Source of the DNA: Nocardioides sp. AX2bis
GTDB taxonomy: Bacteria > Actinomycetota > Actinomycetes > Propionibacteriales > Nocardioidaceae
Length of the DNA: 64,000 nucleotides
Assembly (NCBI RefSeq): GCF_902506435.1
Contig: NZ_LR733215.1
Location: 1,013,841 to 1,077,840 of the forward strand
Reading direction: 5' to 3'
Shown: positions 1 through 64,000 of the stretch, piece after piece
Layout: each line of letters starts with the position of its first letter
How positions within the stretch are numbered: position 1 is the first letter of the stretch
Translations under genes and position numbers: made by a program
Notes under the pieces: generated by a model
Databases searched by the model: none
Told to the model about the DNA's origin: nothing
The model's input: only the letters and a program-made list of their open reading frames with translations

Positions 1-1060
1 CCTCGTCGAGCAGGCTGCGCTGGTCCTCCTCGAGGACGCGGGCGGCGCGGGAGTCGATGACGACCAGGCGCGCCTGCGAGCCGTACTGGCGCACGTAGCT
101 CCAGCGGTACGACGTCGGCTCCTGGTCGGCGCGGTCGGCGAACTCGTCGAGGGCCTCGGAGATGTCGATCTCACCGTCGGCGTCGAAGGCGTCGCGGGCC
201 TCGACGCGGTTCCAGATCGGGTCGGCGTTGCGCTCCTCGGGCGTCATGTTGCCGAGGTGCTGGTAGACCCAGTACGACGCCAGGCCGCCGACGATCCGGC
301 TGTGCCACCAGTCGGTGGCCTCCATCTCGTCCTTCCACGCCTTGGAGGTGTTCCAGTCGTCGCGGATGTCGTGGTCGTCGAAGATCATCGCCGAGGGCAC
401 GGTCGAGAGCAGCCAGCGGTTGGCGGGGTCGTTCCAGGCCAGCAGGTAGAGGTGGGCGTACTCCTCGTAGTCCTTCAGTTCGGTCCAAGGCGCCTGCTCG
501 ATGTCGCGGCGCTCGGAGATGAACTCGCGCATCGCCGGGGTGGTCTCGTCGGCGTAGACCTGGTCGCCCAGGAACAGCACGAGGTCGGGCCAGCGGACCC
601 GGCCCGGGTCGGGGTCCCCGCCCTCGGTGGCCTCGGTGACGCCGGCCATCCGCAGCGCGTAGGCCCGCAGGGCGTCCACGCCGTGGGTCTTGTTGCCGGC
701 GGCGTCGTGCTCCACCGCGGTGCGGCAGGAGCCGAAGGCCATCCGCAGCGGCTTCTCGTGGTCGAGGGTCGGGATCAGCGACGGCGGGTAGGGCGAGCCG
801 GCCTCGGGCCAGACCTGCTTCGCACCGGAGCCGTCGTCGACCTCCACGGTGTAGGGGTACTTGCCGCCCTTGGACATCCCGTCCACGTGCACCAGCGCGT
901 AGTGGTGGCCGTGCACCCGGAAGGTGCGCGTACTACCCACGTGCTCCTGCTCGTCACCGGCGCGCACGGTCACCAGGGCGGAGGCGTCGGTCTCGACCCA
1001 GATCGAGGCGGAGGTCTCGTCGACGTGGCGGAGCAGGGGACCGAGGACGAGAGCAGACAT
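1..1060 (-). CDS. PhoD-like alkaline phosphatase/phosphodiesterase, C-terminus cut by window edge
   Basis: Translating the minus strand from the ATG at 1060 gives an open frame that runs off the window start, so only about 353 residues are visible. Metallophosphatase signatures of the PhoD family appear in order: an N-terminal beta-rich domain, FGSCRT, then FLGDQVYAD, then FDDHDIRDDWN, whose Asp, His and Asn residues bind metal in this family. PhoD enzymes hydrolyse phosphate mono- or diesters with Ca/Fe cofactors, usually outside the cell. The visible N-terminus begins directly with the enzyme fold and has no obvious signal peptide, so this may be a cytoplasmic or non-classical member. It is read toward the window edge and separated from the upstream accE gene by a strong hairpin. 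Confidence 0.85.
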   Translation of the reverse strand, partial: MSALVLGPLLRHVDETSASIWVETDASALVTVRAGDEQEHVGSTRTFRVHGHHYALVHVDGMSKGGKYPYTVEVDDGSGAKQVWPEAGSPYPPSLIPTLDHEKPLRMAFGSCRTAVEHDAAGNKTHGVDALRAYALRMAGVTEATEGGDPDPGRVRWPDLVLFLGDQVYADETTPAMREFISERRDIEQAPWTELKDYEEYAHLYLLAWNDPANRWLLSTVPSAMIFDDHDIRDDWNTSKAWKDEMEATDWWHSRIVGGLASYWVYQHLGNMTPEERNADPIWNRVEARDAFDADGEIDISEALDEFADRADQEPTSYRWSYVRQYGSQARLVVIDSRAARVLEEDQRSLLDE

Positions 1061-1155
1061 GGTTTCAGCGTCGCACGCGGGGCCACGGGCGGTGTTCACC
1101 CGGTGCAGCGCCGCCGGCGACGCGTGGCCGGGCCGTCGTGCACCGGTCCTCGACG

Positions 1156-1210
1156 CTGCCTCACGTTCGTGTGGCCGCAGGGGTCGATCTGCCACACGAA
1201 CGTGAGGCAG
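1156..1210 (-). terminator. Perfect 20-bp hairpin downstream of accE
   Basis: The arms 1156-1175 and 1191-1210 are exact reverse complements and enclose a 15-base loop. The hairpin lies 22 bases past the accE stop codon on the minus strand and before the phosphatase start. There is no U-tract, which is common for terminators in high-GC actinobacteria. It most likely ends the pccB-accE transcript. Confidence 0.7.
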
Positions 1211-1231
1211 CGGGAGGGGCGTACGACGTCC

Positions 1232-1479
1232 TCAGCGCGGCAGGCCGCTGGCCCGCCAGCCCCCGGCACCGTGGGGCAGCGGCTCGCGGTGGCGCCGCCG
1301 CGGCGCCGACCACGCGGACGTACGACGCGGGGCCGGCGCCTCGCCGCCTCCCATCGCCCCGATCACGGCGACCAGCGCCGCGAGCTCCTCGGGGGTCGGG
1401 TCGCCCTTGACCACCCGGAGCGCGGGCGGTGCCGCCACGGCGTCCACGGCGTCGACGGAGGTCTCGTCCTCGGCGGCCA

Positions 1480-1480
<1 letters not shown>
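1232..1480 (-). CDS. accE: Acyl-CoA carboxylase epsilon subunit
   Basis: An 82-residue protein starting at the ATG 1480-1478, whose A overlaps the last base of the preceding carboxyltransferase stop (TGATG). The acidic N-terminus followed by LRVVKGDPTPEELAAL and a C-terminal SAW/W motif is the signature of the actinobacterial epsilon subunit (AccE/PccE). This subunit binds between the alpha and beta chains of acetyl-/propionyl-CoA carboxylase and stimulates activity. Translational coupling with the beta subunit fits complex assembly. It is far too small for an enzyme and was recognised by family signature plus position. Confidence 0.88.
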
Positions 1481-3111
<1,631 letters not shown>

Positions 3112-3190
3112 GCTGGTCGGTCTCCTTCTCGCACGGCTGCCCGGGTGGGCCGCCCTGAGGGGATGCTGGGACCTGCGTCAATCTAGACCC

Positions 3191-4030
3191 GTGACCGCTC
3201 CTCCGGGCCCGCGCCCACCCCTCGACCCGGACGACCTGGCGGCCGGGCTGGCCCCGCTCGGTCTCCGGCTGGAGCTCGTCGCGAGCACGGCGTCGACCAA
3301 CGCGCTGGCCGCCGAGCGGGTCCGCGCCGGCGCCGCGCCGGGGCTGGTGGTGGTCGCCGAGGAGCAGACGGGCGGCCGGGGCCGCCTGGACCGGCGCTGG
3401 GAGACGCCGCCCGGGACGGCAGCGGTCTACTCCTGCCTCCTGGCCCCGGAGGTGCCCGCGGCGTCCTGGCCGTGGCTGCCCCTGCTGACCGGTCTCGCCA
3501 CCGCCCGCACGCTCCGTCGCCACGGCGTCGAGGGCGGGGTGAAGTGGCCGAACGACGTCCTGGTCGGCGACCGCAAGATCTCGGGGATCCTGGTCGAGCG
3601 GGTCGACGGCGCGCGCGGGCCGGTGGCGGTGGTGGGCGTCGGGGTCAACGCCGACCTGCGCGAGGACGAGCTGCCGGTCCCGACCGCCACCTCGGTCGGG
3701 CTGGTGACGGGCCGGCCGGTCGACCGCACGGCCCTGCTGGTCGACCTCCTGACCGACCTCGTGGCCTCCCACGACGACTGGCTCACGGCCGGGGGCGCGG
3801 ACCGGCTGCGCGCGGCGTACGCCCGGGAGTGCGTCACCGTGGGCCGGCAGGTGCGCGTGGCGCTGCCGGGCGACCGGGAGCTGCACGGCCTGGCCCGCAC
3901 GGTCGACGAGGCCGGCCGACTCGTCGTGCGCACCGACGAGGGCCAGGACGTGGTGGTCGCGGCCGGCGACGTCGTGCACGTGCGACCCCGGCCCGGTTCC
4001 GCGCCGCCGCCCTCCGGGTTGCTGGGATGA
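3191..4030 (+). CDS. birA: Biotin--[acetyl-CoA-carboxylase] ligase
   Basis: A 279-residue protein starting at GTG 3191. It activates biotin with ATP and attaches it to the carrier lysine of acyl-CoA carboxylase. Motifs visible are STNALAAER, the biotin-binding GRGRLDRRWETPPG (GRGRxxRxW), KWPNDVLV and KISGILVE. It lacks the N-terminal helix-turn-helix of E. coli BirA, so it is a monofunctional ligase. It is divergent from pccB-accE, a logical pairing, and its stop overlaps the next start (ATGA at 4027-4030), so it is translationally coupled to the cyclase gene. Confidence 0.93.
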   Translation: MTAPPGPRPPLDPDDLAAGLAPLGLRLELVASTASTNALAAERVRAGAAPGLVVVAEEQTGGRGRLDRRWETPPGTAAVYSCLLAPEVPAASWPWLPLLTGLATARTLRRHGVEGGVKWPNDVLVGDRKISGILVERVDGARGPVAVVGVGVNADLREDELPVPTATSVGLVTGRPVDRTALLVDLLTDLVASHDDWLTAGGADRLRAAYARECVTVGRQVRVALPGDRELHGLARTVDEAGRLVVRTDEGQDVVVAAGDVVHVRPRPGSAPPPSGLLG

Positions 4031-5064
4031 TCGGGTCCGTGGCCCCCGACGAACCCTCCCAGGACGCTCCCGAGCTGCAGGACGACGGCCTGCCCGCGCC
4101 CGACGACCGGGTGGAGAGCGCGTTGCTGCGCGAGGAGCCGGCCTACGCCGCGGCGGAGGTCGCCGAGACCCTCGGCGTCCCGACCGCGCAGGTCCGCCGG
4201 CTGTGGCGCGCGCTGGGGCTCCCCGACCACGGCGACGCCCGGGCGTTCACCGACTCCGACGTCGCGGCCCTGGGCGACCTGGTCGGGCTGGTCGACGGCG
4301 AGATCGTCGACCTCGACCTGGCGGTCGGCACCACCCGTGCGGTCGGGCAGACGATGGCCCGGCTGGCCGACTGGCAGGTCGGCACCCTGGTGCACCGGGT
4401 GGAGGAGATCGAGGCCCGCGGCACCACCGCGCCGGCCACCGCCGCCGACGACGCCGTCCGGCTCGTGGAACGGCTGCGCGAGCCCTTCGAGGAGCTGCTG
4501 GTCTACGCCTGGCGCCGCCACCTCGCGGCCGCGGTCGGGCGGATCGAGGCGCTCGGCGCCAACGAGGAGGACCTGCACAGCACCGAGGTGACGGTCGGCT
4601 TCGCCGACATCGTCAGCTTCACCGCGCTGTCGAACCAGATCAGCCGTGAGGACGTCGGCGACCTGATCGAGCGGTTCGAGTCCCGCTGCGCCGACGTGGT
4701 CGCGCTGCAGCAGGGCCGCGTGATCAAGAGCATCGGCGACTCGGTCCTCTTCGTGAACGCCGATCCGGTCCGCGCCCTGGAGACCGCCGAGGGCATCATC
4801 AACAAGATCGGCCGTGACACCCGGATGCCCGACGTGCGCGTCGGCCTGGCCAGCGGCTCGGTCGTGCTGCGTCTCGGCGACGTGTTCGGCCCTCCGGTCA
4901 ACCTGGCCGCGCGGCTGACCAACGTGGCGCGCCGCAACCGGATCATCATCGACGCCGCCACCGCCGACCAGCTGCCGGCCGACCAGTTCGAGACCCGCCG
5001 GCTGCCCGGGCGTCCGGTCCGCGGCTTCGGCATCCTCGAGCCGCTGGCGGTCTGGCGTCACTGA
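4027..5064 (+). CDS. Class III adenylate/guanylate cyclase with N-terminal regulatory domain
   Basis: A 345-residue protein with ATG 4027 overlapping the birA stop. The N-terminal ~170 residues contain a helix-turn-helix-like stretch (YAAAEVAETLGVPTAQVRRL) and resemble the regulatory domain of mycobacterial Rv1264-type cyclases. The C-terminal catalytic domain has both metal aspartates (VGFADIVSFT and SIGDSVLFV) and the transition-state Asn/Arg pair in NLAARLTN. It should be active and make cyclic AMP (or cGMP). No transmembrane segment is visible, so it is probably cytoplasmic. The effector sensed by the N-terminal part cannot be told from sequence. Confidence 0.92.
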   Translation: MIGSVAPDEPSQDAPELQDDGLPAPDDRVESALLREEPAYAAAEVAETLGVPTAQVRRLWRALGLPDHGDARAFTDSDVAALGDLVGLVDGEIVDLDLAVGTTRAVGQTMARLADWQVGTLVHRVEEIEARGTTAPATAADDAVRLVERLREPFEELLVYAWRRHLAAAVGRIEALGANEEDLHSTEVTVGFADIVSFTALSNQISREDVGDLIERFESRCADVVALQQGRVIKSIGDSVLFVNADPVRALETAEGIINKIGRDTRMPDVRVGLASGSVVLRLGDVFGPPVNLAARLTNVARRNRIIIDAATADQLPADQFETRRLPGRPVRGFGILEPLAVWRH

Positions 5065-5095
5065 TCCTGCGCCGGGTGCTCCCGCGGTCTCCGGA

Positions 5096-5101
5096 TAGGG
5101 T
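5096..5101 (+). promoter_or_regulatory. Likely -10 element of a leaderless purK promoter
   Basis: TAGGGT (TANNNT form) ends six bases before the GTG start of purK, which places the expected transcription start at the start codon itself. No ribosome-binding site precedes the GTG, in keeping with a leaderless transcript. The -35 region is not obvious. Confidence 0.5.
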
Positions 5102-5107
5102 CGCCGC

Positions 5108-6286
5108 GTGTCCGAGACCGCGCCCGTCCTCGCCGTCGTCGGAGGAGGCCAGCTCGCCCGGATGCTGGCCCAGCCGGCCATCGCGCTGGGCCTGCCCCTG
5201 CGCCTGCTGGCCGAGGCCGAGGGGGTGAGCGCCGCCCAGGTGATCCCCGACCACCGGGTCGGCGACCACCGCGACCTCGACGACCTGCGGGCGCTGACGG
5301 CCGGCTGCGCCGCGGTCACCTTCGACCACGAGCACGTCCCGACCGCGCACCTGCACGCGCTCGCGGCGGACGGCCTGGCCGTCCGGCCCGGGCCCGACGC
5401 GCTGGTCCACGCCCAGGACAAGGCGGTGATGCGCGCGCGGCTGACCGCGATGGGCGTGCCCTGCCCGCGGCACCTGCTGCTCGGCGAGGACGCCGGGCCC
5501 GACGACGTGGCCGCCTTCGGCTTCCCGTGCGTGCTGAAGACGACCCGTGGCGGGTACGACGGCAAGGGCGTGTGGGTGGTGCGCTCCGTCGCCGACTGCG
5601 CCGAGCCGTTCGCCGCCGCCCGGGAGAGCGGGGTCCCGCTGCTGGCCGAGGAGCTGGTCGACTTCCGGCGCGAGCTGTCGGCGCTGGTGGCCCGCTCGCC
5701 CAGCGGGCAGGCTGCGGCGTACCCCGTCGTGGCCTCGACGCAGCGGGACGGCATCTGCCACGAGGTGGTCGCCCCGGCGCCCGACCTCGACCCCGACCTG
5801 GCCGCCCACGCCCAGCAGGTCGCGCTGCGGATCGCCGGCGAGCTCGACGTGACCGGCATCCTCGCCGTGGAGCTGTTCGAGACGCGCGACGGCCAGATCC
5901 TGGTCAACGAGCTGGCCATGCGCCCGCACAACACCGGCCACTGGACCCAGGACGGGGCGGTGACCTCGCAGTTCGAGAACCACCTCCGTGCGGTGATGGA
6001 CCTGCCGCTGGGCTCCCCGCAGGCCCGCGAGCGGTGGACGGTGATGGTCAACATCCTCGGCGCCCCCGAGCACGACGGGGAGCCCGTCGGCCGGCTCTGG
6101 GACGGTTTCCCGCACGCGATGGCCCGCGACCCGCGGCTGCGGGTGCACCTCTACGGCAAGGACCTGCGCCCCGGTCGCAAGGTCGGGCACGTCAACGCCT
6201 ACGGCGACGACCTCGAGGACTGCCTGGAGCGGGCGCGGCACGCCGCCGCCTGGTTCCGCGGCGACCTCGGCAACGAGAGCGAGTGA
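5108..6286 (+). CDS. purK: N5-carboxyaminoimidazole ribonucleotide synthase
   Basis: A 392-residue ATP-grasp enzyme that makes N5-CAIR from AIR, bicarbonate and ATP in purine synthesis. It begins at GTG 5108 with [10 protein letters not shown], the typical PurK N-terminus. The ATP-grasp signatures [13 protein letters not shown] and AVELFET, and the C-terminal [14 protein letters not shown] are all present. purE follows after four bases, giving the usual purK-purE pair acting in successive steps. Confidence 0.96.
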
Positions 6287-6290
6287 GCAG

Positions 6291-6845
6291 ATGAGCGAGC
6301 AGACCGACGCCCCCGTCGACGGGCGGGCCCGGGTGGGCATCGTGATGGGCTCGGACTCCGACTGGCCGGTGATGAAGGCGGCCGCGGAGGCGCTCGAGGA
6401 GTTCGACGTCGCCTACGAGGCCGACGTGGTCTCGGCGCACCGGATGCCCGACGAGATGCTGGCGTGGGGGCGCGGTGCCGCGGGTCGTGGGCTGTCGGTG
6501 GTGATCGCCGGCGCCGGAGGTGCGGCCCACCTGCCCGGGATGCTCGCGGCGGTCACCCCGCTGCCGGTGGTCGGCGTCCCGGTGCCGCTGCGCCACCTCG
6601 ACGGCATGGACTCGCTGCTCTCGATCGTGCAGATGCCGGCCGGGGTGCCGGTGGCGACGGTCTCGATCGGTGGGGCCCGCAACGCCGGCCTGCTCGCCGT
6701 GCGGGTCCTGGCCGCCACGGACCCGGCGCTGCAGCAGCGGATGGTGGCCTTCCAGGCCGACCTGCGGACCGCGGCGCAGGCCAAGGGCGAGGCGGTGCGC
6801 GGGAGCGTACGAGGTGGTCGTGGCGGGTCGCGCGCCGGCTTCTGA
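6291..6845 (+). CDS. purE: N5-carboxyaminoimidazole ribonucleotide mutase
   Basis: A 184-residue class I PurE that converts N5-CAIR to CAIR. The family motifs [22 protein letters not shown] (catalytic His), [11 protein letters not shown] and PLPVVGVPV are intact. It directly follows purK. The C-terminal tail after the core is rich in Gly and Arg and overlaps the likely start of the next gene, so the three genes are probably co-transcribed. Confidence 0.96.
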
Positions 6846-7989
6846 CCGCACCCGGACGACCGGCTCGGCGGGTCCCGGCCGCGCCGGGCGGCTGGTCGGG
6901 CTCGACGTCGCCCGCTGCATGGCCCTGCTCGGCATGGTGGCCACGCACGTGCTGCCCGCGACCGGCGTCGACGGGACGCTGACGACGACGCAGTGGCTGG
7001 CCGGCGGCCGCGCCTCGGCGCTGTTCGCGGTGCTGCTGGGCGTGTCGCTGGCGCTGGTCAGCGGCGGGTCGCGCCCGCACGCCGGCGGGTGGCTGGCCCG
7101 CGACGCCGCCGGCCTGGCGGTGCGCGCCGTGCTGGTCGCGGCGATCGGGCTGCTGCTGGGGGTGCTGGACACCGGGATCGCGGTGATCCTGACCTACTAC
7201 GGGGTGGTGATGCTGCTGGCGCTGCCGTTCCTGGCGCTGCGAGCGCGGGCGCTGCTGGGCCTGGCCGTGGCCTGGGCCGTGCTGTCGCCGCTGGTCTCGC
7301 AGGTGGTGCGGCCCGAGCTGTCGCCACGGCAGTTCGAGAGCCCCGCGCCGGAGCAGCTCGAGGAGCCCGGACGGCTGCTGGGGGAGCTGCTGTTCACCGG
7401 CTACTACCCGGCGTTCTGCTGGCTGGCCTACGTGCTGCTCGGGATGGGGCTCGGCCGGCTCGACCTGCGCCCGGTCGGCACGGCGCTGCGGCTGGCGGTG
7501 GTCGGGCTGCTGGTCGCGGTCGGCGCGACGATCGCCTCGTGGGTGGCCAGCGCGGCGGTCGGGTTCACCGGCGACGACCTGGCGGCGGTCGAGGGCGGCA
7601 TGTTCGGCCAGACACCGCTGGGGGAGTGGCGCTGGCTGGCCGTGGTCGCCCCGCACAGCACGACCCCGTTCGACCTGCTGCAGACCGGGGGCAGCGCGGT
7701 GCTCGTGATCGGCGGGTGCCTGCTGCTGGTCGCGGGGGTCGGCCTGGCGGGCGACGGGGCCGTCCGCGTGGTGGCCGTCGTGTTCGGGGCCGGGACGGCC
7801 ACGCTGACGCTCTACGCGCTGCACGTGGTCATGCGGACCGAGCAGGTGTGGCCCGCCGAGGAGCCGGGCTCGTTCCGCTGGCACCTGCTCGTGCTGCTGT
7901 GGGCCGGGGCCCTGCTGGTCGCGCTCGGGCGGCGCGGACCGCTCGAGTGGGCCGTGGGCCTGCTGCCGCGACGGATCGCGGGCCGCTAG
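6820..7989 (+). CDS. Multi-pass membrane protein, DUF418/acyltransferase-like
   Basis: About 389 residues with roughly ten hydrophobic segments. The opening [20 protein letters not shown] matches the first helix of the DUF1624/DUF418 and acyltransferase-3-related group (heparan-glucosaminide acetyltransferase-like), whose members move acyl groups across the membrane. A hydrophobic C-terminal half of DUF418 type follows. The substrate is unknown. The start is uncertain: GTG 6820 has GAGG just upstream, but GTG 6814 is in the same frame; both overlap the end of purE, suggesting coupling. Confidence 0.75.
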
Positions 7990-8064
7990 CCGGTCACCGG
8001 GTCGCGTGCATCATCCGGCGCGGCGCCTGGCGACGGTGCCAGGCGCATGACGTCCCGGGTGTGC

Positions 8065-8361
8065 TCAGGCCGCGGGGAGGTGGCCGGCCGCAGCGGAGCG
8101 CTGGACCAGGCGGGCGACCATCCGACGGACGCGGCTGGGGCGCGGCGCGGGGGCGAAGAGGTGCAGCTGGTCGGTGCGGCCCTCGCGCTCGGCGATCAGC
8201 TGCACGACGTCGCGGTCGTAGGCCGCCGCGAGCTCGTCGACCAAGTGCATCCGGTCGTCCTCGACGGCGTCGTTGATCGCCCGGGCGTAGTAGTCGTGCA
8301 GCTCGTCGACCTCCTCGACGAGGCGGCGGGTGGCGGGGACGGGGGGTGCGGTGGTGGTCAT
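8065..8361 (-). CDS. Small hypothetical protein, acidic helical N-terminus
   Basis: A 98-residue protein from ATG 8361. It begins with a Thr/Pro-rich tail followed by an acidic amphipathic helix (LVEEVDELHDYYARAINDAV) and ends in a basic Arg-rich segment. No known family was recognised. GC-position bias and a clean start support coding. It stands alone between the purE-linked membrane protein and the CoA-binding protein, with both neighbours separated by short gaps. Confidence 0.6.
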   Translation of the reverse strand: MTTTAPPVPATRRLVEEVDELHDYYARAINDAVEDDRMHLVDELAAAYDRDVVQLIAEREGRTDQLHLFAPAPRPSRVRRMVARLVQRSAAAGHLPAA

Positions 8362-8456
8362 GAGACCAGTCTCCTCCGCGTGTTGGAACGATCCAAGGCG
8401 GTGACGCGGTGACCTTGGGCACGGCCGGCGCAGGCTCCGCCCGCCCGGGACCCGCG

Positions 8457-8882
8457 TCAGCGCCGCCGGCGCCACTCGATCGCGGGGCAGGTGTCCATCA
8501 CCATCGGCACGCCCGCGGCCCGGGTCCGCTCGAAGGCGGCCTCGTCGAGGACGCCGAGCTGGAACCACACGCCCCCGGCGCCGATCGCCACGGCCTGGTC
8601 GGCGAACTCGCCGGCGGCCTCGGAGCGACGGAAGACGTCGACGACGTCCACCGGGAAGGGGATCTCGGCCAGGGTTGCGTACCCCTGCTCGCCCAGCACC
8701 GTGGCGGCCGAGGGATGCACCGGCACGATCCGCTTGCCGCGCTCCTGCAGCAGGCGCGCGATCTCGTACGCCGTCCGCGAGCGGTCGCCGGACAGGCCCA
8801 CCACCGCCCACGTCGTGGTGTCGTCGAGCATCGCGCGGACGACCTCGGGGTCCTGCCAGGTGGTCGCGCCGTCGGTCTGCAT
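8457..8882 (-). CDS. CoA-binding domain protein (YccU family)
   Basis: A 141-residue Rossmann-type protein of the family length. Characteristic stretches are TWAVVGLSGDRSRTAYEIA, KRIVPVHPSA, VDVVDVFRRSE and VWFQLGV, all typical of the stand-alone CoA-binding domain family. The biochemical role of the family is poorly known; CoA or another nucleotide is presumed to bind. It is divergent from the acyl-CoA dehydrogenase gene across a 57-base spacer and appears to have its own leaderless promoter. Confidence 0.9.
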   Translation of the reverse strand: MQTDGATTWQDPEVVRAMLDDTTTWAVVGLSGDRSRTAYEIARLLQERGKRIVPVHPSAATVLGEQGYATLAEIPFPVDVVDVFRRSEAAGEFADQAVAIGAGGVWFQLGVLDEAAFERTRAAGVPMVMDTCPAIEWRRRR

Positions 8883-8888
8883 CCGCTC

Positions 8889-8894
8889 AACCTA
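8889..8894 (-). promoter_or_regulatory. Likely -10 element, leaderless promoter of the CoA-binding gene
   Basis: On the minus strand TAGGTT is followed by six bases and the ATG at 8882, the spacing expected for a leaderless actinobacterial promoter. Confidence 0.45.
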
Positions 8895-8925
8895 CGGCCT
8901 GCTCGGCGCTCCGGGGGGTCCCGAC

Positions 8926-8931
8926 CTATGC
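8926..8931 (+). promoter_or_regulatory. Likely -10 element, leaderless promoter of the acyl-CoA dehydrogenase gene
   Basis: TATGCT lies eight bases before the GTG at 8940. There is no purine-rich ribosome-binding site, which favours transcription starting at or next to the GTG. This supports 8940 over the alternative in-frame ATG 8928, which would sit inside the promoter. Confidence 0.5.
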
Positions 8932-8939
8932 TGTTACCC

Positions 8940-10112
8940 GTGAGTAATGACTTTCCGCTGTACGCGCTGTCCGAGGAGCACCAGGCCATCCGGGAGGCCG
9001 TCCGGGCGATCTGCACCGACAAGGTCGCCCCCTGGGCCGCAGCGGTCGACGACGAGGCCCGCTACCCGCAGGAGGCGCACGACGCGCTGCAGGCCGCGGA
9101 CTTCCACGCCCCGCACGTCCCCGAGCAGTACGGCGGTGCCGGTGCGGACGCGCTGGCCACCTGCCTGGTGATCGAGGAGGTCGCCCGCGCCGACGTGTCG
9201 GCCTCCCTGATCCCGGCGGTCAACAAGCTCGGCTCGCTCCCGGTCCAGATCGGCGGGGGCGAGGCGATCAAGGAGAAGTACCTGACCCGGCTCGCGGCCG
9301 GCCAGGGCGGGTTCTCGTACTGCCTCTCCGAGCCCGACGCCGGCTCCGACGCGGCTGCGATGAAGACCCGTGCCGTGCGCGACGGCGACGACTGGGTGCT
9401 CGACGGCGTCAAGCGCTGGATCACCAACGCGGGCGTCTCGGAGTACTACACCGTGCTCGCGGTCACCGACCCCGAGAAGCGGACCCGCGGCATCACCGCC
9501 TTCGTCGTGGAGAAGTCCGACGAGGGGGTCAGCTTCGGCGCCCCGGAGAAGAAGCTCGGCATCAAGGGCTCCCCGACCCGCGAGGTCTACTTCGACCACG
9601 TCCGCATCCCCGGGGACCGGATCATCGGCGAGGAGGGCCAGGGCTTCGACCTCGCCATGCGCACCCTCGACCACACCCGCGTCACGATCGCTGCGCAGGC
9701 CGTCGGCGTCGCGCAGGGTGCGCTCGACTACGCCCTGGAGTACGCCAAGGAGCGCCAGCAGTTCGGGAAGTCGGTCGCGGAGTTCCAGGGCATGCAGTTC
9801 ATGCTCGCCGACATGGGCATGAAGGTGGAGGCCGCGCGCCAGATGACCTACGCCGCTGCCGGCCGGTCCGAGCGCAACGACGCCGACCTGACGTTCTTCG
9901 GCGCCGCGGCGAAGTGCTTCGCCTCCGACGTCGCGATGGAGGTCACCACCAACGCGGTGCAGGTGCTCGGCGGGTACGGCTTCACGCGCGACTACCCGGT
10001 CGAGCGGATGATGCGCGACGCGAAGATCACCCAGATCTACGAGGGCACCAACCAGGTGCAGCGGATCGTGATGGCACGTCAACTCCTTGCGGGGGTTCAG
10101 TCAGAGCTCTGA
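8940..10112 (+). CDS. Acyl-CoA dehydrogenase whose 3' end is the integration site of the island
   Basis: A 390-residue flavoprotein dehydrogenase of normal length. It oxidises acyl-CoA to enoyl-CoA in beta-oxidation or branched-chain catabolism. Motifs seen are CLSEPDAGSDAAAM and WITNAG around the FAD/substrate site, the QFGKSVAEFQGMQFMLADMG stretch and the C-terminal QIYEGTNQVQRIVMARQLL, which holds the usual catalytic Glu. The last 12 codons plus stop (10,077 onward) come from the integrated island: an orphan copy of the original end lies at 48,629-48,713. The encoded tail differs from the original only by Glu for Gln near the C-terminus, although most third bases differ. The gene therefore stays functional after integration. 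Confidence 0.94.
   Translation: MSNDFPLYALSEEHQAIREAVRAICTDKVAPWAAAVDDEARYPQEAHDALQAADFHAPHVPEQYGGAGADALATCLVIEEVARADVSASLIPAVNKLGSLPVQIGGGEAIKEKYLTRLAAGQGGFSYCLSEPDAGSDAAAMKTRAVRDGDDWVLDGVKRWITNAGVSEYYTVLAVTDPEKRTRGITAFVVEKSDEGVSFGAPEKKLGIKGSPTREVYFDHVRIPGDRIIGEEGQGFDLAMRTLDHTRVTIAAQAVGVAQGALDYALEYAKERQQFGKSVAEFQGMQFMLADMGMKVEAARQMTYAAAGRSERNDADLTFFGAAAKCFASDVAMEVTTNAVQVLGGYGFTRDYPVERMMRDAKITQIYEGTNQVQRIVMARQLLAGVQSEL
10028..10075 (+). repeat. Left attachment repeat (48-bp direct repeat)
   Basis: These 48 bases are identical to 48,629-48,676. The copy lies within the final coding part of the acyl-CoA dehydrogenase gene. It marks the junction between chromosome and island, so the crossover occurred somewhere inside it. 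Confidence 0.9.
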
Positions 10113-10721
10113 CCTGCGGTTTCCCCGCGTCCTGGCTCCGACGTCGGAGCCATTGTGCCGTAGAACTGATGCCGTGCAGTCGCCCTGGCACGGCATGAAT
10201 CGGCACACCCAGGAACCGATCGGAACGGTTTGTGTGTCGGCTGTGTGACACCAGCGGATGCTCGGCACGGCCTCGCGCTGCCTCGGTTGGGCGTGACGGC
10301 GAAGCGACGTCCCTCGAGAACCAGGCAGTACCGATCCCGCTTGGGAGATGAGCGAGATGCGCTGAACGCCAGCCACCGCGCATCACTGCCCCAGCCCTCT
10401 TCTCGGCTCACCTGAGAAGAGGGCTGGACTGTTCCATCGGTCGGATCGGCTGGACAGCTGAACTTGAGACCCCGCCAAGAAATGCGCGGTCCCTGCAACG
10501 TCCCAGGCGATCTCCCACAAATGCCCTAGTCGGCCCCCCGGGGCAAAGGAGGTCGGCCGGGCGTGAGCCAACCGCGTCGAGGTTTGCGTGGCCGGTGGTG
10601 TCGGTTCCCGCACCTACACTCGCGGCCGTCGGGCTCACGGCCCGGTCCACTAGGTGGCCGCGGGCCTGTCCGAGACCGGCAAGGTCGGGAGCCGAGATAC
10701 GCAACGACGTTGGGAGCAACG
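10113..10721. other. Non-coding left end of the island
   Basis: About 600 bases between the restored gene tail and the ATPase gene show no convincing reading frame. They hold the short palindrome at 10,138-10,151, the strong hairpin at 10,391-10,427, and a ten-base motif (10,109-10,118) that recurs inverted near the right end. Integrase or excisionase arm sites would be expected here. The final part must hold the promoter of the ATPase gene. Confidence 0.5.
10391..10427 (+). terminator. 14-bp perfect hairpin near the left island end
   Basis: Arms 10,391-10,404 and 10,414-10,427 are exact complements around a nine-base loop. No U-tract follows. It may replace the terminator that the dehydrogenase gene lost to the far side of the island, or insulate the ATPase gene from read-through. 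Confidence 0.55.
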
Positions 10722-13700
10722 GTGCCTGAAACAACACCCCAGGACGGGGACGGTGCCGACGCGGTCGCGTCCGACCAGGACCGCGTGACCGGAAGCCTCG
10801 GGGTAGACGCCGCCCCAGGAAGCGTCACGTCGCCGCAGGTGCCCGCGGTGGTCGCACGGACGGGGGCGGCGGTGGAGCTTTCGTCGTTGGCACCCGAGTT
10901 CAGTGAGGCGCAGCACCAGTCCTACCTGGACCGTCTGACCGCTGCTCTGGGTGACGACCGCAACCGCAACATCGCGCTCACCGGCCGCTACGGGGCGGGC
11001 AAGTCCAGCATCCTGGGCAAGTACGTCGACGAGCATGGGGACACCACGCTGAGGCTGGCGATCTCCTCGCTCGGCCCTAACGACGAGGGCGCGTCGCTGA
11101 CAAACCGGATCCAGAAAGAGGTCGTCAAGCAGCTGATCTACAGCGCCGAGCCGCGCACGCTCGAGCGCTCGCAGTTCCGAAGGCCGGTCGAGCTGCCGTG
11201 GCCGAGGGCGGCGTTGCAGGCGGCGGCGGTGCTGGTCCCGCTGGCCGTGTTGCTGGTGCTGATGGGCTGGTTGCCGGCACCTGCGGTCGCGGCGTCGGAT
11301 GGCCCGCTCGCACAGGTCCTCGTTTGGCTCGTGCTGGCCGGCATCGTGCTGGCTGCAGGCACGGGCGTGCGGCTGCTGACCCATGAGAAGTTCTTCGTCT
11401 CGGACGTCGCGGCAGGTGGCGCGATGGTGAAGCTATCCGAGAAGAAGCTCACCTACTTCGACGAGTACCTCGACCTCATCGTGAACTACTTCGACTCTGA
11501 GGACATCGACGTGGTCATCTTCGAGGACCTCGACCGGTTTGACGACCCGCAGATCTTCGAGGCGCTGCGCGAGCTGAACACACTGCTGAACGGCCCCAAG
11601 CGGGGCAAGGCCCGGTCCTGGCGGCCGTTGCGGTTCGTGTACGCGGTGCGCGACAGCCTGTTCGAGCAGATCGGCGCCGAGCAGGACGATGCCGTGTCGG
11701 GCGACGGCAGTACAGGCGCCGCGGCCGGGGGTATCCCGGCCACCCCGGCCACCCCGGCCACCCCGGCCACCCCGGCCGGCTTGGGTGCGCGGGCGGCCGA
11801 TGACGCGGCGAAGGCTGAGACATCGCGTGCGAACCGCACCAAGTTCTTTGAGGTCGTCATCCCCGTTGTCCCGTTCATCTCGCACCGCAACGCCCGCGAC
11901 CTGCTGAAGGGCCTGCTCGAGGGTGCCGGCGTGGTTGTGGAGCGTCGCTTGATCGACCTCGTCGCTCGCCACTGCACCGACATGCGACTGCTGCGCAACA
12001 TGGTCAACGAGTACCTAGTGTTCGCTGAGCGGCTTCTTCACGGCGAGAAGCAGGCGCCGGAGCTGGACGCATCGAAACTGTTCGCGCTCGTGGCTTACAA
12101 GAACTTCCACATGGACGACTTTGAGAACATCGCGCGACGCACCAGCGCCCTGGACGTCCTCTACGACGACCGCCGCGGCATCATCCGGCTCGGCGTGGAA
12201 CGGCTCGAGGCCGAGAAGCGCGAGGTGCTCAAGGCCGGGGCGCGACCGGCGTCTGTGAAGCCGTTCATCCGCGAGATGACAAGGCGACTGAACGCAGTGG
12301 CGACCATGCTGCTCGAACAGAAGGGGTACTCCGACAGCGTGTTGTTCTACCGGGTCGGCGACAAGGACTACCCGACGTCCGCGGCAGCATCGGCTGCGTT
12401 CTGGGATCACGCGCTCGACACCGCTTCCATCACCTTCATGGCGCGACGGTCCGCGTACGGGGATGCGTCGTTCGGTTCACTGACGCAGGACCAGCTCGAG
12501 AAGCTCTACCCGGAACTACTTGAGGGGCGGTGGGTCGAGCGGAACGAGAAGGCTGCCCGCGCCAAGGCGGCGAAGCTCGACGCCAAGATCGCCGCCCTGC
12601 GAGGAGCCGACTTCCGTCGCCTCATCGAGGCCTCGGACAACTACACGATGCCGGAGCGCCTGGCTGGCGCCGGTGGCCCCGGCACCGTCGCGTGGGAGGC
12701 CGCCGTCGCCGCGGGCACCGCAACCGACACGCAACCCGGGACAGTGACGATGGCGGACCGCGTGCACGAGCTACTCGGTTCAGAGCTCGCGCGGGACTTG
12801 GTCCGCGGCGGGCACATCGACCTGAACTACAGCGTTTACGCCGCGCAGTTTTACGGCAACTTCGCGGGCGTTGACGTCCACACGTTCCTCATCCAGACCG
12901 AACAGACCAACAGCTCCGACATCGACTACAAGTTTCACAGCACCAACGCCGTCAAGAATCTTCTCGCCGAAGCCAGCGCCGACTTCACCAGTTCGGTCAG
13001 CGCGTTCAACACCGACGTCCTCGACTGGCTGTTGAAACACGACCAGCGCGGTGCCACCGACGTGGTCTGGCACGTGATGCAGACCAATGGCGCCAGCGAG
13101 GTAGCGCGGCGGTTCATGGCCACCTACCTGACCTCGGGGCAAGCGCGCACCGAGTTCGTAGCCCGTCTCGCGCATGAGGAGTGGCAACCGGTCTTCACCC
13201 ACCTGTGCACCAGCGCCGACGTTCCCGACGACGTGCGCGCCGACCTCGTTGACGCGGCCCTGCGTGCTACCACCGCGAACGCCATCAGCGCCTTCGACAC
13301 CCCTACCGACGTCGCGGGCTTCGTGCTCGGCCACTACCAGCAGATGCCGGCCTACACCGACCCCCAGGACGCCACGGTCGCGGGCGCCGCCGTCGCGCTG
13401 CTCAAGCGGGCCGACGTGCGCTTGCCGGACCTGGCCGGGCTCGACGACGACATGCTCGACCGCGTTGTGCAAGCAGACCTGTACGAGCTCAGCGCCGACA
13501 ACCTGCGCCTCGCTGCACGCATCGACGGCGCCGTGAACCTCGATCGACTCCGCGACGCGGCACCGGACACCGTCTACGGCTACTGCCTGCGCAACCTCGA
13601 GCAGTACGTGGACGAAGTGGGCGGCGACGTCAGCACCAAGGCCGCCGTCGCTGACGAATCGACGCTCGCCCACGTGTTGAACACCGACGCAGGCGCCGAG

Positions 13701-14702
13701 TGGTCGTCTGCGCAGCAGGAGGCTCTCTTTGCTGGCGCCATGAAGACGGCCGCCCTGAGCGACATCCAGGCGGTACCCCCGGCTACATGGGAGGCACTGG
13801 CCGAAGCTCGGCTGTTCCTGGCCACCGCGAGCAATGTCGAGGCCTACCTGCACCAGATCGGCAGCATCGACACCTGCCTCGGTGAGCTGCTGACCGCTGC
13901 CGGTGCCATCACCGTCGACGCTCCCGACTCGGACTCCGCCACCGAGGCGGACGGGGGTGCGGAGGGGCGGACTCCTCCGGACGTTCGCAAGATCGCGGTC
14001 GCCGTGCTGAACGCCCGCGAAGCCATCGAGTCCACCGAGACGCGGGTCCAGCTCGCCAAGAGCCTGGGCCTGGGCACCCAGCTCGCCGCGACCGAGGTCG
14101 CCGCGGAGAACAGCGACCTGTTCGCCCGCCTCCTGCGTGCGGATCTGGTAGCCGATGACGCCGACACGTTCACACATCTCGCGACCGGCGGCTGGGGAGC
14201 GGTCAGGAACGGCATCGCGGCCTCCGCACACGTCGCGACGTTCCTGACACCAGCCCACATCGCCGGCATCGCCGGCGATGTGCTCGAAGACCGGGACACG
14301 GCCGACAAGGTCGGGCACCGCATCCTGGGCGACCTGGACTCGTACGTCCCCGACCCGGATGACTACGCCTGGACGCAGGTCGCTCAGTATGCGTCGCGGA
14401 CCCGAACCACCTTGTCGTGGGCGCACCTGAAGCAGGTCGCCGCGAACAGCACGGGGCCGGCGAGGCAGACGATGCAGCTCATCCAGCTCGCCGACCCGCA
14501 GCCGCAGCACGTGCAGGACGTTCTCGCTGTCCTGTCGCATCTCGAGGAGCCGTGGTGCTACCCGTCGACGCAGGAAGTTACGCAGTTCGACGCACCCGAT
14601 GACGGGCCGGCCATCGCTGTGCTCCAGTTCCTGGCGTCGCAGGCCGTGCTCAAGGTCAACAGGCCGAAGCGCAACGGGAAGCGTGCCGTCACCCTCCGGT
14701 AG
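10722..14702 (+). CDS. Giant KAP/YobI-type P-loop ATPase with membrane insert
   Basis: A 1,326-residue protein starting at GTG 10,722, which follows a good GGGAG site five bases upstream. It has a Walker A motif GRYGAGKSS near residue 88 and Walker B VVIFEDLDRFDD near residue 265. Between them are two hydrophobic helices, near residues 164-185 and 193-218. Membrane helices inserted between Walker A and B are the hallmark of KAP-type NTPases, and the sequence reads like the YobI P-loop family. The remaining ~900 residues are mostly helical and repetitive and have no known catalytic motif. A PAT repeat lies near residues 339-352. Such ATPases are often plasmid- or island-borne and some act in phage defence, but no role is proven here. 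It is convergent with the recombinase-like gene. Confidence 0.8.
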   Translation: MPETTPQDGDGADAVASDQDRVTGSLGVDAAPGSVTSPQVPAVVARTGAAVELSSLAPEFSEAQHQSYLDRLTAALGDDRNRNIALTGRYGAGKSSILGKYVDEHGDTTLRLAISSLGPNDEGASLTNRIQKEVVKQLIYSAEPRTLERSQFRRPVELPWPRAALQAAAVLVPLAVLLVLMGWLPAPAVAASDGPLAQVLVWLVLAGIVLAAGTGVRLLTHEKFFVSDVAAGGAMVKLSEKKLTYFDEYLDLIVNYFDSEDIDVVIFEDLDRFDDPQIFEALRELNTLLNGPKRGKARSWRPLRFVYAVRDSLFEQIGAEQDDAVSGDGSTGAAAGGIPATPATPATPATPAGLGARAADDAAKAETSRANRTKFFEVVIPVVPFISHRNARDLLKGLLEGAGVVVERRLIDLVARHCTDMRLLRNMVNEYLVFAERLLHGEKQAPELDASKLFALVAYKNFHMDDFENIARRTSALDVLYDDRRGIIRLGVERLEAEKREVLKAGARPASVKPFIREMTRRLNAVATMLLEQKGYSDSVLFYRVGDKDYPTSAAASAAFWDHALDTASITFMARRSAYGDASFGSLTQDQLEKLYPELLEGRWVERNEKAARAKAAKLDAKIAALRGADFRRLIEASDNYTMPERLAGAGGPGTVAWEAAVAAGTATDTQPGTVTMADRVHELLGSELARDLVRGGHIDLNYSVYAAQFYGNFAGVDVHTFLIQTEQTNSSDIDYKFHSTNAVKNLLAEASADFTSSVSAFNTDVLDWLLKHDQRGATDVVWHVMQTNGASEVARRFMATYLTSGQARTEFVARLAHEEWQPVFTHLCTSADVPDDVRADLVDAALRATTANAISAFDTPTDVAGFVLGHYQQMPAYTDPQDATVAGAAVALLKRADVRLPDLAGLDDDMLDRVVQADLYELSADNLRLAARIDGAVNLDRLRDAAPDTVYGYCLRNLEQYVDEVGGDVSTKAAVADESTLAHVLNTDAGAEWSSAQQEALFAGAMKTAALSDIQAVPPATWEALAEARLFLATASNVEAYLHQIGSIDTCLGELLTAAGAITVDAPDSDSATEADGGAEGRTPPDVRKIAVAVLNAREAIESTETRVQLAKSLGLGTQLAATEVAAENSDLFARLLRADLVADDADTFTHLATGGWGAVRNGIAASAHVATFLTPAHIAGIAGDVLEDRDTADKVGHRILGDLDSYVPDPDDYAWTQVAQYASRTRTTLSWAHLKQVAANSTGPARQTMQLIQLADPQPQHVQDVLAVLSHLEEPWCYPSTQEVTQFDAPDDGPAIAVLQFLASQAVLKVNRPKRNGKRAVTLR
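11736..11777 (+). repeat. 9-bp tandem repeat encoding Pro-Ala-Thr
   Basis: About 4.7 copies of CCGGCCACC inside the ATPase gene encode PATPATPATPATPA. It is a likely flexible linker after the Walker B region and prone to copy-number slippage; the 9-bp unit keeps the frame. Confidence 0.9.
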
Positions 14703-15337
14703 GGCCCAAGGGCCCGTTCAACGGGCTGAGCGCCTCCGCCCGGCGCACCACCACCGCCGCCAGAGAGGTGGCACAGCGCAAGAGGCGTCATGCCCTGTCG
14801 GGCGTGAAGCCGACTTCGCTGCTGCCTTCGCTCGACCCGTGCCTAGACTAGGCCGTGCTCGAGGTCGTCGCCCGCACCGCTGTCCCGGATCCGTGCGGAA
14901 GGGGCCGGGTTGGGCCGGGCCGCTGGAGATGGGTCTGCCGCGCCGGCAGCCCGCCGCGGATCGGCCGTCGCCGCGGACCCCTCGGTAGCGGTCCTCGACG
15001 CGGGCCCGCGGGTGAGGGCCCGGCGTTCCCAGACGGCACCGAGGCTCGGCCACGCCGCCGGCAGTTTGGATGACGTCGCTGGCCTGGTCGGAGCCGGTGG
15101 CTACGTGGGCGTGCGCTTCCGCCAGGTCGTCAGGGGTGGCCCCGCCGCCGACGGCAAATGAGTCGGATCACACGGTCCAACTCGTCCGGCTTGCGCTTTT
15201 GTTCATCGGACCTCCTGTTTGTGGGCAGGTGTCGGCGTCCTCACCGGGACGTCGGGCTTCTTGGACGCGTCGCATGCCGACATGAGTGCTGCGGCGGCAC
15301 CCTGTCAGGCAGGCCAGTGGTCAGGCAGGCCCAGTGG
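14703..15337. other. Gene-poor spacer between convergent ATPase and recombinase-like genes
   Basis: About 630 bases with no supported gene. A small inverted repeat (14,712-14,726) just after the ATPase stop could aid termination. The minus strand around 15,200-15,050 has short coding-like stretches in shifting frames that might be a gene remnant, but I do not recognise one. Confidence 0.4.
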
Positions 15338-15346
15338 TCAGGCAGG
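15304..15346. repeat. Three direct copies of GTCAGGCAGG
   Basis: Copies start at 15,304, 15,320 and 15,337, spaced 16-17 bases, separated by CCAGTG-type spacers. The last copy contains the stop codon of the recombinase-like gene. This could be a protein-binding iteron set or simple slippage. Confidence 0.6.
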
Positions 15347-18300
15347 TCTCGAGGTAGGGACGGTCTGGGCTTCTGTGCGCAGGCTGCCTCCGGGCCCGCG
15401 GTTGGTCCAGGACTCTAGGTAGGTGGTGGGGAACTGGGTGCGAGGCCACGCTTCGTGTGTAGCCGGCGTGCGTCGGCAGTGGATGCAGACGACGCCGTAC
15501 CCGCTGGCCGCGACCTCGGGGAGCAGCACGACGTGGCTGGCGAAGCGGCGACCCTTGCAGCGACCGTGGGGGCAGCCGATGGCCTTCACGTGCGTCTTGG
15601 CCTTGTTGGCGTAGGCCAGGTAGCAGGGGCGCGTGAAGCCGCCGGACCGCTTCTGCGGCTTGACCAGTTCCCGGACCTCGGCCTCGGACCTACCGAGTGC
15701 AAGCGCGACATCGAGGACCGGGAGGCCGTGCTTCCGCGTCTCAGTGTCGACGGCGAGCAATCGGAGAGCCTCCGCGATCCAGGTCGTGTCGTCGGGCACC
15801 GCCGAGTCGCCCCAGGCCAGGTCCGGGTCCTCGTAGGTAGCCCGAAGCCGGTCGAGGTAGGCGCTGCTCGTGGTGGCCGTGGTTGCGCCGGGATCGCGCG
15901 TCAGCCATCTGTGGAGCTCCTGGCGCACGGCTGGCACCGGGTGGTCGACGAGCGCGCACTTCGCGCCGCGTGCGGTCACGCCCTCGCTCACCAGCCACGG
16001 CATGACGCGCTTGATCAGGAGCGTCTTGCGAGTCACCTGGAGCAGGTCCGCGACCTCGGTCAGGTCGCGGCCCTCCTCGAACACGTACCGCACCACCGTC
16101 TCGGCGTTGGCGAGGGTCTTGCCCGTGCGGGTCCGGACGTTCCGGATGGTGCCGGCCAGCGGCAGCCGCGCATGCCCGCCGGAGCTGAGCGGGAGCAACG
16201 CGGCGCAGGTCCACGCCAGATCCTCGCCATCCGGGCGGAGGCGCCAATCGGTGAACGTCTCGTCACACAGCCGTCCCAGGCGGGCAGGCGCCTCGCCGTT
16301 GCGCCGCGCCGATCCCTCGAGGCCGGCGACAAGGTACGCCGCCACCGAGACGTCTGCTTGGTCGTCGTGGGCGGTCGAGGCTCGCTGCTGGTCCCGATGC
16401 GCTTGCACCTTGGCCGCGATCCGGGCGATCTCGGCTTCGACATCTCGCACCCGGGTTCGGACCTCCGATGCCTGCGCGGCGTACGCCTTGGCCTCGTCAT
16501 CGTCGCCTGCGCCGGCGGCAAGGGCAGCCATGGTTCGGTGCCCTTTGGCCTCGGCCTCGAGCTGGGTGAGCTCGGTGCGCTTGAGGTCGATCCTGTGCTC
16601 CCAGGTGGCCGTCTGGTCGTACGTCTGCTCCTCGGCCGGGAGTTCGGTGAGCGTCGAGATGGAACCGAGATCCGCGAGGCTCCGCACGGCCCTGTCGAGA
16701 TGGGTTGCGACCGATGCTGCCAACTCGGCCAACGACCCCGTCGCCGCGATGTGGGCAGGCTTCGACTCGCCCGGCCCGAAGTAGCTCCACCCCCGGCCTG
16801 TCCTAGGGCCAGCCCCGGCGGACTCGCGGCGGAACAGGAGAATGAAGTTGGCCCGCCCAGAGAGGTTGTTGCGCGCCTCGACCCCCCACTGCGTCGGCTC
16901 GTCGTCGTACTTGGAGCCAGCCTCTGCAGGCTGAACGGTCCAGTTCGTGAAGCCTCGAAGGACCCTGCGGGTGCTGGTTCGGTGCGCCTGACCGCCGGTG
17001 GCCGCCTTGGGCGCGCGGAGCTCGCCGAGCAGCCGGGCGGCCACCTTGCGGCAGGTGTCGTCAGAAAGGCCGAACCGCGGGACCTCCCGCCCAGCATCGT
17101 CGGTCGGCCATGCCCAAGGCGCGGAGAGGATGTCGAACCAGCCGTACTCGTCGCGGTCGTCGCGGTAGGTGGCGGGGATACCGTCCAGCACGATGTTCCG
17201 GCCTCTGATGTCGTTGCGCAGGCGACGGAAGTAGCGGCCTGTGCGCAGCAGCTCCACCTTGGCGATGTAGAGCCGCGTGTCGGCGTCGAAGACGTCTGCG
17301 GGGTCCTCGCCGGCCAGGTAGCGGGCGATGTCCTGCTCGGACGGCGCGATACGGGGCCGGAAGCTGCTGCGGACGAAGAAGCTCTTGGCCGCGTCGTAGC
17401 GGGCTAGCGGGTCGTCGACGGTCTGGGCGTAGGTGTTGTCGAGGTTGGTGTGGTCCCGTCGCCTCAGCCGGCCGTCGGCCTCAAAGGCCACCATGCGCTC
17501 CGCGATGACCTGGTAGCTCTCGCCGGCGGCACCGGCGTCGTAGAGCGCCCCGAAAACGGGGATCATCGCCGGGTTGGCCTCGGGGATCAAGCCCCGGTCG
17601 CCTTCGTTTACCGGCCGGCCGTGCCTGTCCTTCTTTTGGTGCCAGCCATGCGGCATCTGCATCTCCGAGATGGCCGCACCGCCAAGCTTGCACTTCATGA
17701 GGCGCTTGCCGGTGAGCTTGCGGCGGCGGTTGGGGTCGTCGTTGCCGCCGACCAGGCCGAGGGCGCCGAGCGCGAGCTCGTCGCCCGGATTGCGCTGGTC
17801 GTAGCGCTGGCCGCCGAACACCAGTGCGATGTCGCGGTGCTTGCACTTGGTGGTGATCTGGGTCCAGTCGGCCTTATCGCGGCCGGCCCGGGTCACGTCG
17901 TCGGCCCAGCACATCTCGCGAAGCGAGGGGAAGTGGTTGAGGAGCGCCATGATCATGACGGTCACGCCGTTGAGGTCCTCGCCGTCCTGCCGAGAGATGT
18001 GCTTGAGCGTGGAGGACAGCGTGATGTTCAAGAAGACCACGCCGTCGACACAGACCACGGCCGCGATGGGGTCGGTTCCACGAGCCGTGTGGTGGAGGTC
18101 GGCCATGGTGATCCAGCTGATGCCGTACTTCGCGCCGACTTCCGGCGAGGAAGGGTCCCAGGCATCGTCAGGGAAAGCGCTGATCTTGGCGATGGCCGGG
18201 TTGTCGCCGTAGATGCTGAAGTGCGCCGCTCGCTGCGCGGCGATGCCGCCGGCGTCGCCGATGACGGAGAAGCGCACCGCGTGTCCGCTCAGGGGGCTTC

Positions 18301-18358
18301 CCGTGCCGAGCTTGTCGGCGAAGGGGCGATGGACCTTGCGGTCGGTGTACGTGGACAA
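15338..18358 (-). CDS. Large serine-recombinase-like protein with enlarged N-terminal domain
   Basis: A 1,006-residue protein. TTG 18,358 is chosen because GAGGAGG lies five bases upstream; the longer frame has no such site. R29-x-S31 (AVRFSV) could be the resolvase Arg-x-Ser. T156-R157-A-G-R160-D161 followed by KADWTQI matches the DRLGRD helix of serine recombinases, but the pair is 126 residues apart instead of ~58. A recombinase-domain-like region follows (GKRLMKCKLGG, MPHGWH). Further on are a long coiled coil near residues 590-660, an HTH-like VADLLQVTRKTLLIKR near 770 and a zinc-ribbon-like C-x4-C...C-x2-C near 925-960. Large serine integrases share this general layout, but the island already has a tyrosine integrase, so this protein may do something else. 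Catalytic competence is unproven. Confidence 0.6.
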   Translation of the reverse strand: MSTYTDRKVHRPFADKLGTGSPLSGHAVRFSVIGDAGGIAAQRAAHFSIYGDNPAIAKISAFPDDAWDPSSPEVGAKYGISWITMADLHHTARGTDPIAAVVCVDGVVFLNITLSSTLKHISRQDGEDLNGVTVMIMALLNHFPSLREMCWADDVTRAGRDKADWTQITTKCKHRDIALVFGGQRYDQRNPGDELALGALGLVGGNDDPNRRRKLTGKRLMKCKLGGAAISEMQMPHGWHQKKDRHGRPVNEGDRGLIPEANPAMIPVFGALYDAGAAGESYQVIAERMVAFEADGRLRRRDHTNLDNTYAQTVDDPLARYDAAKSFFVRSSFRPRIAPSEQDIARYLAGEDPADVFDADTRLYIAKVELLRTGRYFRRLRNDIRGRNIVLDGIPATYRDDRDEYGWFDILSAPWAWPTDDAGREVPRFGLSDDTCRKVAARLLGELRAPKAATGGQAHRTSTRRVLRGFTNWTVQPAEAGSKYDDEPTQWGVEARNNLSGRANFILLFRRESAGAGPRTGRGWSYFGPGESKPAHIAATGSLAELAASVATHLDRAVRSLADLGSISTLTELPAEEQTYDQTATWEHRIDLKRTELTQLEAEAKGHRTMAALAAGAGDDDEAKAYAAQASEVRTRVRDVEAEIARIAAKVQAHRDQQRASTAHDDQADVSVAAYLVAGLEGSARRNGEAPARLGRLCDETFTDWRLRPDGEDLAWTCAALLPLSSGGHARLPLAGTIRNVRTRTGKTLANAETVVRYVFEEGRDLTEVADLLQVTRKTLLIKRVMPWLVSEGVTARGAKCALVDHPVPAVRQELHRWLTRDPGATTATTSSAYLDRLRATYEDPDLAWGDSAVPDDTTWIAEALRLLAVDTETRKHGLPVLDVALALGRSEAEVRELVKPQKRSGGFTRPCYLAYANKAKTHVKAIGCPHGRCKGRRFASHVVLLPEVAASGYGVVCIHCRRTPATHEAWPRTQFPTTYLESWTNRGPGGSLRTEAQTVPTSRPA

Positions 18359-18458
18359 GGAGTCCTCCTCGGGTAGGTGAGGTGCACCGTGCCGACGAGG
18401 TGACGTTGTGCAGTGGTCCGATGTAGGAGTTCTGGTCCACCGAGATGGACGATGACTT

Positions 18459-18605
18459 CTATAACTCGGGAACAACCCTCAAAGAGACCCATAGCGGGAC
18501 CCGCTCGTCCACCTCTTGCGCAAGTCCGTCCGGAGTGAGGGTGTGCAGCCTGGCGAGCTCGGCGACGTAGCTCTGGAGGGCGGGGTGTTGTTGAGGGGAA
18601 GACAT
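18459..18605 (-). CDS. Possible small hypothetical protein
   Basis: A 48-residue reading frame (ATG 18,605) just upstream of the recombinase-like gene on the same strand. The sequence is ordinary soluble-protein-like (LQSYVAELARLHTLTPDGLAQEV). There is no clear ribosome-binding site and no family was recognised, so it may be leader sequence instead of a gene. Confidence 0.3.
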   Translation of the reverse strand: MSSPQQHPALQSYVAELARLHTLTPDGLAQEVDERVPLWVSLRVVPEL

Positions 18606-18727
18606 GAGGTGACCGGTCGGCGCGGGAGGGGGCTCTGCAACCGGGCGACGGGCCGGCCACGCCAAACCGGGTACGGCCGTCGGTAGCCCGCCTACAGTCG
18701 GCGCAACGTCAACACACGGGGGTCAGC

Positions 18728-20053
18728 ATGTGGGTGCTCACGGGCCTACTCATCGCCCTGCTCGTCGTCGGCCTTGTGGTCTACGCGGTACGTCGGGTGG
18801 TCGACGGCAGCGAGACGCATCAGCGCGGGCCAGTCCCACCGACGGTGACTCCGGCTAGGCCGCCCGGGCGTACGGAACCGCGGGCTCCCAGTAACGGAAG
18901 CTCCGATCGGGACCGCATGCCCTTCGCGTCGGCGGGCATGCGCGGGGAGATGTTCACCTACGCCGGCTTGGGTGGAAGCGGACGAGAACACGCCGGCCCG
19001 TACGCCGTCATCGACTTCGAGACCACCGGTCTGTCCCCGGACCGTGGTGACCGGGTGATCGAGATCGCCGTCTCCCGTGTCGACGCCAGCGGAAGGGTGG
19101 GGGACGAGTTCGCCACACTGGTCAACCCCGAAGGTCGTGACACCGGACCGGTGTTCATCCACGGCATCAGCAACCGGGACGTGGCCAAGGCGCCGACCTT
19201 CGCCGAGATCGTTCCCGAACTGCTGGCCCGCCTTGACGGGGCGGTCGTGGTGGCCCACAACGCGCCCTTCGAGGAACGGTTCCTGACCGCCGAGCTCGCC
19301 CGGGCCGGGCACCTCGGACTCCGGATGCCTGCCCTGTGCACCCTGTGGCTCGGGCGCAAGACGTTCCAGACCCCCAACCACAAGCTCGGCACGATCGCCC
19401 GCGAGGCCGGATTGCCGCTGGTCGACAAGCACGCCGCTCTCGGCGACGTGCGCGCGGTCTCGCAGTTGCTGCCGCTGATGCTGCACAGGCACGGCAGCCC
19501 GCTGCGATTCGCATGCCCCGCCTACTCACACGGTGGCAACCTTCGCAGCGGCGTGCCGCTGCAGTTGGTGACCCGAGCGGTCGAGCTCCGCAAGGGCACC
19601 GACGGTTGGATGCACTCGCTGATGAGCCGGCTGCCCATGAGCGCCAACGACGCTGACGATTCTGCTGCCGAGGTGTACCTCGAAGCGCTTGGTGAAGTGC
19701 TCGCCGACGGCAAGATCGTCGGGGACGAGGCCAAGTCTCTTGCCCGGCTGGCTGGCGACGCCGGGATGGGAGGAGAGCAGGTCCGCGCTCTCAACGAGCG
19801 GTTCCTGGAGGCCATGCGCGAGGCCGCCCTCGCAGACGAGGTCCTGACCCCGGTCGAGCTGCGTGGGCTCAACGCGGCTGCCAGGGCCCTCAGCGTGCCG
19901 GACTACTTCGACGATCTATCGCCGACCGCGGTCGCCCCTCAGCGCCCCCGCGTGTCCGGGTCGTCCGCGGCCGCTGCGGCGAAAGGTGGACGCCGGTGCG
20001 GCCACTGCCGCGTGCCGGGGCACTACCGCTCCACCTGCCCAGAGCTCGTTTGA
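18728..20053 (+). CDS. Membrane-anchored DEDDh 3'-5' exonuclease with TerB-like and zinc-knuckle domains
   Basis: A 441-residue protein. Residues ~2-22 form one hydrophobic helix, so the rest is probably cytoplasmic and anchored. A DnaQ/Exo-III-type exonuclease follows: VIDFETTGLS (Exo I), VVAHNAPFEERF (Exo II) and KHAALGDVRA (Exo III), giving the catalytic Asp, Glu, Asp, His and Asp. Residues ~310-395 (GEVLADGKIVGDEAKSLARL...) resemble the helical TerB-like fold. Residues 424-437 form a CCHC zinc knuckle (CGHCRVPGHYRSTC), a nucleic-acid-binding motif that is rare in bacteria. It is divergent from the recombinase-like gene and convergent with the DUF3987 gene. The combination suggests DNA or RNA degradation at the membrane (inference). 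Confidence 0.85.
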   Translation: MWVLTGLLIALLVVGLVVYAVRRVVDGSETHQRGPVPPTVTPARPPGRTEPRAPSNGSSDRDRMPFASAGMRGEMFTYAGLGGSGREHAGPYAVIDFETTGLSPDRGDRVIEIAVSRVDASGRVGDEFATLVNPEGRDTGPVFIHGISNRDVAKAPTFAEIVPELLARLDGAVVVAHNAPFEERFLTAELARAGHLGLRMPALCTLWLGRKTFQTPNHKLGTIAREAGLPLVDKHAALGDVRAVSQLLPLMLHRHGSPLRFACPAYSHGGNLRSGVPLQLVTRAVELRKGTDGWMHSLMSRLPMSANDADDSAAEVYLEALGEVLADGKIVGDEAKSLARLAGDAGMGGEQVRALNERFLEAMREAALADEVLTPVELRGLNAAARALSVPDYFDDLSPTAVAPQRPRVSGSSAAAAAKGGRRCGHCRVPGHYRSTCPELV

Positions 20054-20070
20054 CCCGGAGGCACGAAGAG

Positions 20071-20115
20071 AACGAAAGAACGAAGGAAGTCGCCGACTTC
20101 CTTCGTTCTTTCGTT
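20071..20115. terminator. Bidirectional terminator, 21-bp stem
   Basis: Arms 20,071-20,091 and 20,095-20,115 are perfect complements with a three-base loop and are AT-rich for this genome, followed by TTGTT on the plus strand. It sits between the convergent exonuclease and DUF3987 genes and should stop transcription from both. Confidence 0.9.
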
Positions 20116-20122
20116 TTGTTCG

Positions 20123-21469
20123 TCAACTGGCGATGCTCAACACCTGGCGCGGCCGCCCGCCGGTGCTCTGGGACTCGATGATCGCGAGGCCCATGTCGAG
20201 GAGCTCGAACTCGAGCGCGTCGAGCTGGTCCTTCCGCAGGTTGTTGGAAAACACGCCGTTGATCTGGGTTCGGTCCAGTCCGGTCGGTCCTGCGGCTGCG
20301 AGAGCCGTGTACAGCTTGTCCAGTCGCGGACTTCCCAGGGTGGCGCCCCAGATGTGCGCCACAGAGGCCTCGCAGTAGTCCCAGAGCGCCGCGGCCGCGC
20401 GCAGGTGCACCTCCTCGAGGGTCTCCGAGCGGTCCAGGAGCGCGTAGACCAGGGCCAGACGCAGCTGATAAGCGCTCGCGCGAGCCGTCAGCGAGTCGTA
20501 GACCATGCCGCCGCTGGGCTGCGACTCCACGACCCGGTACAGGCGGTCCCAGGCACGCGTGAAGGCCGCGCTCCGCATGATCTCGCTCCCGCCGTGAGCG
20601 AAGTCGATCGCCTCTCGAAGCCGACCGCCGAGTACACCGACGACCTGGTCGGGCAGGCGGCCCGGCTCAGGCAGGAGGCAAGTGCGGTGACTCAGCACGT
20701 GCAGGAAGCGGTTGGCGTAGCCGTTGGTCACGTCTACCGGCTTCAACAACTTCGTCAGCTCGGCGGTCGTGACCTGGCCCAGGACGGCGACATGGGCATG
20801 TTCAGCGGTCAGCGCCTGGGTCTTCGTCCTGGCGCTCAGGACGTCGCTGTCCCATGCGGACCGCAGCGTCGTTGACAGGGTGGACCCCTCCCGCCCGGCC
20901 ACGGTGAGGAGGCGCGCGTACTCCTCCTCGACGACAAGTAGCCGCTGATCAGGGCTCGCGGACGACGTGGCGCCCGCCGTGCTTGATCCAACGGCCGCCT
21001 GAATCAACGCCTCGCCCGACTGGATGCCCCCGCGGATCTGTCGTTCGGTCATGAACGGAGTGGCGGTGTCTGCGGCGTCAATGACCGGACGCACCGCAGC
21101 GGCCGAGGTTCCCTTGCGGTCCCGCGCGGACCGCCCGATCACGACGCCGTACAGCAGCGGATAGTGCTTCTTGGGTCCGACGTAGACGAACGCGTTTTGG
21201 CCGGCCATCGCACTGTAGGTGACGAGCAAGGTCAGCAACATCGCCGGACCGGACGCCTCGGTCAGGGGCTCCAGCGAGTGCACGATGTCGCCGGCCAGAC
21301 CGTGGTAGGCGTCCTCGGCAAGCCGGGGAACCTCGCCCCTGCGCTCCAGCCGTGCGGCAAGGCGCAGCCTGCCCAGGAGCTCGTAGGACGCATCGGTGAC
21401 GGCGGGGTCTCCGGTGCCTCCCAGCTGGCCGAACGCGAAGGGTGTCGTCGGCGCCTGCTGCCCGCTCAC
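20123..21469 (-). CDS. DUF3987-type replication/primase-helicase-like protein
   Basis: A 448-residue protein starting at GTG 21,469, overlapping the preceding stop (GTGA). The segment VVIGRSARDRKGTS fits the P-loop variant of DUF3987 proteins, RLLVVEEEYARLL fits the Walker B strand, and TNGYANRFLHVLSHR is the conserved arginine-finger-like part. DUF3987 proteins occur in phages, plasmids and integrative elements and are thought to act in replication or DNA handling. No primase domain is fused here. It is coupled to a ribbon-helix-helix gene. Confidence 0.72.
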   Translation of the reverse strand: MSGQQAPTTPFAFGQLGGTGDPAVTDASYELLGRLRLAARLERRGEVPRLAEDAYHGLAGDIVHSLEPLTEASGPAMLLTLLVTYSAMAGQNAFVYVGPKKHYPLLYGVVIGRSARDRKGTSAAAVRPVIDAADTATPFMTERQIRGGIQSGEALIQAAVGSSTAGATSSASPDQRLLVVEEEYARLLTVAGREGSTLSTTLRSAWDSDVLSARTKTQALTAEHAHVAVLGQVTTAELTKLLKPVDVTNGYANRFLHVLSHRTCLLPEPGRLPDQVVGVLGGRLREAIDFAHGGSEIMRSAAFTRAWDRLYRVVESQPSGGMVYDSLTARASAYQLRLALVYALLDRSETLEEVHLRAAAALWDYCEASVAHIWGATLGSPRLDKLYTALAAAGPTGLDRTQINGVFSNNLRKDQLDALEFELLDMGLAIIESQSTGGRPRQVLSIAS

Positions 21470-21633
21470 AGCGCGCCCTCGTCACCCTGCAGGTAGGCGC
21501 GAGCGGCGACTCGGAGCAGGGACGCGAGGGAGCGGTCCTCCAGGGCGGCCCGCTGCTTCAGCGCGTCGCGGAAGTCGCGGGGGAGCCGGACGACGACGAC
21601 GGCGACGTCGTCGGTGGTGGTGGTGGTCTTCAC
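21466..21633 (-). CDS. Small ribbon-helix-helix (CopG/Arc-like) protein
   Basis: A 55-residue protein. GTG 21,633 follows GAGAGG seven bases upstream. A VAVVVVRLPRDFRDALKQRA strand-helix and LASLLRVAARAYL second helix match the ribbon-helix-helix DNA-binding fold. It is translationally coupled to the DUF3987 gene, so it may regulate that operon or act as a partition/replication accessory factor. No toxin partner is adjacent. Confidence 0.65.
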   Translation of the reverse strand: MKTTTTTDDVAVVVVRLPRDFRDALKQRAALEDRSLASLLRVAARAYLQGDEGAL

Positions 21634-21775
21634 GTCGGAACCTCTCGATGATTCGGTGTGATCTTGCGCCGCAAGCGCGGCGAGACACGAAGGTCCGCGA
21701 CGTGATCGCTTTGCCAATCACCCCGCGTCAGCCCACCGGCTTGTGGTGCCGACCGGTGCAGCCACAGTGCGCGAA

Positions 21776-22006
21776 ATGGACACAACCAAAGCCAAGAAGT
21801 GCCGATGCGGCCACGACCTCGACCCGCACCAGATGGTCCTCGTCATCCAGAGCCCGCTGCCCGCGGGCGTGATGGTCTGCCCCGTCCAGGACTGCGCATG
21901 CTGGTCCACCTGGGGGATGAACCCAGACGGACGCCCATCCACACCGGAGCAGGCGGCCGCTACCCGGAGGCTCGTCGTCGACGCCCTCCGCATCAACCAG
22001 AACTGA
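21776..22006 (+). CDS. Small cysteine-rich hypothetical protein
   Basis: A 76-residue protein from ATG 21,776. Four cysteines in C-x-C near the start and C-x4-C mid-protein (KKCRCGHDLD ... VCPVQDCACW) suggest a zinc-binding fold. A terminator hairpin follows four bases after the stop, supporting a real single gene. Family unknown. Confidence 0.6.
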   Translation: MDTTKAKKCRCGHDLDPHQMVLVIQSPLPAGVMVCPVQDCACWSTWGMNPDGRPSTPEQAAATRRLVVDALRINQN

Positions 22007-22009
22007 ATC

Positions 22010-22036
22010 GACCCCCGCACCATCGGTGCGGGGGTC
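22010..22036 (+). terminator. Rho-independent terminator
   Basis: A 12-bp perfect stem (22,010-22,021 with 22,025-22,036), three-base loop, followed by a T-rich run, directly after the small cysteine-rich gene. Confidence 0.9.
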
Positions 22037-22291
22037 TTCGTTGTGCGTGCGGCGCCGGACTAGCGCAGGTGGACATTCTCGCCATCGTCTTCGGGCCGGC
22101 GTCTGGCGATGTGGGTAGTCGAAAGAGTCCGCACGAAGCGGGGGTTCGCAATGAACCCACCCATGTCGCAGAAGACGTTGCGCAGCTCGCGTGGGCGCCC
22201 ACCAGTAGGGCCGGGCCACAACAGAAGGCCCCCGCTGACGGTGGGGGCAATGGGCCCCTACCGCTGCGGTCACACCCGCTGGAGGGTCCCT

Positions 22292-22654
22292 GTGACACCA
22301 ACATCCCAGCCGCAGTCCGCGCACGTGCGGGCCGCCAACCGCGTCTCTTCGTACGACCAAGAGACCGCACGACTCCTGCGCATCTGGGTCGACCTGACCT
22401 GGCGCGCCACCTCCGCTGCCGCACATCACAACGGCGATGCGGACGTCCTGCTAGAGCAGCAACAGTGGGTCGAAGACGCGATCTCTGACCGGCTCTCGCC
22501 GGAGGACAACCTCCTAGGCGCACTCTGGGCCTGGGAGGTGGGACTGGCCCACGAGGCATCGACGCCAGTCGCGACCTGTTTGATCTGCCGCAAGGCCAGC
22601 CTGGGCCTACCGCCGGATCTGCCGCTCCCGGCAGGCCTGGGAGGTGCCCGATGA
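22292..22654 (+). CDS. Hypothetical protein paired with the coiled-coil nuclease-like gene
   Basis: A 120-residue protein. GTG 22,292 is preceded by GGAGG with six bases spacing. The middle is helical (LEQQQWVEDAISDRLSPEDN) and the end has a CLICRK cysteine pair. No family was recognised. Its stop overlaps the start of the next gene (ATGA at 22,651), so the two are made together and may form a complex. Confidence 0.6.
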   Translation: MTPTSQPQSAHVRAANRVSSYDQETARLLRIWVDLTWRATSAAAHHNGDADVLLEQQQWVEDAISDRLSPEDNLLGALWAWEVGLAHEASTPVATCLICRKASLGLPPDLPLPAGLGGAR

Positions 22655-23958
22655 CGGTCTCCCGCATCAGCACGGACTCCTCCTCGGAGGTCACCACCGA
22701 CGGCCACACCCTGGTCATCCGCGACCTGAGAGTGACCCACGCCGAGGCCGCTTCGTATGTCCGTGGCCAGCTCGACGACCACGGCCCCGAGGCCGCCGCG
22801 GACCTGGTCCGCCGAGCGCTCCCGGTAGGGCTCGTGGCACTGGCCATGGGTACTGCAGGGCTGGACACTGGCGCGCTCACGAGAACGCTGTCGGCCTTCG
22901 AGAAGACCGTCGGCGAGAAGTCCTCTGCGGCTCTCGTCGGCCTCGATGAGGCCCTCGATCGTCTCCGGGTCGGAGAAGAAGCAGTGACCCGCACAGCGGC
23001 GTCGATCCTCGACGGACTCCCGGCGCAGGTCGAGGCCGCCCTCGCGGGCCAGGCCACCAGCGTGCGAGCCAGCGTCGCCGATGCCACCCGAACGGTCCAG
23101 ACCGCGGGTCTGCAGGAACTGACCACGGCACTGGGCAGGCACTCGGAGTCGGTGCGAAATGCACTCTCCCTCGATCGGGCAGACGGTCCGGTGCGGATGC
23201 TTCGCCAGGACCTCCTGGATGAGTTCGCGGGTACTCGCCGCGAGCTCGTCGAGCAGCTCTCGGGCGTACGCAGTCTCCTCGAGGCCGCGCAGGTCGCGAA
23301 GGTTGCCGGTGCGAAGAGCAGCCGCGCTGTCGGCGCAGCCAACGAGGCCGAAGCAATGACGCTCCTCGAGGGCATCGTCACCGCCGCCGGCGACCTCTTC
23401 GCGCGCGTCGGGGACGAGGCCGGAACGGGCGGCACCACCCGCCGGTCCGGCGACGGTCTGATCACCCTGAGCCCAGCCATCACCGGATCGGGCCGCCAAG
23501 TCCGCATCGTGGCTGAGGCCAAAGCCCGGACCAGGCCGATGAGCGTCCGGGCCCACCGCGACGAACTGGCGGCCGCCTGCCGGGTGCGAGACGCCGCCGG
23601 TGGCCTCACCCTGGTTCCCACCAATGAGCAGGTCCCCGGGGGAGGCGCTTTCACCCGCATCGACACCTGCGCCTACGTCGTGAGTTGCCAGGACTTGGGC
23701 ACCGCGGAACTCATCTACCTACTCTTGCGCGAACAGGTCGCCTTCTTGAAGGTGCGCGCCAGCGAGGACGCCGAGGTGGACCTTGCTCAGGTCGAGGCAC
23801 GTTTCGACCGAGCCCTCAGCGAGATCGGCCAGCTCGATGAAGTCGGCCGGCTCGCCGTGCAGGCCCACAAGGCCTTGGAGAAGCTGATCGCCCTCGGGCG
23901 TGAGACCCAGCAACGGGTCCGGAGCAGCCTGACCGAAGGGATCACTCTGCTGCACTGA
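22651..23958 (+). CDS. Coiled-coil protein with putative PD-(D/E)xK nuclease core
   Basis: A 435-residue protein. Residues ~70-240 are predicted to be long helices (repeated polar/hydrophobic pattern). Next comes AMTLLEGIVTAAGDLFARVGDE, and then SGDGLITLSP...RIVAEAKART. The spacing of an Asp followed by a strand containing E-A-K is that of PD-(D/E)xK nucleases. The overall plan resembles RmuC-type proteins (coiled coil then nuclease), though similarity is not strong. The C-terminal ~100 residues are again helical. A GC-rich terminator follows immediately. A role in DNA processing or defence is inference. Confidence 0.55.
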   Translation: MTVSRISTDSSSEVTTDGHTLVIRDLRVTHAEAASYVRGQLDDHGPEAAADLVRRALPVGLVALAMGTAGLDTGALTRTLSAFEKTVGEKSSAALVGLDEALDRLRVGEEAVTRTAASILDGLPAQVEAALAGQATSVRASVADATRTVQTAGLQELTTALGRHSESVRNALSLDRADGPVRMLRQDLLDEFAGTRRELVEQLSGVRSLLEAAQVAKVAGAKSSRAVGAANEAEAMTLLEGIVTAAGDLFARVGDEAGTGGTTRRSGDGLITLSPAITGSGRQVRIVAEAKARTRPMSVRAHRDELAAACRVRDAAGGLTLVPTNEQVPGGGAFTRIDTCAYVVSCQDLGTAELIYLLLREQVAFLKVRASEDAEVDLAQVEARFDRALSEIGQLDEVGRLAVQAHKALEKLIALGRETQQRVRSSLTEGITLLH

Positions 23959-23960
23959 AG

Positions 23961-23995
23961 AACCGGGGAGGGGCGCTACGCGCCCCTCCCCGGTT
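23961..23995 (+). terminator. GC-rich terminator hairpin
   Basis: A 16-bp perfect stem (23,961-23,976 with 23,980-23,995) and three-base loop right after the coiled-coil gene stop. It closes the 22.3-24.0 kb operon. Confidence 0.88.
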
Positions 23996-24154
23996 TCTGG
24001 TCTAGGTCTGCCCCTTCTACGTGCGGGCAACCCGGGGTCCTCACCCGCGCCGAAGGACGCGTCGTGGCGGCCCGAGGTGCGCCTTCGTCGCCAGGACACG
24101 AGCGGGGCGGGACGTGGCGAGCCGGGTGCATCTAGCTGGTGGGAGCCCAAGCGG

Positions 24155-24718
24155 TCAGGCTCGAAGATGACCGAGCGCCCGCGTCTGCTCCCACCAGTCC
24201 GCGTTGGACCGGTGCAGGCAAAGCGCCGCGTCCCATCGGAGGCCGTCGTACTCACCGAACGGGTGGTGCCCGTACTCAGCACACCGGGGGTTCGTGCTGT
24301 CCATCGTCGGTGTGTACTGCGACCCCTCGCCGCAGGTTACGCAAACCGGTTCTAGCGGTGCCGCATCATCCTCCAGCGGCCGTACCCGCTCAGCGCGGTC
24401 GGTGCCGCCCACGGCCAGCATCACGGCGGCCTGGAGGGCTGGCAGAAGCTGCCTGGCCTCCGACCGGGTAATGCTTCCGAAGCCCGACACCCGGGCGGAC
24501 GCCGGGTCATCGCTCAAGGCCAGCGCGGTGACGGACGCGAGCGCCGCGCCCAGCTGAGATCCGCGGACCGCGACGATGTGGGTTCCATCGGGGGTGGGCT
24601 GATCGCTGCCGACGAGGACGACGCCGTGCCCGGGGTCTTCGACGTGGATTTCGCGGGGGCTGGAGAACCAGGAAGAACTCACGGGCGATGGGCCTTTCGG
24701 TAGAGGGCGATTGGTCAT
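24155..24718 (-). CDS. Hypothetical protein with Cys-containing C-terminus
   Basis: Up to 187 residues. ATG 24,718 is the longest reasonable start, but GTG 24,682 (175 residues) is preceded by GAAAGG at about ten bases and may be the true one. The middle segment (GVVLVGSDQPTPDGTHIVAV) looks like a small alpha/beta domain, and the end contains VCVTCGEGSQY and CLHRSNADWWEQ. No family was recognised. Confidence 0.5.
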   Translation of the reverse strand: MTNRPLPKGPSPVSSSWFSSPREIHVEDPGHGVVLVGSDQPTPDGTHIVAVRGSQLGAALASVTALALSDDPASARVSGFGSITRSEARQLLPALQAAVMLAVGGTDRAERVRPLEDDAAPLEPVCVTCGEGSQYTPTMDSTNPRCAEYGHHPFGEYDGLRWDAALCLHRSNADWWEQTRALGHLRA

Positions 24719-25060
24719 GCACCGCGCCGGGTTGGCGGGGGCTACCAGACAGTGGCGGCGAGCGCTACGGCACTGTGCTCTGGATCCGTTGAACAGCAAT
24801 CGCTGCGGTGGGGAGCGTCGTGTTGTTGGTCGGTGGGTGTGCCACCGCCAGCGCCACCGAGGGCACCGAGGGCACCGAGGACGAACCCAGCCACCACGTG
24901 GACGGGCTTTGGCGGCCGGTTCAGGTCGGTCTTGCGTCCGCTTATGCCAGCGACGGCGGCCTGGAGGACCACAACAGAGTCAGCAACGGGCAGCGGCCGC
25001 AACGCCGACAACGGCAATGGCGGCGCTGGGGCTCTGAAGTGCCGCTGGCTCTCCTGACGG
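24719..25060. other. Spacer without a supported gene
   Basis: About 340 bases between two minus-strand hypothetical genes. It contains a short nine-base tandem array around 24,850-24,880 (GAGGGCACC units). A minus-strand frame here encodes a Gly/Ala-rich hydrophobic stretch, but it lacks a credible start. Confidence 0.4.
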
Positions 25061-26458
25061 TCAGAGCTGGGCAGACAGAAACGCCCGGGCTGCGGGGAGG
25101 TCGGCACAGACAGAGGCCACCGCGAATGCCCGGTCCTCAGCCGCGCCCGCGACGGCCCGATGGTCATCGTCGGGTCGGGCGCACCGCATGGCCGTGAGGG
25201 TGCGCAGTGCGTCGCTGGCGGTCGCGACGTCGGCGGGGGCGGGGCGGCTGAGGTGCCGGGTCACGAAGTCGTGGACGCCGCGGACGTCGACCGAGCAGGT
25301 CACCCAGGGCGCGGTCGCGTCGCGCGCCCACTGCTGCCACCGCGGGTCGGGGTCGCCCAGTGCGGCGGTGATCGCGGAGACGGTGTGCGCAGGGTCCTCG
25401 GGGTGGTCCTCGATGGTGGCGGCGAGGTCGGCGAACGCTGCGGTGCCGCCACGGGGGAGGAGCGTCTCGACGACGCGATGGTCGGCCGGTTGCCACAGCC
25501 AGGGCCCCAGCGATGCACCGAGGGTGGGGGTGTCGAGGTGGTCCAGGACGGCGACCGCCGCGAGAGCGGTGCTGAACAGCTGGGTCAGCAGTGACTGGTA
25601 CTGCCCGCGGAGGGGACCGGTGGCGTGCGGGTTCTCGGTGACGAAGGAGCACCCTGGGCGCAGGTGCAGGTCGGCCAGGTCCTGGGCGCCGCGCTGGACG
25701 GTACGCAGGACCTGGGGCCGGCCGCTCTGGCGGACCCGGGACCACACGAGGTCACTCACCTGGTCAAGCAGAAGCGACGCAGCGGGGTGCTCGGCGACCC
25801 AGAGGGCCCGGCTGAGGTGCGCTTCACTCGCACCTGCCAGACGCAGCGCCATCGCGGACACCGCCTCGGACCAGGGCCCACCCTCAGCTGGAAGGAGGCC
25901 AGCCAACGGCGCCGCATCTCCTCGGCGGGTGACCTGGGCCCGGTGACCTCTCTCAGGCAGCGAGGGTGGCGGTGGGACGGTCGGTGAGTCGACGGAGGAG
26001 GTCAGTGCTGCCACCAGCGCGGCTTGCGCGGGCGAGAGTCCCACAGTTCGCAGGAGAACGGTCTCGGGCTGTACGGGTGGCGGGGGTTTCACTAGGCTCC
26101 ACCGCAGGACTAGCGGGGCGGTCTGCGCAGGTCCGGTGTTCGGGAGGCTCACGGCGATGATGCCTCTGCTCGTGGTGCCGCCGCGGCGTTCGGGTGCGCC
26201 CCGGTGGACCGTGAGGTCGTCGAACCACACGGTGTCGCCGAGGTTCAGGTGTCCGGCGAGGAGTTCGCGGGCTACTTCATGGACGACCTCCGTGCGCGCT
26301 CCAGCTCCCAGCAGGAACCCTTGCGGCCCGGCGGCCCTCAGGTGGAGCTCGGGCCGGCCGAGGTCGGCAAGACCGCGGGTGGTGGTCTGCTCGTCCTGGG
26401 CCATCGCGGGACTGATCGTGTGCTCGATGCAGAACAGCGGTTCGCGCGAGGGCGTCAT
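25061..26458 (-). CDS. Hypothetical protein, ~465 residues
   Basis: ATG 26,458 gives 465 residues; an in-frame ATG at 26,512 would add 18. The N-terminal ~100 residues (TRGLADLGRPELHLR ... DTVWFDD) weakly resemble DUF4262-like proteins. The remainder is Ala/Leu-rich, largely helical, and not recognised. No catalytic motif or membrane helix is evident. It is the last gene of the left half of the island, and codon bias is that of a real gene. Confidence 0.6.
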   Translation of the reverse strand: MTPSREPLFCIEHTISPAMAQDEQTTTRGLADLGRPELHLRAAGPQGFLLGAGARTEVVHEVARELLAGHLNLGDTVWFDDLTVHRGAPERRGGTTSRGIIAVSLPNTGPAQTAPLVLRWSLVKPPPPVQPETVLLRTVGLSPAQAALVAALTSSVDSPTVPPPPSLPERGHRAQVTRRGDAAPLAGLLPAEGGPWSEAVSAMALRLAGASEAHLSRALWVAEHPAASLLLDQVSDLVWSRVRQSGRPQVLRTVQRGAQDLADLHLRPGCSFVTENPHATGPLRGQYQSLLTQLFSTALAAVAVLDHLDTPTLGASLGPWLWQPADHRVVETLLPRGGTAAFADLAATIEDHPEDPAHTVSAITAALGDPDPRWQQWARDATAPWVTCSVDVRGVHDFVTRHLSRPAPADVATASDALRTLTAMRCARPDDDHRAVAGAAEDRAFAVASVCADLPAARAFLSAQL

Positions 26459-26794
26459 GGGAAGAGCCGAGGGGTCAAGTTGAGGGAAGGGCTTGAAAAG
26501 GGATCGTGGCACGTCCTAGGAGCTGCTGGCGCAGGCGGCGCCTCCTGTTCAGGGGTGGTCATGCCGTCAGTGTCGCGGGCCGTCACGACATCCGCACGAA
26601 TTTCTCCGGCTGTCGGCTCGTTCGCGCAACCCCATAGGGAGCGTGGCCTGATGCGGAGCCGGTATGCGCGGGGCTGGCCACCGCGATCGACTGCACGGAC
26701 GGTGGCCACCCGTCGTACTTCGGGGCGCCGGACCTGCGGGCGACGTCGCTGGGGGAGGTCGCTGACGCACTGAGGTGACGCCTGCGGAGGCGCG

Positions 26795-27994
26795 TCAGCC
26801 TCCGGACACGAGCCCCGTGTCGGGCTGGAAGGCGGCCCAGGCGAACCAGAACGTGTCGAGGTACTCCACGGCCGTGAGCTGCTCGCCGGCGAGCGGCCCG
26901 TTGAGGGCGCGCCCGAAGAAGTTCCACACCGACCCGGTCTGCTGGTCTTGAAACGTACCGTCGTCGGCTCGGGTGAAGTCCAGGGTCCTCCCGCCGACCT
27001 CGGGGGCGAAGGCGGCGACTGACCCGATCTCGGCGCCGTCGGGGATCTGCTGGGTGTCAAGAGCCGACACCTGCCCCGGCGCGTGCCACAGCACGACACG
27101 GTCGGAACCCACTTCGACGTGCTGGACGCCTCGATCGGCCAGCAGGTCCCGCGACACGGCAACCGCGTCCTCACCCTCCCCGACACCGACCACGCGAGAC
27201 TTCGCGGGAGAACGGGTGTCCGGGCCGTTCGGGAGCGCGAAGAGAGGCTGAGAGTCTGGGTCGTCGTAGCCGACGTAGGGGTTGGTGAGGTAGTCGCGGT
27301 CGTGACCGGTCGACCTGCTGAGCACGCGCGCGTCCGGGTGCTCCTCGCGGAACTGCGCCCAGCCGACCGCTCCGACCGGGATGCTCTCGAGCTGGGTGCC
27401 CGTGAGCGTGCCCACCGAGGCCCGTCCGGTCAGCTGGGGCCACAGCGACTCGGTGAGCCGGTCGTACATCACGAGGTTGTCGGCGTAGAGCGTGCCGGAG
27501 ACCCCGAACGTGGTGGTCTGCCCTGAGACGCTGCGCTCGAAGGCGACCCCGGAGTTGCAGAGCGGGCAGTACGTCACTGCGACCGGGACCCCGGCAAGCT
27601 CATCGTTGACGATCTCGTGCCATGTCACGATCCGGATCGGGTACGCCTTTGTCTCCTTGTCGATCGTCAGCGAGAGCACCGGTTCGTCGTCGTCGAGCCA
27701 GTCCACTTCCGAGACCGGTTGAAAGAGGGGGGCGTCGATGGAAGGGATGCCGTCCGGCGGCGGCCCGCCCTGCAGGAGGTCATCGAGGTCGATCAACGGC
27801 TCGGGGAAGTCGGGGTGTGCCGGGTCATCCAGCGCGGACGGTGGTCTCTCGCCGGCCGTAGCGGTGCCGCCGTTGTCGACCTCCCCTGCGGACCGGAGTT
27901 CATCGCGGTCGCCGCGATCGTTCGGAGCGGTCGCGCAGGCCACCAGCACGAACGACAGTGCTCCTGCCGCCGTCAGGCGCCCAGTGACCTTCAT
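26795..27994 (-). CDS. DUF3179 domain lipoprotein
   Basis: A 399-residue secreted lipoprotein. The signal sequence ends in FVLVACAT (lipobox LVAC). The DUF3179 core is clear: WHEIVNDELAGVPVAVTYCPLCNSGVAF, FGVSGTLYADNLVMYDR, SLWPQLTGRASVG and, at the end, TGSVWNFFGRALNGPLAGEQL. Family members are found on bacterial surfaces; their biochemical role is not established. The CPLC pair could bind metal or form a disulfide, which fits the thiol-disulfide genes upstream. Start overlaps the ccdA-like stop (ATGA). Confidence 0.88.
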   Translation of the reverse strand: MKVTGRLTAAGALSFVLVACATAPNDRGDRDELRSAGEVDNGGTATAGERPPSALDDPAHPDFPEPLIDLDDLLQGGPPPDGIPSIDAPLFQPVSEVDWLDDDEPVLSLTIDKETKAYPIRIVTWHEIVNDELAGVPVAVTYCPLCNSGVAFERSVSGQTTTFGVSGTLYADNLVMYDRLTESLWPQLTGRASVGTLTGTQLESIPVGAVGWAQFREEHPDARVLSRSTGHDRDYLTNPYVGYDDPDSQPLFALPNGPDTRSPAKSRVVGVGEGEDAVAVSRDLLADRGVQHVEVGSDRVVLWHAPGQVSALDTQQIPDGAEIGSVAAFAPEVGGRTLDFTRADDGTFQDQQTGSVWNFFGRALNGPLAGEQLTAVEYLDTFWFAWAAFQPDTGLVSGG

Positions 27995-28881
27995 CGTCCC
28001 GCCCTCTCGCCCATCGCCAGGTCGTTCCGGGCGCCGCGGGCGCGTCGCCGCGTGACGAGGGCGGCGAGGAGAAGCAGCGCCCCGGCCGTCAGCCACCCGA
28101 GGGGGCCGATGGAGTCCACGAGCCGCGCTAGCTGCTGCTGGAGCGACGCGGCCGCGTCGATGACCGGATCGTCTGGGTCTTCGCCGGCCAGGACCCGCAG
28201 CTCCCACCAGCCGTAGTAGGCGACGTAGGATCCGGCTGCTGCGAGCAGGGCGCCCGCCGCTCGGGGCGCCCAGCGACCGGCGCCACGGAGGCGCCCAATC
28301 GTGGTGGGCGAGGCGAAGACCGTCGCCAGTGCGAGCGTCCCCACCACCAGCCCCATCCCGACGGCATACGCCACGAACAGGGTCAGCCCCTCGAGGACCG
28401 AGCCGCTGCGGAACCCGCCGACGACCACGGCCAGGAACGGTGCGATCGTGCAGGAGATGGAGGCGATCGCATAGCTGGCGCCGAAACCGGTCATCGACCA
28501 GAAGGAACGGGTCAGTGGTCGGGCTCCCGTGGAACGCGACGAGCGGCCCAGTCGTGGGAGCGAAAGCGTGCGACCCGCTACCAGCCACACGCCCATGAGT
28601 GCGAGCGTGGCCCCCAGCACGACGGTGAACCACGGCAGGTGCCGTTGCAGCTGACCTGCGACCGGGGAGATGACCAGGCCGAAGACGACGAACACGCCGG
28701 CAAAGCCTGAGGTCATGGCGATGCTGAGGGCTGCGGCGCGTCTCGCGGCAGCGGGGCGGGACAGCGACTCGCTCCCGGCGAGGAGGAGCGAGACGTACGC
28801 CGGGAGCAGGGCGAAGCCGCACGGGTTGACGGCGGCGAGCATGCCGGCGCCGACAGCGACGACGAGCAGGCCCTCGGACAT
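27991..28881 (-). CDS. ccdA: CcdA/DsbD-family thiol-disulfide transporter
   Basis: A 296-residue membrane protein with about seven to eight helices. It carries the two redox cysteines in the expected helices: AAVNPCGFALLPAY and SISCTIAPFLAVVV. CcdA-type proteins pass electrons from cytoplasmic thioredoxin to extracytoplasmic thiol proteins. The gene overlaps the TlpA-like gene upstream (TGATG) and the DUF3179 gene downstream, so the electron acceptor is most likely the TlpA-like lipoprotein. Confidence 0.9.
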   Translation of the reverse strand: MSEGLLVVAVGAGMLAAVNPCGFALLPAYVSLLLAGSESLSRPAAARRAAALSIAMTSGFAGVFVVFGLVISPVAGQLQRHLPWFTVVLGATLALMGVWLVAGRTLSLPRLGRSSRSTGARPLTRSFWSMTGFGASYAIASISCTIAPFLAVVVGGFRSGSVLEGLTLFVAYAVGMGLVVGTLALATVFASPTTIGRLRGAGRWAPRAAGALLAAAGSYVAYYGWWELRVLAGEDPDDPVIDAAASLQQQLARLVDSIGPLGWLTAGALLLLAALVTRRRARGARNDLAMGERAGR

Positions 28882-29429
28882 CAGCCCACCAGATCCTCGA
28901 CGAGGGCGGCCAGCTCGGCGTCGTCCAGGTAGCCCGAGGCCTGCTCCGTCCCGGTCTCGTCGAGGACGAGGTAGGTGCTCTGGGCGGTCACGCCGAACTG
29001 GCGCCACACGGCACCGTCGGGGTCGGCGAGCAGTGTGACGTCGGTGGACACCTCAGCGGCAAAGCCCTCGATGGCCGCCTGCTCGTCGAGCGACCCGACG
29101 CCGACGACGTTGACCTCGTCGCCGTAGTTCTCGGCGAGCTCGCCGACACCGGAGATCTGGGCGCGACAGGTGGGACACCACGGTGCCCAGAACCAGAATA
29201 CGGTCGGCTTGCCGGCGAGAGTGCTGGCGTCGAAAGCGTCACCGTCGACGGTCTCCGAGGTGAAGTCGAGCACCGCCGACGTGGCCGCCCTCGACGTACC
29301 GGTCGAGGTGTCGTCGATCGCTGTCTCCCCGGCGGCGAGGTTCTCCCCTCCGGTGCCACATCCTGAGAGCAGCAGCACGAGGAGGGCGACCAACCCGATC
29401 AGAGGTCGAGTCCGTGTGCGCGCACCCAT
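28881..29429 (-). CDS. TlpA-like thioredoxin-fold lipoprotein
   Basis: A 182-residue protein with a signal peptide and lipobox (LLLSGCG). The thioredoxin domain has the active-site CPTC in FWFWAPWCPTCRAQI and the later AQSTYLVLDETG containing the region around the cis-proline (here Thr-Tyr, without an obvious Thr-Pro). It would reduce disulfides outside the membrane with electrons from the adjacent CcdA. ATG 29,429 lies one base after the DUF427 stop. Confidence 0.9.
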   Translation of the reverse strand: MGARTRTRPLIGLVALLVLLLSGCGTGGENLAAGETAIDDTSTGTSRAATSAVLDFTSETVDGDAFDASTLAGKPTVFWFWAPWCPTCRAQISGVGELAENYGDEVNVVGVGSLDEQAAIEGFAAEVSTDVTLLADPDGAVWRQFGVTAQSTYLVLDETGTEQASGYLDDAELAALVEDLVG

Positions 29430-29430
29430 G

Positions 29431-29712
29431 TCAGTCCGCCACCTCGACGGCCTTCCCGAAGGCCACCCGGCCACTGATCTGGGCGGCTTCGGGGCTGGGG
29501 TCGGGGTAGAACCAGGCCGCGTCCTCGTTGATCTGGCCGTCGACCTCGAGTGAGTAGTAGGAGGCCTGCCCCTTCCATGCACAAGAGGTTCGCCTCGACG
29601 ACGGGCGCAAGAGGTCCTCGCGGACCGAGCTCACCGGGAAGTAGTGGTTGCCCTCCACGACTACCGTGTCGTCGCTCTCGGCGACCGTGGCGCCGTTCCA
29701 CACTGCTTTCAT
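29431..29712 (-). CDS. DUF427 protein
   Basis: A 93-residue DUF427 domain: MKAVWNGATVAESDDTVVVEG, NHYFPVSSVREDLL, CAWKGQASYYS and AAWFYPDP are the family features. Function is unknown. It is the first gene of the DUF427-tlpA-ccdA-DUF3179 operon and is divergent from the AhpD-like gene; a second DUF427 protein is at 43,212. Confidence 0.9.
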   Translation of the reverse strand: MKAVWNGATVAESDDTVVVEGNHYFPVSSVREDLLRPSSRRTSCAWKGQASYYSLEVDGQINEDAAWFYPDPSPEAAQISGRVAFGKAVEVAD

Positions 29713-29888
29713 GCTGACCTCGCTGCTGGGTCGGTGACTGGGTGCCTAGGAAACCCGGCGGAGGATGGGGTTCCTTCCCACTCGGTGAGAAGAGGTGCGT
29801 GACGCCGTCCACGCGGTCGAGTCGGAATGCTGTCCGACCGTGGCCGGGTTCCCCAACGGACAACCGAAATCCATCCCTCGGAGGAGAC

Positions 29889-30431
29889 ATGCCCCGCATT
29901 CCCGTCCACACCACGGACAGCGCACCTCAGGCCAGCCGCGACGCGCTCAAGCAGCTCGAGGCGAAGTACGGCAAGGTGCTCAACATCCACGGCGAGATGG
30001 CGCACTCACCCGCAGTCCTGCACTCCTACGTCGCTCTGCAGGACGTGATTCGCGAGCACGCGCTGCTCGACGCCCGGGTCCGTGAGGCGATCGCCCTCGC
30101 GGTGGGCAACCAGGACGAGTGCACCTACTGCCAGTCCGCGCACACCGGAGGCGGCAAGGCGGCTGGCCTTGGCGACGACGAGATGATTGCCATCCGTCGC
30201 GGTGAGGCCGACTTCGATCCTGCCCTCGACGCGCTGCTCAACCTGGCACGGGAGTACACCGCCAAGGTCGGCAACACCAGCGACGCCGCGTGGCAGGCCG
30301 CACTGGACGCGGGGTGGAGCCAGGAGCAGCTGACCGAGCTCTCGGCCCACGTGACACTGAACCTGCTGACGAACTACTTCAACCACCACGTTCACACCGA
30401 GCTCGACGTGCCCCAGGCACCCGAGATCTGA
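29889..30431 (+). CDS. AhpD-like / carboxymuconolactone decarboxylase family protein
   Basis: A 180-residue all-helical protein; ATG 29,889 follows GGAGGAG. It carries the AhpD-type redox pair in NQDECTYCQSAHT, with the His four residues after the second Cys. Such proteins are peroxidase-linked disulfide reductases. A terminator hairpin follows. The context (thiol transfer genes upstream, ECF sigma genes downstream) supports a redox-defence function. In E. coli the related ynjA lies next to ynjBCD. Confidence 0.88.
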   Translation: MPRIPVHTTDSAPQASRDALKQLEAKYGKVLNIHGEMAHSPAVLHSYVALQDVIREHALLDARVREAIALAVGNQDECTYCQSAHTGGGKAAGLGDDEMIAIRRGEADFDPALDALLNLAREYTAKVGNTSDAAWQAALDAGWSQEQLTELSAHVTLNLLTNYFNHHVHTELDVPQAPEI

Positions 30432-30447
30432 GGAGCGGACCACCCGT

Positions 30448-30482
30448 GCGAGGGCCGACGCCGACCAGGCGTCGGCCCTCGC
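30448..30482 (+). terminator. 15-bp perfect hairpin after the AhpD-like gene
   Basis: Arms 30,448-30,462 and 30,468-30,482 with a five-base loop; no strong U-tract. It separates the AhpD-like gene from the sigma factor operon. Confidence 0.85.
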
Positions 30483-30618
30483 GGCTTCGGGCGGCTCGTT
30501 GATCGGGACAGCCGTGCCAGGCTCGCCGCATGCCGCCTCTCTGTCTGTGCCCCGCCCCGGCCGCGCGGGCCTGCCCCGCGTCTGGAAGACACTCGGACCG
30601 TCGAAGGGTTCCCGTGGC

Positions 30619-31185
30619 ATGAGTGAGGCGAGCGCCCCCGACGATGCCGCGCGGAGGTGTGCCTTCGCGGAGATCGTCGAGCCGGAGATCGAGGTGATGT
30701 TGCGGGTGGCGCGGAGCATCACCGGCAGCACGGCTGACGCAGAGGACCTCGTGCAGGAGTCGCTCGTACGTGCCTTCCGGGCCATCGACCGGTTCGACGG
30801 CCGCCACCCGCGCGCGTGGTTGCTCACGATCCTGCGCAACACGAACGCCAACATGCACCGCAGGCGCCGGCCGATCGCGGTCGACGACTGGGAGCTGATC
30901 CATGCCTCCCGACCCGCCTTCGGGACAACGGAGTCCCCGGGCGCCGAGGAGGTGTACGTCGTGGAGGAGCTCGACGGGGCGCTCCAGGCCGCCGTCTCGG
31001 GACTGGACCCGAAGTTCCGCTCCGCGCTCGTGCTCGTCGACGTCCACGACCTGTCGTACGCCGAAGCCGCCGCGGTCCTCGACGTGCCCGTCGGCACCGT
31101 CATGTCCCGGCTGAGCCGCGCACGCGAACGCGTGCGCAAGGCACTCGGCCCCACCTTCACCACCACCCGAGGGGAGCAGTCATGA
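30619..31185 (+). CDS. ECF-family RNA polymerase sigma factor
   Basis: A 188-residue sigma-70 family protein. Region 2 is visible as STADAEDLVQESLVRAFRAI and WLLTILRNTNANMHR, region 4 as LVLVDVHDLSYAEAAAVLDV followed by GTVMSRLSRARERVRKAL. ATG 30,619 is chosen as the start of the conserved domain; an in-frame upstream start at 30,499 gives only a low-complexity extension. The stop overlaps the anti-sigma start (ATGA), and the operon continues into two flavoprotein genes that are the obvious target functions. Confidence 0.92.
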   Translation: MSEASAPDDAARRCAFAEIVEPEIEVMLRVARSITGSTADAEDLVQESLVRAFRAIDRFDGRHPRAWLLTILRNTNANMHRRRRPIAVDDWELIHASRPAFGTTESPGAEEVYVVEELDGALQAAVSGLDPKFRSALVLVDVHDLSYAEAAAVLDVPVGTVMSRLSRARERVRKALGPTFTTTRGEQS

Positions 31186-31460
31186 CTGGAGCGCTCCGGC
31201 AGATGATCACCTGCCACTGGACCGCACGCCGCCTCCAGCGATACCTGGACGCCGATCCGGCCGCGCCTCTGACGCCGGGAGAGATCACCCGGCTCGAGGA
31301 GCACATCGCCACCTGCGAGAGGTGCAGCGAGGTCATGCGCCAGCATCGCCTGCTGCACCGTGCCCTGTCCTTGTGGTCGGGCCGACGACCCGTGGACCCG
31401 GCCTCGGTCGACCGGATGCGCACCGTCCTTGACGACTTGATCGACGGGCGGCAGAGGTGA
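31182..31460 (+). CDS. Zinc-binding anti-sigma factor (ZAS/zf-HC2 type)
   Basis: A 92-residue protein with the H-x3-C-x2-C motif in EEHIATCERCSEV, and an earlier MITCHW cysteine, as in RsrA-like redox-sensing anti-sigma factors. It is coupled to the sigma gene upstream and to the flavoprotein gene downstream (GTGA at 31,457). Disulfide stress would release the sigma factor if it works like RsrA; this is inference from the family. Confidence 0.88.
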   Translation: MTGALRQMITCHWTARRLQRYLDADPAAPLTPGEITRLEEHIATCERCSEVMRQHRLLHRALSLWSGRRPVDPASVDRMRTVLDDLIDGRQR

Positions 31461-32899
31461 GCGCGCCTGACCGCTGGGACCTGCTGGTCCTGGGAGGCGG
31501 CACCGCCGGGATCGTCGCGGCGAAGACGGCAGCCCGCCTCGGTGCACGGGTGGTCCTGATCGAACGGGACCGCACCGGCGGCGACTGCCTATGGACCGGG
31601 TGCGTGCCGTCCAAGGCGCTGCTGGCCGCAGCGGACGCGGCTGCTGGCGCCCGTAGTGCTGGACGGTTCGGGGTCACGGTCGATGAGGTGCGGGTGGACT
31701 TCGCGCGGGTGATGGAGCACGTGCACGCAGCGATCCGCCAGATCGCGCCCGTCGACTCGATCGAGGCGCTGGAAGCAGCTGGACTGACCGTGCGCACCGG
31801 CGAGGGCAGATTCGTCGGGGACAACACGCTGGACCTTGACGGCGAGAACGTCCGCTTCACCCAAGCGGTGGTCGCGACGGGTGCCGCGCCGGCCGCGCCG
31901 CCCATCCCGGGACTGGCAGAGCTCGACTTTCTGACCAGCGACACGGTGTGGGACCTCACCGAGGCGCCGCGCCGGGTGGCGGTCCTCGGTGGGGGCAGCA
32001 TCGGCTGCGAGCTCGGACAGGGGTTGTCGCGGCTCGGCATCGAGGTGAGTGTGGTCGAGGGAGCGCCTCGCGTGCTGCCACGTGAGGACGCCGCGGCTGC
32101 TTCGGTCGTGCACCGCGCGCTGGAGTCCGACGGTGTCACGATCCTGACCGGTCAGTCGGTGACGTCAGTCGTTGCGTCGGACTCCCAGTCGGGATGGCTG
32201 GTCCTCGACGACGGAGAGGAGGTCGCATTCGACCGGTTGCTGGTCGCCGTCGGACGAAGACCCCGGACCACCGACCTCGGGCTGGACACTGTCGGGGTCG
32301 ACGTGGACGAGCGCGGATTCGTCGTCGTCGACCGGCGGTTGCGGACCACCAACCCCCGCATCTGGGCGGCCGGCGACCTGACGGGCCATCCCCAGTTCAC
32401 GCACGTCGCCGGCGTCCACGGCAGCCTTGCCGCCAGCAACGCGGTCCTGGCCGTACGGCGTTCGGTGGAGACCACGGCCGTGCCGCGCGTCACCTACACC
32501 CATCCCGAAGTCGCCGCCGTTGGCGTCGACACCGGACGCGAACGCGACGGGATCCGCATCCTCACCCTGGACCACCGCCACGTGGACCGAGCCGTGACCG
32601 AAGGCCTCACCGACGGACTCACGCGCCTGGCCGTCGACGGCAGGGGCCGGATCCTCGGAGCCACCGTCGTCGGCCCGCGGGCGGGGGAGACGCTGGGCGA
32701 GCTCGCGATCGCCGTCCGCCGAGGACTGCGCACGCGCGACCTGGCCGGCATCACGCACGCCTACCCGACGTGGAACGACGGACCGTGGAACGCCGCCATC
32801 GCCGACGTCCGGGAGCAGCTCGACCGCCCCACGACGCGGCGCGCCCTGCACACCCTGGCCCGGACCCGTCGATGGTGGCTCGAACGCCGTGCCGCCTGA
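31457..32899 (+). CDS. Mercuric-reductase-like FAD/NAD(P) disulfide oxidoreductase
   Basis: A 480-residue flavoprotein (GTG start). It has LLVLGGGTAGIVAAKTAARL (FAD), the redox-active CxxxxC in GGDCLWTGCVPSKALL, a second GGGSIGCELGQGL (NAD(P)H), AAGDLTGHPQF, and the dimerisation domain with HAYPTWND, so it is a dihydrolipoamide-dehydrogenase-family enzyme. The C-terminal vicinal Cys pair of MerA is absent (ends RRWWLERRAA), so mercury reduction is unlikely. The substrate is unknown, presumably a disulfide. Proteins of this type often sit beside TVP38 genes. Confidence 0.9.
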   Translation: MSAPDRWDLLVLGGGTAGIVAAKTAARLGARVVLIERDRTGGDCLWTGCVPSKALLAAADAAAGARSAGRFGVTVDEVRVDFARVMEHVHAAIRQIAPVDSIEALEAAGLTVRTGEGRFVGDNTLDLDGENVRFTQAVVATGAAPAAPPIPGLAELDFLTSDTVWDLTEAPRRVAVLGGGSIGCELGQGLSRLGIEVSVVEGAPRVLPREDAAAASVVHRALESDGVTILTGQSVTSVVASDSQSGWLVLDDGEEVAFDRLLVAVGRRPRTTDLGLDTVGVDVDERGFVVVDRRLRTTNPRIWAAGDLTGHPQFTHVAGVHGSLAASNAVLAVRRSVETTAVPRVTYTHPEVAAVGVDTGRERDGIRILTLDHRHVDRAVTEGLTDGLTRLAVDGRGRILGATVVGPRAGETLGELAIAVRRGLRTRDLAGITHAYPTWNDGPWNAAIADVREQLDRPTTRRALHTLARTRRWWLERRAA

Positions 32900-33968
32900 G
32901 CGCCGCCTGCTGCTGGTGGGCGCCGGCCACGCACACCTCCACCTCCTGCACCACGCATCCCGCCTCGACGCCGCCGGCTACCGCACGACATTGGTGGCAC
33001 CCGCGTGGTTCGACTACAGCGGAGCGGCGTCGGGCATCGCGGCCGGTGACCGCGACCCTGCGGAGGGCCGGCTCGACGTCGCGGCGCTCGCCCGGCGCAA
33101 CCGGGTCAACTACAGGCAGGGCCTCGTCACCGAGGTCGACCCGTCGGCGCGGACGGCGACCACCGACGACGGGTCCAGGCTCGGGTGGGACGTGGTGTCG
33201 TTCAACATCGGCAGCGTCGCCGACGTCGGCTCCGGGGAGGGCGTCGTCGGGGCAAAACCCCTCGTCGACCTCGCCCGCCTGCGCGAGCGGCTCCGGGTGC
33301 CGCCGGCCGGGCGCGGCCACCACCTCACCGTCGTCGGCGCGGGAGCCAGCGGCATCGAACTTGCGGCACACCTCGCTGCCCGCGACGACACCGACCGTGT
33401 CCGCCTGCTGGAGCGCTCGTTGCGCGTCGGCGCCTTCCTGCCTCCTCGTGCGGCGCTCCGCCTCACCCGCCTGCTCGCGAGCAGGGGCGTGCAGGTCCTG
33501 ACGCAGGCCGACCCCGTGCGCATCGAGGAGAACGCCGTCGTGCTGCGCGACGGGACGCGCCTCCCGCACGACACGGTGGTAGTCGCCACGGGACTCACAG
33601 CCCCACCACTGGCCACCCGGGCGCCGCTGGGCGGTCCAGGGGGCTTCGCGGTGCGGGCAACCCTCCAGCACCGCGACCACGACGACGTCTACGCCGTCGG
33701 CGACTGCGCCGATTTCCTCCCGGCCCCTCTCCAGCGCATCGGCGTGCACGGTGTCCGACAGGGGCCGGTGCTGCTCACGGCCCTCGAGGCCCGCGCGGGT
33801 GGCGCACCCGCGCCGGTCTACCGCCCGCAGAAGCGCGTGTTGTCGATCCTCGACCTCGGAGGTGGCACAGCGCTCGCGGTGCGCGGCCGGTGGTGGTGGC
33901 TCGGCCGCTCAAGCCTGGCACTCAAACGGCGCATTGACCGACGATGGCTCGCGACGTACAAGGGCTGA
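32889..33968 (+). CDS. NDH-2/sulfide-quinone-reductase-like FAD oxidoreductase
   Basis: A 359-residue flavoprotein with GAGHAHLHLLHH at the N-terminus, GAGASGIELAAHLAAR for the second dinucleotide and VYAVGDCADF for the FAD tail. The opening RRLLLVGAGHAHLHLL is like the FAD domain seen in SelD-fused pyridine oxidoreductases. It overlaps the previous gene by 11 bases. The C-terminus ends in a hydrophobic/basic stretch that could touch the membrane. Electron acceptor and substrate are unknown. Confidence 0.86.
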   Translation: MPPERRLLLVGAGHAHLHLLHHASRLDAAGYRTTLVAPAWFDYSGAASGIAAGDRDPAEGRLDVAALARRNRVNYRQGLVTEVDPSARTATTDDGSRLGWDVVSFNIGSVADVGSGEGVVGAKPLVDLARLRERLRVPPAGRGHHLTVVGAGASGIELAAHLAARDDTDRVRLLERSLRVGAFLPPRAALRLTRLLASRGVQVLTQADPVRIEENAVVLRDGTRLPHDTVVVATGLTAPPLATRAPLGGPGGFAVRATLQHRDHDDVYAVGDCADFLPAPLQRIGVHGVRQGPVLLTALEARAGGAPAPVYRPQKRVLSILDLGGGTALAVRGRWWWLGRSSLALKRRIDRRWLATYKG

Positions 33969-33972
33969 GGCA

Positions 33973-35415
33973 TCAGCGGCGCGTCGGCATGGGGAGCAGC
34001 GTGAGTAGCTGTTTGTTCTCCACGGGATCGAGCACCGAGTGCTGTACGCAGGCGGGGACCAGCTCGCCGGTGTCGGGGTGGGCCATCGTGTAGACGCACG
34101 CCTGGAGCCGCTCCTGAGTCGCCTGGGTCTCGGCGTCGGCAGCGACTTCCCCCGCCTCCATGGCGCGCCAGGCGGGGATGACGGTCGCGGCGTCCATGAA
34201 GGCGTGCACGACGAAGGTCAATCCCCTGACCTCGCGGTGGGCAGCGGCACGGACCAGCGTCGACAGGCCGCCGGCGCGGCGGACGACCCGTCGGCTCCAG
34301 CGCAACGACATGGCGGCCAGGCGGGGCTCCCGCAGCGCCAACCGGAACACTTTCGCGACCGTGACCCACGGATGCTCGCCGCTGAGGGAGACCGCCGGGA
34401 CGCGATTGAACACCTCGTCGCGGAAGCCCAGGTCAGCCGCCACAGCGGGATCGAGGAGCGGGACCCAGGTGTCGCCCACGACGATGCCGAAGGCCGAACG
34501 ATTGCACCGCGGGTCACCGAACTGGAGAGCCTGCCACGCCACCGGCTGCTCCATGCCGGTCTCGATCTGCTTCCAGACCTCGTCGATGCTGACGGACTGC
34601 TCGTCGACGCCCCACCTGCGGGGATCACCCACCCGGGCGGCCGGCTGGAACGACATCATCGAGTAGCCCATGTGGCGCACGGCAGCGACGACACCGGCGA
34701 CCTGGTCGCGGTTCGTGCGGGTCACCGTCATGTTGTGGGCCAGGAAGTAGCGCAGGCCGGTCTGCTGCTTGACGCGCTCGAACATCAAGGCGAACGCGGC
34801 ACGATGTTCGTTCAGCTCTCGTTCGACTCGTGGCCGCGGCATCCCGCGACGCCCGCGCATGAGCGAGTCGAAGTGCGCCGCAAAGGACACGCGCGGCAGC
34901 CGGAGCCCTCCATCGGTTCGGGCGACGAGCGCACGGAGGTAACCCTCGTCGAAGTCTCCGTGGGTCATCGACATGGGTTCTCGACCTGCCGCCCGCATGG
35001 CTAGGAGGGACGCCGCGTGGTCGTCGGGCGAGAGCAGCGAGACCTCGCCACCGATGAGCTGGGCGTGGGCACGTGGCCCCCGTCGCTCCCGCAGCAGCGC
35101 CATCTGGCGCCGAACCTGGTCGAGCGTGTGGGCGCCGTCGGTGGGGACCTTGTTGGCGTCCGCGGAGTGGTAGCACGGAGAACAGGTCAGGTTGCACTTC
35201 GGGAAGACGCCGTGCGTGCCTTCGCAGCCCACGCCGATGCGGCCCAACGTCTGTGCTGCGGTCCTGGCCGTCGTCGGGAGCTCGGACCAACGGCGCCGCA
35301 TCGCTGCGAGGGTCGCCGGGTGGACGGGCTCCGTCAGCTCAATGATCGAGCGAAAACGGGTCCGCAGCGCGGAGACACGGACCCTTCTGGTCGACCCCCG
35401 GAGGTTACCGATCAT
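33973..35415 (-). CDS. Radical SAM protein of unknown substrate
   Basis: A 480-residue protein with the radical SAM cluster motif CNLTCSPCYHSAD (C-x3-C-x2-C). It is preceded by an atypical ~85-residue N-terminus and followed by LIGGEVSLLSPDDH (the GGE motif that contacts SAM). The C-terminal third contains basic helices and a final TMAHPDTGELVPACVQHSVL with an extra Cys. It is the last gene of a four-gene minus operon with TVP38 and CDP-alcohol transferase genes, and is convergent with the flavoproteins with only four bases between. A modification of a lipid, peptide or cofactor used by this module is possible. Confidence 0.85.
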   Translation of the reverse strand: MIGNLRGSTRRVRVSALRTRFRSIIELTEPVHPATLAAMRRRWSELPTTARTAAQTLGRIGVGCEGTHGVFPKCNLTCSPCYHSADANKVPTDGAHTLDQVRRQMALLRERRGPRAHAQLIGGEVSLLSPDDHAASLLAMRAAGREPMSMTHGDFDEGYLRALVARTDGGLRLPRVSFAAHFDSLMRGRRGMPRPRVERELNEHRAAFALMFERVKQQTGLRYFLAHNMTVTRTNRDQVAGVVAAVRHMGYSMMSFQPAARVGDPRRWGVDEQSVSIDEVWKQIETGMEQPVAWQALQFGDPRCNRSAFGIVVGDTWVPLLDPAVAADLGFRDEVFNRVPAVSLSGEHPWVTVAKVFRLALREPRLAAMSLRWSRRVVRRAGGLSTLVRAAAHREVRGLTFVVHAFMDAATVIPAWRAMEAGEVAADAETQATQERLQACVYTMAHPDTGELVPACVQHSVLDPVENKQLLTLLPMPTRR

Positions 35416-36131
35416 GAGTTGGAAGCGGGTGCGGGGCGGGTGCTCGTGGCCAGCAGCCGCCGGCCGATGGCGCCGCCGAGGAGGGTGAGCACCAACAGGC
35501 CTCCGACGCCGATGACGATGCCGCGCGGGTCTGCCCCCGAGGCGCCGACAGCGGCGTACGCGAGGGCGCCGGGCACGATGCCGAGCGCCGTACCGAGCAC
35601 GTAGTCGCGCAGGCGCACCCCGAGCAGCCCGGAGGCGTAGTTGATCGGTGTGAAGGGGAACAGCGGCAGGAGCCTGACGGCGAGCACCGCGACCAGCCCG
35701 TGGCGAGCCAGCACCCTGTCGGCGTGCTCGAGCCGACCGCGCAGCATGCGATCGACGGCCGGGCGGCCCAGACGTCGGCCGAGGAGGAAGCCGCCGAAGG
35801 CGCCGAGCAGTGCGCCCGCCCAGGCCAGCAGGGTGCCCCACCACAGCCCGAAGAGCACACCGCTGAGAATCGTGAGCAAGGAGGCAGGTGACGGCACGAG
35901 CACCAGCAGGGCGTACCCGACCACGAACACCGCCGCCCCAGCCCACCCCGCTGACTCCACCAGCGCCTGGAGGCGCTCGGGTCCGCTCCAGCCACTCAGG
36001 TGCAGCGCGACCGAGGCCGCGGCGAAGGCGAGGACCAGCGCCACCAGGCGCAATCGATCCGACCGGGATGACACATCTTCGCCACCCGTCACATCGTCGG
36101 CCACATGGTCGCGAGCTGGCGGAGTCCTCAT
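35412..36131 (-). CDS. TVP38/TMEM64 (DedA-superfamily) membrane protein
   Basis: A 239-residue protein with about five to six helices. Typical features are SPASLLTILSGVLFGLWWGTLLAW, the re-entrant GAFGGFLLGRRLGR and RLLPLFPFTPINYASGLLGV. The family is related to DedA and to eukaryotic VTT proteins, many of which flip lipids. It is equivalent in type to E. coli YdjX/YdjZ. It overlaps the radical SAM start by four bases and is paralogous to the protein at 36,823. Confidence 0.9.
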   Translation of the reverse strand: MRTPPARDHVADDVTGGEDVSSRSDRLRLVALVLAFAAASVALHLSGWSGPERLQALVESAGWAGAAVFVVGYALLVLVPSPASLLTILSGVLFGLWWGTLLAWAGALLGAFGGFLLGRRLGRPAVDRMLRGRLEHADRVLARHGLVAVLAVRLLPLFPFTPINYASGLLGVRLRDYVLGTALGIVPGALAYAAVGASGADPRGIVIGVGGLLVLTLLGGAIGRRLLATSTRPAPASNS

Positions 36132-36178
36132 GTGACAGGGAACCCTCCGACTGCCCCGGTGGCTTCCACTCGCCCCGG

Positions 36179-36826
36179 TCACGAGCTCGCGGCGGCCGGC
36201 CCGCGCAGGGTGCGATAGCCGGCGATGATCCGGTGGGCGGCGCTGAGGCCCACCACGCCCGCCCACACGGTGGCGACCTGGGGGGCGTACGCAGGCACGA
36301 GCAGCCACAGGGAGTGCACGAGGATCGTCTCCGCCCCCTCGGCGATCCCGCCGAGGAAGCTCAACGACCGGCCGTCGTCGATGCGGTGCCCCGTCCGCTC
36401 CGCGATCGAGGAGAAGGCCAGGAACGCGGTGCCGTTGACGTAGTAGGCCAGCAGCACGGCCAGGAAGGGGAGCCAGTCGACGAGGGTCGCCGGGGTTCCG
36501 GTGGTGCCGACGGCGACCCCGACGACCGTGGCGCCGTAGGCGACGAAGTCAGCGGTGATGTCGAGGAAGCCGCCGGCGGGGGAGCCCTGCCCGGTGCCTC
36601 GCCGGCGGGCGAGCGGCCCGTCCAGGCCGTCCAGGGCGCGGGAGATCAGCCACGCGAGGAGTGCCCAGCCCCACATCTGGCCGGCCGCGAGCGCGGCGCT
36701 GGCCAGTCCGAGCACCAGCCCGGCCACCGTGAGGCGGTCGGGCGTCACCCACGACCGGTCAATCCGCCCGGCGACCGAGGCCAGCGGGCCGTCGAGACGA
36801 CGACGGAGCATGGCATCGAACATCAC
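36179..36826 (-). CDS. CDP-alcohol phosphatidyltransferase family protein
   Basis: A 215-residue membrane enzyme with the signature RALDGLDGPLARRRG followed by GGFLDITADF, giving the DxxDGxxAR...GxxxDxxxD pattern that holds the metal ions. It moves a phosphatidyl (or similar) group from a CDP-activated donor to an alcohol. It is the same family as E. coli YnjF, which also lies beside ynjBCD. Start overlaps the TVP38 stop by four bases (36,823-36,826). The acceptor alcohol is unknown. Confidence 0.9.
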   Translation of the reverse strand: MMFDAMLRRRLDGPLASVAGRIDRSWVTPDRLTVAGLVLGLASAALAAGQMWGWALLAWLISRALDGLDGPLARRRGTGQGSPAGGFLDITADFVAYGATVVGVAVGTTGTPATLVDWLPFLAVLLAYYVNGTAFLAFSSIAERTGHRIDDGRSLSFLGGIAEGAETILVHSLWLLVPAYAPQVATVWAGVVGLSAAHRIIAGYRTLRGPAAASS

Positions 36827-37545
36827 GTCTCCTCTGCGTCGGGGGCCGGCGCGGGCGCAGCGCGGCCATCATCGCGCACCAAGCGTCGGCCGAGGACCGT
36901 GCCGAGCCCGACGAGGGCCACTAGGACCGCGACCCCGGCGAAGATGCCCCAGGGGTCGGCGCCCCACGCACCCAGGGCGGCGTAGGCGAGGCTCCCCGGC
37001 ACCATGCCCAGCGCCGAACCGAGGAGGTAGTGGCGCCAGCGCACCCCGGTGAGCCCGGCTGCGTAGTTGATGACGGTGAACGGGAGCACCGGCGTGAGTC
37101 GCGCCGCCAGGACCGCGCCGAACCCGTGGTCACCCAGCAGTCGGTCGGCGCGCTCCACCCGTCCGCTGGTCAGCCGGTCGACCGCGTCCCGCCCCAGGGC
37201 ACGGCCCAGCCCGAAGGCGGCCGCGGCCCCGCCCAAGGCCGCGATCCAGGACAGAAGGGCGCCGAGCCAGAGCCCGAACAGCAGCCCGCCCAGCGCCGTG
37301 AGCAGTGCCTTGGGCGCCGGCAGCAGGCACAGCAGGGCGTAGCCGGCGACGAACACGGCGGCACCCCACGGTCCTGATGCGTCTACTTGGTCGCGCAGCA
37401 GCCGGACGTCGTCCCATCCGCGCATCTGCTCGACGACGAACACCGCGAGCAGGAGCGTCGCCAGCGCGCCGAGCCGTGCCCACGCCCGGGTCCGGCTGGT
37501 CACCCGCGTTGGCTCCACACGGAGGGAAGTCTGCACGACCTCCAC
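36823..37545 (-). CDS. TVP38/TMEM64 (DedA-superfamily) membrane protein, second copy
   Basis: A 240-residue paralogue of the protein at 35,412, with PAPKALLTALGGLLFGLWLG, FGLGRALGRDAV and RLTPVLPFTVINYAAGLTGV. GTG 37,545 follows GGGA at a reasonable distance. It heads the minus operon TVP38-CDP-transferase-TVP38-radical SAM and is divergent from the ABC importer operon; the 63-base spacer 37,546-37,608 must hold both promoters. Two TVP38 genes in one cluster mirror ydjX and ydjZ. Confidence 0.88.
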   Translation of the reverse strand: MEVVQTSLRVEPTRVTSRTRAWARLGALATLLLAVFVVEQMRGWDDVRLLRDQVDASGPWGAAVFVAGYALLCLLPAPKALLTALGGLLFGLWLGALLSWIAALGGAAAAFGLGRALGRDAVDRLTSGRVERADRLLGDHGFGAVLAARLTPVLPFTVINYAAGLTGVRWRHYLLGSALGMVPGSLAYAALGAWGADPWGIFAGVAVLVALVGLGTVLGRRLVRDDGRAAPAPAPDAEET

Positions 37546-37608
37546 CGTGTTCCCGGTACGACAAGGTTGGACCTGCCCAGCCACATCGCTTGAGGAGACA
37601 CCATCGCC

Positions 37609-38847
37609 GTGAGTGCCCGCCCCATGACCCTGGCAGCGACCGCGCTTGCCTCGGCGCTGCTCGTCAGCGCCTGCGCGGCCCCGTCTGCCGACAGCCCCAC
37701 GGCGTCGGTCGACCGGCCGTGGGACGAGGTGTTGGCCGAGGCGGAGGGCCAGACGGTGGACCTGTGGATGTACGGCGGCGACGATCGCGGCAACGCCTAC
37801 GTCGACGACGTGCTGGCTCCGGCGGCCGCCGACCTCGGTGTCACGGTGCGGCGGGTGCCGGTGGCGGACACCAAGGACGCGATGCGACGCCTCCTCGCCG
37901 AGCGGGCCGCCGGCGAGGACGATGGTTCCGTCGACCTGGTGTGGGTCAACGGCGACAACTTCGCCACCGGCCAGGAGGCCGGCGCGTGGCTGTGCGGCTG
38001 GTCCGACGACCTGCCGAACATGCGCTACGTCAGCGACGAGGACCCCTTGGTGAGTGAGGACTTCGGAGTGCCGGTCGAGGGGTGCGAGTCGCCCTGGCAC
38101 AAGGCGCAGTTCACCTTCGCCTACGACTCCGCCCGGGTCACTGATCCACCCACCACCGTCGCCGGGCTGCTCGACTGGGCCGAGGCCCACCCCGGCCGCT
38201 TCACCTATCCCGCGCCGCCCGACTTCACCGGCTCGGTCTTCGTGCGGCAGGCCCTCTATGCGCTGTCCGGGGGCGCGGAGGGGGTCCCGGCGGCTTACGA
38301 CGAGGGTGCGTACGGCGAGTTGACGCCTCCGCTGTGGGAGCGGTTGCGCGACCTCGCGCCCGCGCTGTGGCGCGAGGGACGCACGCACCCGCGGGACCAG
38401 GTCGCGCTGGACCGGCTGTTCGCCGACGGCCAGGTGGACTTCACCATGACCTACGGTCCCGCGACCCTCACCGAGCTGGTCGCGGACGGCACCTTCCCGC
38501 CGACCACCCGGGTGCTCGAGGTCGAGGACGGGACCATCGGCAACGCCAGCTTCCTCGCGATCCCCGCCAGCTCGCCGGACCAGGCCGGGGCGATGGTCGT
38601 CGCCGACCTGGCCCTGTCGCCCGAGCAGCAGGTCGCGAAGGCCGACCCCGACGTGTGGGGACAGTTCACCGTCCTCGACATCGCGCTGCTCGAGGACGAG
38701 GCCGCGCGTGCCTTCGACCGGCTGCCTGACTCACCGGTGGTGCCGGCGTACGACGACCTGTCCCGCAACGCGCAGCCGGAGCTTTCCTCGTCCTGGGTGA
38801 CACCGCTCGACGAGGGCTGGCGACGCGAGGTCCTCGGTCGCCCATGA
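37609..38847 (+). CDS. ynjB: ABC transporter substrate-binding lipoprotein (YnjB-like)
   Basis: A 412-residue lipoprotein (GTG start; lipobox ALLVSACA). It is a family-1-like solute-binding protein with VDLWMYGGDDRGNAYVDDV near the N-terminus, DLVWVNGDNFATG, and W/F-rich parts like SPWHKAQFTFAYDSA that match the YnjB branch. The ligand is not known for that branch. It is followed by two permease genes and an ATPase gene with overlapping starts and stops, so the importer is complete. Confidence 0.85.
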   Translation: MSARPMTLAATALASALLVSACAAPSADSPTASVDRPWDEVLAEAEGQTVDLWMYGGDDRGNAYVDDVLAPAAADLGVTVRRVPVADTKDAMRRLLAERAAGEDDGSVDLVWVNGDNFATGQEAGAWLCGWSDDLPNMRYVSDEDPLVSEDFGVPVEGCESPWHKAQFTFAYDSARVTDPPTTVAGLLDWAEAHPGRFTYPAPPDFTGSVFVRQALYALSGGAEGVPAAYDEGAYGELTPPLWERLRDLAPALWREGRTHPRDQVALDRLFADGQVDFTMTYGPATLTELVADGTFPPTTRVLEVEDGTIGNASFLAIPASSPDQAGAMVVADLALSPEQQVAKADPDVWGQFTVLDIALLEDEAARAFDRLPDSPVVPAYDDLSRNAQPELSSSWVTPLDEGWRREVLGRP

Positions 38848-39695
38848 CGAGTCGGGGGGCGGGCGGGGCCGCGCCCGGGATCGTGGCCATCACCGTGGTC
38901 GCGGGGACCGGCATGGCTGCGGTGGTGGCGACCTCGGTCGGGTTGATGCCGTTGTACGGCGAGCCCGCGCCGAGCCTCGACGGCTGGCGGTCGGCCGCGC
39001 CCGACCTGGTGGCCGGGATCGGGGAGTCGCTGCTGATCGCCGTGCCGGCGACGGTCCTCGCGGCCCTGGTCGGCTTCCTCCTGGCGACGCTGATGCTTGG
39101 AGGCGGCCGGGCGGCGGCCGTCCTACGCCTGGCGTGCCTCGCGGTGCTCGCGGTCCCGCACCTGGTGGGAGCGACCTCGGTGTCGCTGCTCCTGGGCGAC
39201 GGGGGAGTGGGTGCCCGCCTCGCCGCGCGGGCGGGCGGCGACGGCTGGCCGGCGCTCGTCGGCGGGTCGTGGCCGGTCGCGACCGTCCTCGAGCTTGCGT
39301 GGAAGGAGTCGGCGTTCGTCGCCCTCGTAGTCCTGGCCGCGGTCGCACCGGGTCACCGGATGCGCATGCAGGTCGCGGCAGGCCTGGGAGCCCGTCCTGT
39401 CCAGCGGCTCGTCCGGGTGCTGCTGCCCACGGCCGCGCCCGCGGTCGGCGCCGCCTCCCTGGTCACGCTCGTCTACGCCATCGGGTCTTACGAGGTGGCC
39501 TGGCTGCTCGGACGGGCGGTTCCAGAACCCCTACCAGTGCTGGCCTTCCGGCTCTTCGGCTCCATCGAGCTGACCGATCGTCCGGCCGCCGCGGCCGCCG
39601 CGGTGACCGGCTCCGTCCTCGCCCTCTGCGTCGCCGTCCCGGCGCTCGCGGCGCTCCCGCGCCTGCGGGCGCTCTCGTCGGGTGGTGCGCCGTGA
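38844..39695 (+). CDS. ABC permease, first half-equivalent of YnjC
   Basis: A 283-residue inner-membrane permease with six or so helices and the cytoplasmic EAA-like loop GLGARPVQRLVRVLLPTAAPA that contacts the ATPase. E. coli YnjC is one polypeptide with two such halves; here the halves are separate genes. It is coupled upstream and downstream by four-base overlaps. Confidence 0.85.
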   Translation: MTSRGAGGAAPGIVAITVVAGTGMAAVVATSVGLMPLYGEPAPSLDGWRSAAPDLVAGIGESLLIAVPATVLAALVGFLLATLMLGGGRAAAVLRLACLAVLAVPHLVGATSVSLLLGDGGVGARLAARAGGDGWPALVGGSWPVATVLELAWKESAFVALVVLAAVAPGHRMRMQVAAGLGARPVQRLVRVLLPTAAPAVGAASLVTLVYAIGSYEVAWLLGRAVPEPLPVLAFRLFGSIELTDRPAAAAAAVTGSVLALCVAVPALAALPRLRALSSGGAP

Positions 39696-40516
39696 GACGG
39701 GTCCTGCCGGTGGCCGGTCTGGTGCTGGCGCTGCTCTGGCTGGTCGTGCCGCTGGCGCCGGTCCTGGTGTGGGCGGGAGCGGAGCGGTGGAGCTACCCCG
39801 ACCTGCTTCCCGGCGCCTGGGGCGTCACGGGCTGGCGCGACGCCGCTGCGGCCGGGCTGCCGTTCGCGCTGCTGCGTTCGCTCGCGTTGGGTCTCGCTGT
39901 TGCTGCCGTCGCGACACCGCTGGGGGTAATGACGGGGCGGGTGCTCGGCTGGCGGCTCACCGGGCGACCCCGGCTGGTGGTCGCCGCTCTGCTGGTGCCG
40001 CTGGTCCTGCCGCCCTTCGCCGTGGCCATGGGCCTCGACGTGGTGCTGATCCGCGTCGGCCTTCCCGAGCTGGTGTCGGTGGTGCTGCTCCTGTCGGTGG
40101 TGGCGATCCCCTACACGGCGTACACGAGCGCGACCGCGTTCGCGCGGACGTCGCCGGAGCTGGAGGCCCAGGCGCGAGCCCTGGGTGCGACCCCCCGCCA
40201 GGCCCGTCTGCGGGTGGTGCTGCCAGCCGTGCGGGGCAGCATCCTCGTGGCGGCGCTGCTGGCCTTCCTGGTCGGGTGGAGCGACTACGTCGTCACGCTG
40301 CTGGTGGGTGGCGGGCAACTCGTGACCGCGCCCGTCCTGCTGGGAGCCGCGGCGTCCGGCTCCGGGAACGACGCTGCGGTCGCCGCGATGGCGCTGGCCA
40401 CCCTCGTGCCACCCGTGGCTCTGGTGACCGTCGCCGCCCTGCGGGTCCGAAGCAGCGGTCGCACCGCGGCGGACCGTCTGCCCGAGTCCGTGCCCCCCGA
40501 GGAGAGGATGCGCTGA
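39692..40516 (+). CDS. ABC permease, second half-equivalent of YnjC
   Basis: A 274-residue permease (GTG start, GTGA overlap with the previous gene). The EAA loop is ELEAQARALGATPRQARLRVVLPAV. It should pair with the preceding permease to form the channel. Its stop overlaps the ATPase start (TGATG). Confidence 0.87.
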   Translation: MRRVLPVAGLVLALLWLVVPLAPVLVWAGAERWSYPDLLPGAWGVTGWRDAAAAGLPFALLRSLALGLAVAAVATPLGVMTGRVLGWRLTGRPRLVVAALLVPLVLPPFAVAMGLDVVLIRVGLPELVSVVLLLSVVAIPYTAYTSATAFARTSPELEAQARALGATPRQARLRVVLPAVRGSILVAALLAFLVGWSDYVVTLLVGGGQLVTAPVLLGAAASGSGNDAAVAAMALATLVPPVALVTVAALRVRSSGRTAADRLPESVPPEERMR

Positions 40517-41658
40517 TGAGCACCCTCGAGGTCCGCGGCCTGTGGCACCGTTATGCCGACGCGGACACCCCCGCCCTCCGGGGCGCATCCGTTGCGGTCG
40601 CGGACGGCGAGATGGTCTCCGTCGTCGGACCCTCGGGATCCGGCAAGAGCACCCTCCTGCGCGTCGCGGCCGGCCTGCTGCGCTCCACCTCCGGACAGGT
40701 GCTGGTGGACGGCCGCGACGTCGCCGACCAGCCCACCGAGCGGCGCGACCTCACGGTGATGTTCCAGCACCCGCTGCTCTTCGAGCACCTCGACGTAGCC
40801 GGCAACATCGCCTTCGCCCCCCGGCTTGCCGGTTCCGGACGTCGGGAGGCCCGCCGGTGTGCCCAGCGCTACCTGCGGCTGGTGCATCTCGAAGGACTGG
40901 ACTCGCGCGACGTCGCGTCGCTGTCCGGTGGCCAGCAGCAGCGGGTCGCGCTCGCCCGGGCGCTGGCGGCCGAGCGCGGTGCGTTACTTCTCGACGAGCC
41001 CTTCAGCTCTTTGGACCGCGAGCTCCGGGCGTCGATGCACGACCTGCTCGCAGAGGTCCGCGCGGCGCTGGCGCCGACCATCCTCATGGTCACCCACGAC
41101 CTCGACGAGGCGGCGCTCGCCGAGTCGACCGTCGTGCTCGTCGACGGGAGCGTCCACCAGCATGCGCCGATGGCCGAGGTCTACCAGCGGCCCGCGACGG
41201 TGGCTGTCGCCCGCCTGCTGGGCGGCTTCACCGAGGTCGCCGGCACGGTCCGCGACGGCGCACACCACTCAGCGTGGGGGCGGCTGCCCGTCGCGGCCGA
41301 GGCAGCGGGTGACGGTGCCGCGGTTCTCCTGGTACGCCGGGAGGCGCTGCGTATCGAGCCCGCCGATGGCGGCACCACCGGCACCGGGCTCGAGGCCCAC
41401 GTGGTGCGGCGCCGTCCCACCGGGACTCGCGTCGTCCTCTCCCTCATGGGCTCTGACGACTCACGCATGGAGGTCGAGCTCCCGATCGGCGAGGACGTCG
41501 GCCCGGGCACCCGAGTCCGAGTGCTGCCTCCAGACGGTCGGTCCTCGCTGTGGGCGGTGCGGGGCGTCACATCCGGCGGGAACGCCCAGGGCATCTCGTC
41601 GGGTTCCCACGACAGCCCGTACGTGGCGCGAACACCATTGAAGGAGACCCGGTCATGA
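40516..41658 (+). CDS. ynjD: ABC transporter ATP-binding protein (YnjD-like) with C-terminal regulatory extension
   Basis: A 380-residue ATPase. Walker A is GPSGSGKST, the signature is LSGGQQQRVALARAL, Walker B is LLLDEPFSSLD, and VTHDLDEA supplies the switch His. The ~150 residues after the ATPase core resemble the TOBE-type beta domain of POT/MOI-class ATPases (VLLVRREALRIEP). E. coli YnjD is shorter, so this extension is a difference. It powers the 37.6-40.5 kb importer. Confidence 0.92.
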   Translation: MSTLEVRGLWHRYADADTPALRGASVAVADGEMVSVVGPSGSGKSTLLRVAAGLLRSTSGQVLVDGRDVADQPTERRDLTVMFQHPLLFEHLDVAGNIAFAPRLAGSGRREARRCAQRYLRLVHLEGLDSRDVASLSGGQQQRVALARALAAERGALLLDEPFSSLDRELRASMHDLLAEVRAALAPTILMVTHDLDEAALAESTVVLVDGSVHQHAPMAEVYQRPATVAVARLLGGFTEVAGTVRDGAHHSAWGRLPVAAEAAGDGAAVLLVRREALRIEPADGGTTGTGLEAHVVRRRPTGTRVVLSLMGSDDSRMEVELPIGEDVGPGTRVRVLPPDGRSSLWAVRGVTSGGNAQGISSGSHDSPYVARTPLKETRS

Positions 41659-41710
41659 CGTCATCGTGGAGCGGCGAGAACGCCGTCAGGTTCGGCCCGG
41701 AGGCGTGCCA

Positions 41711-41965
41711 GTGAACGCGCCCTTGGTAGAGGTGTTCTGGCGGCCCGGTTGCCCCTTCTGCCTCAGGCTCCGTGTCGCACTGGCGCTGCGGGGCGTGCGG
41801 GCCACGTGGCGGAACGTGTGGGACGACCCTGAGGCCTCCGTGTTTGTGCGAACGCACAACCAGGGCAACGAGACCGTCCCGACGGTCCGGATCGGCGCCA
41901 CGGTGCTCACCAACCCGTCTGCTGGCGTCGTAGGCTCGCTCCTGCGCCGCTCCCCGGGCCGATGA
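41711..41965 (+). CDS. Glutaredoxin-like protein
   Basis: An 84-residue protein. GTG 41,711 follows GGAGG seven bases upstream. Active-site CPFC in VFWRPGCPFCLRLRVAL and the later ETVPTVRI with the cis-Pro (TVP) mark a glutaredoxin/mycoredoxin fold. It overlaps the next gene by four bases. In actinobacteria such proteins work with mycothiol (family knowledge). Confidence 0.88.
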   Translation: MNAPLVEVFWRPGCPFCLRLRVALALRGVRATWRNVWDDPEASVFVRTHNQGNETVPTVRIGATVLTNPSAGVVGSLLRRSPGR

Positions 41966-43215
41966 GGATCGAGGCGGAGCTTCAACGAAGGCAGGTTGCC
42001 TTCCTTGGCAGCAGCGGGTCTGACCTCGCCGGCACCCTCGACCTTCCGGCCGGTCCAGTCCGAGCAGTTGCCCTCTTTGCCCACTGCTTCACCTGCGACC
42101 GCACCTCGCGGGCAGCATCTCGCGTCGCCAGGGCCCTGACGAGGGCCGGCTACGCAGTCCTGCGCTTCGACTTCACGGGGCTCGGGGACTCCGACGGCTC
42201 CTTCGCCGAGACCACGTTCAGCACTAATCTCGAGGACCTCCGCGCCGCCGCTCGCTGGCTCGCCGACGAGCTCGAGCCTCCGCGGCTGCTCGTCGGCCAC
42301 TCGCTCGGAGGCGCAGCCGTCCTGGCCATCGCCGGGGAGCTGAAATCCGTCGGAGCAGTCGCGGTGATCGGTGCCCCGTCGACTCCGGCCCACCTCACCA
42401 GGCTCCTGTCAGGTGCGGAGCCTGCGCCCGACGGACACCTCGCCGTCACCATCGGCGCACGGAGCCTCCACATCAGCCCGGACCTGGTCCGCGACCTGTC
42501 GGCCCGACCCCAGCGCGAGCGCATCTCCGCGCTCGGCAGACCCCTCCTCGTCCTGCATTCGCCGCGGGACGCCGTCGTCGGCATCGGGGAGGCGCGCGCG
42601 ATCTTCGACACCGCACGGCACCCGAAGTCGTTCGTGACCCTGGACGACGCCGACCACCTGCTGCTGCGCGCCGAGGACGCCGACTACGCCGGATCCATGA
42701 TCGCGACGTGGGCCGGCCGGTACCTCCCGGTTCGGCCGGCGTCGCCGTCCACGGCCCCCGCAGCGCCCTCGGGCGTGGTAGTCGACGAGATCGATGACCT
42801 CGAGGGCTACGCCCACCGGGCCCGCGCGGGGCGCCACACCTGGCTCCTCGACGAGCCACTCGACGTCGGTGGTGCCGACACCGGTCCAGCTCCGTACGAC
42901 GTGTTGCTCTCCGCGCTCGGGGCATGCACGTCGATGACCATGCGGATGTATGCGCGGCGCAAGGGGTGGGATTACCGGCCATCACGGGTGACGCTTCGCC
43001 ACGGTCGCATCCACGCCTCCGACTGCGAGACCTGTGAGACCACCTCAGGACATGTCGACCGGGTGCACCGGCACATCGAGCTGGACCCCTCCCTGCCCGA
43101 GGATCAGCGTGCGGCACTCCTCTCGATCGCGGACCGCTGCCCTGTCCACCGCACCCTGCTGGGCGAGATCGACATCGTCACCACTCACGCATCCGACCAT
43201 GCCCTGACGCCATGA
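41962..43215 (+). CDS. Alpha/beta hydrolase fused to an OsmC/Ohr-like domain
   Basis: A 417-residue two-domain protein. Residues ~1-250 form an alpha/beta hydrolase: nucleophile elbow GHSLGGAA (Ser), acidic SPRDAVV and a late His in DDADHLLL. Residues ~275-410 are OsmC-like with DVGGADTGPAPYDVLLSALGACTSMTMRMYARRKGW, where the redox Cys is in LGACTS, and a second Cys in DRCPVHRTL. OsmC proteins reduce organic peroxides using two thiols. The natural fusion suggests a hydrolysed ester or thioester product is handed to the thiol domain, or simply joint regulation. Confidence 0.9.
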   Translation: MRIEAELQRRQVAFLGSSGSDLAGTLDLPAGPVRAVALFAHCFTCDRTSRAASRVARALTRAGYAVLRFDFTGLGDSDGSFAETTFSTNLEDLRAAARWLADELEPPRLLVGHSLGGAAVLAIAGELKSVGAVAVIGAPSTPAHLTRLLSGAEPAPDGHLAVTIGARSLHISPDLVRDLSARPQRERISALGRPLLVLHSPRDAVVGIGEARAIFDTARHPKSFVTLDDADHLLLRAEDADYAGSMIATWAGRYLPVRPASPSTAPAAPSGVVVDEIDDLEGYAHRARAGRHTWLLDEPLDVGGADTGPAPYDVLLSALGACTSMTMRMYARRKGWDYRPSRVTLRHGRIHASDCETCETTSGHVDRVHRHIELDPSLPEDQRAALLSIADRCPVHRTLLGEIDIVTTHASDHALTP

Positions 43216-43556
43216 CCATGCGCGCCGAGCTCGAAGGAACCGTCCTGGCGGAGGGCCAGGACACCGTCGCTCGCGGCGGCTTCCGCTACTTCGCCCCGCA
43301 GGACGTGGCGTTCCGGTACCTGCGACCGGTCTCCCTGCGTCCGTCCCTGCGCGGCACGTCCGCCCGCTTCGATGTCTGCATCGGCGGAACACGAGCCGTC
43401 GACGCGGCCTGGTGCATCGCCCGCCCACGATGGTGGTCGCAGCCGGTCCGCGGACGGGTGGCGTTCGCCCCACCGGTCGTCGTCCGTCGGGTCGACGACG
43501 CGCCGGGTCCGTCAATCCGCCCGACGCGGTCCCCCCAGTCAAGGAGATCCACATGA
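43212..43556 (+). CDS. DUF427-like protein, second copy
   Basis: A 114-residue protein that overlaps its neighbours by four bases at both ends. The core GGFRYFAPQDVAFRYLRPVSLR with VDAAWCIARPRWWSQPVRGRVAF follows the DUF427 pattern, but the C-terminal ~20 residues are Arg/Ser-rich. The paralogue at 29,431 is shorter and closer to the consensus. Function unknown. Confidence 0.75.
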   Translation: MTMRAELEGTVLAEGQDTVARGGFRYFAPQDVAFRYLRPVSLRPSLRGTSARFDVCIGGTRAVDAAWCIARPRWWSQPVRGRVAFAPPVVVRRVDDAPGPSIRPTRSPQSRRST

Positions 43557-44305
43557 TCCCCGCATCCGTCGTCACATTCATCGACGCGGAGGTGGCCGCC
43601 GCGACCACCTCGTACGACGACCTGCGTGTGGTCGTCCTCAACGGGACCCTCAAGCGCTCCCCCGAGCCGAGCCACACCGACGGGTTGCTGGCGGTCACCC
43701 GTCGGGTGCTGGAGGGCGTCGGCGCGCAGGTCGACGTCGTGCGGCTCGTCGATCACGTCGTTCCACCGGGGGTCCAGCCCGACATGCGTGAGCACGGGTG
43801 GGAGCGCGACGACTTCCCCGACCTCTACCGCTCGCTGGTGGAGCCGGCGGACATTGTCGTCCTCGCTTCCCCGATCTGGCTGGGGGACCAGTCCTCACTG
43901 ACCCGGCTGGCGATCGAGCGGCTCTACGGCTGGTCCGGCGAGATGAACAGCGCCGGCCAGTGGAGCTACTACGGCAAGGTCGGCGGGGTCGTCATCACGG
44001 GCAACGAGGACGGCGGAAAGCACTGCGCGGCCCAGATGCTCTACGCGCTGAGCCACATCGGTTTCACCATCCCGCCCCAGGTCGACGCCTACTGGAACGG
44101 CGAGGCCGGCCCCGGACCGTCCTACCTCGACGACGACCGAGGGGCGCGCAACCACTGGACCACGCGCAACGCGGTCTTCGCTGCCTGGAACATGCTCCAC
44201 ACGGCCCGCAGGCTCAAGGACGCCGGGGGAGTGCCCGCCCACGGCAACGTCACGACCAACTGGGACCTGTCCGACCCGGACCACCCGAACCCGGAGTACC
44301 GCTGA
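43553..44305 (+). CDS. NADPH-dependent FMN reductase-like flavodoxin-fold protein
   Basis: A 250-residue protein; ATG 43,553 follows AAGGAG. The flavodoxin-like fold shows VVVLNGTLKRSPEPSHTDGLL (FMN phosphate loop), ADIVVLASPIWLGDQSS and KVGGVVITGNEDGGKH. It probably reduces FMN or a quinone/azo-type acceptor with NAD(P)H. It is the last gene of the long importer-redox operon; the Crp/Fnr gene is convergent 16 bases downstream. Confidence 0.88.
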   Translation: MIPASVVTFIDAEVAAATTSYDDLRVVVLNGTLKRSPEPSHTDGLLAVTRRVLEGVGAQVDVVRLVDHVVPPGVQPDMREHGWERDDFPDLYRSLVEPADIVVLASPIWLGDQSSLTRLAIERLYGWSGEMNSAGQWSYYGKVGGVVITGNEDGGKHCAAQMLYALSHIGFTIPPQVDAYWNGEAGPGPSYLDDDRGARNHWTTRNAVFAAWNMLHTARRLKDAGGVPAHGNVTTNWDLSDPDHPNPEYR

Positions 44306-44320
44306 CGGACTGCGTCCTGC

Positions 44321-45028
44321 TCAGTAGCCGCCGAGCTCGCGCAGCCTGTCCTGATCGTGCACGGTGATCTTGCCGCGACCCAGCGAGATCAGTCCGAGGT
44401 CGGCGAGTTCGCCCAGGATCTTCGTCGTCGTCTCGCGCGACGTCGCCGCCAGCGCGGCGAGCTGTTCGTGGGTGAGCTTGACCTGGGCATCTCGTCCGAA
44501 GGTGCCGCTCGAGCCCTGGGCGAGCGCCAACAGCGCACCGGCAACGCGCTCGGGGACCGACTTGAAGACCGCGTCGGAGAGTCGCTGCTCCAGCTCGCCC
44601 AGGCGTCGTCCGAGCGTCTCGGAGATGCGCGTGGCGATCCGCGAGTCGCCCAGCAGGAGGCGGCGTACGTCGGCCTCGGACATGACGCACACGACGATGT
44701 CCTCGAGGGCTTCGGCGAAGCTGTCGTGCATCTGCTGTCCCACGATCACCATCTCGCCGAAAATGGTGCCAGGCGAGATGATGGCCGTGGTCAGCGCCCG
44801 CCCATCGGGGGAGACACGGAAGATCCGGATCCGACCCTGCTTGAGGATGAACAGGGCCTCGAGCGGTTGGTGGGGGGTGTAGACCAGCTCACCGGAGCCG
44901 TAGCGGCGCATCGGCGCCGCCTGGGACAGGGCGCCCATCTCCGCGTCGTCCAGGTCGCAGAAGATGTCGACTTCGGCCATGCACCAAAGCCGCTCTTGCT
45001 GGCGATCGGCGGCCCGCTCGATGTCCAC
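44321..45028 (-). CDS. Crp/Fnr-family transcription regulator
   Basis: A 235-residue regulator with an N-terminal cyclic-nucleotide-binding-like domain (YGSGELVYTPHQPLEALFILKQGRIRIF) and a C-terminal winged helix (LTHEQLAALAATSRETTTKILGELADLGLI). GTG 45,028 is preferred because AGAGGAAG lies just upstream; ATG 45,124 would add a Pro/Gly-rich tail. The four N-terminal Cys of Fnr are absent, so it does not hold an Fnr-type 4Fe-4S cluster; a nucleotide or other effector is likely. It is the natural regulator candidate for the adjacent redox module. Confidence 0.9.
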   Translation of the reverse strand: MDIERAADRQQERLWCMAEVDIFCDLDDAEMGALSQAAPMRRYGSGELVYTPHQPLEALFILKQGRIRIFRVSPDGRALTTAIISPGTIFGEMVIVGQQMHDSFAEALEDIVVCVMSEADVRRLLLGDSRIATRISETLGRRLGELEQRLSDAVFKSVPERVAGALLALAQGSSGTFGRDAQVKLTHEQLAALAATSRETTTKILGELADLGLISLGRGKITVHDQDRLRELGGY

Positions 45029-45223
45029 GTCTTCCTCTCTGCGGCCGGGGGACCACGGCCGGCCGCCTCCGGCGAGGTCCTCCGGTTGGGTGTCGTTCAC
45101 GCAGGCGCTTGTTTCCGGTCCCATGGTCTCAGCCTTGTCGAGGAGGGGTGGTCGTGAGGTCACGCTGGCGGGCCGGGTGGTGTTGGTGCGCCACCCGGCC
45201 CACGACGAGGTGCTGAGCGGGTC

Positions 45224-45802
45224 TCAGCGTGCGGCAACCTTTTGTGTCGGCGCGTCGGCATTCCGGTGAGCCAGGGAGAGGAGCGCTGCCAGCACCAGTC
45301 CGAAGATGAGGTGCTCGACCGCGAAGGTCGTCCACCCGGCCATTTCGGCCATGTTGCTGATGGGGTCGCCCGCGTCGAAGATCGCAGCAGCGAGGGGCAG
45401 CCCGACGAACGCGCTCATCACGAAGACCAGTGCGCCGTACGCCAGCCCGGCGGCGAGTAGGACGCCGAACCGCAGGTGCAGCCTGGAGAGGACGAGGCCG
45501 AACACCGCGCCGTACATCGCGCCGGTCATCATGTGAATCACCGCACCGAGGACTGCGGTTCCGGCGGTGATGCGGAAGTCGTTTCCGCCCATCGCCGCCT
45601 CCATCGACGTCATCATCGCGTCCGGGGCTGCCCACAGTGACGCGATGTGGTGCAGCGGGGTGAAGAAGCCGGTCCCGTTGACCAACCCCGCCACCATGGC
45701 GAAGATCCCCATCGCGATCGACGCGAGCACGCCGGCCACAGCGCCGGACGCGAGGGCTCCACCCACACCGGCGCGCTTGGATGTCTGAACAGCACTGGTC
45801 AT
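45224..45802 (-). CDS. Small multi-pass membrane protein
   Basis: A 192-residue protein (ATG 45,802 with GGAG upstream) with four to five hydrophobic helices and many Met/His residues between them (LHHIASLW, VIHMMTGAMYG, VEHLIFGLV). The pattern resembles uncharacterised four-helix membrane proteins found with metal or redox genes. No family name can be given with certainty. Confidence 0.75.
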   Translation of the reverse strand: MTSAVQTSKRAGVGGALASGAVAGVLASIAMGIFAMVAGLVNGTGFFTPLHHIASLWAAPDAMMTSMEAAMGGNDFRITAGTAVLGAVIHMMTGAMYGAVFGLVLSRLHLRFGVLLAAGLAYGALVFVMSAFVGLPLAAAIFDAGDPISNMAEMAGWTTFAVEHLIFGLVLAALLSLAHRNADAPTQKVAAR

Positions 45803-45928
45803 GATGATCTCCTGGTCTTCGGTCGCCACCGCGCGGCGAGCTGGGAGACGGAGTCTTCTCGTGCTGACGTGCCCGTTCCGTAAGCACGCTCACAGAACGC
45901 CGACAATGCGTGTCGGCAGGATGGCGGC

Positions 45929-46222
45929 ATGGCTGAGTCGGTCCGGGTCTAGGTCCTGCACGTCCACGACTGTCCTTCGCTCGAGCGTCTTCGTGCCGAG
46001 GTCGAGTCCGCGCTGGCCGAGGTGGCGCCTGACTGCCGGCTCTTCCTCGTGGGAGAGGACTACCCGTCGCCGACGTAGTTCGTCGACGGGATGGACGTCA
46101 CGACGGGTGCGCCCGTGTCGGTCGAAACGCGGTGCCGACTCGATCTGCCTACATCCCTACTGATCCGCCTTGCGCTCAGCGCGCTGGCCGGGGGTCACAG
46201 TAAGTCGGCCAACCCCGCGTAG
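45929..46222 (+). pseudogene. Thioredoxin-fold gene broken by two in-frame TAG codons
   Basis: The frame from ATG 45,929 reads MAESVRV, stop, VLHVHDCPSLERLRAEVESA..., then DYPSPT, stop, FVDGMDVTTGAPVS... and ends at 46,222. Ignoring the two TAGs (45,950-45,952 and 46,076-46,078) gives a single ~97-residue protein. It has the beta-strand, Cys-containing loop (DCPS) and SPTx(F/V)VDG motif of small thioredoxin-like proteins. The first TAG sits where Glu is usual, so it could be a one-base GAG to TAG change. It overlaps the end of the broken AhpD-like gene. Confidence 0.7.
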
Positions 46223-46711
46223 CCGCCCTCGGCGAGGCGCTCGCCTGACGTCTCGAAGTAGTCCCCGCTGATGAGCCTGTTCGTGAGGTTGGACCGGCCG
46301 CAGATCGACACGGCGTCGTGCGGGGGCTTCTCAAACCAGCCCGCTGACAGCACGGCCTCGGCGTCGGACGGGGTGATGCGGTCCGGCGTCGCAGCCAGCT
46401 TGGCGACGTACGCGAGCGCCGGCCGGAGACGACCGACCACCGGTGCGCTCTCCAAGTGCGTCGGGAGAGCGGCGAGCAAACTCTCCTCGATCCCGAACCT
46501 GGCGGCTGTCACCGCATTCATCCCGTGGCAGTCGTCGCAGTCGTTCAGGCCCGACTGTAATCGGCGATGAGCTCGTGGTCGGCGGCCATCAGGTCGGACG
46601 GGCCTCGCATGAGCACCTAGTGGTAAGCGAGGAGCGGGCGTGATGCGTCCGGGAGCTGCGGAAGACGTCGAGAAAACGAGGCTCAGCGGGTTGCGAGGGG
46701 AGGTAGGACAT
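46195..46711 (-). pseudogene. AhpD-like peroxidase-related gene, frameshifted
   Basis: The minus strand begins at ATG 46,711 with an excellent AGGAGG site and MSYLPSQPAEPRFLDVFR. It then needs a frame change to continue as LLAYH, TAG, VLMRGPSDLMAADHELIADYSR. A second frame change leads to LNDCDDCHGMNAVTAARFGIEES through to LAEGGYAGLADLL. These parts form one carboxymuconolactone-decarboxylase/AhpD-type peroxidase-related protein (C-x2-C-H motif kept). At least two frameshifts and one nonsense codon show that it is dead. Confidence 0.75.
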
Positions 46712-46814
46712 GAGTTCCTCCTAGGTCATGGGTGAAGGGCATGTTCGGGCGTCTCACACAGTAGGTTCCGGCCGCCGTCCGAGCCTTCGGCGACGCACTC
46801 GGGCTTCCGCGAGA

Positions 46815-48134
46815 TCAAGCAACCTCGCCGGCCGCCGGAGAGGCCGAGGCGGCCTCGCGACCCATCACCTCCCAGGGAAGTGTCCGTGACATCTCGCGAG
46901 CGGCATCCCCCTCGCCGGCGATGGGGGACTGGTACCGGTCCGTCGTCGTAGTGGGCTTCCTGTGCCCCAGCTGTCCCTGCACGTAGGTCACGCTGAAGCC
47001 GAGGCCGCCGTGCTCCTTGGAGGCCAGGCTGTACGAAGCGTGAGCGTGCCTGAGCCAGTGGAGGGTCCACATCCACGGCGTGGAGTCCACATCTTCGTGA
47101 GGACCGTTGGTGCACTCCTGGTTGAAGAGAGTCTTGGCGTCCTGGTTGATGAGCCGGTTGACCCGGTCTGCCCAGCGCTTGACCTTGCGATCGGGCGGGA
47201 ACAGCCAGCCGGCTGCATCACCCTCGTGGGTCGCCGCCTGCGCGACGAGGCGGTGAAGGACCCACTCGTAGGCGGCCCACATCCGGACCGTGCGCCCCTT
47301 GCCGCCCTTGGGAGGCGCCACCGCGGGCCACGCCCGGTAGCGGTTCAGCTGCTGGACGACACGAATCTTTCCGGCGTTGAGGTCGATGTGCTCCACCCGG
47401 AGCCCGAGGCACTCCGTGAAGCGAAGACCGCTGGCGAACGCGAGAAGAATCAGCAGGAACCCGTACCCGGGCAGCAGTCTTTCCGCGACACCGGCGAACC
47501 GGTGGATCGTGGCGGGCGCCGGGCAGTGCTCGACACCGATCCGTTCCTGGTCCGCGGCGGCCGGTGCCTTCTTCGCGAGCTCCGCCACGATGCGGCCGCG
47601 GCGACGCGCGGAGACTCCGAACGCGTCGCGGTCGCCGAAGAAGTTGCGGTTCTCGGCGTAGGTGATGAGGGCGCCGAGCGTCCGCGCGACGGCACGCATC
47701 GTCTCCTTCGTGGCGCCCCCGAGCAGCATCCCCTCGAAGACCTGGGTCCAGTGTCCGACGGTGAGGTCGCCACAGGCAACGTCTGCCACAGCTTCGGGCA
47801 TGTGACAGTTCCAGTTCGACCGGTACTGGTCCGTGGTGCCCTGCGGGGTGTTCGAGGCGCCGAGGAAAGAGATGAAGCGCATGTAGGTGAAGCCGAAGGG
47901 CTCATGGCTCAGCGGTCCACGCGAACGGTGGCGGTCGATCTCGGCGTACTTCTCCGCGGCGAACGCCTCTGCCTCATCCCGGCTCTTGCAGCGCTGCTGC
48001 CTCCGTTTGTTGCCCCGACCCGGGACACCAGCGGGATACCACGAGACCCGGAAGTCGCTGGAGATTCGGACGGGGTCGTCGTCGCGACGGCGGGTGATGT
48101 TCTGCTCGGCGGCAGCGCGCCTGCGCTCAGACAC
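46815..48134 (-). CDS. int: Tyrosine recombinase/integrase of the island
   Basis: A 439-residue integrase. The N-terminal arm and core-binding parts precede a catalytic domain with Arg in FASGLRFTECLGLR, Lys in APPKGGKGR, His/Arg in LHWLRHAHAS, and His/Tyr in QLGHRKPTTTTDRYQ, so all catalytic residues are present. It lies ~500 bases from the right attachment repeat and overlaps the excisionase-like gene by eight bases. It is the enzyme expected to insert the island into the acyl-CoA dehydrogenase gene. Confidence 0.95.
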   Translation of the reverse strand: MSERRRAAAEQNITRRRDDDPVRISSDFRVSWYPAGVPGRGNKRRQQRCKSRDEAEAFAAEKYAEIDRHRSRGPLSHEPFGFTYMRFISFLGASNTPQGTTDQYRSNWNCHMPEAVADVACGDLTVGHWTQVFEGMLLGGATKETMRAVARTLGALITYAENRNFFGDRDAFGVSARRRGRIVAELAKKAPAAADQERIGVEHCPAPATIHRFAGVAERLLPGYGFLLILLAFASGLRFTECLGLRVEHIDLNAGKIRVVQQLNRYRAWPAVAPPKGGKGRTVRMWAAYEWVLHRLVAQAATHEGDAAGWLFPPDRKVKRWADRVNRLINQDAKTLFNQECTNGPHEDVDSTPWMWTLHWLRHAHASYSLASKEHGGLGFSVTYVQGQLGHRKPTTTTDRYQSPIAGEGDAAREMSRTLPWEVMGREAASASPAAGEVA

Positions 48135-48471
48135 TGTACTTACCCGCCTTGTGTGCGGACCTCTTCGCCTTCGCGGTGTCCTTGGTCTTCTCGGCCTCTT
48201 CGGACGGGCCCGCCTCCTCGGCGGACCCGATGGTGCGGGCGCGGGTGCCGGCTTTGCTCGCGGCGCTGATGAAGGCGTGGACGTCGTGGAGCATCCACAC
48301 CGGGAGGGAGTTCAGCCAGCAGGGCTCGGGCAGCTTGCCGCCATCGAGGAGGTTGTCGATGGTCCTCTCGCAGATGCCAAGCTCGAGGGCAAGGTCTCGC
48401 TTGCGCAGGACGCGGTCGGGGTAGTGCCGGACGCAGCAGGCCATCGAGGTCAAGGTGTTGTGGTCAGTCAT
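48127..48471 (-). CDS. xis: Excisionase-like helix-turn-helix protein
   Basis: A 114-residue protein directly upstream of and overlapping the integrase start. LRKRDLALELGICERTIDNLLDGGKLPEP is a MerR/excisionase-type winged helix, followed by a WLNSLPVWMLHDVHAFI segment and a charged Ala/Lys/Glu-rich tail. Position and size fit a recombination directionality factor or a regulator of int. Confidence 0.8.
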   Translation of the reverse strand: MTDHNTLTSMACCVRHYPDRVLRKRDLALELGICERTIDNLLDGGKLPEPCWLNSLPVWMLHDVHAFISAASKAGTRARTIGSAEEAGPSEEAEKTKDTAKAKRSAHKAGKYSV

Positions 48472-48628
48472 GTCCCTGACCCGTCCCGCGCGACCGGAAG
48501 CTGGGCAATCACTGCCAGCACCAGTCCGAACGAGTCGGCATGGTGAGGAACGCGCTATGTGACTCTGCGTGACAGGCCAATGGGGAAGTCGCAGGTCAGA
48601 AGGGGTGGGCCCCGGATGGGGCCAAGAC

Positions 48629-48676
48629 CACCCAGATCTACGAGGGCACCAACCAGGTGCAGCGGATCGTGATGGC
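48629..48676 (+). repeat. Right attachment repeat (48-bp direct repeat)
   Basis: Identical to 10,028-10,075. It marks the right boundary of the island and is followed by the chromosomal original of the dehydrogenase tail. Confidence 0.9.
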
Positions 48677-48713
48677 GCGCCAGCTGCTGGCCGGGGTGCA
48701 GTCCCAGCTCTGA
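48629..48713 (+). pseudogene. Orphan 3' end of the acyl-CoA dehydrogenase gene
   Basis: Codes for TQIYEGTNQVQRIVMARQLLAGVQSQL and a TGA stop in the frame of the gene at 8,940, without any upstream part. After the 48-bp repeat its third bases are G/C, as in the chromosome, whereas the tail now attached to the gene is different in eight of the 12 codons preceding the stop. This is the displaced native end of the target gene. Confidence 0.92.
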
Positions 48714-48729
48714 GGCCGAAGCCTCCGGT

Positions 48730-48780
48730 ACGACAGCAGCGGATCACTGCCACCTGGTGGCACTGATCCGCTGCTGTCGT
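48730..48780. terminator. Original terminator of the acyl-CoA dehydrogenase gene
   Basis: A 25-bp stem with one mismatch (48,730-48,754 with 48,756-48,780) 17 bases after the orphan stop codon. It was separated from its gene by the island and now works mainly for the convergent minus-strand gene at 48,810. Confidence 0.88.
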
Positions 48781-48809
48781 CGGGGCCGGTGTCGGCCGGT
48801 GGCCTCAGG

Positions 48810-49439
48810 TCAGTCGCACTCGTCGCAGACGCCGTTGGCCGGCAGGGCGAGGTTGCAGTCCGGGCACAGCGGGATCTCGCGCGCCTCCCAGGCGTTCTTG
48901 CGGGCGCGGGAGCGGCTGGCGGCCAGCTTCGGGGCCAGGGCGGCCTGGCCGCCGGACTCGGGCAGGTTGGTGGCCTCGAAGTGGCGGTGGCAGGCCAGGC
49001 GCTGGGTGGCGGCGTGGTCGTCGGCGTCGGCCGGCTCCTCGCCGGTCACGGCCAGCACCGCGGCGCGGTACCCCTCGCCGACGCTGCCGGTGTTGTTGAC
49101 GCATAGCGAGGCCAGGTTCGGCTCGTCACGGGCGGCGCACTCGCGGGCGACGCGCAGCAGGACGTCGCTGATCCAGTACTGGAGCAGCTGCTTGGTGTGC
49201 ACGCCGGTGCGCTCGACCACGGCCGCGCCGAGCGCCTGGTAGGTGATGACGTCGTGGTAACGACCTGCGGTGCCCAGCAGGACCTCGCGGGCGGCCTCGG
49301 CGCGTGCCACACGGAGCTCCTCGCCCTCCAGGACGGGCGCCTCCTCAGGCGTCTCCTCGTCCTCCAGGACGGACGCCGCCTCGGGCGTCTCCTCGTCCGT
49401 GCGGTCGTCCTCGGTGTTGACAGTGCTGGATTCGACCAT
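48810..49439 (-). CDS. Hypothetical protein with C-terminal zinc ribbon
   Basis: A 209-residue protein from ATG 49,439. The N-terminus is acidic and repetitive (EETPEAASVLEDEETPEEAP). The middle has GRYHDVITYQALGAAVVERTGV, and the C-terminus has CPDCNLALPANGVCDEC, a C-x2-C...C-x2-C zinc ribbon. Family not identified. It faces the old dehydrogenase terminator. Confidence 0.7.
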   Translation of the reverse strand: MVESSTVNTEDDRTDEETPEAASVLEDEETPEEAPVLEGEELRVARAEAAREVLLGTAGRYHDVITYQALGAAVVERTGVHTKQLLQYWISDVLLRVARECAARDEPNLASLCVNNTGSVGEGYRAAVLAVTGEEPADADDHAATQRLACHRHFEATNLPESGGQAALAPKLAASRSRARKNAWEAREIPLCPDCNLALPANGVCDECD

Positions 49440-49554
49440 GGCTCGACAGTACCCGCGTCCGGGGCCTGCGCCGGACACGCCTCGGCTCCCGGCCCGTCAT
49501 CGGCCCGTCACGGCTGCGCCACCCGCTCGTCACCCGGGCCGCGCGTCACCGGGC

Positions 49555-49689
49555 GTCTGCCACCATGGATGGTCCTGCCCGTGCAGGCGGCGCCGTGCCG
49601 CCCTGCGACCCGAAAGGCCGACAGCCCTTCATGGACTGCCACAGTAGACAGCCCCTCCTGCGCACCACGACCGGGAGGGGCCGCTCCTG
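49555..49689 (+). promoter_or_regulatory. Structured leader of the CNNM operon, possible cation-responsive RNA
   Basis: The ~130 bases before the CNNM gene are rich in pairing. GCCCCTCC (49,651-49,658) can pair with GGAGGGGC (49,674-49,681), which contains the only good ribosome-binding site for the ATG at 49,690. A second helix forms around 49,585-49,610 and a C-G-A-A-A-G loop lies at about 49,612. Transport genes of this family are often under Mg2+ or other ion RNA control, but the sequence does not match the M-box consensus that I know. The class is unproven. Confidence 0.4.
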
Positions 49690-51114
49690 ATGTGGGTGCT
49701 CACCCTCCTCCTCGGCCTGCTGGTCGTGCTGGCGATCACCGCCGCCACCGGCTACTTCGTGGCCCAGGAGTTCTCCTACATGGCCGTGGACCGCTCCCGG
49801 CTCAAGGCCCGTGCCGCGTCCGGCGACAAGGCCGCCGCCCGGGCGCTCGACGTGACCGGACGCACGTCCTTCATGCTCTCCGGCGCCCAGCTCGGCATCA
49901 CCGTCACCGCCCTGCTCGTCGGGTACGTCGCCGAGCCGCTGATCGGTGAGTCCCTCGGCACCGCGCTCGGCGGGGTCGGCGTGCCGACCGGCGTCGGCAT
50001 CGCGGTCGGCACGGTCGTGGCCCTGCTGGCCTCGACGATCATCCAGATGCTCTTCGGCGAGCTGTTCCCCAAGAACCTCGCCATCGCCCGGCCCGAGCCG
50101 GTCGCCGTGCGCCTGGCGTCCTCGACCCGCGTCTACCTGCGCGTGCTCGGTCCGGTCATCTCCGTCTTCGACCAGGCCTCGAACCTGCTGCTGAAGGCGT
50201 TGCGGATCGAGCCGGTCCACGACGTCGAGCACGCCGCGACCGCGCGCGACCTCGAGCACATCGTGGCCGACTCCCGTGCCAGCGGCGACCTGCCGCGCGA
50301 GCTGTCCCTGCTGCTGGACCGGATGCTCGACTTCCCGGCCCAGGACGTGGAGCACGCGATGGTGCCGCGGGGGCGGGTCGACGTGCTGCGGGCCGACCAG
50401 ACGGTGGCCGACGCCTGGGCCGCGATGGGCTCCGGCCACTCGCGCTACCCCGTGCTGGACGGGGGCGAGGTGGCCGGCGTCCTGCACCTGCAGGACGTCC
50501 TGGACGCCGGACCCACCGGTGCTCCCGTCACCACGCTGACGCGCGAGCCGGTCCTGGTGCCCGAGGTCATGTCGCTGCCCGACGCCCTGCGCCGCCTGGC
50601 GCAGACCCGCAACCAGCTGGCCTGCGTGCTCGACGAGTACGGCGGGTTCGCCGGCGTGCTGACCATCGAGGACCTCGCCGAGGAGCTGGTCGGCGAGATC
50701 GCCGACGAGCACGACCCGGTCGACGCCCTCGACGCCGGCGTGACCGGGGACGAGGACGCCGGCGCCTGGGAGGTCCCCGGTGACCTGCACCTCGACGAGG
50801 TGCAGCGGCACCTCGACCGCGAGCTGCCGCGCGGCGACTACGAGACCCTCGGCGGTCTCGTCATCGCCGAGGTCGGCGAGCTGCCCGCGGTCGGGCACCA
50901 GGTCGCGGTCGAGCTGCCCCAGGACCCCGCCACCCTCGGCGAGGACGACGTCCTCCCGGAGGTGCTGACCATCACCGTGCTCGAGGTCGAGCGCCACGTG
51001 CCCTCGCGGCTGCGCCTGGCGCTGCCGCCCGACCGCGCCGGTGCCCCCGTCGGTGACCCCGCCGACGAGCCCGTCGCCCCCGCGGCGTCGACCCAGCAGG
51101 AGGAGCGGGCATGA
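49690..51114 (+). CDS. CNNM/CorC-family (DUF21-CBS) membrane protein
   Basis: A 474-residue protein. The DUF21 transmembrane domain covers ~1-190 (VAQEFSYMAVDRSRL, SGAQLGITVTALLVGYVAEP, GELFPKNLAIARPE). A CBS pair (DVEHAMVPRGRVDVL, ACVLDEYGGFAGVLTIEDL) and a CorC/HlyC C-terminal domain follow. These proteins are linked with Mg2+/Co2+ efflux or transport. It overlaps the next gene by four bases. Confidence 0.92.
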   Translation: MWVLTLLLGLLVVLAITAATGYFVAQEFSYMAVDRSRLKARAASGDKAAARALDVTGRTSFMLSGAQLGITVTALLVGYVAEPLIGESLGTALGGVGVPTGVGIAVGTVVALLASTIIQMLFGELFPKNLAIARPEPVAVRLASSTRVYLRVLGPVISVFDQASNLLLKALRIEPVHDVEHAATARDLEHIVADSRASGDLPRELSLLLDRMLDFPAQDVEHAMVPRGRVDVLRADQTVADAWAAMGSGHSRYPVLDGGEVAGVLHLQDVLDAGPTGAPVTTLTREPVLVPEVMSLPDALRRLAQTRNQLACVLDEYGGFAGVLTIEDLAEELVGEIADEHDPVDALDAGVTGDEDAGAWEVPGDLHLDEVQRHLDRELPRGDYETLGGLVIAEVGELPAVGHQVAVELPQDPATLGEDDVLPEVLTITVLEVERHVPSRLRLALPPDRAGAPVGDPADEPVAPAASTQQEERA

Positions 51115-52148
51115 GCCTCGACAACCCGTACGTCGTCGTCGTCGTGACGACCGCCCTGATCGCGCTGAGCGCGTTCTTCGTGGCCGCCGAGTTCGCGCTG
51201 CTGGCGGCCAAGCGCCACCGGTTGCAGGACCAGGCCGCCACCAGCCGCTCCGCGAGGGCGGCGCTGCGCAGCGCCGACGAGCTGACCGTGCTGCTGGCCG
51301 GCAGCCAGCTCGGCATCACCGCCTGCGCCCTGGCGCTCGGTGCGATCACCAAGCCTGCGGTCAACTACGCGCTCACGCCGCTCTTCGCGGACTGGGGCGC
51401 CCCGTCCTGGGTCGCCGGCGCGCTCGGCTTCGCGCTCGCGCTCGTCGTGGTGACGTTCCTGCACCTCGTCGTCGGCGAGATGGCGCCGAAGTCGTGGGCG
51501 ATCGCCCACCCGGAGTCGGCCGCGACCCTGCTGGCGCTGCCGATGCGGGGCTTCATGTGGCTGTTCCGACCGCTGCTGGTCGCCCTGAACGAGGCCGCGA
51601 ACTGGTGCCTGCGCCGGGTCGGGGTGGAGCCCCAGGACACCGTGTCGTCGGGCCAGACGCCCGACGACCTGCGGCAGCTGGTCGAGCACTCCGCGGCCGC
51701 CGGCACGCTGGACGCACGCTGGTCCTCGCAGATCACCGAGGCCCTGGACCTGGCCGACCTGACCCTCGACGACCTGGTGCGGTGGGACCTCGCCGTCACG
51801 GCCGTCGGGACCGGGGCCAGCGTCGGCGAGGTCCGCGACCTCGGCCGCTCCTCGGGCCACCTGCGGATCCTGCTCCGCGACGGCGGGCCGACCGGTCCCG
51901 CCGGCGCGGTCACCGGGGTCGTGCACGTGCGCGACACCCTGGTGCTCGAGGCCGACGACACCGTCGAGCAGGTGGCACGCCCGCCGTACCACCTCGCGGC
52001 CGCGACCCCGGTCTACGCGGCGCTGGCCGACATGCGCGAGACCCGCCAGCACCTCGCGGTCGTGACTGCCAAGGACGGTCGGGTCGGCGTGGTCACGATG
52101 GAGGACGTGCTGGTGCGCCTCTTCCCGCCGGTGGACGCGGCCGCCTGA
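51111..52148 (+). CDS. Second CNNM/DUF21 membrane protein
   Basis: A 345-residue paralogue of the preceding protein: VAAEFALLAAKRHRL, AGSQLGITACALALGA and GEMAPKSWAIAHPE in the DUF21 domain, then a CBS-like region ending VVTMEDVLVRLFP. It lacks the CorC C-terminal domain. The two probably form a heteromeric complex, as this tandem pair is common in actinobacteria. Confidence 0.92.
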   Translation: MSLDNPYVVVVVTTALIALSAFFVAAEFALLAAKRHRLQDQAATSRSARAALRSADELTVLLAGSQLGITACALALGAITKPAVNYALTPLFADWGAPSWVAGALGFALALVVVTFLHLVVGEMAPKSWAIAHPESAATLLALPMRGFMWLFRPLLVALNEAANWCLRRVGVEPQDTVSSGQTPDDLRQLVEHSAAAGTLDARWSSQITEALDLADLTLDDLVRWDLAVTAVGTGASVGEVRDLGRSSGHLRILLRDGGPTGPAGAVTGVVHVRDTLVLEADDTVEQVARPPYHLAAATPVYAALADMRETRQHLAVVTAKDGRVGVVTMEDVLVRLFPPVDAAA

Positions 52149-52150
52149 CC

Positions 52151-52156
52151 TAGGCT
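52151..52156 (+). promoter_or_regulatory. Likely -10 element, leaderless promoter of the DUF6153 gene
   Basis: TAGGCT followed by six bases and the ATG at 52,163, immediately after the CNNM stop. The following gene therefore may have its own transcript. Confidence 0.4.
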
Positions 52157-52162
52157 CGGAGC

Positions 52163-52552
52163 ATGGGCACAGCACGACGGGGCGGCGGGCGCTGCTGGCG
52201 CCCGCTCCTCGTCGTGCTCGCGCTGCTCGGCCTGCTGTGGATGCACGGCCTGGGCACGCACGGCACCGTCGAACCCGCAGCCGCGGCCGACAGCGTGACG
52301 CACGCGGCCCACCAGGACCCCGCCGCCTCCGAGGAGGACCACGGGGGTGCCGGTGACCACGGGGGCCACGTGATGGCGGTCGGCCTGTGCCTGGCCCTCC
52401 TCCTGGCCGCCGTGCTGCTCACCGGCCGGTGGCGCCGGGGCCTGCTCCTGCGCCTGCGTGACCTGACCCGGACCCTGTCGACCGGGCTCGCCCCGCCGGC
52501 ACCGCGCGCCCGACCGCCCGACCTCGTCGCCCTCGGCGTCTGCCGCTGCTGA
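52163..52552 (+). CDS. DUF6153 His-rich membrane protein
   Basis: A 129-residue protein with an N-terminal helix (LLVVLALLGLLWMHGLGTHG), a His/Asp-rich external loop (HQDPAASEEDHGGAGDHGG) and a second helix (VMAVGLCLALLLAAVLL), ending in CRC. This is the DUF6153 arrangement. The His-rich loop and DUF305 neighbour suggest a role in copper or other metal handling. Confidence 0.85.
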   Translation: MGTARRGGGRCWRPLLVVLALLGLLWMHGLGTHGTVEPAAAADSVTHAAHQDPAASEEDHGGAGDHGGHVMAVGLCLALLLAAVLLTGRWRRGLLLRLRDLTRTLSTGLAPPAPRARPPDLVALGVCRC

Positions 52553-52610
52553 TCCGGCTCGTGCCCCACGAGCCAGGTCCAGCACGCCCGCACGCACCCG
52601 AGGAGATCCG

Positions 52611-53204
52611 ATGACCACGCACCCTCGTACGCCCGCACGCCCCCGCACCACCCGCCGACCCCGCCGCGTCCGTACGGCGGCCGCCGCCGCGCTGCTGGTC
52701 CTCACGGCCCCGGTGCTCGCCGCCTGCGGTGCGGGCGAGGACCACAACGAGGCCGATGTCGCCTTCGCGACCGAGATGATCCCGCACCACGCGCAGGCCG
52801 TGGAGATGGCGGCGATGGTGGACGGCAAGGACGTCAGCCCCGAGGTGGCCGACCTCGCCGCGGAGATCGCCGCGGCCCAGGACCCCGAGATCGAGACCAT
52901 GAGCGGCTGGCTGGAGGAGTGGGGCGAGCCCGTGCCCGACTCCGACCAGGCGATGTCGGGGGACATGGCCGGGATGACCGGGATGATGTCGGCCGACCAG
53001 ATGGCCTCCCTCGAGGCCGCCGAGGGGGCTGCGTTCGAGACGAGCTGGCTCGAGCTGATGCGCGAGCACCACCGCGGCGCCGTCGAGATGGCCCGGGCCG
53101 AGCAGGCCGACGGGCAGGACCCCGAGGCCGTCGCGCTGGCCGAGGAGATCGAGGCCACGCAGACCGCCGAGGTGGCGGTGATCGAGGACCTGCTGGCCGG
53201 GTAG
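52611..53204 (+). CDS. DUF305 lipoprotein
   Basis: A 197-residue secreted lipoprotein (twin-Arg-rich N-terminus, lipobox VLAACG; AGGAG site before ATG 52,611). The duplicated DUF305 motif is seen as FATEMIPHHAQAVEMA and LMREHHRGAVEMARAE, each with paired His. DUF305 proteins are typical of metal (copper) resistance loci. It follows the DUF6153 gene. Confidence 0.93.
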   Translation: MTTHPRTPARPRTTRRPRRVRTAAAAALLVLTAPVLAACGAGEDHNEADVAFATEMIPHHAQAVEMAAMVDGKDVSPEVADLAAEIAAAQDPEIETMSGWLEEWGEPVPDSDQAMSGDMAGMTGMMSADQMASLEAAEGAAFETSWLELMREHHRGAVEMARAEQADGQDPEAVALAEEIEATQTAEVAVIEDLLAG

Positions 53205-53223
53205 GACGAGCCGCGCCACCCTG

Positions 53224-53247
53224 TTGCCTCAACATCCACTGAGGCAA
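53224..53247 (+). promoter_or_regulatory. ArsR-type operator (TTGCCTCA-N8-TGAGGCAA)
   Basis: A perfect 8+8 inverted repeat with an eight-base spacer. It overlaps CAATAT (53,245-53,250), a likely -10 element, which ends six bases before GTG 53,257. Binding of the ArsR domain encoded just downstream would block its own promoter; a leaderless transcript is expected. Confidence 0.75.
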
Positions 53248-53256
53248 TATGGTGGC

Positions 53257-53973
53257 GTGGTGGACAGGGACGTCGAGCTCACGGCCCGGGCCGCCCGGCA
53301 CGCCGCGCTGGGCGACCCGGTCCGGCTGCGGATCACCGACCGGCTGGCGTGGGGGGACGCCTCGCCGGGTGAGCTCGCGGCCGCCCTCGACCTGACCTCG
53401 AACCTCCTCGCCCACCACCTCGGCGTGCTCGAGGGTGCCGGGCTGGTCTCGCGGCACCGCTCCGAGGCCGACCGGCGGCGCAGCTACGTCGCGCTCACCC
53501 GCGACGACGCCACCTGCCGCGTGGTCGGCGCGACGGACTGCTGCACCGACCCGCCGTGGGCCGGGGCGTCCCGCGTCCTCTTCGTCTGCACCGCCAACTC
53601 GGCCCGGTCGCAGCTCGCGGCCGCGCTGTGGAACGACGCCCGCCCCGCGATCCCGGCAGCCTCCGCGGGCACCCGCCCGGGCGACCGGGTCGCCCCGGGC
53701 GCGGTGGACGAGGCGGCCCGTCGCGGGCTGCGCCTCACCGGGACGCCGGCCCACCTCGACGACGTCCGCGAGCACGGCGACCTGCTGGTCACCGTGTGCG
53801 ACCGGGCGTACGAGGAGCTCGTCGCCGGCGACGTCGCGACGGTGCACTGGTCGGTCCCCGACCCGGTGCCCGACGGGCGTCCCGCAGCCTTCGCCTCGGT
53901 CGCCGACGAGCTCCGCCAGCGGATCGAGACCCTTCCCGCCGCCGTCCCGACCAGCCGAGAGACCGACCGATGA
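53257..53973 (+). CDS. ArsR repressor fused to an arsenate-reductase-type phosphatase
   Basis: A 238-residue fusion. Residues ~5-85 are an ArsR winged helix (LGDPVRLRITDRLAW ... LTSNLLAHHLGVLEGAGLVSRHRSEADRRRSYV). Residues ~100-238 are a low-molecular-weight phosphatase-like ArsC with the P-loop VCTANSARSQ (C-x5-R). A CC pair lies between (TDCCTDP), a plausible As(III) sensing site. It would both regulate and reduce arsenate. GTG 53,257 fits the promoter; 53,260 is an alternative. The fusion type is known in actinobacteria. Confidence 0.9.
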   Translation: MVDRDVELTARAARHAALGDPVRLRITDRLAWGDASPGELAAALDLTSNLLAHHLGVLEGAGLVSRHRSEADRRRSYVALTRDDATCRVVGATDCCTDPPWAGASRVLFVCTANSARSQLAAALWNDARPAIPAASAGTRPGDRVAPGAVDEAARRGLRLTGTPAHLDDVREHGDLLVTVCDRAYEELVAGDVATVHWSVPDPVPDGRPAAFASVADELRQRIETLPAAVPTSRETDR

Positions 53974-54680
53974 CACCACCCGCGCACCAGCCCGTCCACG
54001 AACCGCTCGACCGGCAGCTCGCGCACCGCGTCTCGGTCGACCGCCTCGCCGAGGAGGTGCGCGGGACCTTCGGGCGCGAGACCGTGGAGGAGCTGCTGCG
54101 GTCCTCCTACGAGGACCTCGCGGCCACCGCGACGCTGCCCGACTTCCTCCCGCTGCTCGCCGAGCGCTTCGCCCGTCAGCGGCTGCACGCGCTGGCCCGC
54201 CTCGAGCGTCGCACCAACGACCGGCGCCCGGTCGCGCTCTTCCTGTGCACGCACAACGCCGGGCGCTCGCAGATGGCTCTCGGCTTCTTCGCCGCCCACG
54301 CGGGGGAGGCCGCGGTCGGCTGGTCCGGGGGGTCCCTGCCCGGCGGGGAGGTCAACCCCGTCGCCGTGCAGGCGATGGCCGAGCGCGGTGTCGACATCGC
54401 CACCGAGTACCCGAAGCCGTGGACCGACGAGGTGGTCCGGGCCGCCGACGTCGTGGTCACCATGGGATGCGGTGACGCCTGCCCGGTGTTCCCCGGCACC
54501 ACCTACCGCGACTGGGAGGTCGCCGACCCCGACGGCCGGGACCTCGCCGAGGTCCGGGCGATCCGCGACGACGTCGAGCGGCGCGTGCTCGAGCTGCTCG
54601 CGGAGCTCGGCGTCCCCGTCGACCACCACCGCACCGCCACCCCTCCTCCCGTCCCCACCACCCAGGAGCCCCTGCGATGA
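53970..54680 (+). CDS. arsC: Arsenate reductase (ArsC, LMW-phosphatase type) with N-terminal helical domain
   Basis: A 236-residue protein coupled to the fusion gene (ATGA). The N-terminal ~75 residues are a three-helix domain (SVDRLAEEVRGTFGRETVEELL). Then the ArsC P-loop FLCTHNAGRSQMALGF and the second Cys region VVTMGCGDACPVFPG supply the reductase Cys. It reduces arsenate with thioredoxin or mycothiol. Normally an As(III) exporter follows; here the operon is interrupted. Confidence 0.92.
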   Translation: MTPPAHQPVHEPLDRQLAHRVSVDRLAEEVRGTFGRETVEELLRSSYEDLAATATLPDFLPLLAERFARQRLHALARLERRTNDRRPVALFLCTHNAGRSQMALGFFAAHAGEAAVGWSGGSLPGGEVNPVAVQAMAERGVDIATEYPKPWTDEVVRAADVVVTMGCGDACPVFPGTTYRDWEVADPDGRDLAEVRAIRDDVERRVLELLAELGVPVDHHRTATPPPVPTTQEPLR

Positions 54681-54730
54681 CACACGTCGACGATCGGGCA
54701 GGCCCGGACGGCGCTGCTCGGCGGCATCTT
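54677..54730 (+). pseudogene. Possible stump of the next arsenic-operon gene
   Basis: ATG 54,677 overlaps the arsC stop (ATGA) and reads MTHVDDRAGPDGAARR before turning into low-quality sequence. A coupled start with no gene behind it suggests that an exporter gene (ACR3-like) was cut here by the rearrangement. This is inference from position; the stump is too short to prove. Confidence 0.25.
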
Positions 54731-55109
54731 GGACGACACGGTGTTCAAGACCTCCTCGATCTTCGCCGACGCCGCCAATGCTGCCCAGGGCTTGTCTGGC
54801 TTGCGGGCGGACCGCGCCGCGGCCCTCGGCGGCGTCGTCGAGCCCGTCGGGTGGGGGTACGACCCGGCTCTTCTTCCACACGACGACGAATCGCCGCCAG
54901 GCTGGGTGCAACGTCAGTCTGGTCTCCTGGTACCCCGGACCCCCGAGGCGGCGATGGTGATGCTTGGCAGCACCGTTGTTGCGCTGCTTGCCCTCTACTG
55001 GTGGATCGTCGACCGCGAGCGCGCCGAGTTGGTCATGCAGGCGCTAGCGACCGGTGAGATCGGGCGCCAGCTGTACCGGGCAGCGCTACGCAGTCGCGGC
55101 CGGAACTAG
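54729..55109 (+). CDS. Hypothetical protein with one membrane helix
   Basis: A 126-residue frame from TTG 54,729. Codon use looks real, and a helix (AMVMLGSTVVALLALYWWIV) near residue 80 is followed by DRERAELVMQALATGEIG. No family is recognised and no good ribosome-binding site is seen; the true start may be elsewhere or lost at the junction near 54,700. Confidence 0.45.
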   Translation: MDDTVFKTSSIFADAANAAQGLSGLRADRAAALGGVVEPVGWGYDPALLPHDDESPPGWVQRQSGLLVPRTPEAAMVMLGSTVVALLALYWWIVDRERAELVMQALATGEIGRQLYRAALRSRGRN

Positions 55110-55379
55110 AACGCACTGCTGGCACCGAGGATGGGACGCGGTCATGGGGTCGGGCCCGCCCTCACTGATCCTTGGGCACACCGGTGCTGCGCCGGCACCG
55201 CATCCCGGTGGCGGTCGGGGTCATGCTGTGGGGCTAGGAGGTGCGTGCAGTTGTGCGTGCACACAGATTGGGACGTGCTGGGTCGGCCCGGCACGGGGCC
55301 CCACTGCGCGCGGCAAGGCGCTCAGCACACCGCACGCGCTGGCCCGCATTGCGCGGGTTGTCACGGGGGGCTTGTCCCT

Positions 55380-55421
55380 GGGGGTCAAGGGGTCGCAGGT
55401 TCAAATCCTGTCAGCCCGACA
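55380..55421 (+). tRNA. 3' fragment of a tRNA gene, likely integration site
   Basis: GCAGGTTCAAATCCTGT forms a T arm, followed by CAGCCCGAC and A as the 3' acceptor strand and discriminator. The preceding bases (GGGGGTCAAGGGGTC) look like the rest of an anticodon arm and variable loop. No matching 5' acceptor strand (GTCGGGC) or D arm is found upstream, so this is not a complete tRNA. It lies 155 bases before a tyrosine integrase start, the usual position of an attachment site. Confidence 0.65.
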
Positions 55422-55575
55422 CAGTTTCACCAGGTCAGAGGCACTTTCCTCCGCGTGAGGGAGGTGCCTCTGGCCGTCGGGGATGGGTTTGACTACATCT
55501 CTGACTACATCACTGTCAGCAACGGTGATCCGCGAAATGGGCTCCCAGGCCTTCGGTGTACGAACCGGAGGAACC

Positions 55576-56691
55576 ATGGCAAGCAGACGAACCAAGCGCG
55601 CCGACGGGCGTTACCTCGTCACCCTCACTGTCGAGAACCCTGACGGGTCGACGCGGCGGGTGTACTTCTACGGCCGCACCCAGGCAGAGGCACGGGCGAA
55701 GGCCCGCGAGGCGCAGGAACGGATCGCACTGGGCGCGCCGGTGCGCGACGCCAGTCGCAGCTTCGGCGACTGGCTGAGCGAGTGGCGGGCCACGTTCCTG
55801 GCCGCCAGCGACCGGGCGCCCTCGACCAAGGCGCTGTACGGCGGGTTGCTGGAACGCTACGCCCGACCACAGCTCGATCAGGTCCCGCTGGCTCGGATCA
55901 CCCCGGCCGACCTGACCCGGGTGCTGTTGGCCATGGAGAGGGCCGGCCGAGCAGCGAGCACGCGACGCAACATGTACGCCGCACTGCGCGCCACCTTCGA
56001 TGACGCGGTCACCAACGGGCTACTCGGTGCCAGTCCGGCCGTGCGCGTCAAGCGCCCGCGTGCGGTGGCGGTCGAGGCGCCCAGCATGACCCCGGGCCAG
56101 GCCGCGCAGCTGCTGGCCGCGATCGCCGGGAAGCGCTACGCCAGCGTGGTGCGCCTGCTGCTCGGCACCGGGCTGCGACGAGGCGAGGTCCTCGCACTGC
56201 GGTGGAGCGACCTCGACCTGGAGCGCGGCGAGCTGACCGTCCGCGGCTCGCTGGTCCGGCAGGGCGGGGGACTGGTGGTCTCGGCGCCGAAGACCGCCCA
56301 TTCACGTCGCACGGTGTCGTTGAGCGAGCCGATGATGGGGTTGCTGCGGGTAAGCCGCCACGGCCAGCTGGAGGAGCGCCTGCGCGCGGCCAATTACTGG
56401 CAGGACTCCGGACATGTGTTCACCACCGAGCTGGGCCGCCCCGTGGACCCCCGCAACCTCCTACGCCTGGTGCGAGACGGTGCCACGGCGATCGGGTTGA
56501 GTGGGATCGGGGTGCACACATTGCGACACACCTACGCCACCACCGCGCTGCTGCACGGCGTCCCGTTGCACGTGGTCAGTCGCAACCTCGGTCATTCCTC
56601 CGTCGCCATCACCGCCGACACCTACGGGCACCTCACGGACGACGCCTCGCGGTCGGCTGCCGCGACCGTTGCTGCGGCACTGAACCTGTGA
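55576..56691 (+). CDS. int: Tyrosine integrase of a second element
   Basis: A 371-residue integrase (GGAGG site, ATG 55,576). An N-terminal AP2-like arm domain (RADGRYLVTLTVENPDG) and SAM-like core-binding domain lead into the catalytic residues: Arg in GTGLRRGEVL, Lys in SAPKTAHSRR, HTLRHTYATT, and GHSSVAITADTYGH. All catalytic residues are present. It is unrelated in detail to the island integrase. A truncated near-copy is at 62,244. Confidence 0.94.
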   Translation: MASRRTKRADGRYLVTLTVENPDGSTRRVYFYGRTQAEARAKAREAQERIALGAPVRDASRSFGDWLSEWRATFLAASDRAPSTKALYGGLLERYARPQLDQVPLARITPADLTRVLLAMERAGRAASTRRNMYAALRATFDDAVTNGLLGASPAVRVKRPRAVAVEAPSMTPGQAAQLLAAIAGKRYASVVRLLLGTGLRRGEVLALRWSDLDLERGELTVRGSLVRQGGGLVVSAPKTAHSRRTVSLSEPMMGLLRVSRHGQLEERLRAANYWQDSGHVFTTELGRPVDPRNLLRLVRDGATAIGLSGIGVHTLRHTYATTALLHGVPLHVVSRNLGHSSVAITADTYGHLTDDASRSAAATVAAALNL

Positions 56692-56862
56692 GGCGACGAA
56701 CCCCTCGATCGACGCGCGGGTCACCAGCGAGCGTCGCCCGATGCGCACCCGCTGGAGGTCGCCTCGACAGCACATCCGCCAGATGGTTGTGCGCTCGACG
56801 CACAACAGGTGTGCGGCCTCCTCCTGCGAGACCAGGATGGTCAGCGTGTTGCTCGGGTCCAT
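56461..56862 (-). CDS. Excisionase-like HTH_17 protein, antisense-overlapping the integrase end
   Basis: From ATG 56,862 the first ~60 residues (ILVSQEEAAHLLCVERTTI ... GDLQRVRIGRRSLVTRASIEGF) are a clear MerR/HTH_17 excisionase domain. The frame then continues as an Arg/Gly-rich tail across the 3' end of the integrase gene on the other strand, so the true end may be earlier in an ancestral version and was lost. Convergent int/xis overlap is unusual. Confidence 0.65.
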   Translation of the reverse strand: MDPSNTLTILVSQEEAAHLLCVERTTIWRMCCRGDLQRVRIGRRSLVTRASIEGFVASQVQCRSNGRGSRPRGVVREVPVGVGGDGDGGMTEVATDHVQRDAVQQRGGGVGVSQCVHPDPTQPDRRGTVSHQA

Positions 56863-57084
56863 GTACCCCGACGCCGTGACCTGCGCCCTGGTGATCACTG
56901 AGTGGCGAACTTCCGGGGCAGGCGATTAGCAGTCGCGCTACTGACTAGGTCCTGGTCCTGCCGCACGAGAGGTGGCAGTCGCGGCGGTAAGACACAGGCC
57001 CTCCGAAGTGGTCGGACGGGGGCAAAGGTCAAGACGTCGATGTCGAAGCCCGGCCGCGACCAGATAGTGCATTAGAACTGGACG

Positions 57085-57537
57085 ATGATCGACCGGGAAT
57101 CCTTCAGCCGTGGTGCAGTCAGCGTCATCGACGGCGGCTTGCACTGGGAGTTCGCAGGCACCCGGCGCCGAGTTGAGGACTATGACCAAGTCGTTGCGCA
57201 TCTGCAAGACCTCGAGACAGTTCCAGCCCGCGATCTCGCCGCCGCCATGCGACGAGCCGAATACCTGTGGGGGGACGTCGAGCTTCACATCGTCACCGAT
57301 GCGACTCCCGAACACGACGTGCAGTACTTAGTTTGGTCGGCTGTCTCGTTCCGACTGGTTGACGGGAAACTCGTGATTGTGGTCGACATGTATGGCGACG
57401 GAATTCCTGATGACGAACTCCCGACCGGTCTGCCTCAGAAGGCCCTGATACGCCACTCCTGGCACGCCGGCGACTGCGGCTCTTGTCCAGCGAGGAAGCG
57501 GTCGATCACGACGGGCGCTACTGGCAGACGACCCTGA
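57085..57537 (+). CDS. Hypothetical protein
   Basis: A 150-residue protein (ATG 57,085). DYDQVVAHLQDLETVPARDL and a beta-rich second half (LHIVTDATPEHDVQYLVW) look like a real soluble protein; no family recognised. It overlaps the next gene by 55 bases in another frame. Confidence 0.55.
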   Translation: MIDRESFSRGAVSVIDGGLHWEFAGTRRRVEDYDQVVAHLQDLETVPARDLAAAMRRAEYLWGDVELHIVTDATPEHDVQYLVWSAVSFRLVDGKLVIVVDMYGDGIPDDELPTGLPQKALIRHSWHAGDCGSCPARKRSITTGATGRRP

Positions 57538-58220
57538 CGCTCGGCTTCCACCTTCTGTCAGACCGCTCTGCCGATCTCGCGCGTAACGGACTTGAAGTCG
57601 TCGAACTCCCTGCCGCCTCTATCGGTGGGTTGACCCGCGAGACAGCGGCCGACCTCATCCGATCCGGTCATGTCCACGCGCTGCTTGGCCAGGACGAGTC
57701 CCTCTGGTTGGAGGTCAAGCGCGAGCACTACCCCGTGAAGCAGCTACGAGGGAAGGTACGACTCGCGGGTGTCGTCGCACAGTTCGCGAACTCACCGGGA
57801 GGTGGACTGGTCGTCGTTGGGCTTGAGACCAGGAAGGTCGACGGCGTGGACGTCATCGACGCTGTCACCCCGCAGCCGCCCGACCCAATGACTCGGCGTC
57901 GGTACGTCAAGGCCCTGAAGGACCACATTTTCCCGCCGCCCGAAGGACTGACGATCGCGGTCGTCCACGTGGATCAGCCCACCCCGGGGGTACTAGTCCT
58001 GGTCTTCATTCCCGACCAGCCCGAGCAGTTGCGGCCGTCTCTTGTCCACGGAGCCATAGTTGACGGCGAGGCACAAGGAGCGTTCATCTCGATCTACCGG
58101 CGCGGGGACTCGGAGGCTGTTGCAACGAGTCCCGCAGCCATCCACTCGACCCTCGCCGCCGGACGCGCGCTGCTTCGCCGCGGTCAGATCCCAACTTCGG
58201 CGAAAGAAGAATCGTCCTAA
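57483..58220 (+). CDS. AlbA_2/Schlafen-like domain protein
   Basis: A 245-residue protein from TTG 57,483. The core ESLWLEVKREHYPVKQLRGK ... VAQFANSPGGGLVVVGLE is the AlbA_2/Schlafen signature (ExK, AFANs-GG). Related proteins are nucleic-acid-binding or RNA-cleaving, and some take part in phage or stress responses. The start is uncertain because it overlaps the preceding gene. It is likely cargo of the second element. Confidence 0.7.
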   Translation: MSSEEAVDHDGRYWQTTLTLGFHLLSDRSADLARNGLEVVELPAASIGGLTRETAADLIRSGHVHALLGQDESLWLEVKREHYPVKQLRGKVRLAGVVAQFANSPGGGLVVVGLETRKVDGVDVIDAVTPQPPDPMTRRRYVKALKDHIFPPPEGLTIAVVHVDQPTPGVLVLVFIPDQPEQLRPSLVHGAIVDGEAQGAFISIYRRGDSEAVATSPAAIHSTLAAGRALLRRGQIPTSAKEESS

Positions 58221-58435
58221 CGCTGTGATCGACGTTGGTGGCATGTGGTTACCCGGGCCCATGCGCGTCAAAGACACAGATCGGAACCCAGGGTCGAGCG
58301 TGTGGCAGCGTTGTCAGATCGCTTCGCGACCAGTGGCGGTTGCGGATCCTCGCATGCTCGTCAGCGTCAGCAGCAGCTTTCGCTTCATCTGTCCTCCCGC
58401 TCGCGCCGGGTCGTCCCGGTGGCCCGAGACCCGGC

Positions 58436-59266
58436 TCAGGCCCCGGCGTCAGCCAACCACTGGGCCACGGTGCGTGGGACCATGCCGAGCATCCGCTGGG
58501 CTGACCGCTCCTCGTCGATGACGTCGGAGACCTGGGTCTGTCGCCAGACGTATGAGTCGATGACGGGACGGGCTGCCTGCTCGCCGAACATCGGGATGAT
58601 CCCCCGCCCGAAGTCCTCAGGATCCTGGGCCTCGAAGGAGACCGGCGTGCCGAGGTGGGTGCTGAACCCGTCGGCAAGGTCGCTGCCAAGGAGTGCAGGC
58701 AGCGCTCCGACAGTGACTCGTCCGGTGATCGACCCATCGATGAGCAGCGCCACGGCGGCGTCAGCCACGTCGAGGTGGGAGACCCAGGAGATCGGGTAGT
58801 GGGCTCGTACCGGATACCGCAGGACCCCCTCCGTGCGAGCGGGGCCCACGACCGGGGGGAGGAGAAGGTTCTCGAGGAACAGCCTGGGCTCCAGGACCGC
58901 GAACGACTGGCCGCCGGCCTCGAGCGCCGTAGCCAGGACCGCGGGTCCGCTGCCGTCCTCGAGGGGGTACCCGCTGGTCGACATCACAACCCGGTTCACC
59001 CCCGACCGGGCGAGGGCGGCCGCGACGTTGCCCGCGACCTCGGCCTGACGCTGGGGACTCCCGACCGGGAGATGGACGAACACCCCGGAGGTTTCGCGAT
59101 AAGCCGCGACAAGGGAGTCGACGGAGTCGTAGTCGACTGCGACCGCCGGGCCCTCGATCGACGTGGGATCGCGGACCGCGGCGACGGCTTGGTGGCCGCT
59201 GGCCCGCAGCGCGGAGAGGACGGGGGAGCCTTGAGCGCCGGAAGCGCCATGCACGAGGTAGGTCAT
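58436..59266 (-). CDS. NmrA/NAD(P)-binding Rossmann-fold protein
   Basis: A 276-residue protein starting MTYLVHGASGAQGSPVLSAL, which is the glycine-rich NAD(P) motif, with a C-terminal substrate part typical of the NmrA-like branch (quinone or redox-sensing proteins). It is divergent from an HxlR regulator, the common arrangement in which HxlR controls such a gene. Confidence 0.9.
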   Translation of the reverse strand: MTYLVHGASGAQGSPVLSALRASGHQAVAAVRDPTSIEGPAVAVDYDSVDSLVAAYRETSGVFVHLPVGSPQRQAEVAGNVAAALARSGVNRVVMSTSGYPLEDGSGPAVLATALEAGGQSFAVLEPRLFLENLLLPPVVGPARTEGVLRYPVRAHYPISWVSHLDVADAAVALLIDGSITGRVTVGALPALLGSDLADGFSTHLGTPVSFEAQDPEDFGRGIIPMFGEQAARPVIDSYVWRQTQVSDVIDEERSAQRMLGMVPRTVAQWLADAGA

Positions 59267-59291
59267 AACGCAATTGATGCATCCACTGCAC

Positions 59292-59306
59292 CAGTTACGT
59301 CAACTG
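59292..59306. promoter_or_regulatory. Inverted repeat between the NmrA-like and HxlR genes
   Basis: CAGTT-N5-AACTG lies in the 64-base divergent spacer, flanked by GCATC/GATGC on the outside. It is a good candidate operator for the HxlR protein. Confidence 0.5.
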
Positions 59307-59317
59307 CACTGATGCGA

Positions 59318-59323
59318 TAGCGT
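59318..59323 (+). promoter_or_regulatory. Likely -10 element, leaderless promoter of the HxlR gene
   Basis: TAGCGT followed by seven bases and ATG 59,331, without a ribosome-binding site. Confidence 0.45.
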
Positions 59324-59330
59324 TGCACCC

Positions 59331-59738
59331 ATGGACGACAACTGTTCGCAGATCCCCGAGTGCGGCATCTCCCGGTTCCTGATGCTTCTCGACGGCCCGT
59401 GGGCGACGTTGATCGTGCGCGAGCTGATGCCTGGACGGCTGCGTTTCACCGACCTGATGCGTGCACTGCCCGGCATCAGCGCGCACACCCTGACCAGCCG
59501 GCTGCGTCGCTTCGAGACCTACGGCCTTGTCACAAGGACGGCATACCCCGAAATCCCGCCACGCGTGGTCTACGAGCTCACCGAGGTCGGACTGGAACTG
59601 CGCGCCGTTCTGGAGGCCATGAATGCGTGGGCGCTGCAGGTGCCCGAGCCTGTGCTCGCAGCCGCCATGGGTGAGGACGGTCCGCCGCAACGTCTCGCAC
59701 TAAACTTCGCCCGCAGCGCGAGTGCCGCCGAGGGCTGA
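59331..59738 (+). CDS. HxlR-family transcription regulator
   Basis: A 135-residue winged-helix protein with an early Cys pair (DDNCSQIPECGISR), then LDGPWATLIVRELMPGRLRF and ISAHTLTSRLRRFETYGLV, all HxlR hallmarks. It probably controls the divergent NmrA-like gene in response to aldehydes, quinones or oxidants through Cys residues, as for YodB/QorR-type relatives. Confidence 0.92.
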   Translation: MDDNCSQIPECGISRFLMLLDGPWATLIVRELMPGRLRFTDLMRALPGISAHTLTSRLRRFETYGLVTRTAYPEIPPRVVYELTEVGLELRAVLEAMNAWALQVPEPVLAAAMGEDGPPQRLALNFARSASAAEG

Positions 59739-59977
59739 ACGACGCCAGAGCGGCGTTGGGCTTCATCGTCGCCGCCGCCGTCGCCGGCCCGAGGGTCAGA
59801 CCGGGTTAGGCCGGCTCCACCCGGGTGCGCCCGGGTGCGCCCGGGTCGGGTCTGGCGGTCCCTTCACGACCGCAGCGCGGGAACCAGTCGAGGCACGACT
59901 AAGGACCGACCAACGTTCCGGCGGCTTGACCTGGGCTTCACCGGCCCACCACGACGTGGTCGCCTCGTGTGCCGGTG

Positions 59978-60613
59978 TCAGGCGGTGGCCTTCTCGAGCC
60001 CCTGGATCGCCGATGTGCCGAGGTCACTCTTCGGTAGGTCGGTGCCCGCTCGTGCTGCCTCAATCCACGTCGCGGTGTCGGTGACTGCGGCGAAGTTGGA
60101 GTGCAGCAGCACCATCAACGTCTGGTGCAGCTGCTCGGCCGAGACGGTGCCGGCCTCATTGGAGAGGTGAATGGCTCCTGAGGCGTCAGAGAGGACCTCC
60201 GCGCCCAGGCCTCGCGACTCCGCGTCGGCGGCGGTCGCGATGTCGCAGTTGTTGGTCATGTAGCCCACGATTGTGATCGTCTCGACCTTCTGCTCTTCAA
60301 GCCACCGTGCCACACCCTCACCTGAGAACGCGCTCCCGTGGACCTTCGAGGCCCGCTTGAACTCCGGGCGCAGGCGCCGCTCGATCTCGGGGTGCAGCGA
60401 CCAGCTGTGCGAGCCGGCTGCGAAGACGGGCGCCCCCTCTGGCAGCTCGTGCTGGAGCACGACGACTGGCATGTTCAGCTCGGCGGCAGCGTCCAGAGCG
60501 CGCGTGATGTTGGCAAGGGTCTGCTCCCGTGGCGGGTACTGGATCTGCAGGGTGCCATCGAAGTATTCGTTCTGGACGTCGACAACGATCAGCGCACGGC
60601 GGGTGCCGGTCAT
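59978..60613 (-). CDS. Isochorismatase-family cysteine hydrolase
   Basis: A 211-residue protein (GAGGAGAACCCC then ATG). The catalytic triad is visible: Asp in VVDVQNEYF, Lys in RASKVHGSAF and Cys in GYMTNNCDIATA. These enzymes hydrolyse amides or vinyl ethers (e.g. nicotinamide). The substrate is not predictable. It is divergent from a GlxA-type regulator that likely controls it. Confidence 0.93.
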   Translation of the reverse strand: MTGTRRALIVVDVQNEYFDGTLQIQYPPREQTLANITRALDAAAELNMPVVVLQHELPEGAPVFAAGSHSWSLHPEIERRLRPEFKRASKVHGSAFSGEGVARWLEEQKVETITIVGYMTNNCDIATAADAESRGLGAEVLSDASGAIHLSNEAGTVSAEQLHQTLMVLLHSNFAAVTDTATWIEAARAGTDLPKSDLGTSAIQGLEKATA

Positions 60614-60694
60614 GGGGTTCTCCTCGGTGGTGGGTGAGCCTCCAGCCTCCCTTCCCGTCGCCGCTACCGTGAGTGGCGCAGATGACCACTTTCG

Positions 60695-61681
60695 ATGCAT
60701 TTAGGACAACCGTTGCGGATCGCCATCCATGCCTTCGACGGCATGAGCCTCTTCCACCTCGCGGTCCCCACGTCGGTGTTCGACGCCGTCAGTCAGCTCG
60801 GCCTCGACCCGTCCTGGGTCGTCACGGTGTGGAGCGAGGAGTCCCAGGTCAGGACCGCAGAGGGCATCACCCTCGACGTGGTCCGGGGCCCAGACGCCGC
60901 CCTGGGTACCGACATGCTGGTCTTCCCGTCCTGGCACGAGGACCTTCGGCCCGCCGCGGGGGCTGTGTCGGCGGTGATCGGCGACGCAGCCGACCGGGGC
61001 GCCCCCATGGCGGGGCTCTGCCTGGGTGCGTTCCCCCTGGTCGATGTGGGGGTGCTCGACGGACGGACGGTGGTCACGCACTGGGGTGTCGCGGCCCGGA
61101 TGGCGGCCATGTATCCGCGGGTGGAGGTCGATGCTGACGCGATCTACCTCGATCACGGCGACGTCCTTACCTCGGCCGGCACAGCGTCGGCCATTGACGC
61201 TTGTCTGCACCTGGTCCGCCGCGAGCTGGGGTCCGAGGCAGCGGGGACGCTGGCGCGGCATCTGGTGGTCGCTCCCCACCGTGACGGCGGGCAGGCGCAG
61301 TACATCTCCCGGCCCGTTCCCGAGCCCGATTCGGTCGGGCAGTTCGGCGACACCATCAACTGGGTCCTTCACCACCTGGACCAGCCGATCACCGTGCAGG
61401 TCATGGCCAGCAGGGCCCAGATGAGCCCCCGCAACTTCAGCCGACGCTTCACCGAGACCCTCGGGGCGAGCCCGGCGCGCTGGCTGTCGAACCGGCGCCT
61501 CGACGAGTCGCGACGGCTGCTCGAACGCACCACGATGCCGGTCTCCGCCATCGCTTCCAGCGTAGGGTTCGACAGTGTCGTCACGTTCCGACAGCGGTTC
61601 GTGACTGCTTACGGAACGACCCCGACGTCCTACCGGCGCCGCTTCGCTCTGGGGGCCGCGGAGAAACCAACCACGCACTGA
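60695..61681 (+). CDS. GlxA-type AraC regulator (DJ-1/PfpI domain plus AraC HTH)
   Basis: A 328-residue protein. Residues ~1-190 form a DJ-1/PfpI-like domain with the Cys elbow AGLCLGAFPL; residues ~220-320 are an AraC double helix-turn-helix (ITVQVMASRAQMSPRNFSRRF and SAIASSVGFDSVVTFRQRF). It is divergent from the isochorismatase gene across 81 bases. Confidence 0.93.
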   Translation: MHLGQPLRIAIHAFDGMSLFHLAVPTSVFDAVSQLGLDPSWVVTVWSEESQVRTAEGITLDVVRGPDAALGTDMLVFPSWHEDLRPAAGAVSAVIGDAADRGAPMAGLCLGAFPLVDVGVLDGRTVVTHWGVAARMAAMYPRVEVDADAIYLDHGDVLTSAGTASAIDACLHLVRRELGSEAAGTLARHLVVAPHRDGGQAQYISRPVPEPDSVGQFGDTINWVLHHLDQPITVQVMASRAQMSPRNFSRRFTETLGASPARWLSNRRLDESRRLLERTTMPVSAIASSVGFDSVVTFRQRFVTAYGTTPTSYRRRFALGAAEKPTTH

Positions 61682-61995
61682 GCGGTGTGGCGCCGTTCGC
61701 ACCGGGGCCCGCCACGATCGAGGTGCCCTTCGGTTGGCGAGGTGGGGCTTGAGCAGAGGGGCCAGGCCGTACTCGTGCGTGGCCACAAGGCCGGTGCCGT
61801 CAGCGACCTGAAGGCTGCGGGCGAGGTCGGAGCGATGGCCGGCGACGGTATCGGCGGCGAGAGAGTCGTCACCACCTCTGCGTAGTGGGCGTCCGAGACC
61901 GGTCCGAACGAGTCGAATCTTTTGGCCGAAGGATACGGCGGCATGAGCGAGCGTCTGCGCGTCAGCTCGGGTTCCGGGTCGGGTCGGCGAGCGGT
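61682..61995. other. Spacer of mixed remnants
   Basis: About 310 bases between the AraC gene and the transporter stump. No complete gene or known repeat was recognised. Confidence 0.4.
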
Positions 61996-62243
61996 TCACC
62001 TGTCCGGGGTGGTCTCGTCGTGGTGTTGCTGGGCGGTGACGGTTGCGGCTGTGATGAGTGCCGCGGCGAGCAGGAGCCCTGCGGCCCACAGGTACGCGGT
62101 GGTGTACCCGTGCGTCAATGCGGTCCGTAGTGCCGCCCCATCGTCAGGAAGCCGGTTGTCGGTGGCCGTTGCGCTGATGGTGGACAGGACCGCGATGCCG
62201 AGCGCGGCACCCAGTTGTTGCGCGGTGTTAAGCAGGGCCGACG
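61996..62243 (-). pseudogene. C-terminal stump of an MFS (DHA2-type) transporter
   Basis: The minus strand reads ASALLNTAQQLGAALGIAVL followed by a last hydrophobic helix and a short TPDR tail with a stop at 61,996. LLNTAQQLGAALG is the conserved helix near the end of EmrB-type MFS transporters. The ~430 residues that should precede it are absent: the frame meets integrase-derived sequence at about 62,244. Confidence 0.8.
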
Positions 62244-62894
62244 CTGCTGGAACGCCACGCCCGACCCCAGCTGGATCAGGTCCCGCTGGCGAGGATCACT
62301 CCGGCCGACCTGACCCGGGTGCTGTTGGCCATGGAGAAGGCCGGCCGAGCGGCCAGCACGCGACGCAACATGTACGCCGCACTGCGCGCGATCTTCGACG
62401 ACGCCGTCACCAACGGGCTGCTCGGCGCCAGCCCGGCCGTGCGCGTCAAGCGCCCGCGCGCCGTGGCGGTCGAGGCGCCCAGCATGACCCCCGAGCAAGC
62501 CGCAAGGCTGCTGGTCGCGATCGCTGGCAAGCGCTACGCCGAGGTGGTGCGCCTCCTGCTCGGCACCGGGCTCCGACGAGGGGAGGTCCTCGCCCTGCGG
62601 TGGAGCGACCTCGACCTGGAGCGCGGCGAGCTGACCGTCCGCGGTTCACTGGTCCGCCAGGGCGGGGGACTGGTGGTCTCCACACCGAAGACCGCCCAGC
62701 CACGCCGCATTGTGTCCTTGAGCGAGCCAATGATCGGGCTGCTGCGAGCCAGCCGGCACCGCCAGCTGGAGGAGCGCCTGCGTGCGGCCAACTACTGGCA
62801 CGGGCCGGACTGGGCAGACGTGGGCCCAGGGGAGTGGTTGGAGTCGACGCCGCTGATGCGCAAGCTGCGAAGGTCGGTAACCGTCGAGCGCTGA
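62244..62894 (+). pseudogene. Integrase copy truncated at both ends
   Basis: Encodes LLERHARPQLDQVPLARITP through LRAANYW, closely matching residues ~91-275 of the integrase at 55,576, then diverges into unrelated codons until a stop at 62,894. It keeps the catalytic Arg but lacks the first ~90 residues and the HxxR/Tyr part, so it is inactive. It abuts the MFS stump, marking a recombination joint. Confidence 0.88.
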
Positions 62895-62926
62895 CGGCGG
62901 GGGCCGGCGCACGAGGTGAGGAAGCG

Positions 62927-63043
62927 CTACCGGCCGTCTCGCCGGGTGCTGATGTAGGCGGTGAGAAGGGCGAACTACAGGGCGGCGCCGACCACCGCTG
63001 CGATGAGGAGGCCGCGGGTGCGGTCATCGAATCCTCGGGACAT
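62927..63043 (-). pseudogene. Small membrane-protein gene broken by TAG
   Basis: From ATG 63,043: MSRGFDDRTRGLLIAAVVGAAL, TAG, FALLTAYISTRRDGR, stop. Reading through the TAG (perhaps once TGG) gives one 38-residue single-helix protein. Too short to assign. Confidence 0.4.
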
Positions 63044-63199
63044 GGCCAGCAGCGCTAGCGCCGGTGCCGGACTTGACCATCGGCCCTGCGCCGGCGGGAG
63101 ACCCTGCAAGGCGTCTCCGTGCTGCGCGGGCAGTGCCCCTCCCGCTGGGTGGAGGGACCAGTAGGCCGGGGTTACTTGTTCAGGTCGTGCAGGTCAGCG

Positions 63200-63484
63200 A
63201 TGACGCCCGTCGAGGAGAAGCTCGCCTCAATCCTGGGTGCATTGGCCGGTGGCGCGGTGAGCAACGCAGACCTCACGTCCAGCAGCCTCCAGGCAGCGCA
63301 GCAGGCCCCGCAGACGTTGGCTGACGCCGCCCGAGTCGCGGCCGCCATCGGGGTCCTCGAGGCGCATTGGGGCCACACGTTGGACGAAGCCCGTCGCCAC
63401 CTCGAGGAAGCCGCAGCGGCCGCCGTGATCCCGGTCGCGGCGATTGTAGTGATAGTGCTCAGGCACTTCAGCCCCGAGGAGTAG
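63200..63484 (+). CDS. Hypothetical protein with C-terminal membrane helix
   Basis: A 94-residue protein (ATG 63,200). An Ala-rich amphipathic body (SSLQAAQQAPQTLADAARVA) is followed by a C-terminal helix (AAVIPVAAIVVIVLRHF). It could be a tail-anchored peptide. No family recognised. Confidence 0.5.
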   Translation: MTPVEEKLASILGALAGGAVSNADLTSSSLQAAQQAPQTLADAARVAAAIGVLEAHWGHTLDEARRHLEEAAAAAVIPVAAIVVIVLRHFSPEE

Positions 63485-63820
63485 GGCACCGCGAGCAGGT
63501 AGGTCCCTGCAGTTCCGTCGTCCACCCCTGTCCGGCACCAGGGTCCCTGCCCCGGTCATCGCCTGCTGACGGCCGGGGCTGCTTCACGTCCTGCACGGGT
63601 GTCTCACACCCCGAGCGACGTCGTCGATCGCCTGGGAAGCGCTTCCAGCGGTTACGGGGGCGTCGCATGCAGGAACGGCCCGAATGATTGTCGATCAACC
63701 CATGAGCGGGGCCCTGGCCACTGCGTAGGACAGTTGTTGGCCAGGACCCCTCGCCGCCGCCCCAAGGCCTTCGGTGCGACGACTAATCAGGGAAGGTGCG
63801 TCGGGTCGAGCCCCGGGCCC
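63485..63820. other. Spacer without a recognisable gene
   Basis: About 335 bases between a plus-strand small gene and a minus-strand partial gene. No clear terminator, repeat or reading frame is supported. Confidence 0.4.
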
Positions 63821-64000
63821 TTACTTGGTGTTGACGGTGATGGTCGCGATGCCGACCAGCAGGCCAGGCTTCACCGCATCGGTGCCGAAGGTGTCGTTCA
63901 GCAGCGGCGCGGCGACATCTGAGATCTGGACCTCGGTGCCCTGCAGGATGGCCTTGTTGCCCTGAGTCTGGAGGGGCTTGAGCGTGCTGCCATTCAACTT
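63821..64000 (-). CDS. C-terminal end of an exported-type protein, cut by window edge
   Basis: The last 59 codons of a minus-strand gene: STLKPLQTQGNKAILQGTEV ... LLVGIATITVNTK and TAA. Small polar beta strands rich in Thr/Gly are typical of secreted or cell-surface domains. Family cannot be judged from this piece. Confidence 0.5.
   Translation of the reverse strand, partial: KLNGSTLKPLQTQGNKAILQGTEVQISDVAAPLLNDTFGTDAVKPGLLVGIATITVNTK

Follow-up and report, generated by a model that had tools for sequence, protein, structure and literature searches.

A 38.6-kb genomic island in the 3' end of an acyl-CoA dehydrogenase gene of Nocardioides, and integrase-less elements at the same gene end

We found that a 38,601-bp segment of the window, by which we mean the whole 64-kb stretch of DNA that was analysed, is best explained as a genomic island inserted into the 3' end of an acyl-CoA dehydrogenase (ACAD) gene. 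The explanation as a whole, which includes recombination at a shared core sequence and the derivation of integrase-less elements at the same site, was given a probability of about 0.93. A first-pass annotation had reported a 48-bp exact direct repeat inside the dehydrogenase gene and again beside int and xis, where it runs into an orphan 3' end of the gene. This observation was confirmed, its coordinates and identity being reproduced, and its interpretation as an integrating island was supported. The features that define the two ends are as follows (G322 is a related locus with an uninterrupted gene, described below).

8940..10112, + strand: ACAD gene, 390 aa, Pfam PF02771/PF02770/PF00441
10028..10075, + strand: attL core, 48 bp identical to the attR core, over the codons of TQIYEGTNQVQRIVM
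10076..10112, + strand: island-supplied coding tail of ACAD, 37 bases, which completes the reading frame
48629..48676, + strand: attR core, 48 bp
48677..48713, + strand: orphan original ACAD tail of the host, identical to the final 39 nt of the gene in G322
48730..48780, + strand: strong inverted repeat, probably the displaced ACAD terminator; a near-identical one lies directly 3' of the gene in G322

The 48-bp repeat occurs twice in the whole 64-kb window, and the 93-nt stretches around the two cores (10020-10112 and 48621-48713) are 88% identical, with a start-to-start spacing of 38,601 bp. The right copy is an orphan ACAD 3' end and adjoins the genes for an excisionase-like protein and an integrase. 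Because the repeat is derived from the gene, it is not a chance repeat. The gene at 8940-10112 is intact, with N-terminal, middle and C-terminal Pfam domains and 8i4p as its closest solved chain. A crossover inside the core places the bases 3' of the core at the left end with the island, so that the 5' part of the gene through the core is host DNA and the final codons are the island's. Exact ends, target gene and integrase side, as first annotated, all hold on the evidence of the repeat, the Pfam domains and the empty site in G322.

Why would this gene end be a target? The core spans the codons of the ACAD motif YEGTNQ, whose glutamate we take, by analogy with medium-chain ACAD, to be the catalytic base. 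Such a role would account for a near-invariant target, and the ACAD 3' end may be targeted because the codons of this region scarcely vary. ARAGORN detected no tRNA gene in the 64-kb window. The first-pass annotation had called a metabolic coding gene a less common target than a tRNA gene; this holds better for actinobacterial conjugative elements, among which tRNA genes are described as the dominant targets (PMC3218068), than in general, since 43.4% of the mapped islands in a large survey are given as lying in coding sequences (PMC12424338).

In all, 82 loci of one genus were compared, namely the window and 81 other genomes. In one of them, G322, the window's right-flank genes stand directly behind ACAD at high identity to the window (96.6% and 96.2% for the CNNM genes and 87.7% for a 222-aa protein). 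In alignments with G322, the window's left flank (8800-10075) was 92.6% identical over 1277 bp and its right flank (starting at 48629) 91.3% identical over 3568 bp. Exactly 48 bp of the compared piece (1316-1363) belong to both alignments. The island interior had no match in the compared G322 DNA. These results bear out the prediction of the first-pass annotation that a relative would carry an uninterrupted dehydrogenase gene. Neither of the findings that it had named as grounds for rejection was borne out: instead of both repeat copies with no island between them, G322 has a single intact ACAD gene with no second tail within the 18.5 kb followed, and instead of an assembly join of two dehydrogenase genes, both window flanks adjoin in G322. 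G284 and G054 carry less similar CNNM genes a short way behind ACAD, their order unchanged, and in G195 and G214 such genes are 13-16 kb from it.

Could two ACAD copies have been joined by ordinary homologous recombination, or by the assembly, with a segment between them that is no mobile element? In favour of this, the repeat comes from the gene, and sequences similar to the ACAD 3' end occur elsewhere in the genome. However, the orphan copy is merely a 93-nt tail, the whole window comes from a single 3.96-Mb contig, and G322 is uninterrupted at the exact place, its flanks overlapping by precisely the core. Second tails also recur in 11 further loci (two of them doubtful), and the open reading frames (ORFs) of the window island had no match in the DNA fetched for four of these (G201, G297, G230 and G220). 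We therefore regard this alternative as extremely improbable and retain the reading of an inserted island.

The inverted repeat at 48730-48780 is a near-perfect 51-nt repeat that now lies 38 kb from the gene that it probably terminated. We also considered whether the island supplies a terminator behind ACAD, and rejected this: the first 65 nt from the stop codon are no more stable when folded than random sequence, with folding energies of -19.9 to -27.3 kcal/mol in 10 occupied loci, compared with a random median of -24.8 and a median of -29.3 at unoccupied loci. The alignment fold behind the ACAD stop had no convincing covariation (term 0.64).

Next to the right end of the island are the two genes expected to act on it and, on both sides of the core, pairs of short repeats.

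46815..48134, - strand: tyrosine integrase, 439 aa, PF00589 E 2e-12
48127..48471, - strand: excisionase-like protein, 114 aa, PHROG 66 excisionase E 5e-7, no Pfam match
10231..10249, + strand: putative left arm-type site, TGTGTGTC-N3-TGTGTGAC
48556..48573, + strand: putative right arm-type site, TATGTGAC-N2-TGCGTGAC

The integrase, with its catalytic R-K-H-R-H-Y, stands beside one island end (attR), and R238, K276, H359, R362, H391 and Y401 are kept in 22 of 22 aligned sequences, the window's own included. Its structure model was poor overall (mean pLDDT 43.5), with residues about 20-70 modelled at fair confidence as three strands and a helix, which we take to resemble known arm-binding domains. 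The most likely mode of insertion is a site-specific crossover in which a circular island recombined, through its copy of the core, with the core in the gene, and the island's own tyrosine integrase was the likely catalyst. The integrase would bind the octamers as arm-type sites, the excisionase-like protein may drive excision, and the island may be able to leave as a circle.

How widespread is this integrase? Protein searches returned 21 homologues at 68-82% identity, of which the nearest named one (82%) is from Nocardioides sp. Leaf285, which makes Nocardioides the likely genus, and one at 68% is named as a Pedococcus MAG. In whole genomes, the family was found in 4 of 215 genomes of the genus (E<=1e-50), in 5 of 294 of the bacterial family (E 1e-40) and in 3 of 342 of the order, all three within the same bacterial family. 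Scans of genome contigs and viral contigs for relatives confirmed none, and a further contig scan gave four loci with integrases at 25-30% identity, which were left out of the analysis. One match was obtained among phage records (31% over 38% of the query) and none among plasmid records.

The cargo of the window island begins with defence candidates and continues into a long redox and transport region.

10563..14702, + strand: YobI-like P-loop ATPase, 1379 aa, Tmn-like defence candidate (PF20693 E 3e-96; PADLOC Tmn E 9e-37)
15338..18475, - strand: 1045-aa protein, weak resolvase-domain match below cut-off, no PADLOC or PHROG match
18728..20053, + strand: DEDD exonuclease, PDC-S48-like defence candidate (PF00929 E 3e-23; PADLOC PDC-S48 E 1e-104)
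20123..21717, - strand: primase/helicase-like and ribbon-helix-helix-like proteins (weak PHROG matches; ribbon-helix-helix below cut-off)
27991..45163, strand unspecified: redox/transport cargo, first part (DsbD-like, AhpD-like, ECF sigma, MerA-like flavoprotein, SelD-N-like oxidoreductase)
27991..45163, strand unspecified: redox/transport cargo, second part (VTT/DedA, CDP-alcohol transferase, ABC importer, its ATPase ORF named by eye, glutaredoxin, hydrolase-OsmC, FMN reductase, Crp)

The two defence candidates, Tmn-like and PDC-S48-like, thus lie near attL. Could the island be a prophage with cargo, or one of the actinomycete integrative and conjugative elements (AICEs)? In favour are its tyrosine integrase, its excisionase-like gene and a weak primase/helicase-like match. 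Yet a Pfam search of 30 island ORFs found no FtsK/TraB translocase, relaxase, replication initiator or phage structural domain (several ORFs had no match to any family), PHROGs found no phage structural gene among 10 ORFs, and the target is not a tRNA gene. We consider either identity unlikely, and highly so, for the segment that we read as a genomic island.

To the right of the genes at 49690-53973, the window has lower GC at 54700-64000 and looks like a second island next to the 38.6-kb island. It contains one complete tyrosine integrase (55483-56691) and part of another, and two 300-nt stretches (55847-56146 and 62245-62544) share 90% identity.

The ACAD 3' end is an insertion hot spot. A DNA search matched the 93-nt tail in 204 of 215 genomes of the genus, and loci for comparison were taken mainly from few-contig genomes among the matches listed, together with the nearest relatives. 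Each of the 82 loci was followed 18-40 kb downstream of ACAD, and elements longer than the stretch fetched would be missed. A second ACAD tail was found within the fetched stretch at 10 loci, and the addition of G207 and G298 brought the count to 12 of 82, including two doubtful cases, G197 (a 45-bp repeat that starts abruptly) and G183, neither of which has an octamer pair; the short partial hits of G258 (20 bp) and G135 (31 bp) were left out of the count. When the window and three loci chosen because a tail pair or integrase had already been seen there (G260, G207 and G289) are set aside, the frequency is 8 of 78. The second tail of G207 lies about 89 kb away on the same contig (C33, 43.8-133.2 kb), and that of G298, on another contig, is presumed to pair with its ACAD gene.

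At 4 of the 12 loci, namely the window, G260, G207 and G298, the orphan tail has an integrase of this family next to it, in the same arrangement. The proposal of the first-pass annotation to look for other islands at the same gene proved fruitful. Between the tails of the other eight (G201, G297, G230, G220, G197, G183, G085 and G289), a profile search for PF00589 gave no match. In another genus of the family (g19), G142 has an orphan ACAD tail 5.7 kb from an integrase relative, and in G115, also of the family, no ACAD tail was found in the 20 kb around a related integrase. Near the right end of the G207 element are two integrases of the window integrase's family (at 44.5 and 59 kb), possibly of nested islands.

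Do these elements share recombination sites beyond the core? Tandem octamers one helical turn apart stand on both sides of the core in the window, a layout that suggests a resemblance to a lambda-type attP with arm-type sites. Related left ends follow the ACAD stop in six elements (the window, G201, G297, G230, G220 and G085), those of G220 and G085 being more distantly related than the other four. A sequence model built from the six recovered in 215 genomes its own six, as expected by construction, and one weak match (G067, E 6e-7), under strict filters that may miss weak matches. We then scored the octamers directly. A TGTGTGNC pair, 10-11 bp apart and no more than 260 bp after the stop, was present with at most one mismatch at 7 of the 82 loci, and every one of the seven has a second tail; random windows sampled from that DNA contained the pair in 4 of 3000 cases. 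The motif had been derived from the window, G201, G297 and G220 before scoring, which leaves G085, G289 and G260 as the independent cases, and these three sequences had been inspected before the final motif was fixed. A looser TGTGNGNC pair at +95 to +140, a form chosen after G207 had been seen, occurred at 8 of the 12 loci with a second tail, at none of the 70 without one and in 3 of 5000 random windows.

The left pair is perfect in G289, G085, G201 and G297, and it is absent at up to one mismatch in G230, G298, G183 and G197. The right pair has at most two mismatches in the window, G297, G220, G085, G289 and G207, a level that 61 of 5000 random windows equal, and at least three in G260, G201, G230, G183, G298 and G197. 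Furthermore, left and right octamers of three elements were scored in a motif-free manner: the window lay above all 200 shuffles and G297 was reached by 1 of 200, whereas G201 was reached by 102 of 200 and does not stand out.

The integrase-less elements are 4-14 kb long. Four of them (G230, G201, G297 and G220; 8.7-14.2 kb) carry cargo that resembles glycerol, thiol/sulfur, sulfatase/transport or glycosidase genes, mostly named by eye; a domain check of this cargo returned one FGGY kinase and one sulfatase. The G289 element (L135, 14539-18285) has 4.0 kb between its two ACAD tails, which hold the defence pair IetAS (IetA, E 1.6e-70; IetS, E 4.5e-84) and neither another long ORF nor a PF00589 integrase. 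Octamer pairs stand at both of its ends, the right one with 2 mismatches. In G085 (L123, 1-19901), a further left end, again with a perfect pair of octamers, comes after the second tail, so that two elements stand in tandem, and no PF00589 integrase was found in either. A possible decayed third tail (29 bp) lies about 11 kb further on in G085. G201 (L044) and G183 (L118) both have, by eye, an MMPL-type transporter and a DUF302-like gene between the tails, and their left ends differ, which is shared cargo in different elements at one site.

At the position expected for xis, near the right end, the G220 and G297 elements each have a coding stretch that is akin to the G260 excisionase-like protein (44-46%, E about 2e-9), and G201 has a 20-residue match to that of G220. 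These pieces point to an ancestor with int and xis. Since the sequence after the excisionase-related stretch differs between elements, int was probably lost more than once. The integrase-less elements are best read as derivatives that lost int and kept attL, attR and often the octamers, in the manner of cis-mobilizable elements (CIMEs), and they are possibly still movable by an integrase acting in trans.

Could they simply be dead, decayed islands, classical CIMEs that no longer move in trans? We consider this probable. Only excisionase-related pieces are retained in G297, G220 and G201, a search of the whole G201, G297, G230 and G220 genomes with the integrase profile gave no match at E<=1e-6, and the G289 cassette occurs in 1 of 215 genomes of the genus, G289 itself, with neither a second copy nor a second host seen. 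What decay alone explains less readily is the perfect left octamer pair in G289, G085, G201 and G297, the tandem in G085 in which each element has a perfect-octamer left end, and the reduction of the 4.0-kb G289 element to a two-gene defence pair. A further possibility, which we hold to be doubtful, is that Nocardioides-type bacteria have a system of cassettes that dock at the ACAD 3' end and depend on a helper, being moved in trans by rare integrase-bearing islands such as that of the window. If this were true, most cassettes would be 4-14 kb long and lack an integrase, with metabolic or defence cargo, one of them just IetA-IetS. Their movement would use the shared arm sites and the self-restoring coding tail, and the system would be a chromosomal counterpart of integrase-less cassette arrays. 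Helper-dependent arrays of that kind are described for integrons (PMC11389934).

What becomes of the enzyme when an island enters its gene? Over the 45 nt up to the stop, the island tail and the host tail of the window have 9 differences, with 8 codon changes synonymous and 1 non-synonymous (Q to E). Of the 126 possible single changes, 91 are non-synonymous, which gives a binomial p of about 2e-4 for at most 1 of 9. The ACAD reading frame is intact with either tail, and the frame of the target is restored after insertion. As judged from these sequences, ACAD receives a new, nearly equivalent tail from the island, and the island tail looks to be under selection to stay coding. Comparison with G297, in which the body of the ACAD gene is 86% identical to that of the window, separated the two kinds of tail: the island tails are 2 nt apart and the host tails 3 nt, and across roles the distance is 7-8 nt. 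In this pair, tail sequence follows the element and not the genome. Where no second tail is present (70 loci), the tail of the gene is closer to the host tail of the window in 61 cases and to its island tail in 6, with 3 ties. The nearly all-synonymous swap suggests that a mobile element can be selected to preserve the C-terminus of a host enzyme.

The element e14 integrates in icd and ICESt1 in fda, and SGI1 carries the tail of its target gene. SGI1 is described as integrating at the 3' end of trmE (PMC8409611), and many islands are said to reconstitute their target gene (PMC12884075). The window island has in common with SGI1, e14 and ICESt1 a tyrosine integrase and site-specific entry into the 3' end of a coding gene that is kept whole; it differs in its target, ACAD, with a core over the YEGTNQ codons. 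In the whole genomes searched, its integrase family has matches only in this bacterial family, although one protein hit is named as a Pedococcus MAG. Like the AICEs, it has a tyrosine integrase and an excisionase (here an excisionase-like protein) and lies in a gene 3' end. The vast majority of AICEs with tyrosine integrases, as that group is described, use tRNA genes, and AICEs carry replication and transfer genes (PMC3218068), in contrast to the non-tRNA target here and to the 30 ORFs in which Pfam found neither kind of gene.

ACAD genes have been hit before. The Mycobacterium abscessus prophage site attB-21 is located within FadE (PMC9934374), and phiC31 has a pseudo-attB inside one such gene (PMC7890619); both are described as serine-integrase events that disrupt the gene, whereas the window island has a tyrosine integrase and leaves the gene whole. 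In the open-licence literature, we found no description of a tyrosine integrase at the ACAD 3' end. Gene-restoring islands with tyrosine integrases are already known, and what appears to be new is the attB in ACAD. With its attB mapped precisely in a core metabolic gene, and with an integrase family and attP to match, the system is a candidate integration tool for this actinobacterial genus.

What is more unusual is the set of integrase-less elements that share this target. The ssrA islands of Dehalococcoides (PMC3146451) resemble them in that one 3' gene end receives many different cargo islands with direct repeats; there, the target is described as tmRNA and the enzyme as a CcrB-type serine recombinase, as opposed to a protein-coding target and a tyrosine integrase at ACAD. 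CIMEs, those described deriving from ICEs or IMEs (PMC5704250), are like the integrase-less relatives in that attL and attR are kept, no PF00589 lies between them and a tandem occurs (in G085). The relatives differ from described CIMEs in that conjugation genes were not seen. The TIGER resource is described as requiring an integrase gene (PMC12424338); the ACAD site exposes integrase-less islands that such integrase-based surveys skip by design.
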